Notes under the pieces: model-generated | Databases searched by the model: none | Told to the model about the DNA's origin: nothing | Seen by the model: only the letters and a program-made list of their open reading frames with translations | Made by a program: the position numbers and the translations under genes | IMG/VR virus record: IMGVR_UViG_3300028384_000937 | Location: 1 to 31,049 of that record | Reading direction: 5' to 3' (one strand) | Source: a virus | DNA: 31,049 nucleotides | In this document: positions 1-31,049 of the stretch, piece after piece | How positions within the stretch are numbered: the stretch's first letter is position 1 | How the letters are laid out: every line of letters begins with the position of its first letter

Positions 1-1
1 T

Positions 2-634
2 CGTATGCCTGCTCCGTTGGCTAACCGTTTTGTTCACTTAGAACTTGCAGTCAACTTTGATGATTGGTTTGACTGGGCTGTTACTAATAACATTCATCAA
101 GATGTTGTTGGTTTCCTTACATTTAGTAAGAAAGATTTATACGATTTCGATCCTAAATCGCCTTCACGTTCTTTTGCAACGCCTCGTTCTTGGTCGTTTG
201 TTTCAGAGCTAATTGAAGACGAGTTAGACGAAAATACCACTACTGATCTAGTTAGTGGTTCAGTTGGCGAAGGCCTGGCTGTCAAATTTATGGCGCACCG
301 CAAGGTAGCGGCAAGTATGCCTAACCCAACTGACATTTTGGCAGGTAAGGTAAAAGAGATGACTGGTAAAGAAATCAGTGCTATGTATTCCCTTACTGTG
401 TCTCTTTGCTACGAACTAAAAGAAGCGTGTGATGCAGGCGACAAGAAGTTCGATGACAAAGTAAATAACTTCCTGCGGTTTGCAATGGATAACTTCGAAA
501 CAGAACTAGTGGTTATGGGTATTAAACTTGCAATCACTCAATATCAATTGCCAGTTGATCCAGACGAAATTGAATGTTTTGATGAATTCCATGACCGTTA
601 TGGCAAGTATATTACGGCTGCACAAAATGCATAA
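2..634 (+). CDS. MoxR-type AAA+ ATPase, C-terminal part (5' truncated)
   Basis: The frame is open to the left edge, so the ATG at 5 is internal and about 210 C-terminal residues are present. The beginning, MPAPLANRFVHLEL, is the conserved stretch just after the ATPase core in MoxR/RavA-like AAA+ proteins (the PLxxRF arginine-containing segment). It is followed by an all-helical lid with the typical TPRSWSFVSEL segment at about residues 60-70. Walker A and B lie off the window. The next gene encodes an HExxH/VWA-domain protein, and AAA+ ATPase plus VWA protein is a classical pair in which the ATPase remodels targets selected by the VWA partner. The gene ends at a hairpin terminator. The family call is firm; the substrate is unknown. 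Confidence 0.85.
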   Translation, partial: RMPAPLANRFVHLELAVNFDDWFDWAVTNNIHQDVVGFLTFSKKDLYDFDPKSPSRSFATPRSWSFVSELIEDELDENTTTDLVSGSVGEGLAVKFMAHRKVAASMPNPTDILAGKVKEMTGKEISAMYSLTVSLCYELKEACDAGDKKFDDKVNNFLRFAMDNFETELVVMGIKLAITQYQLPVDPDEIECFDEFHDRYGKYITAAQNA

Positions 635-638
635 CCAA

Positions 639-668
639 AGAAAGTGGGTCATTTTTGGCCCACTTTCT
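639..668 (+). terminator. Hairpin terminator after the AAA+ ATPase gene
   Basis: AGAAAGTGGG (639-648) pairs perfectly with CCCACTTTCT (659-668). A C-G and a T-G pair can extend the stem to 12 bp around an AT-rich loop. The T-tract after it is weak (interrupted by C, G and A), so termination may be partial. It starts 5 bp after the ATPase stop codon and lies directly before the promoter at 670-698. Confidence 0.7.
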
Positions 669-669
669 C

Positions 670-698
670 TTGACTTTTCATGTAAATATTGCTATTAT
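670..698 (+). promoter_or_regulatory. Sigma70-type promoter for the VWA-protein gene
   Basis: The -35 TTGACT (670-675) and -10 TATTAT (693-698) are separated by 17 bp. The start codon at 730 follows a leader of about 25 nt containing AGAGGG as ribosome binding site. The promoter sits immediately after the terminator at 639-668, so the ATPase and VWA genes can be transcribed separately despite being a functional pair. Confidence 0.7.
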
Positions 699-729
699 AG
701 TAATATAAATTAACAGAGGGACATTAACA

Positions 730-2058
730 ATGGCAGCAAAAGATACCGCAAGCAAACTAAAGAATTGGACTCCAGACCCAAGTATTTCGCCAGAACAGTT
801 AGAAGTAATGCGTGTTGAAGTATATGATCGCATTGTTGTCGCACGTATCGGACTGCTATTACGTCATCCGTTCTTTGGTAACATGGCTACACGTTTAAAG
901 ATCTTAGCAGCCGACGATTGGTTGCCCACAGCCGCCGTAGACGGACGCAATCTTTATTATAATACACAGTTCTTTAATGCAATGGATAATAAAGAGATTG
1001 AGTTTGTTATTGCACATGAAATTCTACATATGGTATTTGATCACCTAGGACGTCGAGGCGACCGCAATCCTATGTTGTATAACATTGCCGCAGATTATAA
1101 AGTAAACAATTTACTTGTACGTGATCGTATTGGTAATAAGCCTAGTATTGTAGACTGTTTCCAAGACTTTCAATACGATGCAGATACGTCTGAAGAAATT
1201 TACGATAAGCTATTTGAAGAAGCAAAAGAACGTGGTAAAGAATTACAAGAACTGCTCGACGAACTAGACAAAGAAGGCGAAATGCTAGACGAGCATTTAG
1301 ATGGCGACGGTGATGGTGAGAGCGAAGATGGCGAAGAAGAAAAAGACTCTAACGGCAACAATGTAAGCAAGAAGCGTCCTAAGTATTCCAAAGAAGAATT
1401 AAAAAAAATCAAAGACGAAATTAAAGAAAACATGCTATCAGCGGCACAAACCGCAGGAGCAGGTAATGTTCCTGCAGGCGTTGCACGTATGATCAAAGAG
1501 CTTACTGAGCCTAAAATGAACTGGCGTGAACTACTTCGTCAACAAATTCAGAGTACTATTAAAAGCGATTTTACATTTAGCCGCCCTAATCGCAAGGGTT
1601 GGCAAAGTGGTGCAATACTTCCAGGTATGAATTTTGATGAAACTATTGACGTTGCTATTGCACTTGATATGTCAGGTTCTATTGGTAGCGAGCAAGCAAA
1701 AGATTTCTTAGGAGAGATCAAAGGTATTATGGAGGAATACAAAGACTACAATATTAAATTGTGGTGCTTTGATACTGACGTATACAATGAGCAAGACTTT
1801 ACAGCAGACGGTGGCGAAGACTTACTAGATTACGAAATCTACGGTGGCGGCGGCACTGACTTTATGGTGAACTGGACATATATGCACGATAATGATATTC
1901 AGCCTAAGAAGTTTATTATGTTTACAGATGGTTATGCTTGGGATAGCTGGGGTGAAGAAGACTACTGCGATACAGTATTTGTCATTCACAGTAATCATAA
2001 TAAAAACATTCAAGCGCCGTTTGGCATCACAGCACACTATGAGGATGCACATGCATAG
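730..2058 (+). CDS. HExxH metallopeptidase-like / VWA-domain protein (DUF2201 type)
   Basis: The protein has 442 residues. The N-terminal part carries a zinc-metallopeptidase-type HEILH at 96-100, as in the DUF2201 N-terminal domain. A strongly acidic, lysine-rich low-complexity linker covers roughly residues 170-230. The C-terminal part is a von Willebrand factor A fold with the MIDAS motif DMSGS (D313, S315, S317), a Gly-rich GGGGTD loop near 373-378 and FTDG at 398-401. In this family the VWA domain binds a divalent metal and a target, and the MoxR ATPase encoded just upstream acts on it. The ATG is preceded by AGAGGG. Whether the HExxH site is an active protease is not shown by sequence. 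Confidence 0.85.
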   Translation: MAAKDTASKLKNWTPDPSISPEQLEVMRVEVYDRIVVARIGLLLRHPFFGNMATRLKILAADDWLPTAAVDGRNLYYNTQFFNAMDNKEIEFVIAHEILHMVFDHLGRRGDRNPMLYNIAADYKVNNLLVRDRIGNKPSIVDCFQDFQYDADTSEEIYDKLFEEAKERGKELQELLDELDKEGEMLDEHLDGDGDGESEDGEEEKDSNGNNVSKKRPKYSKEELKKIKDEIKENMLSAAQTAGAGNVPAGVARMIKELTEPKMNWRELLRQQIQSTIKSDFTFSRPNRKGWQSGAILPGMNFDETIDVAIALDMSGSIGSEQAKDFLGEIKGIMEEYKDYNIKLWCFDTDVYNEQDFTADGGEDLLDYEIYGGGGTDFMVNWTYMHDNDIQPKKFIMFTDGYAWDSWGEEDYCDTVFVIHSNHNKNIQAPFGITAHYEDAHA

Positions 2059-2332
2059 TTTAAAGGACCCTAATCCTTTAAATTTATTTAAAATTCGACA
2101 GCTCAAAAAGCCTCCGGTGCATTTTGAGTATATCGTTATACCTATGCTTTATAATTTTGAAACTGCAATAAAACAGTGGATAGATAACAATATGAAGCAT
2201 AGGTATTATATAGGAAAAACAGTCGGACTTGACAGTAACGATAAGGTAAGTGTTCTTTTACGTATCGGATTTGAAGAACCTAAAGAACTATCTTATTTCA
2301 CTTTGGCATGTCCGCATTTAAAATACAAGTAA
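2051..2332 (+). CDS. Small conserved-phage-type protein of unknown function
   Basis: The protein has 93 residues and starts at the second ATG of ATGCACATGCATAG. GAGG at 2041-2044 lies 6 nt before this ATG, whereas the first ATG would leave no spacing. It overlaps the end of the VWA gene by 8 nt, indicating translational coupling. The N-terminus is basic. A mid segment (FETAIKQWIDNNMKHRYYIGK) looks like an amphipathic helix followed by a beta-hairpin. I see no catalytic motif, signal peptide or membrane segment. Its place between the VWA gene and small virion-type genes matches short conserved proteins of marine T4-like phages, but no function can be assigned. Confidence 0.7.
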   Translation: MHSLKDPNPLNLFKIRQLKKPPVHFEYIVIPMLYNFETAIKQWIDNNMKHRYYIGKTVGLDSNDKVSVLLRIGFEEPKELSYFTLACPHLKYK

Positions 2333-2335
2333 ATA
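2328..2335 (+). promoter_or_regulatory. Putative T4-type late promoter octamer AGTAAATA
   Basis: AGTAAATA resembles the T4 late consensus TATAAATA and the NATAAATA reported for marine T4-like phages. It overlaps the stop codon of the preceding gene and lies 30 nt before the ATG at 2366, leaving room for the strong ribosome binding site AAGGAGA at 2351-2357. One of seven similar octamers in the window. Confidence 0.45.
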
Positions 2336-2365
2336 TATACGTACTTTACAAAGGAGATACAATAA

Positions 2366-2602
2366 ATGTCTGAGCAAACCAATACCGAGGCACAACCAGA
2401 AGTACAAAAAGGTGCAGAACTAACCGTTCAGGATCTAGGATCAATTAAACAAATTATTGATGTAGCTAGTCAGCGCGGTGCATTCAAACCCAATGAAATG
2501 ATGACTGTTGGCCAGGTTTATAATAAATTAGAAGCGTTCTTAGGTGCAGTTCAAAAGCAACAAGCAGAAGCTGAAGCAGCACCAGCAGAAGGCGGAGAAT
2601 AG
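2366..2602 (+). CDS. Small conserved marine T4-like phage protein
   Basis: The protein has 78 residues, a strong ribosome binding site (AAGGAGA, 8 nt spacing) and an unambiguous ATG. The N-terminal about 20 residues are acidic and Gln-rich. The core (LTVQDLGSIKQIIDVASQRG, then FKPNEMMTVGQVYNKLEAFL) is two predicted helices, and the tail is Ala/Glu-rich. I recognise this core as a type common in marine T4-like myoviruses, where it sits beside structural genes; this is from memory, not a search. The high expression signals and late-type octamer upstream would suit a virion or assembly component. No enzymatic motif is visible. Confidence 0.75.
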   Translation: MSEQTNTEAQPEVQKGAELTVQDLGSIKQIIDVASQRGAFKPNEMMTVGQVYNKLEAFLGAVQKQQAEAEAAPAEGGE

Positions 2603-2612
2603 GAGAAGCATT

Positions 2613-3239
2613 ATGGCTTTAAAACATGTAGGACGTATGGTCCGAAATCAACGAAAAGTAGTTGTTGCTTATCGTACAATTCCAGGTGATGCTACAAGTT
2701 GTGTAGTAGTTACTACTGAGAATTTAATGGCAGACGAACACGACTCGCTTATGCGTTTAGTCGAATCTAATGCAGGTCAAACTGCTGAAGAATTAGGTCT
2801 TGCTATGGCACGAGCTGTTTTACCTGATGGTAGAAATATGTTAGCAGCATTCCATACCACAGGAAAGATGGTCAAGGCAGGTACAAAAGATGTAGAAATG
2901 ATGCCTGATAATAAAACTGTAATTAATCTTGCTGAACTAAACAAGATGATTGCAGACCAAAAAGGTGTATCAATCGACGATCTTGCAGTAAAGGATAATA
3001 CAGCGGCACCTCAAAATAAGATTGATGTGAATCCACAAGTAGATGAAGATGTGCAAGAATTAGCAACTGCTCAACCTTTACAAGCAAGTGAAAATGAAGT
3101 ATTAACAGACGAGCAACTGGCAGCTCAATATCGGTCTCAAGCTGATGCTATGTTCAAAGAAGCCAAGAAACTTAGAGAACAGGCAGAAAGTCTGGCTCCT
3201 ACTAAGCGCAAGACTAAGAAGACCGAAGAGAGTGTCTAA
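2613..3239 (+). CDS. Conserved T4-like marine phage protein, possible structural component
   Basis: The protein has 208 residues. The start at 2613 is chosen because AGGAG (2601-2605, overlapping the previous stop) precedes it by 7 nt; a longer frame beginning at 2544 would overlap the previous gene and has no such site. The N-terminal about 120 residues (MALKHVGRMVRNQRKVVVAY...) resemble a conserved protein of cyanophages and pelagiphages. The C-terminal third is a charged helix (AQYRSQADAMFKEAKKLREQ, then a Lys-rich end) that may form a coiled coil. It is coupled to the next gene by an 8-nt overlap. I infer a virion or assembly role from neighbours and codon-rich expression signals; this is not proved. 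Confidence 0.75.
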   Translation: MALKHVGRMVRNQRKVVVAYRTIPGDATSCVVVTTENLMADEHDSLMRLVESNAGQTAEELGLAMARAVLPDGRNMLAAFHTTGKMVKAGTKDVEMMPDNKTVINLAELNKMIADQKGVSIDDLAVKDNTAAPQNKIDVNPQVDEDVQELATAQPLQASENEVLTDEQLAAQYRSQADAMFKEAKKLREQAESLAPTKRKTKKTEESV

Positions 3240-3555
3240 GAAAAAATCTGACCCTTTACTACCGCCCGATGTTGTTGACTCCTGGCCCGAAGTGTTTGAG
3301 CACATTGATATAGATGTAGTACCTCTAGAGTACTTACATACAGTCCGTGTTGAATTCGCTGACGGCAAGGTTTGGGATATTGACATTGCTAAAAGTGTTC
3401 AAAAAAGTTCTGAAGAAGGTTTAGAAAGAACCCTTGACGAACTATTTGAACAATATCAAGATGTTATTGTAAATGTAGACTTTAGATTAGATACTCAAAG
3501 ATTAAAGCGAGATATCACAAAAAGAACTGCTCTTTTTATGAAAAAGAGACAGTAG
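3232..3555 (+). CDS. Small conserved T4-like phage protein (GTG start)
   Basis: The protein has 107 residues if started at GTG 3232, which overlaps the previous stop by 8 nt and is preceded by the purine-rich GAAGAG. An upstream ATG in the same frame (3145) would overlap the previous gene by 95 nt and is less likely. The sequence begins with a basic MSKKKSDP stretch and contains DSWPEVFEHIDIDVVPLEYL, then a predicted beta-strand pair (VRVEFADGKVWDIDI) and a basic C-terminal helix. This layout is typical of a conserved cyanophage-type gene located just before tail-fibre genes. The function is unknown. Confidence 0.7.
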   Translation: MSKKKSDPLLPPDVVDSWPEVFEHIDIDVVPLEYLHTVRVEFADGKVWDIDIAKSVQKSSEEGLERTLDELFEQYQDVIVNVDFRLDTQRLKRDITKRTALFMKKRQ

Positions 3556-3572
3556 TAGCTTTGGCAGAAAAA

Positions 3573-3580
3573 GATAAATA
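3573..3580 (+). promoter_or_regulatory. Late promoter octamer GATAAATA for the fibre gene
   Basis: GATAAATA fits the NATAAATA late consensus of marine T4-like phages. It lies 34 nt before the ATG at 3615, in the only intergenic space between the small phage genes and the fibre gene, with AGGAG (3602-3606) between. A structural gene driven by a late promoter is what is expected. Confidence 0.65.
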
Positions 3581-3614
3581 CTTAGTAGGAACAACGATAC
3601 CAGGAGTATTATAA

Positions 3615-4790
3615 ATGGCGCTTAGAATTAGACGTGGACCGGACGCAGACAGGCAAACGATTGTGCCTGATCAAGGCGAACTTATCTATGTTACAGATAC
3701 AAATAAACTTTATGTAGGTGATGGAGCAACACAAGGTGGTGTTCTAATAGGACCTCAGTCACAGACCGACTTTGATGTTGTTAATGATACAACACCACAG
3801 TTAGGTGGTAACTTAGATTTAAATGGTAATGATATTACCGGTGCAGGTAATATTAATATTGACGGAACAATTACTGCTACTGGTGCAGTTAACCTTGGCG
3901 ACAACGCAGGCGGTGATACACTAAATGTTGGCGCACTTATTACTAGTTCTTTACGCCCTTCTACAGCAAATGCATACGACTTAGGTACACGAAATAGACC
4001 ATGGGCTAATGCCTACATTAGAGATATTGTTGCAGACGAAACAATTGAAGCAAACAATATTACTGTAAAAGAAAATATCGTAAGTGAAAATAGCACTGTA
4101 ATTTATAATGGTGCAACAGACTCGCTTTCAGTAACAAATATTGATGCTTCTGAAGTTACAGCTGATTTGGTTGGTTCAGTATTTATGGACGACAGTACAA
4201 CTAAACTAGTTGATGCTATTAACGGTTCGTTTTCTACTAGAGGTGGTTTAGTCTTAGAAAGACAAGAAATTATTAGTCCGGATCAAGGTAACCAAACAAT
4301 TGACTTTAAAGCATCAACTATTAACGTTTCTTCCTACGGACTAGCAGGCGATGTGTTTAGTTCTTCACTATTTGTATTAAATGGTTCAAGAGGTCTTTCT
4401 CCAGAAGCAGGTTCACAACAAGATGTACAGACCGGAGACTATATTGGTGCATTAGCAATGACTGGTAGAGATAATGGATCACTTGAAGCAAAAGTAGGTG
4501 TTGCTGCACAAATCGATACACAAACAGGTACTGCAACATTACCAGGTAAGTTTGTTCTACTAGGCGAAAACTTTGACGGTAATATTGTTCCACAATTTGA
4601 AGTTAACTCTAGAGGTGTTGCAAGCGCAACAGGTGCAATGAAAATGACAACTTATGCAAACGATGCAGCAAGAGATGCAGGAATTCCAACACCAGAAGCA
4701 GGTATGGTAATCTTTAATCAAAGAGATGACAGTACAGGTGTACCACAGTTCCAAGGTTATGACGGAACTGCTTGGTTAGATCTTCATTAA
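3615..4790 (+). CDS. Tail-fibre-like / phage structural protein
   Basis: The protein has 391 residues. The first about 50 residues (MALRIRRGPDADRQ..., then GELIYVTDTNKLYVGDG) are the short N-terminal domain shared by many phage fibre, hyaluronidase-type and tropism-determinant proteins. The middle is Asn/Gly/Thr-rich beta-structure with TPQLGGNLDLNGNDITGAG and SSLRPSTANAYDLGTRNRPW, both frequent in fibres of marine T4-like phages. The C-terminus has GMVIFNQRDDSTGVPQFQGY, a receptor-binding or trimer-end type segment. AGGAG lies 8 nt before the ATG, and a late octamer and a terminator flank the gene, so it forms a single-gene unit. There is no visible chaperone or peptidase domain. Which host receptor it binds is unknown. 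Confidence 0.85.
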   Translation: MALRIRRGPDADRQTIVPDQGELIYVTDTNKLYVGDGATQGGVLIGPQSQTDFDVVNDTTPQLGGNLDLNGNDITGAGNINIDGTITATGAVNLGDNAGGDTLNVGALITSSLRPSTANAYDLGTRNRPWANAYIRDIVADETIEANNITVKENIVSENSTVIYNGATDSLSVTNIDASEVTADLVGSVFMDDSTTKLVDAINGSFSTRGGLVLERQEIISPDQGNQTIDFKASTINVSSYGLAGDVFSSSLFVLNGSRGLSPEAGSQQDVQTGDYIGALAMTGRDNGSLEAKVGVAAQIDTQTGTATLPGKFVLLGENFDGNIVPQFEVNSRGVASATGAMKMTTYANDAARDAGIPTPEAGMVIFNQRDDSTGVPQFQGYDGTAWLDLH

Positions 4791-4810
4791 TCATATTACA
4801 CTAAACCTAG

Positions 4811-4847
4811 AGCATCTGTAGATAAGTATTTTTACAGGTGCTTTTTT
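4811..4847 (+). terminator. Rho-independent terminator after the fibre gene, with a late octamer in its loop
   Basis: AGCATCTGTA (4811-4820) pairs with TACAGGTGCT (4833-4842) with one T-G wobble, followed by a run of six T's (4842-4847). The next ATG (4848) follows the T-run directly, and the only ribosome-binding-like bases for that gene (CAGG) lie inside the 3' arm. The loop holds GATAAGTA (4821-4828), a late-promoter-like octamer. Confidence 0.85.
4821..4828 (+). promoter_or_regulatory. Late-promoter-like octamer GATAAGTA inside the terminator loop
   Basis: The same octamer occurs at 7348-7341 on the minus strand immediately before a gene. Transcription from here would start within the 3' arm of the hairpin, giving an mRNA for the gene at 4848 that lacks the 5' arm and so cannot form the terminator. 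Weak alone, but supported by the other copies. Confidence 0.45.
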
Positions 4848-5402
4848 ATGACTAGACAAATATTTCAAAAATACAAAAACGGTATACTAGGTCCTGCAAA
4901 TGCAGTGTACAACGGTTACTTTGATCAAAGCAAATTTTATATGCAATTCTCAGATCAATTTTGGTTTGAACGTGAATTAGTCGGATTAGATTTAATTAAA
5001 AATAAGCATTACTCTCCCGAAATAATATCTATCGATAGTACACAAAATGAAATAACTTTTATTTGGGGAGAAAGTTTAAATCATGCATTAGAGCACGGTA
5101 CTGCTCCAACTGATTATAAAGAGCAAGTAAAAGCAATTCTTGATGATTTAGTTAATAGTAGCATCTATAAAATAAACACCTATCCGTGGACATTCTTTGT
5201 ACTAAACAATAAAATAAAAATTATGGATACTTATGCGTGTACAACTGAAGACGAGAACATACCCTATAGTTTAGTTGAAAACATTATTAATGATAGCAAC
5301 AGATTTATTTTTAAAGACGATATACTAGATGTAAAAGCAACTTATCAAAAAACATTAGAATACGAAAAAGAATTTTGGCCCGAGGAGTTTTTAAATGGCT
5401 GA
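4848..5402 (+). CDS. Small kinase-fold-like protein (APH/LPS-kinase type), putative
   Basis: The protein has 184 residues. The layout recalls a minimal aminoglycoside-phosphotransferase or lipopolysaccharide-kinase fold. An FERELVGLDLI segment resembles the Glu-containing helix C, ITFIWGESLNHAL a hinge, and a catalytic-loop-like stretch, INTYPWTFFVLNNKIKIMDT, ends in a DTY that replaces DFG. No clear Gly-rich loop and no HxD catalytic Asp are visible, so activity is uncertain and it may be a pseudokinase. The gene overlaps the next (oxygenase) gene by 8 nt and begins right after a terminator. A second kinase-like protein lies at 9239-9919. The fold call is inference from motif order. Confidence 0.45.
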   Translation: MTRQIFQKYKNGILGPANAVYNGYFDQSKFYMQFSDQFWFERELVGLDLIKNKHYSPEIISIDSTQNEITFIWGESLNHALEHGTAPTDYKEQVKAILDDLVNSSIYKINTYPWTFFVLNNKIKIMDTYACTTEDENIPYSLVENIINDSNRFIFKDDILDVKATYQKTLEYEKEFWPEEFLNG

Positions 5403-5940
5403 GTACATTGGCATATGTAATACTATAGATTGGAATACGCTAATAGCAGATATCGAAACACAAGTAGCTGCATACATAGGTCCAAGACACGATGTAGGAA
5501 TGGACGTACCTGGTATTGAAGAAGTAGGTGGTCCTTTACGTGCAGCAGGATACAAAATGGACCACGAAGGCGGCAATATGCGTTGGGATATGCTGTTACC
5601 CGGCGAACAGTTTGACGAGTCCATTGCAGAAAAGTTTTGTGAGTTTGTAGGAATGGACAGTTATATCAACTGTTGGATAAGTCGTGTAAAGCCGGGAGAT
5701 GTTGCTCCTTGGCACTGGGACGTTACTGATGACGAAAAAACACTAGAAGCAGGAAAACCTCTAAAACGTTTTCACTGCCATGTAAGCGGACCAGAAGACG
5801 GTCATACTATTATAGTTGGCGATACATGTTTATACAAGCAACCACAAGGTGCAGTGTGGCAATGGCCAGATCGTAAAAGTTGGCATGCAGGTGCTAATGC
5901 TGGATTAACATCTAAGTATCTATTTAATATCTGGGGATAA
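5395..5940 (+). CDS. Asp/Asn beta-hydroxylase-like Fe(II)/2OG oxygenase
   Basis: The protein has 181 residues with ribosome binding site GAGGAG and ATG overlapping the upstream stop. The double-stranded beta-helix metal triad is visible: H107-x-D109 in APWHWDVTDD, and the distal H164 in KSWHAGANAG. A basic residue (K174) follows at the position used for 2-oxoglutarate binding. The spacing of about 55 residues between HxD and H is normal for the superfamily. Such enzymes use Fe(II), O2 and 2-oxoglutarate to hydroxylate peptide side chains or small molecules; the substrate here is unknown. It is followed after 1 bp by the SDR-like gene, so both are probably co-translated. One of four such oxygenases in 5.2 kb. 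Confidence 0.75.
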   Translation: MAEYIGICNTIDWNTLIADIETQVAAYIGPRHDVGMDVPGIEEVGGPLRAAGYKMDHEGGNMRWDMLLPGEQFDESIAEKFCEFVGMDSYINCWISRVKPGDVAPWHWDVTDDEKTLEAGKPLKRFHCHVSGPEDGHTIIVGDTCLYKQPQGAVWQWPDRKSWHAGANAGLTSKYLFNIWG

Positions 5941-5941
5941 T

Positions 5942-6529
5942 ATGCGAGCAGTAATAACAGGCGGTAGCTCAGAAACAGGACAAATTCTTATGGAGAATCT
6001 AGACCTTGACTGGATTCCTGTTGATAGAACACATGGGTATACCTTACCAGATAATGCAGACAAGTTAGTTGAGCTACTAAAAGATGCAGACTTATTTTTT
6101 AATGTAGCAAATCTAGGAACATTACAAAGTGACTTTTTAGCACTAGCATGGAATACATGGAATGATATACAGCCTACTACTCCAAAAAAAATAATTAACT
6201 TTGGTAGTCTTATAACAGAAATAGAAATGCAAACTACACTTGAACGAAATAATTTTACATATTTTGATCGTTCAAGAGAGCGTACAGATTACAAAGCAGA
6301 AAAATTATTATTACACAAAACACACGACGAATATAAACATCTACATTTACAAGGGTGGGCTAACGACTACATTATGCCGCAAACAATACTAATTAAATTT
6401 GGTAATATACTGTATAAAAATATTAGAAGTCAAGAACCATTTACTAGCGCAGAGCAACTTTTAGATGTAGTTGAATACGCTATAAATGCAAAAAGTTATA
6501 TTAGTGACTTTGAAGTTAGGTGGGATTAG
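5942..6529 (+). CDS. Short SDR-like NAD(P)-binding protein
   Basis: The protein has 195 residues, shorter than the usual about 250 of short-chain dehydrogenases. The N-terminus, VITGGSSETGQIL, matches the TGxxxGxG dinucleotide loop with one replaced glycine. FNVANLGT stands at the place of NNAG, S89 in NFGSL is a candidate catalytic Ser, and Y117-KAE-K121 is the YxxxK pair. The start follows GGGG by 4 nt. The C-terminal substrate-lid region is reduced. A dehydrogenase or epimerase on a sugar or other small molecule is plausible. It ends convergently with the minus-strand oxygenase gene in the shared 4-base TTAG. Confidence 0.7.
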   Translation: MRAVITGGSSETGQILMENLDLDWIPVDRTHGYTLPDNADKLVELLKDADLFFNVANLGTLQSDFLALAWNTWNDIQPTTPKKIINFGSLITEIEMQTTLERNNFTYFDRSRERTDYKAEKLLLHKTHDEYKHLHLQGWANDYIMPQTILIKFGNILYKNIRSQEPFTSAEQLLDVVEYAINAKSYISDFEVRWD

Positions 6530-7335
6530 TAACTATCTAATTTATCAATACCTAATGTTTTTCTAAATTCTTCTGTAAAAGTACAATCTATACGCAGACC
6601 GTATTCTTGTTCTTTAGAGTGTTCTCCGCCGTGCCAATCTTGGTCGTTCCAAAAAGCAGCGTTAGAATTTATGTAATGTTTATTCTGGGTGTCTGGATCC
6701 CATATATAGAATCCTCTTTTTGTGCGATAGCGAATATGTATAAATTCGTTATTGTGCGGAGTATATCCTTGATCATCTCCATCCTTTCCGTCTAAGTCTC
6801 TATGTTCAAAAGCATGGCCATCGTGCTCGCAATGAAAGAATATTACTCTACCTATACGATCAATAATATTTTCATCTATTAAATTTTCAATCCATTTTAC
6901 AACGCCAGGGAAATATTTTTGTTCTTCAGTACGTTCACGTTCTGCATTTCTTTGATCCCAGTCACCTTCATTCCAAAGGAAATAATATATATAAGGATCG
7001 TTTGCACCTAGTGTGCCTTTTAAATACCGTGTAAACAAATTACGCTGTTTATAATCTTTAAAGTCTTGTGGGAATATTTCTTGTCCATGAACTTTAATAG
7101 GATCGTCATCTGGAAGTGCCTGATACTCTGCAAATGCTTTATATATTGGTTTCCAGTTTAAAATATAACTCATGTCATCGAATTTAAAGCCCGGTGACAT
7201 CCATGTTCCTTCTTTTGCATATTCCCTTGCTTGTGCAAAACCTTTGCAAATTTCAGGATGCAAATTACGAAATCCTTCTACATCTATGTAAGGATCTAAG
7301 TTTATATAGGGTTTACTGCCAATTCCTTTAATCAT
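6526..7335 (-). CDS. Fe(II)/2OG-type double-stranded beta-helix oxygenase, putative
   Basis: The protein has 269 residues from ATG 7335. A longer frame would start at TTG 7350, but the late octamer GATAAGTA occupies 7348-7341, making 7335 the sensible start. A candidate triad is H178-x-D180 (FEHRDLDG) and H235 (DWHGGEHS), with R248 (YGLRIDC) as the 2-oxoglutarate contact. The spacing fits the superfamily. The N-terminal about 110 residues are helical and unassigned. No Shine-Dalgarno site is present. The gene is divergent from the beta-hydroxylase-like gene at 7362 with only 26 bp between the start codons. The substrate is unknown. Confidence 0.6.
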   Translation of the reverse strand: MIKGIGSKPYINLDPYIDVEGFRNLHPEICKGFAQAREYAKEGTWMSPGFKFDDMSYILNWKPIYKAFAEYQALPDDDPIKVHGQEIFPQDFKDYKQRNLFTRYLKGTLGANDPYIYYFLWNEGDWDQRNAERERTEEQKYFPGVVKWIENLIDENIIDRIGRVIFFHCEHDGHAFEHRDLDGKDGDDQGYTPHNNEFIHIRYRTKRGFYIWDPDTQNKHYINSNAAFWNDQDWHGGEHSKEQEYGLRIDCTFTEEFRKTLGIDKLDSY

Positions 7336-7340
7336 ACAAA

Positions 7341-7348
7341 TACTTATC
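7341..7348 (-). promoter_or_regulatory. Late octamer GATAAGTA, 5 nt before ATG 7335
   Basis: Read on the minus strand: GATAAGTA, then TTTGT, then ATG. The distance is the expected distance from a T4-type late -10 element to the first transcribed base, so the mRNA would begin at or next to the start codon. It abuts the plus-strand octamer at 7349-7356 with no base between. Confidence 0.65.
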
Positions 7349-7356
7349 AATAAATA
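7349..7356 (+). promoter_or_regulatory. Late octamer AATAAATA, 5 nt before ATG 7362
   Basis: AATAAATA, then ATTTT, then ATG. This matches NATAAATA exactly. There is no Shine-Dalgarno sequence, so the transcript is predicted to be leaderless. It is back to back with the minus-strand octamer at 7341-7348. Confidence 0.7.
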
Positions 7357-7361
7357 ATTTT

Positions 7362-8015
7362 ATGTTTGAAGGACGTGAATATCTAGTAAGCGATTTAAAG
7401 TATCTCAAATTAAATTTAACTTTTCCGTATAAAGAAGCATGCCAAGAAGTTATAAATTTGAAACAAAAGTTTGTAGAATATAGATCTACATACGATACAA
7501 AGGGTTGGGCTAGTTTGCCCATAGTAGGTCGTTCAAGTACCGAGCCGTATGCATGGAATGTTTACAACTATAAAGATGCAAGAGATGCTGCGCCAGACAT
7601 GAAGTGGACTGAAATTGCAGACCTATGTCCTGTAACTACTGCGTGGTTAAAAGAAGTATTTCCTAGCAATAGTTACGGTAGAACACGTTTTATGCTTTTA
7701 GAAGCAGGCGGAATAATCGAACCGCATACGGACACAGAACATAGTGTACTAGGTGCAATAAACGTTGCTATTACAAATCCTAAAGATTGTGTATGGAAAT
7801 GGAATGACGGAGAAACTCTAGAATTTCAGCCAGGGGATGTGTATGCTATGAATCTAAGTTACGAACATAGTGTAGTAAATCCTGCACAAGAAGATAGATA
7901 TCATTTAATTATACATCATTACGATAGTACACAAGACTATTTAAACTTAGTAAAAGAATCACTCAAGGAGCAAAATGCAAAAGGTAGCTTTCATTATAGT
8001 GCCGAGCTTTTCTAA
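7362..8015 (+). CDS. Aspartyl/asparaginyl beta-hydroxylase-like oxygenase
   Basis: The protein has 217 residues. It shows the clearest hydroxylase signature of the window: RTRFMLLEAGG, then PHTDTEH with H122-x-D124, a central WNDGETLEFQPGDVYAMNL strand pair, H169 in YEHSVVN and R179 in EDRYHLIIHH for 2-oxoglutarate. The first about 100 residues are a helical N-terminal region. The gene has no ribosome binding site but a late octamer 5 nt before ATG. Its 3' end overlaps the next gene by 41 nt, and that gene has its own AAGGAG inside this one. The target may be a peptide Asp/Asn side chain or a metabolite. Confidence 0.8.
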   Translation: MFEGREYLVSDLKYLKLNLTFPYKEACQEVINLKQKFVEYRSTYDTKGWASLPIVGRSSTEPYAWNVYNYKDARDAAPDMKWTEIADLCPVTTAWLKEVFPSNSYGRTRFMLLEAGGIIEPHTDTEHSVLGAINVAITNPKDCVWKWNDGETLEFQPGDVYAMNLSYEHSVVNPAQEDRYHLIIHHYDSTQDYLNLVKESLKEQNAKGSFHYSAELF

Positions 8016-9258
8016 AAGCGAATGGCTGAACAACAAATTACTTGAAATTACTCGCACATTTGTTAACCTTGCAAATGTAGGTAACTGCCAGGTGTACGAA
8101 GTAACTGACTATACGGATATTCAAAACTATAAAGACACTGCTGACTTGTTAGTTGTAATAGGTGCCGGAAATGTAATTGTAGATAGAGATTACTTTTGGA
8201 AAAAGTTAAACACAATTACAGACGACTTCGGTGTATTAGGGAATTTGATACAGCACGAAAACGACGACTTGCCACATTTACACGAACAATGTTTTATTAT
8301 AAGATCTAAACTAGTAGACGATATCGATTTCGAACCAGGAACTATTACCGATCATAAAATAACTAGAACTAAAAAAAGTATGCACGGAGATTATGCTCCT
8401 GTAGAAGTTTTTCTCGACAAAGACATTACAGAGCAAACAGCAGGATGGGGTTCAAAAATAATTTTAAAATCTCTAAAGGAAGGATTTAGAGTAAGGAACT
8501 TCGACCATGGTTGGAGATACGGAGGCACTAGTAGGTTTGTACAAGAAGGTATTCCTGTAAGAAGTTATGTATATCCTAAAAAGTCTACAACAGAATTTGA
8601 ACAAGCACATAAGTCATTTACGCTTGTTCCAGGATTAGACGAATCACAAGAACTATATATGAACGCTGTACTAGATTACAGGAAGTATAATTCAGTAAAT
8701 ATCTGGAGTTGGGATCCTACTATTATAGATCACGATACTCATACTGTTGCTGTCCCTGCTACAGGATTTTTAGCAGAAATAACTGCATATCATAACCGTG
8801 CAAATAAAATAATATTTTACGATATAAACAAAAATAATTTAGATTTTAAAAAGTATCTTTACGAAAATTGGGACGGTAAAAACTATACAGAATTTGCACT
8901 AGACTACTGTAAAAGAAACAATTTAAAAACAGAACCAGAATCTGAAGTAGATGTTAAAGATGCAGAAAAATTTAACAAAAACACTCAAGAACTGATTTTT
9001 AACAACTGGCAAATGTTCAAAGATATGAATAAAGAATACATCGAAGTTGACATCATTAAAGAACCTAAAAAGCTATTTAATACACTAAGTACTGGTACAA
9101 TATTACATACTAGTACAATACTACAATACAATGTATATCCGTTTACGACAATATTATACGACAGAGAAGAAATAGAAACAGTGCAAAAATTAATAGAACA
9201 TACTAATGTAATGCACTACGAACCAGGAAAACGTCCAGATGAATTACTATTACAATAA
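7975..9258 (+). CDS. Unknown 427-residue protein, possible glycosyltransferase-like/Rossmann two-domain
   Basis: AAGGAG at 7965-7970 precedes ATG 7975 by 4 nt, fixing the start inside the previous gene. The N-terminal half (FIIVPSFSKSEWLNNKLLEI..., LLVVIGAGNVIVDRDYFW, HLHEQCFIIRSKLV) has alternating strands and helices and a DRD, as in glycosyltransferase-like alpha/beta folds. The second half contains TVAVPATGFLAEITAYHN followed by KIIFYDINKNN, which resembles motifs I and II of a class I methyltransferase. No single family is recognised, and both assignments are tentative. It overlaps the following kinase-like gene by 20 nt and probably works with it. Confidence 0.5.
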   Translation: MQKVAFIIVPSFSKSEWLNNKLLEITRTFVNLANVGNCQVYEVTDYTDIQNYKDTADLLVVIGAGNVIVDRDYFWKKLNTITDDFGVLGNLIQHENDDLPHLHEQCFIIRSKLVDDIDFEPGTITDHKITRTKKSMHGDYAPVEVFLDKDITEQTAGWGSKIILKSLKEGFRVRNFDHGWRYGGTSRFVQEGIPVRSYVYPKKSTTEFEQAHKSFTLVPGLDESQELYMNAVLDYRKYNSVNIWSWDPTIIDHDTHTVAVPATGFLAEITAYHNRANKIIFYDINKNNLDFKKYLYENWDGKNYTEFALDYCKRNNLKTEPESEVDVKDAEKFNKNTQELIFNNWQMFKDMNKEYIEVDIIKEPKKLFNTLSTGTILHTSTILQYNVYPFTTILYDREEIETVQKLIEHTNVMHYEPGKRPDELLLQ

Positions 9259-9919
9259 TGTTCCAGGCAAGGGACTTTGTCGAAATAATTTGATTTATAC
9301 AAGTCTTATCAGCAACGACAAAAAAAGATTTGTGCAGTGGTATTACAATGACACTGAATATCATAAAGGCCAAAATCAAGTAGTAGATTCTAAACTAATG
9401 AACGAAAAGTTTTCTCGAGAAGTAAAATATTTAAGATTAATGGGAGAACACTATCCACATCTTGTTCCTAAATATTATATAGATATTAGTGAGAAAAAGA
9501 TTTACTTAGATGTAGAAGGTCCTGATATGTGGGAGCAAGTAGGCTGTACAGGTAAAGACTACTCTAGTGCATTACCTAACTGGAAGGATCAGATGCTAGA
9601 AATTATACAAGCACACAAGGATTTAGGTATCTACAAATATAGTATGCATCCTAGCAGTTATTTTGTAGTGGATGGTCAATTAAAAAGTATTAATTATTTC
9701 TTTACATATAGTGCAGAAGAAGACTCACTTGCACCTATGGATGTTATGAGTCATATAAGCGAAGATAGACAAAGTGTACTAATTCCTGCAATGGAAAATA
9801 TGGGCATTGATGTTAACACTCCGCAACCTTTAGATACGTTACAAGGATTATGCTTCGATAGTTTTAGAAATAATTTTAGCGACGATGTAATGGATGCTGC
9901 AAAAGCTATCTACAAATAA
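9239..9919 (+). CDS. Kinase-fold-like protein with degenerate catalytic motifs
   Basis: The protein has 226 residues starting at ATG 9239 within the end of the preceding gene. Motif order resembles aminoglycoside-phosphotransferase or RIO-type small kinases: KFSREVKYLRLMGEHYPHLV for the helix-C region, YIDISEKKIYLDVEGPDMWE for the hinge, and QMLEIIQAHKDLGIYKYSMH with PSSYFVVDGQLKSINYFFTY at the catalytic and metal loops. The expected Asp residues of HxD and DFG appear as Tyr/Ser and Asn-Tyr, so it may be inactive as a kinase or use another chemistry. It ends convergently, overlapping the next minus-strand gene by 14 nt. Confidence 0.5.
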   Translation: MNYYYNNVPGKGLCRNNLIYTSLISNDKKRFVQWYYNDTEYHKGQNQVVDSKLMNEKFSREVKYLRLMGEHYPHLVPKYYIDISEKKIYLDVEGPDMWEQVGCTGKDYSSALPNWKDQMLEIIQAHKDLGIYKYSMHPSSYFVVDGQLKSINYFFTYSAEEDSLAPMDVMSHISEDRQSVLIPAMENMGIDVNTPQPLDTLQGLCFDSFRNNFSDDVMDAAKAIYK

Positions 9920-10568
9920 TAACATCAAAATCTGCAGGCAAGTGTTCTTCTAATTCTGTTAGTAAATTATTTTCTATTTTAAACACAATGCTAGAATCAA
10001 TTTTTTCGAAGTCTGCTGCCGTTCCATCTTTGAATAGTCTGTTGAGCCACAAACTTAGTGTATTGTCAAAAGTATACCTTGGATTATCACCAGCAGGTAT
10101 AACTTTTATTTCTAATGGATTAGCAAGCTCAACACGCTGTAATAACTTTCGTACTACTAGTTGTACACGTTTGAACTGACCGAAATTTGCTGCGGTGTGT
10201 GGTCTACCTGCATCCATTTCATACCATTTACCGTCGCATACTGTTTTATACATGTCAAGATGTTTTAAATCAATCAAATAACCTTCGTCACCAAAGATAT
10301 TTAAATGATATCTATCATCAATATCTGTATGCTGTGTATAACACTCTTTGCTTTCTAAACAAATTACTCTTGCTTCACCTATTGCAAATGGTAGTGTAGC
10401 AAGTATTTCTTCCCAAGGCGTATTTACATATTCGTCTTTTAATTGCCACGGATCATAAAAGAAATTACCAGTAGGATAATTTAAACTAGTTTTCATACTA
10501 TCTATAGTAGTAAGATCTATAGCATCTATATCTTCAATATTAACAGAATATTCAGTTTCAACTATCAT
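9906..10568 (-). CDS. Asp/Asn beta-hydroxylase-like oxygenase
   Basis: Two ATGs are available (10574 and 10568). The second, chosen here, lies 5 nt after the late octamer GGTAAATA, as in three other genes of this region, giving 220 residues. In that numbering the metal ligands are H80-x-D82 (YTQHTDIDDRYH), H124 (GRPHTAANFG) and R134 (QFKRVQLVV). The middle KWYEMDAGRPH is typical of the beta-hydroxylase cupin. The C-terminal about 80 residues form a separate helical extension. The gene is divergent from the PP-loop ATPase that opens the radical SAM operon and may supply an oxidation step of the same pathway. The substrate is unknown. Confidence 0.75.
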   Translation of the reverse strand: MIVETEYSVNIEDIDAIDLTTIDSMKTSLNYPTGNFFYDPWQLKDEYVNTPWEEILATLPFAIGEARVICLESKECYTQHTDIDDRYHLNIFGDEGYLIDLKHLDMYKTVCDGKWYEMDAGRPHTAANFGQFKRVQLVVRKLLQRVELANPLEIKVIPAGDNPRYTFDNTLSLWLNRLFKDGTAADFEKIDSSIVFKIENNLLTELEEHLPADFDVIICR

Positions 10569-10573
10569 ATACA

Positions 10574-10581
10574 TATTTACC
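10574..10581 (-). promoter_or_regulatory. Late octamer GGTAAATA, 5 nt before ATG 10568
   Basis: Minus strand: GGTAAATA, TGTAT, ATG. It is separated by one base from the plus-strand octamer at 10583-10590, repeating the back-to-back arrangement of 7341-7356. It implies a leaderless mRNA and argues for the second of two possible start codons. Confidence 0.6.
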
Positions 10582-10582
10582 G

Positions 10583-10590
10583 AGTAAATA
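10583..10590 (+). promoter_or_regulatory. Late octamer AGTAAATA, 5 nt before ATG 10596
   Basis: AGTAAATA, CTTTT, ATG. There is no Shine-Dalgarno sequence. It is the only promoter-like element seen for the plus-strand run of PP-loop ATPase and three radical SAM genes. Confidence 0.6.
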
Positions 10591-10595
10591 CTTTT

Positions 10596-11273
10596 ATGGA
10601 ACTATACTTGAACCCCGCTTGGGATAAAATAGGTATTAGCCTTAGCGGCGGAGCCGATAGTGCGCTTCTTGCATTTTTAATCTGTTCGCAGACTGATGCT
10701 GATATACATTTTAATACACAGATACGAATGTGGAAAACTCGTCCATGGGCTGAGCATATTGCAGACAATGTAGTAGACTGGTTTAAAAATAACTTTGACA
10801 ATTACTTTTATCATCACAAAAACTTGGTTCCGCCTGAACTTGAAGAACCTACAGATTATCTTATAAAAGACGAATACGGCAAAATGAAATCTGGTAATAG
10901 AATTATACTAAGATCTCATAATGAATACATTGCTCATAAATTTAAATTAGATGCACTATACGGTGGCATAAATTTAAACCCAGATATAGAATTCGAAGGC
11001 AGAGTAAAAGAAAGAGACGAAGGACATATTCCTCCTCATTTTGTACACGATGGTATTGACATTTGTCATCCTTTCGTGTATACTAAAAAAGACTGGATCG
11101 TCAAGCAATACTATAAGCACGATATATTAGATTTGTTTAATATTACTAGAAGTTGCGAAGGTGAGTTTGATGATCTAAATTATAAAACATATACACCAGG
11201 ACAAGAAGTTCCAGAATGCGGAGAATGTTTTTGGTGTAAAGAAAGAGATTGGGCAATTGAACAAGCCAAATAG
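10596..11273 (+). CDS. QueC-like PP-loop ATPase
   Basis: The protein has 225 residues. The N-terminus carries the PP-loop SGGADS (17-22), which binds ATP pyrophosphate in N-type ATP pyrophosphatases. The C-terminus has a zinc site like that of 7-cyano-7-deazaguanine synthase (QueC): C187, then C208, C211 and C214 in PECGECFWCKER. The central region diverges from typical QueC, and no queD, queE, folE or tgt-like gene is in the window, so a different amidation or adenylation is possible. It heads the plus-strand operon, and its 3' end overlaps the first radical SAM gene by 17 nt. An adenylating step that prepares a carboxylate or carbonyl for the following enzymes is plausible (inference). Confidence 0.75.
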   Translation: MELYLNPAWDKIGISLSGGADSALLAFLICSQTDADIHFNTQIRMWKTRPWAEHIADNVVDWFKNNFDNYFYHHKNLVPPELEEPTDYLIKDEYGKMKSGNRIILRSHNEYIAHKFKLDALYGGINLNPDIEFEGRVKERDEGHIPPHFVHDGIDICHPFVYTKKDWIVKQYYKHDILDLFNITRSCEGEFDDLNYKTYTPGQEVPECGECFWCKERDWAIEQAK

Positions 11274-12528
11274 TTGCACATTTTGTATGCACCCTTTTAC
11301 AGGACTTGCTACACGAGAAGACGGTGCTATTAAAGTATGCTGTCGTAGTCAGCCTATTGGCTGGATACAGAACGAAAATTTAGAAGAAGCGTGGAACAAT
11401 GATACTATGCGTGAGGTACGTAGACAAGTATTAAACAACGAGCGTCCAGATGTATGCAAACCATGCTTTGACCTTGAAGATCAGGGTGTACAGAGCTTAC
11501 GACAGCGTCATACAGCAGGGGTAATACCCGAAGCTAGGGTCAACTTATACCCTGACGCATTAGACACTTTAGACGAAGATTACAGCATGCCTTTTGAGTT
11601 TCCTACAATGGAAATCAAACTCAATAATTTGTGTAATTTAAAATGTCGTATGTGTAATCCTTTAGATAGTACAAGTTGGAAAGATTGGGATCAAGTTACA
11701 GATTTTTATAAAAAAGAAAATAACTATCTTATTCCCACAGTAGATGCACTAGTAGACAAACCAGGGCAATACATTGGCCCGTTTGACAATTCAGACAACT
11801 GGTGGACAAGTTTTGAAAAATTGTTGCCTTACTTTCGCCGTGTTGAGTTTGCCGGTGGCGAACCTTTAATGGATCCTTATCACTATAAGATACTAGACAA
11901 ACTTGCAGAGTACGGTGATAACATAGAGCTAAAGTATGCTACAAACGGTACTACGCTAGGTATAAAAGGCGGACGTACAATACACGACTATTGGCCTAAG
12001 TTTAAATCAATCGCTGTAAACGTAAGCATAGACGGTATACACGATGTCTATGAGTACATTAGAGGCAATGGCAAGTTTAGTGAAATAGAAGAAAACATCA
12101 AAGTGTTTAAATCGTTTCCAAATGTGAGCAGGGTAGTAGGTGCATTTACTGTTCAAGCAAATAACATATTGCAAATTTGTGATGTAATAGACTACTTCAT
12201 AAATGACATGGGCATTGTTTTCTATTCGCATAGAGTAAACTATCCAATGTCACTATCTGCACAAGTACTTCCACCAGAACTAAAGAAAAAAGTTATAAAT
12301 GATTTAGAAGATATGAAGGAAAAGGTACTTGATTATAAATTAGTACAACAGCACGAATTACTAAAAACTGTAACACTACAACAGATACAAGACAACATTA
12401 ACTTTCTAAAAGCAAAATGTATGCACGACACACATTGGCAAGATTGTATAGAATTTAATCGTAGACTAGATAAAACTCGTGGGCAAGATTTTTTAGCGAC
12501 TAACCCGGAGTTTAAACTGTATGTATAG
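11257..12528 (+). CDS. Radical SAM protein, 'twitch' type (group 1)
   Basis: The protein has 423 residues from TTG 11257. No ATG precedes the first conserved Cys, and the frame needs this segment, so a TTG start inside the upstream gene is the best choice. An N-terminal auxiliary-cluster region has C7, C10, C28, C29, C67 and C70 (CTFCMHPF, VCCR, VCKPC). The radical SAM motif is C126-NLK-C130-RM-C133, with GGEPLM in the TIM barrel. The last segment ends with the NPEFKLYV element shared by its paralogs at 17661 and 24326. It should bind one SAM-cleaving [4Fe-4S] cluster and at least one auxiliary cluster. The substrate is unknown. It overlaps the next gene by 8 nt. Confidence 0.85.
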   Translation: MNKPNSCTFCMHPFTGLATREDGAIKVCCRSQPIGWIQNENLEEAWNNDTMREVRRQVLNNERPDVCKPCFDLEDQGVQSLRQRHTAGVIPEARVNLYPDALDTLDEDYSMPFEFPTMEIKLNNLCNLKCRMCNPLDSTSWKDWDQVTDFYKKENNYLIPTVDALVDKPGQYIGPFDNSDNWWTSFEKLLPYFRRVEFAGGEPLMDPYHYKILDKLAEYGDNIELKYATNGTTLGIKGGRTIHDYWPKFKSIAVNVSIDGIHDVYEYIRGNGKFSEIEENIKVFKSFPNVSRVVGAFTVQANNILQICDVIDYFINDMGIVFYSHRVNYPMSLSAQVLPPELKKKVINDLEDMKEKVLDYKLVQQHELLKTVTLQQIQDNINFLKAKCMHDTHWQDCIEFNRRLDKTRGQDFLATNPEFKLYV

Positions 12529-13417
12529 TGTAACAAGTCGTTGGCTTCATCAAGATTCAATTAAAGTAGAATGGAATATTGGCAAACGATGTAATTTAGA
12601 CTGCGGCTACTGTCCTGCTGAAATACACGATAATTTTAGTAGTCATACCAAAGTAAAAGTAATGACAGATACAATTGATGCACTAGCAGAAATAGGCAAG
12701 CCGATACGTCTAAGTTTTACAGGTGGCGAACCTTGTGTACACCCTTATATAATAGACATAATAGATCATGCTGCACAAAGAGTAGATTGGATCAATATTA
12801 CAACTAATGGAACCTTGCCGCATAAATTATATGCAAGACTACCAGTTAGTCATTATGTTTTTAGTTTACACTTTGACAACGAAGTTTGGGAAAAGACTAT
12901 TAACAATGTTCTTTACTTTGCACAACTAAATGAAATAGAACGGGGTATTCCGTTTCAAGTTAATTTAATGGCACATCACGAACACATGGAAAAAGTAAAA
13001 AGAGCAGCAATACTTTTTGACGGTCATCATATTTCGTATGTTGTTAGAAGAATACGATGGACTGAAAAGCATGACTGGTTCGACGACATGAAATACGATA
13101 CTAAAGATTTAGATTGGATTTTAGAACAAAAAGCTACTGCAAAAGAAAATTGTATAATCGACGACAAAGAATTAATGCATGCCAACGATATTATTAAACA
13201 TCACAAAAATCAATTTGAAGGATGGAAGTGTAATGCCGGCTTAGAAAGTTTAATGATCAATTGGGACGGCGAAGTTCATCGTGCTACATGCAGAGTAGGC
13301 GGGAGCTTAGGAAATATATACAAAGGAAGTTTCGAACTGCCAGAAGAGTCAATTATATGCACACGTAAATTCTGTACTTGTGCTGCTGATATTCCGCTAA
13401 CAAAGGTTAAAGAATGA
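12521..13417 (+). CDS. Radical SAM protein with C-terminal SPASM-like cluster (group 3)
   Basis: The protein has 298 residues; the ATG overlaps the preceding stop, with CGGAG upstream. The catalytic motif is near the N-terminus, C24-NLD-C28-GY-C31, preceded by VEWNIGKR. FTGGEP follows at about 64-69, and ITTNGT forms the next strand. The C-terminal part carries GWKCNAG, then a Cys in RATC, and CTRKFCTC, which together can ligate an auxiliary [4Fe-4S] cluster as in SPASM/twitch enzymes. It is compact compared with its relatives at 13414, 15678, 16717 and 20733. The next gene starts in an ATGA overlap. The reaction is unknown. Confidence 0.85.
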   Translation: MYSVTSRWLHQDSIKVEWNIGKRCNLDCGYCPAEIHDNFSSHTKVKVMTDTIDALAEIGKPIRLSFTGGEPCVHPYIIDIIDHAAQRVDWINITTNGTLPHKLYARLPVSHYVFSLHFDNEVWEKTINNVLYFAQLNEIERGIPFQVNLMAHHEHMEKVKRAAILFDGHHISYVVRRIRWTEKHDWFDDMKYDTKDLDWILEQKATAKENCIIDDKELMHANDIIKHHKNQFEGWKCNAGLESLMINWDGEVHRATCRVGGSLGNIYKGSFELPEESIICTRKFCTCAADIPLTKVKE

Positions 13418-14496
13418 TTAAAACATCTGCAATAAATTTAACTAATCCTGAACCTATGATGGTTACTTGGGACTTAGGCAGGCGCTGTAACTACGACTGT
13501 ACATACTGCGAAGCAAGTAGACATAATAATTCTAGTCCACATGCTAGTTTAGATTCTATGAAAAATACTTTTAATTTTATTCAGGACTGGACTAAAAAAT
13601 ACAATGCGTTTAAAAAAGATCCACAACATATTAATATAGATTTTACAGGAGGAGAACCTACCGTTAATCCGCAGTTTTGGGAGATTGTAAAATATATTAA
13701 ACAACATAAGGGTTATAATGTAGGTCTAACAACTAACGGTACATGGCCTGAAAAAGACATAGATAAAATTTCTAAATATATAGACGGCATTACTATTAGT
13801 TGGCATGCAGAAGCAGATAAAAAATTAAAAGACCGTGTATTGCACAATATACTCAAAGTTAAAGAACATGACATTTGGCTGCAAGTAAACGTTATGTTAC
13901 ATTGTGATTATTTTGAAGAAGCAAAAGAAGTGTGTGCATTTTTAAAAGAACACAATGTAAAATATAACCCAGTTCCAATCGGTGACGGTACTATTGCAAA
14001 AGCAGGCTGGTTTACTGATACAGACGGCGTGTTACGTAGAACAAGCCACGAATACACAGAAGAACAACAAGAATGGTTTTGGAACGAAATTGGTATCAAA
14101 GACAAGGCGCAGCGTCCGACACAAGGTACAGAAGTAGGACGTAAATGTTGCGGCGGTCGTTGCTTAGAAGGCTTAGTTGAAGACAGTTGGCAACCTGTAA
14201 AACTTGTTGAAAATAAATTTCAAGGATGGCATTGCATGATTGACTGGTTCTTTTTACACATTGATCAAGAAACTGGAAATGTATATCATCATCAAACTTG
14301 TCAAGCACGTAAAGACGGAACAGTTGGTCCGATAGGTAATTTAGATGATACTCGTAAAATGCTAGACGAAGCAAATATTAGTAAACCTATTATATGTCCT
14401 AATGCAAGATGCGGATGCGGAATGTGTATCCCAAAAGCTAAAGAGCTAGACAATTTTAAAAATATTTGGAATCGTATTACAACTGTTGAATTATAA
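13414..14496 (+). CDS. Radical SAM protein with extra CCGG cluster motif (group 3)
   Basis: The protein has 360 residues with an ATGA start overlap and AAAGG upstream. The catalytic motif is C25-NYD-C29-TY-C32 after VTWDLGRR, with FTGGEP and LTTNGTWP in the barrel. A central RKCCGGRCLEG and C-terminal GWHC, HHQTC, CPNARCGCGMC make about nine further cysteines, enough for one or two auxiliary clusters. It is clearly paralogous to the enzyme at 15678 on the other strand: both share GWHC, a GxVGPIGxLxDT block and an ICxxxxCxCGxCxPKAK end. The gene ends tail to tail with the minus operon, overlapping by 20 nt. Confidence 0.88.
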   Translation: MIKTSAINLTNPEPMMVTWDLGRRCNYDCTYCEASRHNNSSPHASLDSMKNTFNFIQDWTKKYNAFKKDPQHINIDFTGGEPTVNPQFWEIVKYIKQHKGYNVGLTTNGTWPEKDIDKISKYIDGITISWHAEADKKLKDRVLHNILKVKEHDIWLQVNVMLHCDYFEEAKEVCAFLKEHNVKYNPVPIGDGTIAKAGWFTDTDGVLRRTSHEYTEEQQEWFWNEIGIKDKAQRPTQGTEVGRKCCGGRCLEGLVEDSWQPVKLVENKFQGWHCMIDWFFLHIDQETGNVYHHQTCQARKDGTVGPIGNLDDTRKMLDEANISKPIICPNARCGCGMCIPKAKELDNFKNIWNRITTVEL

Positions 14497-15688
14497 AATT
14501 ATACTCAGGGAATACTTCTGCAAAGTTTTTATTTCTTCTCTTATCATACTCTTTTATAAAAGAAACTAGTTCTGCTGTTTTATCTGTTTTAACAGATGCA
14601 TGTGCTATTACTTGTTTGAATCGTTCTTGTGTTTCGTAAGGAAAATATTTTTTAATAAACTCTAGTTGTTCATACATATTATTCATCCATCCAGAAGGCA
14701 TTACCGAAGCACTCATAAAACTAGGATCTCTTACAGCACTAATACTAACCTTTACATTTTTAATATTTTTAATATCTGATAAAAATTGTTCAAAACTAGT
14801 AACACTAAAAATATTGTATGCGCACATTATGTTTAGATAAAAATGTTTTGCAACAATATCACAATTATTTCTCCAATAATCGTATACTAGCCCATCTCTA
14901 ACATATTCAGCCTTTTCTTTATATCCTTCACCGCTGGTTGCTATTTCTATCTTTTTAACACACTTCTTTATAGTTTTTAATAACTCGATATGTTTATCAA
15001 ATAGCATAGCAGGAATACCTAAATTACTATTAATAATAAGAGTAAGTTTTTTGTTAGGATTATATTTTATAAAATCAATTAAATCTTCAGTATGTCTACT
15101 CATAAAAGGCTCGCCGCCTGTAATGCGCAACACTTTTAAATTTTTATAGACTGTAGGAAAATATTTCCAAAAGGCATCTATATACGGATTTTGTTCCTTG
15201 TCTGGTATTTGTTCTACATGTATTCCGTTATAGTTATTAGGATAACTTCTTTGTTTTATTTCGCTATGCCACTTACTGCTATATTCTGGTCCGCAATATG
15301 CACAAGCAAAATTACAAACATTGCTAAAACTAATTTCTAAATATCTTGGATCGTAGTCTTGATCCCAAGGTGCGTTTTTAATTTTTAATAATTCTAATAG
15401 TCCATCTTTTTTACTCATTAATACACGATCGCCAGTAGTACCGTTAGCTTCAGCACTCCAACAATAATTACATTCACTAGGGCATGTGCCTTCTAGCATT
15501 TGTTTTCTAATTTGTTTTTTATAGTGTGTGTTGTGTATCGCTGATGGATTGTTTTTTATTTCGTGCAAGGGTATTGTGTGCGGATGAGGATGATGGCAAC
15601 TATGCGTTTTACCAATGCCAAGATGTATTGTACTATTAGTCCATTTAGCAGTACACATACTAGGTCCAAGGGCTAGTTTAGTTAACAT
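14477..15688 (-). CDS. Radical SAM protein, HSCHHP family (group 2)
   Basis: The protein has 403 residues. An N-terminal region carries C12 (MCTAKW), C31 in SCHHPHPHTIPL, and C69, C73 and C76 (TCPSECNYCW). The catalytic motif is C125-NFA-C129-AY-C132, followed by ITGGEPFM and a terminal YDKRRNKNFAEVFPEY. The same block order is found in the proteins at 27730 and 29162, so the three are paralogs; this one is shortest at the N-terminus. The Cys/His pairing before the barrel probably binds an additional metal cluster. It is the last gene of the minus-strand run, overlapping the preceding gene by 11 nt. The function is unknown. Confidence 0.87.
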   Translation of the reverse strand: MLTKLALGPSMCTAKWTNSTIHLGIGKTHSCHHPHPHTIPLHEIKNNPSAIHNTHYKKQIRKQMLEGTCPSECNYCWSAEANGTTGDRVLMSKKDGLLELLKIKNAPWDQDYDPRYLEISFSNVCNFACAYCGPEYSSKWHSEIKQRSYPNNYNGIHVEQIPDKEQNPYIDAFWKYFPTVYKNLKVLRITGGEPFMSRHTEDLIDFIKYNPNKKLTLIINSNLGIPAMLFDKHIELLKTIKKCVKKIEIATSGEGYKEKAEYVRDGLVYDYWRNNCDIVAKHFYLNIMCAYNIFSVTSFEQFLSDIKNIKNVKVSISAVRDPSFMSASVMPSGWMNNMYEQLEFIKKYFPYETQERFKQVIAHASVKTDKTAELVSFIKEYDKRRNKNFAEVFPEYNFIIQQL

Positions 15689-16727
15689 ACTTTAACATAA
15701 TCCTATCATAATCTTCTTTGCTTTTTGCTTTTGGCGCACATAATCCGCACCAACAACTTTTCTTTTTACAAATAATAGTAGAAGTATTAATATTATCTAA
15801 GATAGATTTTGTATCTGACAGATAACCAATAGGTCCTACTTTACCATCGTAATTCATTTTACAATCTTTGTTTGTAAACACTTCTCCTGTATTTTGCTTG
15901 ATATACAAAAAGAATTTGTTAACACTACAATGCCATCCTTTAAAATTATTACCTTTTATATATTTTGTAGAATCGCATGTATTAGTACACATTGTCATAT
16001 TACCACAACATGCTCTGCCACTTGATGATAAGTCTATTCCTTTAGCAATGAGGCCGCCTATTTTTTCTATTGTGCTAGGAGCAGATCCTGTAAGATAAAC
16101 ACTTTGCTCACTATTATAGTTAAATCTAAAATCTAAAATATCGTGATCAATTTGTCTCGGATTGTAGTCAACATCATTTTGTTTACACCATTCTACCATA
16201 TCAACACAGGTTTGCCAATATTTTGGATGCATCATTATGCTTACATGTAAGGGCTTATTATGCTCTTTTAAATACAATATATTTTGCCTAACTTGCTCTT
16301 GTTGTGCAACCGTGCTTTCTGCATGAAAACTTATAGTAAAGTAATCTACATTATCTATTATTCTAGCCCACAATTTAGGTTTAACAACAGCATTAGTAAT
16401 TGTACTAATACTCATGCTCCAAGGAACTTGTGTTTTCTTGTGCTGTGCATATTTTAGTATTTGTATTATTTGTGGGTGATAAAAACTTTCGCCGCCAAAT
16501 ATATTTAAATTTGCGTGTTGTAAATGTTTAGGTTTTTTTGATAGTTGTATATTTGTATAATCAAAAATAAAATCAAGTGTATCTAAACTATCTGCTACAC
16601 TAGGATGCGGCAAACTGTTATCATGGCCGTCGCCACAATATGAACAGTCAAGATTACACTTTAGAGTAGTTTCCCACTCTATTGAGAAGTAATTATTATC
16701 TACTGGCTCAAGTGTATTAAATTGCAT
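15678..16727 (-). CDS. Radical SAM protein, paralog of the 13414 enzyme (group 3)
   Basis: The protein has 349 residues from ATG 16727; a TTG three codons earlier is possible. The catalytic motif is C24-NLD-C28-SY-C31. The barrel has FGGES where most relatives have GGEP. A central RACCGNMTMCTNTC and a C-terminal GWHC, KDC, ICKKKSCWCGLCAPKAK provide many auxiliary ligands. It matches the plus-strand paralog over its whole length, with extra cysteines in the middle cluster. The gene overlaps both neighbours (11 nt each side), so it is in the same polycistronic unit. The reaction is unknown. Confidence 0.87.
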   Translation of the reverse strand: MQFNTLEPVDNNYFSIEWETTLKCNLDCSYCGDGHDNSLPHPSVADSLDTLDFIFDYTNIQLSKKPKHLQHANLNIFGGESFYHPQIIQILKYAQHKKTQVPWSMSISTITNAVVKPKLWARIIDNVDYFTISFHAESTVAQQEQVRQNILYLKEHNKPLHVSIMMHPKYWQTCVDMVEWCKQNDVDYNPRQIDHDILDFRFNYNSEQSVYLTGSAPSTIEKIGGLIAKGIDLSSSGRACCGNMTMCTNTCDSTKYIKGNNFKGWHCSVNKFFLYIKQNTGEVFTNKDCKMNYDGKVGPIGYLSDTKSILDNINTSTIICKKKSCWCGLCAPKAKSKEDYDRIMLKYVN

Positions 16728-17664
16728 ATTTTTCAATTACCGTTTCTTCGCTACAAACACACAAATCTCTATTACAGATTAAAGGTTTGATAATAGGATT
16801 ATAAGATTCTATAAAATTAGGAGTATACAAGTTACCAAATAGCCTTTGTTGGCAATTTCCAGTTATTCGTCCGTCAGGAAATATCTTTATAAAATCTACA
16901 CCAAGATTACATTTCCAGCCTTTAAACTTATTCAATCTGTTTGATATAAGATAATTGTCATTGTTAACTGTAATAACTTCGTCACTGTATATTTTAACTT
17001 CTCTCAGCGGCTTGCGTGTAGTAGATTCAAACCATTCCTTTATAGGATACTGCTTTATAGTATCTTGAAAGTATTCTAGTTGTTCTTGTGTATATCTATG
17101 ATCGCCGTCGAAATGTACTATCTTAGCAATGATAGGCCAGTTGTGTTTTCCTGTTTTTAGTTTTTCTACTATTTCTAAACATTCATCAAATGCTGCTGGA
17201 TCCATTAGTGCATCAGCATTTACAAAAACACCCTGCTCATATAGAGTATCGCAAACATCAATTAGATGTTCAACATTTGCAAATTCTCTATGTACACTCA
17301 CTTCTACATGATCAAAGTTTTTTGCATTCTTTTTCCACCAATCAATTTTACGTGTACCATTTGTACTAATTTCTATTATAATATCATGTCTATCTTTTAG
17401 GTACTGACAAAGTTCTTCAAGACCCTTCCAAAGGGTTGGCTCGCCGCCTACAATATATAAGTTGCTTTTAGTCTTGCCATTCTTTTCATACTGTGTGAGC
17501 AAGTGAGATAAGTTTTGTTTAACAACATTAACATCCGGCCAGGCGATACTACCTTCGTTGCTTCCGGGAAAACAATAATAACACTTATGGTTACAAGTAT
17601 TTCCTGGCATATATTCTATACGTACTAGATCAGGATCTTGGTTATTTTCAATTCGTGTAATCAT
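16717..17664 (-). CDS. Radical SAM protein (group 3)
   Basis: The protein has 315 residues; the ATG overlaps the upstream stop as ATGA. The catalytic motif is C24-NHK-C28-YY-C31 after RIEYMPGN, with VGGEPTLW and ISTNGTRK in the barrel. The C-terminal region has FKGWKCNLGVDFIKIFPDG, GNC and CNRDLCVC, which is the same layout as the enzyme at 12521 (a single SPASM-like cluster). The GWKCNLG block followed by a beta-hairpin 'IFPDGRI' is typical of SPASM/twitch regions. The substrate is unknown; context places it in the same pathway as its neighbours. Confidence 0.86.
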   Translation of the reverse strand: MITRIENNQDPDLVRIEYMPGNTCNHKCYYCFPGSNEGSIAWPDVNVVKQNLSHLLTQYEKNGKTKSNLYIVGGEPTLWKGLEELCQYLKDRHDIIIEISTNGTRKIDWWKKNAKNFDHVEVSVHREFANVEHLIDVCDTLYEQGVFVNADALMDPAAFDECLEIVEKLKTGKHNWPIIAKIVHFDGDHRYTQEQLEYFQDTIKQYPIKEWFESTTRKPLREVKIYSDEVITVNNDNYLISNRLNKFKGWKCNLGVDFIKIFPDGRITGNCQQRLFGNLYTPNFIESYNPIIKPLICNRDLCVCSEETVIEKYAI

Positions 17665-19076
17665 AATAAATGTGCCAATTCTGGAAATACTGTTTTAGCA
17701 TTTACACCTCTAATAGCATCTAGCTTATTTGTATATTCTTTAAAGCCTGGTAATAGATAACTATTATCCTGTGCGTTCATATGTTTTAGTACTGCCTCCC
17801 AACGTTTCCAACCGTATGGATTAACTTTCCAATAATCGTCGTCTTGTCTATAGTTCTTCCACAACCAATCTTTAAAGTCCATAAAACGTTCTTCTACTTC
17901 CTGTTTATCTTCTTTAGGAAGTATTTGTATGCTCAAGAATGTAGGAATATAAAGCAAATGCATGTTAACTAGTCCACCGCCCATTTGTACTCCGCCCGGA
18001 ACATTGCCACTATTTAACTTTTTAAATCCGCTTTCAACTTTCCATTTCATAAAGTCAGGCAAATGCTTTACATTAAAAATTTGTATTGCTGTTGCTAAAC
18101 TAGTTTGTATATTATCAGGAGTGTTGTCTAGCATATGCAGGGTACGTTCTACAGTTTCAAAGTCAGTAGGATAACGTATATACTCGTCACGTTCGTGGCA
18201 TGCGTCCATACTTACTGCAAATTTAACTTTTTTAAATTTACTCCATAACTCAATTAAATCTTCGTCTACAAGAAGTCCATTAGAATTATAGCGTAATAGT
18301 ATTTTGTCTTGATAACCTTGACGCACTATTTCTTCAATAAACTGTTTATGTTCTTTAATCATTAGTGGCTCACCGCCGGCAAAGTATACCTGCTTTAGGT
18401 TAGGTATCTGCCTATACATTTCTTCCCAAAAAGTATCTTTTTCGTGCCACTTATTATTAAACTCACTTTTATCCCACTGCATTTGCTGCTTGACATTGTT
18501 GTCTTGTAGAACAGGAATAAGTTGTTGCCAGTCTTTAACCCACTTACTACTATCATGTGGACTACACATAACACATTTGATATTACAAGTATGTCCTAAA
18601 CGTAAATCTAAATATACTAACTCTTCCGGTACTGTGCCGTCTTCTTGTGTTTGCTTTATAAGTTCGGGAATATCTACACCATCTTCGTCTCGATGCCAAG
18701 TTCCGCTTTCCCAAATGCGCTTACTTACAACACCTACCTTTTCTTCTTCAAAACATTTACGACAACTAGCAGGTATTTCTCCGGCAAGCATTGTACGTCT
18801 TACACTTTTCATGTATTCGTTGTTCCAGGCTTCCATAGGTGTTTCACGACCAAAGTTTGCAGGCTTGCCGTGCTCCATTTTAACAAGGCCTACTTCGTGA
18901 TCATTACCTGCGCCGCTTGCGTTTGCACTACAGCATAAACGCATATCGCCGTTGGGTCTAGTTGCAAAATGTATCCAGGGCAAAACACAAAACGTAGGCG
19001 TACCAGAGACACTTTCTAGTTCTCTTTGATATTTTCCTAGTTGCTCATTTTCTGGTTTGTACCACCATTTATTCAT
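17661..19076 (-). CDS. Radical SAM protein, 'twitch' type (group 1)
   Basis: The protein has 471 residues. The N-terminal cluster region contains C30 (TFCVLPWIHFATRPNG), C48-C49 (LCCS), and C105 and C108 (SCRKC). The catalytic motif is C164-NIK-C168-VM-C171 in LRLGHTCNIKCVMCSPHDSS, then FAGGEPLM and a YNSNGL strand. It is paralogous to the enzymes at 11257 and 24326 (same FC..P...CC...C..C prefix and xxPEL-type end), with a longer N-terminus (about 25 residues) than the former. The ATG overlaps the preceding gene by 8 nt. It is expected to bind at least two iron-sulfur clusters. The reaction is unknown. Confidence 0.88.
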   Translation of the reverse strand: MNKWWYKPENEQLGKYQRELESVSGTPTFCVLPWIHFATRPNGDMRLCCSANASGAGNDHEVGLVKMEHGKPANFGRETPMEAWNNEYMKSVRRTMLAGEIPASCRKCFEEEKVGVVSKRIWESGTWHRDEDGVDIPELIKQTQEDGTVPEELVYLDLRLGHTCNIKCVMCSPHDSSKWVKDWQQLIPVLQDNNVKQQMQWDKSEFNNKWHEKDTFWEEMYRQIPNLKQVYFAGGEPLMIKEHKQFIEEIVRQGYQDKILLRYNSNGLLVDEDLIELWSKFKKVKFAVSMDACHERDEYIRYPTDFETVERTLHMLDNTPDNIQTSLATAIQIFNVKHLPDFMKWKVESGFKKLNSGNVPGGVQMGGGLVNMHLLYIPTFLSIQILPKEDKQEVEERFMDFKDWLWKNYRQDDDYWKVNPYGWKRWEAVLKHMNAQDNSYLLPGFKEYTNKLDAIRGVNAKTVFPELAHLL

Positions 19077-20148
19077 TGTTTAGTCCTACTACGTTAATAA
19101 ATTGATCTTTTGGCTTTGGTAATTCTTTTAATTTACCACATGTTCTTGCACAAGTAATTAGTTTATTTTTACCCCAGTAGTCGTTCCAAACGGTTTGCCA
19201 GGCAGTAGACTCTACAATATCTTTTACATCTACTTCTAGTGCATAGTTATTTCCTAAATTTTCAATTAAGTCCATATATTGTAAATTCATATCATTTCTT
19301 ACAGGTGCTGTAATATCGTTTGCTTTTGCGTAATTGTAAGGTGTACTTGCTAAAAAGCAACATGGAAATACTTTTTTATATGCATCAATATAAATTTCTT
19401 TAGTGTGTTTTACATAACAATCTATTTCTGCATTGCTTAGTACATCTTTATAATTGGCTATCATTTCTTCTGTAATGTACGAAAGTTCACTACTACTAGG
19501 TGGTTCTAAATAGTGTGTAGTATCGCCGTTTTTATTGTATACTGCAAACCTGGGTTCACCTATAAACCTACTACTGTTTTTTTCAACAAACAAACTAAAT
19601 CCAAGTTCTTCGGCTTTCATACGTGCAGCATCTACTTGATGTTCGTTATGTTTAAATTTTATAAAACACCATTCTGCTGTTCCACCGGCATCTATAAATG
19701 CTTTTGCATTTTGTAAAATTTTGTTGTAATTTGTTCCAATACGATATAGACTATGTGTGTCTTCTAAACCATCTATTGCAAAAATAATATTGTGCGTTTC
19801 AGGCAATACTTTTGCAAGTCTTTCCCACCATATTGTATTTCTTGCACTGCCATTTGTATGTATACGAATATTTAAATTAGGATTAACCGCTGCGGCATAT
19901 TCTACCATTTCAATTAATTCGTCATTAATAATAGGATCACCAAAGTTTCCGCAAAAATAAAATCCTTGTAACTGCTGTAATACTTCTTGATTTAAAATAG
20001 ATCGAAAATCATCTAAAGTCCAGTCTTTATTTTTTATAAAAGGATTTTCTAAGCCGCCGTGATAATTACGACTGCACATAGGACAACTCGCTTGACAGCG
20101 ATTTGTAACTTCTAAATGTATATTTTCTAATTCGCTAAATCTAAACAT
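19069..20148 (-). CDS. Radical SAM/SPASM-type protein (group 4)
   Basis: The protein has 359 residues. AGGA lies 8 nt before the ATG. The catalytic motif is close to the N-terminus: C18-QAS-C22-PM-C25 in EVTNRCQASCPMCSRNY. The GGE-type motif is replaced by CGNFGDP, a variant seen in some SPASM enzymes that act on peptides. FAIDGLEDTHSLYR is the typical strand before the substrate loop. Later cysteines (VFPCCF near the C-terminal third and CARTC near the end) are candidates for auxiliary cluster ligation. It resembles bacterial SPASM enzymes rather than the paralogous groups of this window, so it may have been acquired separately. Confidence 0.85.
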   Translation of the reverse strand: MFRFSELENIHLEVTNRCQASCPMCSRNYHGGLENPFIKNKDWTLDDFRSILNQEVLQQLQGFYFCGNFGDPIINDELIEMVEYAAAVNPNLNIRIHTNGSARNTIWWERLAKVLPETHNIIFAIDGLEDTHSLYRIGTNYNKILQNAKAFIDAGGTAEWCFIKFKHNEHQVDAARMKAEELGFSLFVEKNSSRFIGEPRFAVYNKNGDTTHYLEPPSSSELSYITEEMIANYKDVLSNAEIDCYVKHTKEIYIDAYKKVFPCCFLASTPYNYAKANDITAPVRNDMNLQYMDLIENLGNNYALEVDVKDIVESTAWQTVWNDYWGKNKLITCARTCGKLKELPKPKDQFINVVGLNNE

Positions 20149-20743
20149 TCTTTTTTCCTATTATCATATAGCGATCGTATTTTAGTGTAGGGAAAGTTCC
20201 TCTATAATACGGTTTAATTTTACTCATTTTTGTAAAATCATCTAAGTCTGCAGAACATCGAATATGTTCATCTAAATCAAAATAATTATTACTTTGTAGT
20301 ACAAAGGTAGCATCACTAGGTTGATTAGTTAACCATTGCTGATATTGTTCTTGTGTAATATGTTCGCAACTAGTGTTTATAACTACATCAGCATCAGCAG
20401 TATACTTACACATATCTGCTGTTACAGCACTAAATCTACCTTCTATTTCGTAACGCTTGTTTACTGTATTTGCTATTTCTTTGCATAAAGGGTCTATATC
20501 CACGCTTATAACGCTCTGTATGCTGATCTTTGAGTTAAACAGTATATTTGCTAATACTCCGTTCCAACCACCGTATATGACGATATTTAACGGTTTAACG
20601 GGCACAAATCCAGGTAGTTGTTCGGCTAGCCATACTTTACTGTTTACTTGACCTTTCCAAAAGCTCTCAAGGGTACGATATCTATCCTCACTATTGCGAA
20701 TAGCATCCATCCAAAATAGTACATCTTCTAATTCAACTTTCAT
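20141..20743 (-). CDS. Class I SAM-dependent methyltransferase-like protein
   Basis: The protein has 200 residues; AAGG lies 6 nt before the ATG. A short helical N-terminus is followed by motif I, IVIYGGWNGVLANIL (54-68), motif II with SVDIDP (D82, D84), a TADM segment (109-111) for the adenine, and VVINTSCEHI as motif IV. The acidic residue and the length fit small Rossmann methyltransferases. It sits between two radical SAM genes with 8-11 nt overlaps, so its substrate is likely an intermediate or product of that cluster. No nucleic-acid-methylation signature such as DPPY/NPPY is seen. Confidence 0.75.
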   Translation of the reverse strand: MKVELEDVLFWMDAIRNSEDRYRTLESFWKGQVNSKVWLAEQLPGFVPVKPLNIVIYGGWNGVLANILFNSKISIQSVISVDIDPLCKEIANTVNKRYEIEGRFSAVTADMCKYTADADVVINTSCEHITQEQYQQWLTNQPSDATFVLQSNNYFDLDEHIRCSADLDDFTKMSKIKPYYRGTFPTLKYDRYMIIGKKNV

Positions 20744-21737
20744 ATTTTACCTTTGGAATTTTACTATCAGCACTACTTACACAACTAGGTGTTATGCACT
20801 TACGAGGCTTGTCAAATATTTTAAATCCGTCTGTAATTGTACCAAGTGGCTTGTCATGACAACTGTAACTACGCTTTACTTCGTTTTCACGTATAACTAT
20901 TCCTTGGTATCCTGCATTGCAAGTCCATCCCTCAAACTTATTAAATCCGAATGCATTTAACCGCTCTGCTTGATCAAGATTGTAAGTATTGCCATCTTTA
21001 TCTTGTAGTTCTAACTGATATAACGGAACTACTCTTTTATATGCGTCAGGAATTTTTTGCGGGAAACCTGTTTGCATTTTGTGGATTTGGTCTTCTGTAT
21101 ATCCATGTACCACATAGCTGGCGGTAGGATCGGACTGGGGCTTGAGAGTGACGTTAATACCTCTGGCGGCAAATCGTTCACAACGTTCGTAAAGCTCTTC
21201 GAACATTTCTGGAACCATAACTTGATTGATTGTAACAAAGGTTCCTCCTTTCATTAGTTGCAAGCATTTGTCTCCAAACTCTTGCTCGTTAGCAAACTCT
21301 GCGTGATAACTTGCTGTTATGCTTCTGCGTTGCAGAGTCTTAGTACTGTCTAACCATCTATTCCACCATTTGCTTCCTGGACTTAGGTTAGTAGTCATAT
21401 GTATACTTTGATACTCAGGTGCTGTATCACTACAGTAATGATCTATGATCTCCCCAAAGTATTTATAAGCCGTAGGCTCGCCTCCACTAAAACTAAAGTG
21501 GAAATCGGTGAAGTTATTTGCACGAGCCTGTGCTTTGATACTATCCATGGCCTTTAAGTAAATTTCTAGATCCTGGTGGTCAGGGGTACTAGATCTAGCG
21601 TATGGCCAGCAATAACTGCATGAATAATTACAAAATCTAGCCAGGATCCACGAAACCGTAAAAAGATGGCTCTTTAGGAGGGTTTTCTGGCCTAACCCAG
21701 TAATATTATCCCATGGTATGTTTTGAAAATTGTTCAT
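20733..21737 (-). CDS. Radical SAM protein with reduced C-terminal cluster site (group 3)
   Basis: The protein has 334 residues from ATG 21737; a TTG four codons earlier would overlap the upstream gene further and is not preferred. The catalytic motif is C36-NYS-C40-SY-C43 (ILARFCNYSCSYCWPYARSS), then FSGGEPTA. The C-terminal SPASM-like block has FEGWTCNAGYQGIV, a Cys in SYSC and CITPSC, but the final CxC of its relatives is CVS here, so one ligand is lost or moved. The N-terminal 35 residues are longer than in the enzymes at 12521 and 16717. It overlaps the upstream glycosyltransferase-like gene by 32 nt. Confidence 0.85.
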   Translation of the reverse strand: MNNFQNIPWDNITGLGQKTLLKSHLFTVSWILARFCNYSCSYCWPYARSSTPDHQDLEIYLKAMDSIKAQARANNFTDFHFSFSGGEPTAYKYFGEIIDHYCSDTAPEYQSIHMTTNLSPGSKWWNRWLDSTKTLQRRSITASYHAEFANEQEFGDKCLQLMKGGTFVTINQVMVPEMFEELYERCERFAARGINVTLKPQSDPTASYVVHGYTEDQIHKMQTGFPQKIPDAYKRVVPLYQLELQDKDGNTYNLDQAERLNAFGFNKFEGWTCNAGYQGIVIRENEVKRSYSCHDKPLGTITDGFKIFDKPRKCITPSCVSSADSKIPKVKYES

Positions 21738-22383
21738 GTAACCAATCAAAATCGTTTATTAACTGAAGACTATCGCTGCTAGAAATGCCAAACTCCATAC
21801 CAGCCCTAGCACCGTCCAAGGCATACTCGCCAAATCTTCTATCGCGTCCCACAGTGGTCCATACTTTGAGTCTTTCATTTGTTTCTTCCTCATTTTGTCT
21901 ATCTATTGTTTTACTTGCTAACTTAGCACATTCTCTAAATGCACTTTTCCATGTATTAAAAGGATCTACATTAAATGCAGTAACGTTTGCAATTTCCGGA
22001 ACTGCTTTAAAGTACTTACTAATGCTAGTAGTCATGTCAGGTTTACTAGTATCCATATTTAATGTAAGTCTACGAGGTAATAGCTTTACGCCACCGTATC
22101 CATAGATTAACTCATTAATAGGATTTTGACTGCGCCATACATGAACAGTTTCTAGATCATATTCATCTACTTTATAACTAAAATCAAACTCATTTAAAAT
22201 TTGTGCATCAGCATCAACTACCCAAAACATCTTGGTAAAGCATTTTTTTGCGGCTGCAATGTGTGCGTAATGTATACCTTTTACGCCGTCAACTCTTTTA
22301 GCTCTAGGAAATCTATCTTTTAACGAATTCCAATTTTCGTCAGCTTGAGGTTCGTTATAAGAAATAAAGACAATATCGTACAT
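21706..22383 (-). CDS. Glycosyltransferase-like protein with DAD motif (leaderless mRNA)
   Basis: The protein has 225 residues. The first residues, MYDIVFISYNEP, are the first beta-strand of a GT-A fold, so the ATG at 22383 is correct. FWVVDADAQI (D57, D59) is a DxD-type metal/nucleotide-sugar site. GYGGVKLLPRRL is a later loop also seen in phage homologs as I recall them. No Shine-Dalgarno sequence is present; a consensus promoter places transcription start on the ATG itself. It is the first gene of the downstream half of the minus operon. Transfer of a sugar to a glycan, lipid or protein is the likely role; donor and acceptor are unknown. Confidence 0.65.
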   Translation of the reverse strand: MYDIVFISYNEPQADENWNSLKDRFPRAKRVDGVKGIHYAHIAAAKKCFTKMFWVVDADAQILNEFDFSYKVDEYDLETVHVWRSQNPINELIYGYGGVKLLPRRLTLNMDTSKPDMTTSISKYFKAVPEIANVTAFNVDPFNTWKSAFRECAKLASKTIDRQNEEETNERLKVWTTVGRDRRFGEYALDGARAGMEFGISSSDSLQLINDFDWLHEQFSKHTMG

Positions 22384-22389
22384 TATATA

Positions 22390-22418
22390 ATTATACCACC
22401 TTTTTTATAATTTGTCAA
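22390..22418 (-). promoter_or_regulatory. Consensus sigma70 promoter with start codon at +1
   Basis: Minus strand: TTGACA (22418-22413), 17 bp, TATAAT (22395-22390), then TATATA and ATG (22383). Both hexamers are perfect consensus. The normal -10 to +1 distance puts the first transcribed base on the A of the ATG. The -35 box includes the TGA stop codon of the preceding gene. It can restart transcription of genes from 22383 to 14477. Confidence 0.9.
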
Positions 22419-23380
22419 CCGTAATCTTTTAGGCTAAAGTTTGTGCCTAACATATGATACGGGGTTGCTGTTTTATCATTACTCCAAACTAGCACTTCAG
22501 GATCGTCATATAAAAAGTCGCAGTTTTTGCAATATTCTATACTATCAAAGTCTTTCATTTCGTGTGCTTTGCGAAGTTTATTATATTCGTCTCCGTACCA
22601 TATTTCTTCTATAGTCTGATTTTGTACATGCCCTAGCACACTTTTACTTTCGTTTGGCGGGCCCATTGTTTGACAACATGGTGTAACTGCGCCTTTTAGT
22701 CCACCGTTACCTCCGCTGCGAATTGTAATCTCTGGTGCAAAAGGGCGGCCACATGTTCTACGCTGACTAGGATCTCTAACATAGAGTGGCTGATAATTTC
22801 CACTCCAGTTATGCATTTTCCAAATATAACCTATAGTACCTGTCGGTCCTATAAAGTTATTCCTATATTGATCAACTTCGTATTCTACTTGATTGTTATC
22901 TAGTATTAGATGGTAACTGCTTACTACGCATTTACTATTAGTTTCTTTGATGTATTCTTTAGCCTTTACTATGTTTGTTTTCAATAAATCAAAATTATCT
23001 ATTGCCATCCATTCTTTATATTTTTCTTTATTGTATCCTATACAACTAAACCTAGCAAAACTCAAGCCTGCATCAATACATTCTTGCATAAAGTGACCAC
23101 TAAAGAAGCTACCATTGCTATACATAAAACTAGGAAAGCCACGCTTAGTACATTCTTCAATATACTTAGGCAGGTCCTTGGCCATTGTAGGTTCGCCACT
23201 ACCTTCTAAATTAATAACAGGTTTACCTGGCAGTTGCTCAAGTATGTTAATAAACATATCCATAGGCATTTTACGTGTCCATTCTTTACCCCTTCCGGTA
23301 GTCTGTGGACACATTTGACACTTGTAATTGCATCCGCCGAATACTTCTACTACTGCACGTTCTAACTCAGGTACACTCAT
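22415..23380 (-). CDS. Radical SAM/SPASM protein (group 4)
   Basis: The protein has 321 residues from ATG 23380, which overlaps the upstream stop as ATGA and has GGGG 6 nt before; a GTG four codons earlier is possible but not preferred. The catalytic motif is C17-NYK-C21-QM-C24. The GGE element is LEGSGEPTM. The C-terminus is a classical SPASM layout: CGRPF, VTPCCQTMG, the LGHVQNQTIEEIWYGDEYNK block and EYCKNCDFLYDDPE. Enzymes with this architecture include peptide-modifying maturases, but others act on sugars or cofactors. Its stop codon lies inside the -35 box of the next promoter. Confidence 0.88.
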   Translation of the reverse strand: MSVPELERAVVEVFGGCNYKCQMCPQTTGRGKEWTRKMPMDMFINILEQLPGKPVINLEGSGEPTMAKDLPKYIEECTKRGFPSFMYSNGSFFSGHFMQECIDAGLSFARFSCIGYNKEKYKEWMAIDNFDLLKTNIVKAKEYIKETNSKCVVSSYHLILDNNQVEYEVDQYRNNFIGPTGTIGYIWKMHNWSGNYQPLYVRDPSQRRTCGRPFAPEITIRSGGNGGLKGAVTPCCQTMGPPNESKSVLGHVQNQTIEEIWYGDEYNKLRKAHEMKDFDSIEYCKNCDFLYDDPEVLVWSNDKTATPYHMLGTNFSLKDYG

Positions 23381-24345
23381 TCTTGTCCCCACTTATTCCA
23401 TATTTCTGTAAGAAGATTAATATAGGCGTCATCATTATGTCTAAAGTCATATTCTATTCTTTTATTATTATACTCAATACTATAAAAGTCTGTATACTCT
23501 TTAAAAAAGTCTTGTGCATTACTGTCAGATAAATCTACTACTTTGCCAACCGGAGCATAACCTAATGCAAGTTGTTCATCTTCAGGATCTACTCCTTTGC
23601 TTTCTAGCCAAGTACTAAATTTTTCATCTCTAGGTAAATCAATACCTGTACCGAAGTAACAATTAAACTCTCCGCTGATTACTCTATGCTCTGAGATTCC
23701 GTCTGCTTCTACAACTTCGTCATTATCTAAATATGCTTCATACCATGTTTTTCCAGTTTGCGCATAGTGCAAATATACCATTCCGTCGTCAATGTCTTTT
23801 ACAAACTGTTTTTTAAACTTAGGATCCAACTCTATTCTATCTTGTATGCCTAATAAATTATAATAAAAATATCCGTTACGATATCCGTCTTTTTTAATAT
23901 TCTCAGTTTCATACCATGCTTCTAGTTCGTGACAACAATGATTTAAATAACAAATTGCAAGCCTAGTTGCACCATTTGTATTTGCTAATACACTGCTAGG
24001 ATTCCATAATTGACCCTGTGTTACTTCAAAATGGTGATGAAGAATATTTAATAACTCTTGATCGCATGTATTACGCAAAGGTCCAAAATTTTCAGTAATG
24101 CTATAATCTGTATAATAGTTAATAGTAGCAACACTTCTATCTAAATCATTACAAATATGATCTAGAGTTCTATCTTCGTTATGAAATCCTAGTAAGCTAA
24201 AGTTCTTTTGAAATATTTTCTTTTTATGTGTAGTTAACAAATAGTCAAATTGCTTTAACCATACTTCTGCTAATTCTGAATCATTAGGTTGAATATGTAT
24301 ATACTCTATTTTATTGTCAATATTTCTAAACCCAAGCTCTATCAT
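23377..24345 (-). CDS. Unknown 322-residue protein within the radical SAM cluster
   Basis: No family recognised. The sequence is acidic, with a helical central part rich in His and Cys (LLNILHHHFEVTQGQLWNPS and CYLNHCCHELEAWYE), which could bind a metal. The C-terminal half has beta-rich segments (MVYLHYAQTGKTWYEAYLDN, FNCYFGTGIDL). There is no signal peptide, membrane segment, CxxxCxxC or nucleotide-binding loop. It overlaps the 694-residue fusion gene upstream by 20 nt and the next radical SAM gene by ATGA, so it is surely co-expressed. It could be an enzyme, a scaffold or a substrate-binding partner. Confidence 0.75.
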   Translation of the reverse strand: MIELGFRNIDNKIEYIHIQPNDSELAEVWLKQFDYLLTTHKKKIFQKNFSLLGFHNEDRTLDHICNDLDRSVATINYYTDYSITENFGPLRNTCDQELLNILHHHFEVTQGQLWNPSSVLANTNGATRLAICYLNHCCHELEAWYETENIKKDGYRNGYFYYNLLGIQDRIELDPKFKKQFVKDIDDGMVYLHYAQTGKTWYEAYLDNDEVVEADGISEHRVISGEFNCYFGTGIDLPRDEKFSTWLESKGVDPEDEQLALGYAPVGKVVDLSDSNAQDFFKEYTDFYSIEYNNKRIEYDFRHNDDAYINLLTEIWNKWGQE

Positions 24346-26410
24346 GAAAACCCTTTACTATTTGCTCTGCATGTGCTAGTTGCGATTTAATTCCTGGATG
24401 CATTTTATCTCTTGCACACTTATCGTCAATGTTAGGAAATGGATTTAAAGTATTTTTAGGATACATTAATTCGCATAATTCGTTACACGGATGATCCCAG
24501 GAACTAAACAAAATTTCTACTCCGTGTGCTTGAGCACAATCATATATCCAATTAATAGATGACACTGCACGATTAATATAGTAATCGTCGTCTACTATAT
24601 CAAATATTTCATTTAATTTTTTAAAACCGTTATGTGGATATCCTGGTATAAGATTAATAATTTTTCCGTAATCGTTTATGTCAATGTGTAATTGTCTATA
24701 CCAGGCCGGCAATGTTACTACTGCAAAATCTAAATCTATTACATTATTTGCTGCTGCAAAAGTTCTTGCTACACGTTCAACTGATGATCCGCCGATGCCA
24801 AAGTTAAAAGGATTTAAATTTAATTTTTCGCTAGATAGATTTACGAAAGTGTCTTTGTATTCGATACCTTCGCCAAATGTAAAACTACAACCAAAATATC
24901 CTACTTTCAGTTTATCTGATTCAAAGTCCCAGAGGCCTCTATAATAATACTTATTAAACTTGTATTTCCAATCATCATCAGATACGTTTTCTTCTTCAAA
25001 TGCATTTACTGCTTTAACAGATACTGTATCTGTATAGTCAAACTTATTTACAACTTCTCTATGTGCAGACCCGTAATGTCTCAAGTCTTCTAAAGTTTGT
25101 ACTGTTGCCGGAGCAGCAGGTAAAAAAGTTTTTAATGCATCTCCTCTAAACATTTTTAACTCCGGATTTAATGCAAATACATCAGTGCCGCGTACATCGT
25201 CAATTTGTTTGCTTTTCCATTTAAACTGATTCCACAACATGCTCTTATCTTCTTGATACATAAAGTCGATAATGCTTTGCCAGCCGCTAAATGGAATACC
25301 TGTATCTGCTTCTAATTTTTTACCGTACTTTGTAATCTTATCAGCAGCTTGTTCTTTTAACAATTCAGGCAATACAGTAATACTATAGTAGTTAGGTGTA
25401 AACAACGGATTAATATGAAACCTATCAACCCAATAATTTTCCATATAGAAGCCTCTCTGGGGATGTATAGCTTCTAAAGGAATAAGATCATTTTTGTGCA
25501 ATTCTTCGTGTAGTTCTGTAATACGGAAAATATTTAAAATACTTACAGTAGGATGGAACCAGTAATCTGCAACACCACTTGCCCTAATCTTTTTCAAGTT
25601 TTCTAAAGTACTGGGCCATTTGCCTTTGTATCTAATATGTTCAAATGCATCGCCTGCTCCGTCGATACTAAGACTCAAATGTACATATTTAAATTTCTTC
25701 CAGTAGTCAAGTATATTTTCTTTACCCTTGCCTAGTGTTGTACCGTTAGTACTATAACGCAACTCAACATCGTACTTCTTCTTTTCATCTAACATTTTAA
25801 GTATACGCCAGTGTTCAGGCATAATTAAAGGTTCGCCGCCTGCAAAATGTATTTCTTCCATAGTGTCAATATTGTCTTCAATATCATCCCAAAATACATT
25901 TGCTTCTGTTAAATCAATAAGTTTAGTTTCACTATACTTGTCTGCACCCGGATGAAGTTTTTGAAAGTCGTTAGCCCACTGTGTACTAAACAGCGGTGAA
26001 CAAGTTGTACATGCAAGGTTGCAATAATTGCTAAATCTAAAGTCCCAATACTTTAATTGAGGTTTAGGTATACTGCCGTCATCTGCTGTACTAGCAATTA
26101 AATCTTTTGTCTTATCAAACCATTTTGAATTTAATCCAGTACGCATAGTATTCATATTATGATTTTGCTTGGCAACACAACGCTCACATGCACTAGGCAA
26201 CGGTTTGTTATCTAGCATATCTTTTCTCATTTTCTTTGCTGCGTCACTGTTTACTACTTCATCTAATGTTTGTGTTTTAACATTTCCAAAACTATTTTCA
26301 TCACGTAACGGTGTTTGACAGCAAGCAAACGAACGCCCGTCATTAATAACATGTAAGTGCATCCAAGGTGCTACACAGAAATTAGGACTATTTTTTAGAT
26401 CATCACTCAT
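24326..26410 (-). CDS. Radical SAM - SGNH-hydrolase-like fusion protein (group 1)
   Basis: The protein has 694 residues from ATG 26410 (AGAGA upstream; a TTG five codons earlier is possible). Residues 1 to about 440 are a twitch-type radical SAM protein: C12, C30-C31, C75 and C78 prefix clusters, catalytic C130-NLA-C134-TT-C137, FAGGEPLI, and a DVFALNPELKMF end equal to its paralogs. A linker follows, then an SGNH/GDSL-like domain from about 500: YFGCSFTFGEG with S509 as nucleophile, FGIGGSS as the oxyanion Gly block, VVTLPAWYR at block III, and D668-KM-H671 as the DxxH pair. The block III Asn is not evident. Such domains hydrolyse or transfer acyl groups, often on carbohydrates. Confidence 0.85.
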   Translation of the reverse strand: MSDDLKNSPNFCVAPWMHLHVINDGRSFACCQTPLRDENSFGNVKTQTLDEVVNSDAAKKMRKDMLDNKPLPSACERCVAKQNHNMNTMRTGLNSKWFDKTKDLIASTADDGSIPKPQLKYWDFRFSNYCNLACTTCSPLFSTQWANDFQKLHPGADKYSETKLIDLTEANVFWDDIEDNIDTMEEIHFAGGEPLIMPEHWRILKMLDEKKKYDVELRYSTNGTTLGKGKENILDYWKKFKYVHLSLSIDGAGDAFEHIRYKGKWPSTLENLKKIRASGVADYWFHPTVSILNIFRITELHEELHKNDLIPLEAIHPQRGFYMENYWVDRFHINPLFTPNYYSITVLPELLKEQAADKITKYGKKLEADTGIPFSGWQSIIDFMYQEDKSMLWNQFKWKSKQIDDVRGTDVFALNPELKMFRGDALKTFLPAAPATVQTLEDLRHYGSAHREVVNKFDYTDTVSVKAVNAFEEENVSDDDWKYKFNKYYYRGLWDFESDKLKVGYFGCSFTFGEGIEYKDTFVNLSSEKLNLNPFNFGIGGSSVERVARTFAAANNVIDLDFAVVTLPAWYRQLHIDINDYGKIINLIPGYPHNGFKKLNEIFDIVDDDYYINRAVSSINWIYDCAQAHGVEILFSSWDHPCNELCELMYPKNTLNPFPNIDDKCARDKMHPGIKSQLAHAEQIVKGFHDRAWV

Positions 26411-27737
26411 ATTGCATCTCTTCAAATAAGATTATAAATTTTCGCTTGTTAGGCTTACTATAAAACTTTTCTCTATTCTTTTTTAAAAACGGCTTTATTC
26501 CGTTTATTTTATCTTGTATCTCGCTTTCGCTCAATTCTTTTAACATTTTTAAATTATTACAGATTAACTCAGATGTTTTTGTAGTACTAGTAACCCTATC
26601 ATAACTTTCATTAACCAGAACGTTACTTGAAAAATAACTTTGATCTGTAATATAACCAATTGTATTTAAACAACCTAGTACCATGAAGGGGTGTCCTTTG
26701 GCTATTTGTAACCAAGTAAGTATACCCGGAGACAGAACATTTACTTCTTCTAAATAGTTTTGATCTAGCATAGGCATCCAAGAATCACTTACAATGTTAA
26801 TTAAACTATCTTCGTAAAAAGATTTATGAATGTAAAAGTTATTACCTTTGTTACGAATCTGATCAATTGTCATATCCATAATTACAGTTTTGCTTATAGT
26901 ATTTTTTACTAGTTCCTTTTTTTGCTTTACAAATAGTTCGCCTTTGGACTTATCAGTTATACGAAAATCTTTGTAATTATGTTTAATATCCTCGTATTCT
27001 ATATTGTAACTATATTTTCCATCTTTATCAAGCTCATGATATTTTAAATCAGATACAAAACATGTATTATGCAGTTTAGCCCTTCCGGTAAATGCTGAAT
27101 ACAATCTTTTAGGATTCCAGTCGTCAACTTCGTACATTTCCTTTTTTAACTGTTCCTTGCCAATAGGATACGAAGCAAAGTTATTATATACCCAACGATA
27201 GTCCTTCATACCATAACGAGATAGTAGAGTTATTTGTGTATAAATTTGCCACCAATCGATTCCATATACGTGCTTTGTGTTTAATAATGTTCTATAAGAC
27301 TTGCTAATATCTCCTAAAACAATATACACTTGATCCCTTGGCATACCTGATCCTTCTAAAAAATCAAGTTGCTTTCGTAATTTCCAAATATATCTATAAT
27401 CATGAGAAACCTTAGGTAATAAAATTAATAGTTTCATTTTACCTTTTGCGATTCTATTAAATGATTTGTTAGGAATAATGTCTGCAAGATTGTCGTTGCT
27501 TATTTTAACAAGTTCTAACGGATAAAATAAATTTTTTGTAGTTTCTTTTCCAGAAAATAATTGATAATTACAGCCCAGGGCTTTTAGAGAATTAAAAAAG
27601 AATGTACCTTTAGATATGATTGTTTCTTTAGTACCTAGCGGAATACGGTGGGAATCTTTAGTAAACTCCCAGTCGTTAATTCCATTAGGTATCGGAACTT
27701 CTGATTCTGCCAAATTATCATAATACAAGTTAATCAT
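26403..27737 (-). CDS. Glycosyltransferase-like phage protein, putative
   Basis: The protein has 444 residues. The N-terminal half is helical with a strand pair (MKLLILLPKVSHDYRYIWKL, DQVYIVLGDIS). The C-terminal half contains DWNPKRLYSAFTGRAKLHNT and SLINIVSDSWMP, then LSPGILTWLQIAKGHPFMVLG, a pattern I associate with a phage glycosyltransferase-like family in which a KxxxPxxxxHPfIvvG block follows the strand before a nucleotide-sugar site. No DxD is decisive. It lies between two radical SAM genes and overlaps both by 8 nt. It could act on the same glycan or molecule as the other glycosyltransferase-like gene; the assignment is tentative. Confidence 0.5.
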   Translation of the reverse strand: MINLYYDNLAESEVPIPNGINDWEFTKDSHRIPLGTKETIISKGTFFFNSLKALGCNYQLFSGKETTKNLFYPLELVKISNDNLADIIPNKSFNRIAKGKMKLLILLPKVSHDYRYIWKLRKQLDFLEGSGMPRDQVYIVLGDISKSYRTLLNTKHVYGIDWWQIYTQITLLSRYGMKDYRWVYNNFASYPIGKEQLKKEMYEVDDWNPKRLYSAFTGRAKLHNTCFVSDLKYHELDKDGKYSYNIEYEDIKHNYKDFRITDKSKGELFVKQKKELVKNTISKTVIMDMTIDQIRNKGNNFYIHKSFYEDSLINIVSDSWMPMLDQNYLEEVNVLSPGILTWLQIAKGHPFMVLGCLNTIGYITDQSYFSSNVLVNESYDRVTSTTKTSELICNNLKMLKELSESEIQDKINGIKPFLKKNREKFYSKPNKRKFIILFEEMQYE

Positions 27738-29178
27738 ATTTTGCCAATGGCTCGTCTATATTTGTATTATCAGGTTTTAATATCCAGCCCTCTTTTTCAG
27801 CAAGTTCCATAATACTTGCATCGGTATCCGGAATACTTTCTACCCAATCTGTTAGAATTTTAGGAAATACACTTAGACTTTTGTTTCTGCGTACATCATA
27901 CTGTGCGTAAAATGTTTTAAAGTCTCTCCATAGTGTTACAGGATTACTTGTACGCCTGTGTGGAGCATCTACTGTAACAAGATAATCTATTAATCGTTCT
28001 ATACTTGCCTTTTCAAATTCGTGCCAACCTATATCATTTTTTCTTCTTTCCCACCATGCACTAATTTGACTATGTAAATGATCTTTAATATGATTAGGAA
28101 GTGCTAAAGGACTTTGAAAACTCGGAAAACGTAATAAGTTTACACTTACTGTGGGTGTTCTACTCTGTGTAAGTTCTTTTAACTTATATACTTCATCTAA
28201 GAAATCTGTAATAGTAAACAAACATAAACTATTAATAGTCATCATAATGTTTACACCATTACAATTACCTTCAGTTAAAATACGTTTGATATTCTTTAAC
28301 CATAATTCGTAGTCTAGTCCGTCACGAATATATTCTGCTTGCGCACCTGTTGCTTCACAACTAGTATACAGATCAAAGTGCTTCATACCTTGAGTTTTTT
28401 CGATTAGTTTATCAATAATGGCATCCTTTGCAATAAGGTTGCTGTTAATTGCAAAACGCATATCTGTGTCTTGCTCGTTAAACCAATCAAACAATTTCCA
28501 AGTATTTGCACTCATTAAAGGTTCGCCGCCTGTAACACGTAATTCTTGTAAACTATCGCTTAGACCATTTTCCCACCATTTCCAAAAGGCTTGAATATAC
28601 GGGTTGTCTTCATCGTCCTTGTAAGGTTGCGCCCATGAACCGTCTTGATGGAAAGCTCCGGCACCGTCGGATACCAAGTTCTCATACGGCCCATTATTCT
28701 TGATGTCTTTTGCCCAGGTGGTAGAGAAGGAAGCGTTACAGTAACTACACGCAAGGTTACACACCCTATCAAAAGCAATCTCAAAAGTTTTGAGGTTAGT
28801 ATTTTCGTTTGCATCTGCTTCATATGCTTGTTGTAATTCTTCATCAGTGTAAATAATGCTTTTAAACGTCCTGTCACTTACAGCATCTTTACCCATGTCT
28901 TCCATCTTCCAGCAATATTCACACTCGCGAGGACGCTCGCCATTCTGCATCATACGGCGCATTTCTTTTTTATGCTCTGTATTATGAATTGCTGTATAGT
29001 TGTTTTCTACTTCAACTAATGGAATTTTATGAGCCGGCGGGTGATGACAACTTGCAGTTGTACCGCTGCCTAACCATGTAGTTGCGTTAAACCATTTGGC
29101 TCCGCAGAAACTTTTACTTTTACTATCTAGTACTCTATCCCTATACTGTTGTAGGGTTTCATCAGGTTTCTTCGCCAT
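27730..29178 (-). CDS. Radical SAM protein, HSCHHP family (group 2)
   Basis: The protein has 482 residues; GAGG lies 6 nt before the ATG. The N-terminal block has C25 (SFCGAKW), C44 in ASCHHPPAHKIPL, and C86 and C89 (RECEYCWKMEDMG). The catalytic motif is C140-NLA-C144-SY-C147, then VTGGEPLM, INSNL and a terminal YDVRRNKSLSVFPKI. It is a paralog of the proteins at 29162 (same length of prefix and nearly the same motif positions) and 14477. An extension of about 25 residues after the shared end is unique. It overlaps the preceding gene by 17 nt. The reaction is unknown. Confidence 0.88.
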   Translation of the reverse strand: MAKKPDETLQQYRDRVLDSKSKSFCGAKWFNATTWLGSGTTASCHHPPAHKIPLVEVENNYTAIHNTEHKKEMRRMMQNGERPRECEYCWKMEDMGKDAVSDRTFKSIIYTDEELQQAYEADANENTNLKTFEIAFDRVCNLACSYCNASFSTTWAKDIKNNGPYENLVSDGAGAFHQDGSWAQPYKDDEDNPYIQAFWKWWENGLSDSLQELRVTGGEPLMSANTWKLFDWFNEQDTDMRFAINSNLIAKDAIIDKLIEKTQGMKHFDLYTSCEATGAQAEYIRDGLDYELWLKNIKRILTEGNCNGVNIMMTINSLCLFTITDFLDEVYKLKELTQSRTPTVSVNLLRFPSFQSPLALPNHIKDHLHSQISAWWERRKNDIGWHEFEKASIERLIDYLVTVDAPHRRTSNPVTLWRDFKTFYAQYDVRRNKSLSVFPKILTDWVESIPDTDASIMELAEKEGWILKPDNTNIDEPLAKYD

Positions 29179-30544
29179 TCCATTCCTCTAATAAGTTAAC
29201 ATACTGTGGAAAAGTTTCTCCAAAGTTTTTGTTTCTTCTTTTGTCATATGCGTTTATATATTTTACAAAGTCTTGTCTATGCTCTATTGCTGTTTCTGTT
29301 GTACGTAAGTAATCACAAAAACGCTGTATTTGATCAAACTCTTCTAAGTATATTCTAGCATACTTGTCTTTCTTATAATACTTTAGCCATGCTTCGCAAA
29401 ACTTTTCGATAGTATCTGCTTGAGGTATTCTATCTTCTTTATCTAGCATTGTACATTGTAAATGCGGCGGCCAATGCATTGTATTAATACTTAGCGGTAT
29501 TCTATTGACCTCAAAACTTTTATTGTATTCTTTTCTAAAGTCTATTACAGTCATAATAAAATCAATAAAAGACGGTAAACTAAGAATGTTTATTGTAGTC
29601 ATAATTGCTACTGTTGACTGTGTTTGCTTTAAAATTTTATCTATGTTATCTAGCCATTTTAAATAATCCAAACCGTCCCTAGCATATTCTGCTTGTAAGC
29701 CTGTGCTTTCAAGACTTGTATAGATATCAACTTTGACGCCTTTTTTGTGTAATATATTAACTTTTGCAATTAAATGCTCTATTAGAGTATCTGTTACACA
29801 CCCATTTGTATTAATTGCTACGTCTAAGCCTTTCCGTGGATTTTCGATTAGATAGTCTAATAACTTCCAAGTATCTTTTGACATAGTAGGTTCGCCGCCG
29901 GTAACACGGAGTACTTTTAGATGAGGTAATGCATCCGGAAACCATTTCCAAAATGCTTCTACATAAGGATTATGGTCGCTGTTTTTATAAGGCATCTTTC
30001 CAGAAGACTTTAAATAATCTAAATTATGAGCTCCATGTTTAGTTGGATATTGACCGTTTTGTTTTATATCTTCCATCCACTTTGAACTAATCTCGGGAGA
30101 ACAGTATGCACATGCAAAGTTGCAAGCATTTGAAAAACTTACTTCAAGATAACTAGGATAAACATTTTCGCCAGGGTCGCTTTCTGCAATTTCCTCAAAT
30201 CTATCCCAAGCCCAGGTATCAGCTGTTTTATAGTGTCTATCACTAAAATAATCTTTACCTAAATCTTCTATCTTCCAACAATAACTACATTCGCTAGGAC
30301 GTTCTCCCATAAGCATCTTTAGTCGTTGTTCTTTTTTATATTGACTATTATGCAATGCCGCAGGATCTGCTTTTATTTCTTCAAGCGGAATCTTATGTGG
30401 TGCAGGATGATGACAACTATGATTATATCCGTTTTGAAGCATTAGTGTAGTCTGCAACCATTTAGCCGTGCAGAAACTACAACTAACGTTGTTTATCTTT
30501 TCACGTTTTTCTTCTAGTATTTTTATGCGCTGTTCGTTACTCAT
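29162..30544 (-). CDS. Radical SAM protein, HSCHHP family (group 2)
   Basis: The protein has 460 residues and an ATGA start overlap. N-terminal C22, C25 (SCSFCTAKW), C44 (HSCHHPAPHKIPL), and C86 and C89 (SECSYCWKIEDLGKD) precede the catalytic C141-NFA-C145-AY-C148. VTGGEPTM and INTNG follow, with YDKRRNKNFGETFPQY at the end. The shared IPLxEI, LHNxxYKKEQR and SDRxxK segments make it the closest relative of the 27730 protein. It is the first complete gene of the minus-strand operon. No promoter is visible between it and the chimeric frame upstream. Confidence 0.88.
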   Translation of the reverse strand: MSNEQRIKILEEKREKINNVSCSFCTAKWLQTTLMLQNGYNHSCHHPAPHKIPLEEIKADPAALHNSQYKKEQRLKMLMGERPSECSYCWKIEDLGKDYFSDRHYKTADTWAWDRFEEIAESDPGENVYPSYLEVSFSNACNFACAYCSPEISSKWMEDIKQNGQYPTKHGAHNLDYLKSSGKMPYKNSDHNPYVEAFWKWFPDALPHLKVLRVTGGEPTMSKDTWKLLDYLIENPRKGLDVAINTNGCVTDTLIEHLIAKVNILHKKGVKVDIYTSLESTGLQAEYARDGLDYLKWLDNIDKILKQTQSTVAIMTTINILSLPSFIDFIMTVIDFRKEYNKSFEVNRIPLSINTMHWPPHLQCTMLDKEDRIPQADTIEKFCEAWLKYYKKDKYARIYLEEFDQIQRFCDYLRTTETAIEHRQDFVKYINAYDKRRNKNFGETFPQYVNLLEEWNGEET

Positions 30545-31049
30545 CTAGTCCTAATTATCCTTGGCGTGTTTTGATATACAGATTTAAAGAACTTGCTTTG
30601 CTCTGCATCTAACGTCTTAGTTGAAATGTCTACGCCTGTGCCTTTGAGTATTTCCAATCCTAAACGCTCACATTCGTCATATACTTCGTGTTCACTGTCA
30701 ATACTACTACGTACTTCTTCTTCCCAAAAGTTGTTTAACCATTCAAAGTCAAAGGCATACACCAAGGCTTCACGAGTCTTAGGATTCGCAAATTTTGCTT
30801 CTCGTAAGTTAAACAAGATTGCGGTAACAAAAGACGGCGCATCATAATCAATTTTCTCTTTGATGATTTTCCCGTCAGTAAAGGCTTTACCTTGATAGAG
30901 TTTTTGCCAACGAGCCAGATTGGACTCAGCAATGTAATTCACCTCGCCCGCTTCCAGTGCCTGAACGGCAGCGTTACGGTCGCGGAAATATTCAACACGG
31001 ATGGTTTTAAAGTTGTATTTACCTCGGTTAGCAGGTAAATCTTTTGCCC
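30541..31049 (-). CDS. Chimeric frame: YejA-like solute-binding fragment joined to an unknown phage-side tail (5' truncated)
   Basis: The frame is open through the right edge; GTG 30942 is internal. From the edge to about 30733 it reads LPANRGKYNFKTIRVEYFRD, then ALEAGEVNYIAESNLARWQ and ALVYAFDFEWLN, which is the middle of YejA-type extracellular solute-binding proteins (peptide or microcin C ABC transporters). In YejA these residues are followed by some 200 more, but here the frame changes to an unrelated 63-residue charged helix (NFWEEEVRSSIDSEHEVYDE ... TPRIIRTR) and stops. The YejA part also looks more GC-rich than the rest of the window. A join within one gene at a contig end suggests assembly chimerism or recombination rather than a working transporter. 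Confidence 0.7.
   Translation of the reverse strand, partial: AKDLPANRGKYNFKTIRVEYFRDRNAAVQALEAGEVNYIAESNLARWQKLYQGKAFTDGKIIKEKIDYDAPSFVTAILFNLREAKFANPKTREALVYAFDFEWLNNFWEEEVRSSIDSEHEVYDECERLGLEILKGTGVDISTKTLDAEQSKFFKSVYQNTPRIIRTR
30725..30745 (-). other. Probable chimeric junction
   Basis: Approximate breakpoint where YejA similarity (ending in FDFEWLN) gives way to the unknown tail. The join is in frame, and no repeat, att-like site or tRNA is visible at it. Confidence 0.5.

Follow-up and report, generated by a model that had tools for sequence, protein, structure and literature searches.

A virus-borne island of thirteen radical SAM genes in a T4-like setting: a possible phage glycan-tailoring pathway

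Radical SAM (rSAM) enzymes are usually found as one to three per pathway, which raises the question of what thirteen of them might do together in a phage-like genome. The window analysed here is the whole 31,049-base stretch that makes up IMG/VR record IMGVR_UViG_3300028384_000937. Searching it with the PF04055 profile gave 13 matches between 11,257 and 30,544; 12 of these were above the curated cut-off, and the thirteenth, ORF31, was identified as an rSAM gene through NF033640 (302.8 bits vs. a cut-off of 170). The CxxxCxxC motif is present in all 13, so the number and the motif given in an earlier note on this DNA were borne out by the profiles. That note had placed the run at 10,596–30,544, of which the end stands, while the rSAM genes begin only at 11,257, since 10,596 is the start of a PP-loop gene. 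Their summed length is 15.9 kb (51% of the window), in agreement with the earlier estimate of about half.

The genes fall into different classes. Class A comprises six genes (ORF16, 19, 22, 29, 31, and 32) with an N-terminal twitch/SPASM architecture, all of which match NF033640 over their full length with 287–397 bits (cut-off 170). ORF18, 20, 21, 23, 25, and 27 reached only 28–48 bits with this profile, under its cut-off, and NF033640 was not among the families listed for ORF17. Class B (ORF17, 18, 20, 21, and 25) is recognized in alignment A2 by a C-terminal NxFxGWxC followed by more conserved cysteines. The two genes outside these classes are ORF23, which has another C-terminal cysteine set, and ORF27, which has a C-terminal SPASM domain.

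11257..12528, + strand: ORF16, rSAM R1, class A (N-terminal twitch); NF033640 8.7e-100
12521..13417, + strand: ORF17, rSAM R2, class B; PF04055, alignment A2
13414..14496, + strand: ORF18, rSAM R3, class B, 14 Cys; PF04055, alignment A2, Cys conservation
14477..15688, − strand: ORF19, rSAM R4, class A; NF033640 2.5e-85
15678..16736, − strand: ORF20, rSAM R5, class B, 15 Cys; PF04055, alignment A2, Cys conservation
16717..17664, − strand: ORF21, rSAM R6, class B; PF04055, alignment A2, Cys conservation
17661..19076, − strand: ORF22, rSAM R7, class A; NF033640 1.1e-118
19069..20148, − strand: ORF23, rSAM R8, other class; PF04055, C-terminal Cys set
20733..21749, − strand: ORF25, rSAM R9, class B; PF04055, alignment A2, Cys conservation
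22415..23392, − strand: ORF27, rSAM R10, C-terminal SPASM; PF13186 2.7e-11
24326..26425, − strand: ORF29, rSAM R11, class A, fused to a C-terminal SGNH-hydrolase-like domain; NF033640 8.5e-110
27730..29178, − strand: ORF31, rSAM R12, class A; NF033640 3.9e-90
29162..30544, − strand: ORF32, rSAM R13, class A; NF033640 2.3e-96

Three of these genes lie on the + strand and ten on the − strand, and their 3′-ends converge at 14,477–14,496, therefore the array must consist of at least two transcription units. ORF29 has an N-terminal SPASM match, its SGNH label comes from reading of the sequence, and its R11 and SGNH parts are two separate genes in the related 60-kb contig G011. The most widespread rSAM gene is ORF22, which matched 170 viral contigs. 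In the ortholog groups (15–114 sequences), conservation of the three rSAM cysteines is 96–100%, and no group has fewer than four additional conserved cysteines (at least nine for ORF18 and ORF20), as the earlier note had supposed in ascribing additional cysteine-rich regions to all 13 proteins. The second cysteine set of each enzyme could hold at least one auxiliary Fe–S cluster, and ORF18 and ORF20 perhaps have two auxiliary sites each. Judged from these ligand sets, the 26 or more clusters proposed before appear to be a fair minimum capacity of the array.

Five further genes stand beside or between the rSAM genes:

10596..11273, + strand: ORF15, PP-loop ATPase, QueC-like; phrog_1550 1.6e-8, PF06508 weak (0.001)
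20141..20743, − strand: ORF24, methyltransferase-like; sequence reading, homologs in 109 of 153 loci
21706..22383, − strand: ORF26, glycosyltransferase-like with GT-A style DxD; sequence reading, family in 63 loci
23377..24345, − strand: ORF28, phage-only family; predicted model, pLDDT 85.5
26403..27737, − strand: ORF30, GT-B glycosyltransferase fold; predicted model, pLDDT 90.4, Foldseek E 8e-5

ORF15 has an SGGxDS motif and four cysteines (Cys187/208/211/214) that are 98% conserved. The Pfam search gave no match for ORF24 or ORF26. The model of ORF28 resembles a cyclophilin-like barrel weakly (Z 7–8.9 to cyclophilins by VIA-align) and has a helical insertion; Foldseek returned no PDB match for it at E below 0.4, and ten phage proteins represent this family in BFVD. 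The model of ORF30 aligned with a fucosyltransferase (Z 12.4) and with T4 beta-glucosyltransferase (BGT, Z 12.1).

Could the array be bacterial DNA joined to a phage contig? The suspicion has a basis at the end of the window, where the last ~315 bases (~30,730–31,049) belong to a bacterial gene for a YejA-like substrate-binding protein, which matches a Vibrio plasmid copy at 66%. The junction with a phage glycosyltransferase-like gene is in frame and falls at DFEWLNN, a short sequence common to both. Foreign DNA is limited to this chimeric end and the array is untouched by it. G011, a contig independent of the window, retains 12 of the 13 rSAM genes with their order unchanged; in the contigs G006 and G010 many of them are found together with ORF01–05. 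The island is also present in IMG/VR contigs from other metagenomes. As the array is collinear in independent contigs, one of which has T4-like portal, capsid, and sheath genes, a misassembly was refuted for 1–30,730 and its probability is practically negligible. Recurrence of the same gene set in order, which the earlier note had called for, was thus found, and its two refuting cases, a bacterial misjoin and genes occurring independently and never together elsewhere, both fail. The note had also argued that tight overlaps imply joint function. Overlaps by themselves are weak evidence because phage genes commonly overlap; conserved neighbours and selection are better arguments for it. The phage setting and the co-occurrence given in the note hold.

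The phage setting rests on the genes adjoining the island and on longer relatives. ORF01 and ORF02 are phage backbone markers next to the island; ORF02 was matched in 753 phage records and is 85% identical to the G006 copy. The flanking features are as follows:

730..2058, + strand: ORF02, DUF2201 metallopeptidase/VWA protein; PF13203 3.2e-39
3615..4790, + strand: ORF06, tail-fibre-type protein with Mtd_N domain; PF18454 2e-9
4848..10574, strand ".": ORF07–14, island satellite genes (2OG-oxygenase-like, kinase-like, epimerase-like, GT-like)
30541..30745, − strand: ORF33 part, C-terminal piece of a glycosyltransferase-like protein, ~300 aa in relatives

Most of ORF07–14 have homologs in the islands of G006, G009, and G010; ORF11 matched PF05118 (1.3e-14), and the names of the others come from the sequence itself. 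Rfam and tRNA scans gave no match, and none of 50,697 phage records was hit when the array was searched by megablast. The window is too short to show the T4 marker genes, thus the T4-like assignment was made through homologs of the gp20 portal, gp23 capsid, and gp18 sheath on the 169-kb G006 (phrog_213, phrog_138, and phrog_10581, respectively). In its capsid protein, G006 shares 72% identity with the Sinorhizobium jumbo phage Phosso and 67% with PA5oct (Arenbergviridae). Three other array carriers (G005, G007, and G008) gave far stronger gp23 profile matches than G006, therefore the array is probably shared by at least two T4-like lineages. Across 32 related records the rSAM counts ranged from 1 to 15, and related phage contigs of up to 169 kb had 7–17 rSAM genes.

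Comparison of the window with G011 gave dN/dS values of 0.025–0.15 for the shared rSAM genes; the genes are real and under strong purifying selection. In a tree of 72 class A proteins, each of the six window copies fell into its own cross-phage ortholog clade, therefore these copies are old, distinct, and non-redundant paralogs rather than recent tandem duplicates. That a single phage island keeps thirteen old paralogs under selection implies a pathway that is long, costly, and active during infection.

Since no part of alignment A1 was sufficiently conserved to scan genomes with, bacterial relatives were sought through class B alone. The class B motif with tblastn confirmation detected 501 relatives in viral contigs, compared with four matches in 84,980 bacterial and archaeal genomes. 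Two of the four lie on contigs that also carry phage gp23 and 16–18 rSAM matches (L302–L307 and L308–L316, filed in GTDB as Gammaproteobacteria and Chloroflexi MAGs) and another on a 3.5-kb contig; these three look like misbinned phage, and a bacterial origin of class B seems unlikely. By profile, the two gp23-bearing contigs have 16–17 rSAM genes. The fourth match is in a Halobacteriovoraceae MAG, where the gp23 search was negative. Class B thus appears almost confined to viruses, and its product and chemistry may be new. Class A, checked in 14 control genomes, was over cut-off in none of them.

Direct evidence covers the genes, motifs, conservation, selection, neighbourhood, and phage location; the sugar substrate, reaction types, step order, and biological role in what follows are what we infer. 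The enzymes probably take part in making or modifying an unusual sugar coat (or virion protein). Among the peptide, glycan, and nucleoside products that the earlier note had considered, the glycan is favoured: the island may well encode, at close to an even chance, a glycan-tailoring pathway of the phage, placed where a T4-like myovirus has its host-recognition (tail-fibre) genes. The glycosyltransferases (ORF26, ORF30, ORF33, and the GT8-like genes of relatives) would assemble or attach an oligosaccharide. Each rSAM enzyme would reduce SAM at its CxxxCxxC cluster, with auxiliary clusters probably serving substrate binding or electron transfer, and the 13 enzymes could then alter the sugars step by step through redox, epimerisation, or C-substitution reactions. 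Finishing the glycan would fall to the methyltransferase, the SGNH-type enzyme, and the 2OG-oxygenase-like enzymes, and the product might decorate the surface of the infected cell, blocking competing phages, or the fibres of the phage itself.

This reading draws on the gene order, the purifying selection, and the non-redundant paralogs described above, and on the neighbourhood. In a circular-shift test, glycosyltransferase-like families lay close to rSAM genes in 24 of 40 cases vs. 9.5 expected, and 2OG-oxygenase-like, methyltransferase-like, and PP-loop families were also enriched; the enrichment is biased, as the neighbour families were picked from loci chosen around rSAM genes. Nucleotide-sugar enzymes alone, likewise from rSAM-chosen loci, gave P=0.054. 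Of 153 loci, 50 have the PP-loop gene and up to 79 have glycosyltransferase-like families. Genes for NAD epimerase and UDP-glucose/GDP-mannose dehydrogenase were found in relatives only. Glycosyltransferases lie inside the cluster itself (the GT-B fold modelled for ORF30, and GT8 in Vibrio phage K566), the fusion in ORF29 links rSAM and SGNH activities, and the island adjoins tail-fibre genes as in the pelagimyophage host-recognition cluster. Several characterised twitch/SPASM enzymes act on sugars (BtrN, NeoN, HygY, and AviX12); their domain plan and likely chemistry are similar, but they are single genes in bacterial antibiotic clusters and have no close sequence match in the window. Several points count against a glycan: no window rSAM gene was above the cut-off of a characterised sugar-acting family, twitch/SPASM domains are familiar mainly from enzymes that mature peptides, the ORF30 fold is equally near to the DNA-modifying T4 BGT and the fucosyltransferase, and rSAM-type arrays adjoin peptide-like genes in two relatives.

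The chief rival is protein modification. The rSAM enzymes might modify virion proteins (tail fibres, Cys-/Gly-rich adhesins) or a RiPP-like peptide encoded elsewhere in the genome, introducing thioethers, cyclophanes, epimers, or C-methylations, with sugars attached to the same protein by glycosyltransferases and hydroxylases. We consider this somewhat unlikely. The twitch/SPASM architecture of class A, the SPASM domain of ORF27, and the weak cyclophilin-like fold of ORF28 agree with it, and it gains weight from G010, where a window-like array is accompanied by a second one, in which nine CxxxCxxC genes adjoin two small peptides; contig C1 of G034, with three rSAM genes close to a (CDCDYCT)-repeat protein, and proteins of 287–320 aa with 32–38 Cys in G003 and G006 point the same way. 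It loses weight because the window array has neither room for a precursor (its genes overlap or abut, with a largest gap of 31 bases) nor a PqqD/RRE domain: PF05402 was absent from the window and over cut-off in none of 16 records (the window and 15 related), in a profile search that a divergent RRE could escape. Moreover, the giant virion proteins adjoining the island are Cys-poor, and the rSAM-like family of the peptide-linked arrays is a different one. A DNA or nucleoside hypermodification, in which the QueC-like ATPase, rSAM, 2OG-oxygenase-like, and GT-B enzymes build an anti-restriction base, is improbable: a QueC-like PP-loop gene does stand beside rSAM genes in several relatives and ORF30 does align with T4 BGT, but the island lies among tail-fibre rather than replication genes, ORF15 is weakly QueC-like, and the window has no QueD/QueE set (no QueE match over cut-off). 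We know of no base-modification pathway with as many as thirteen rSAM enzymes. Small-molecule or anti-defence products, such as viperin-like nucleotide analogues, or a contribution to auxiliary host metabolism are slightly more improbable still. The pVip profiles matched the SAM-binding half of seven window enzymes (up to 6e-18), but these matches span the first 70–180 residues, common to rSAM enzymes, and the C-terminal cysteine sets represent a different domain. The best viperin score, 58.3 bits against the NF038283 cut-off of 180, led us to reject this identity.

How much of this was known? According to the earlier note, no phage pathway of this size had been described. By gene number this does not hold, as the environmental T4-like genome TARA_ERS488813_N000010 has 12 rSAM genes (Nishimura et al., 2017, PMC5332604). 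It is likewise a marine T4-like phage, but the genes were reported as a count among Fe–S proteins together with an A-type carrier, with no island, classes, orthologs, or pathway (PMC5332604). The A-type carrier (PF01521) was absent from most records searched and was not found in G001, G003, G006, G009, G010, G011, and G012. The host-recognition islands of pelagimyophages, which are also T4-like, are hypervariable and carry tail fibres, glycosyltransferases, and rSAM cassettes (Zaragoza-Solas et al., 2020, PMC7029224); as regards the glycosyltransferases, these islands likewise point to glycan tailoring in the host-recognition region. They differ in that the G006 capsid is closest to jumbo phages, and HTVC008M itself gave one rSAM match. 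Neither paper describes a pathway, and in the open-licence literature no such arrays were described beyond these two. NCBIfam NF033640 (twitch domain-containing radical SAM protein) is a sequence family without assigned function. Vibrio phages K566/K567 have class A rSAM genes interleaved with glycosyltransferases, but only five of them, at ~20–25% identity, and no class B; in the 255-kb K566 genome the only two GT8 genes both lie inside this cluster. K566 is thus a candidate named phage with a smaller version of the island, suited to testing. The searchable literature yielded nothing on the conserved ordered set, the three classes, the almost exclusively viral distribution of class B, the peptide-linked arrays, or the link to GT8 in K566. 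It is possible, if rather doubtful, that a dozen non-redundant, virus-restricted rSAM enzymes work as an assembly line on one substrate and that RiPP-like peptides are a further product of this phage group, made with rSAM arrays of their own. If true, this would mean a viral surface chemistry not known from cells.

Several of the proteins mentioned above are worth describing. The two G010 peptides end in CHxSCHYSCHGSRGRR, and the peptide-plus-array unit recurs in 16 viral contigs. In L179:10101-10858 (G010 110101-110858) and L332-L347, proteins of ~120–145 aa, often two in tandem, end in CHxSCH(Y/x)SCH(G/T/A)SRGRR; downstream of them lie CxxxCxxC rSAM-like genes, at least five on contigs of sufficient length. 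These units may represent a RiPP-like phage system. The repeat protein of G034 contig C1 (L312:18878-19411, 98878-99411 of the contig) has 177 aa with C-terminal (CDCDYCT)-type repeats and is followed by the three rSAM genes within ~9 kb; this phage contig had been binned as a Chloroflexi MAG. The Gly- and Cys-rich proteins (G003 39569-41499 and 62897-63853, G006 143148-144011) are located in the structural gene region. Finally, G006 has a 5,287-aa ORF adjoining the island (66130-81993), with counterparts of 4,000–5,300 aa in several relatives.
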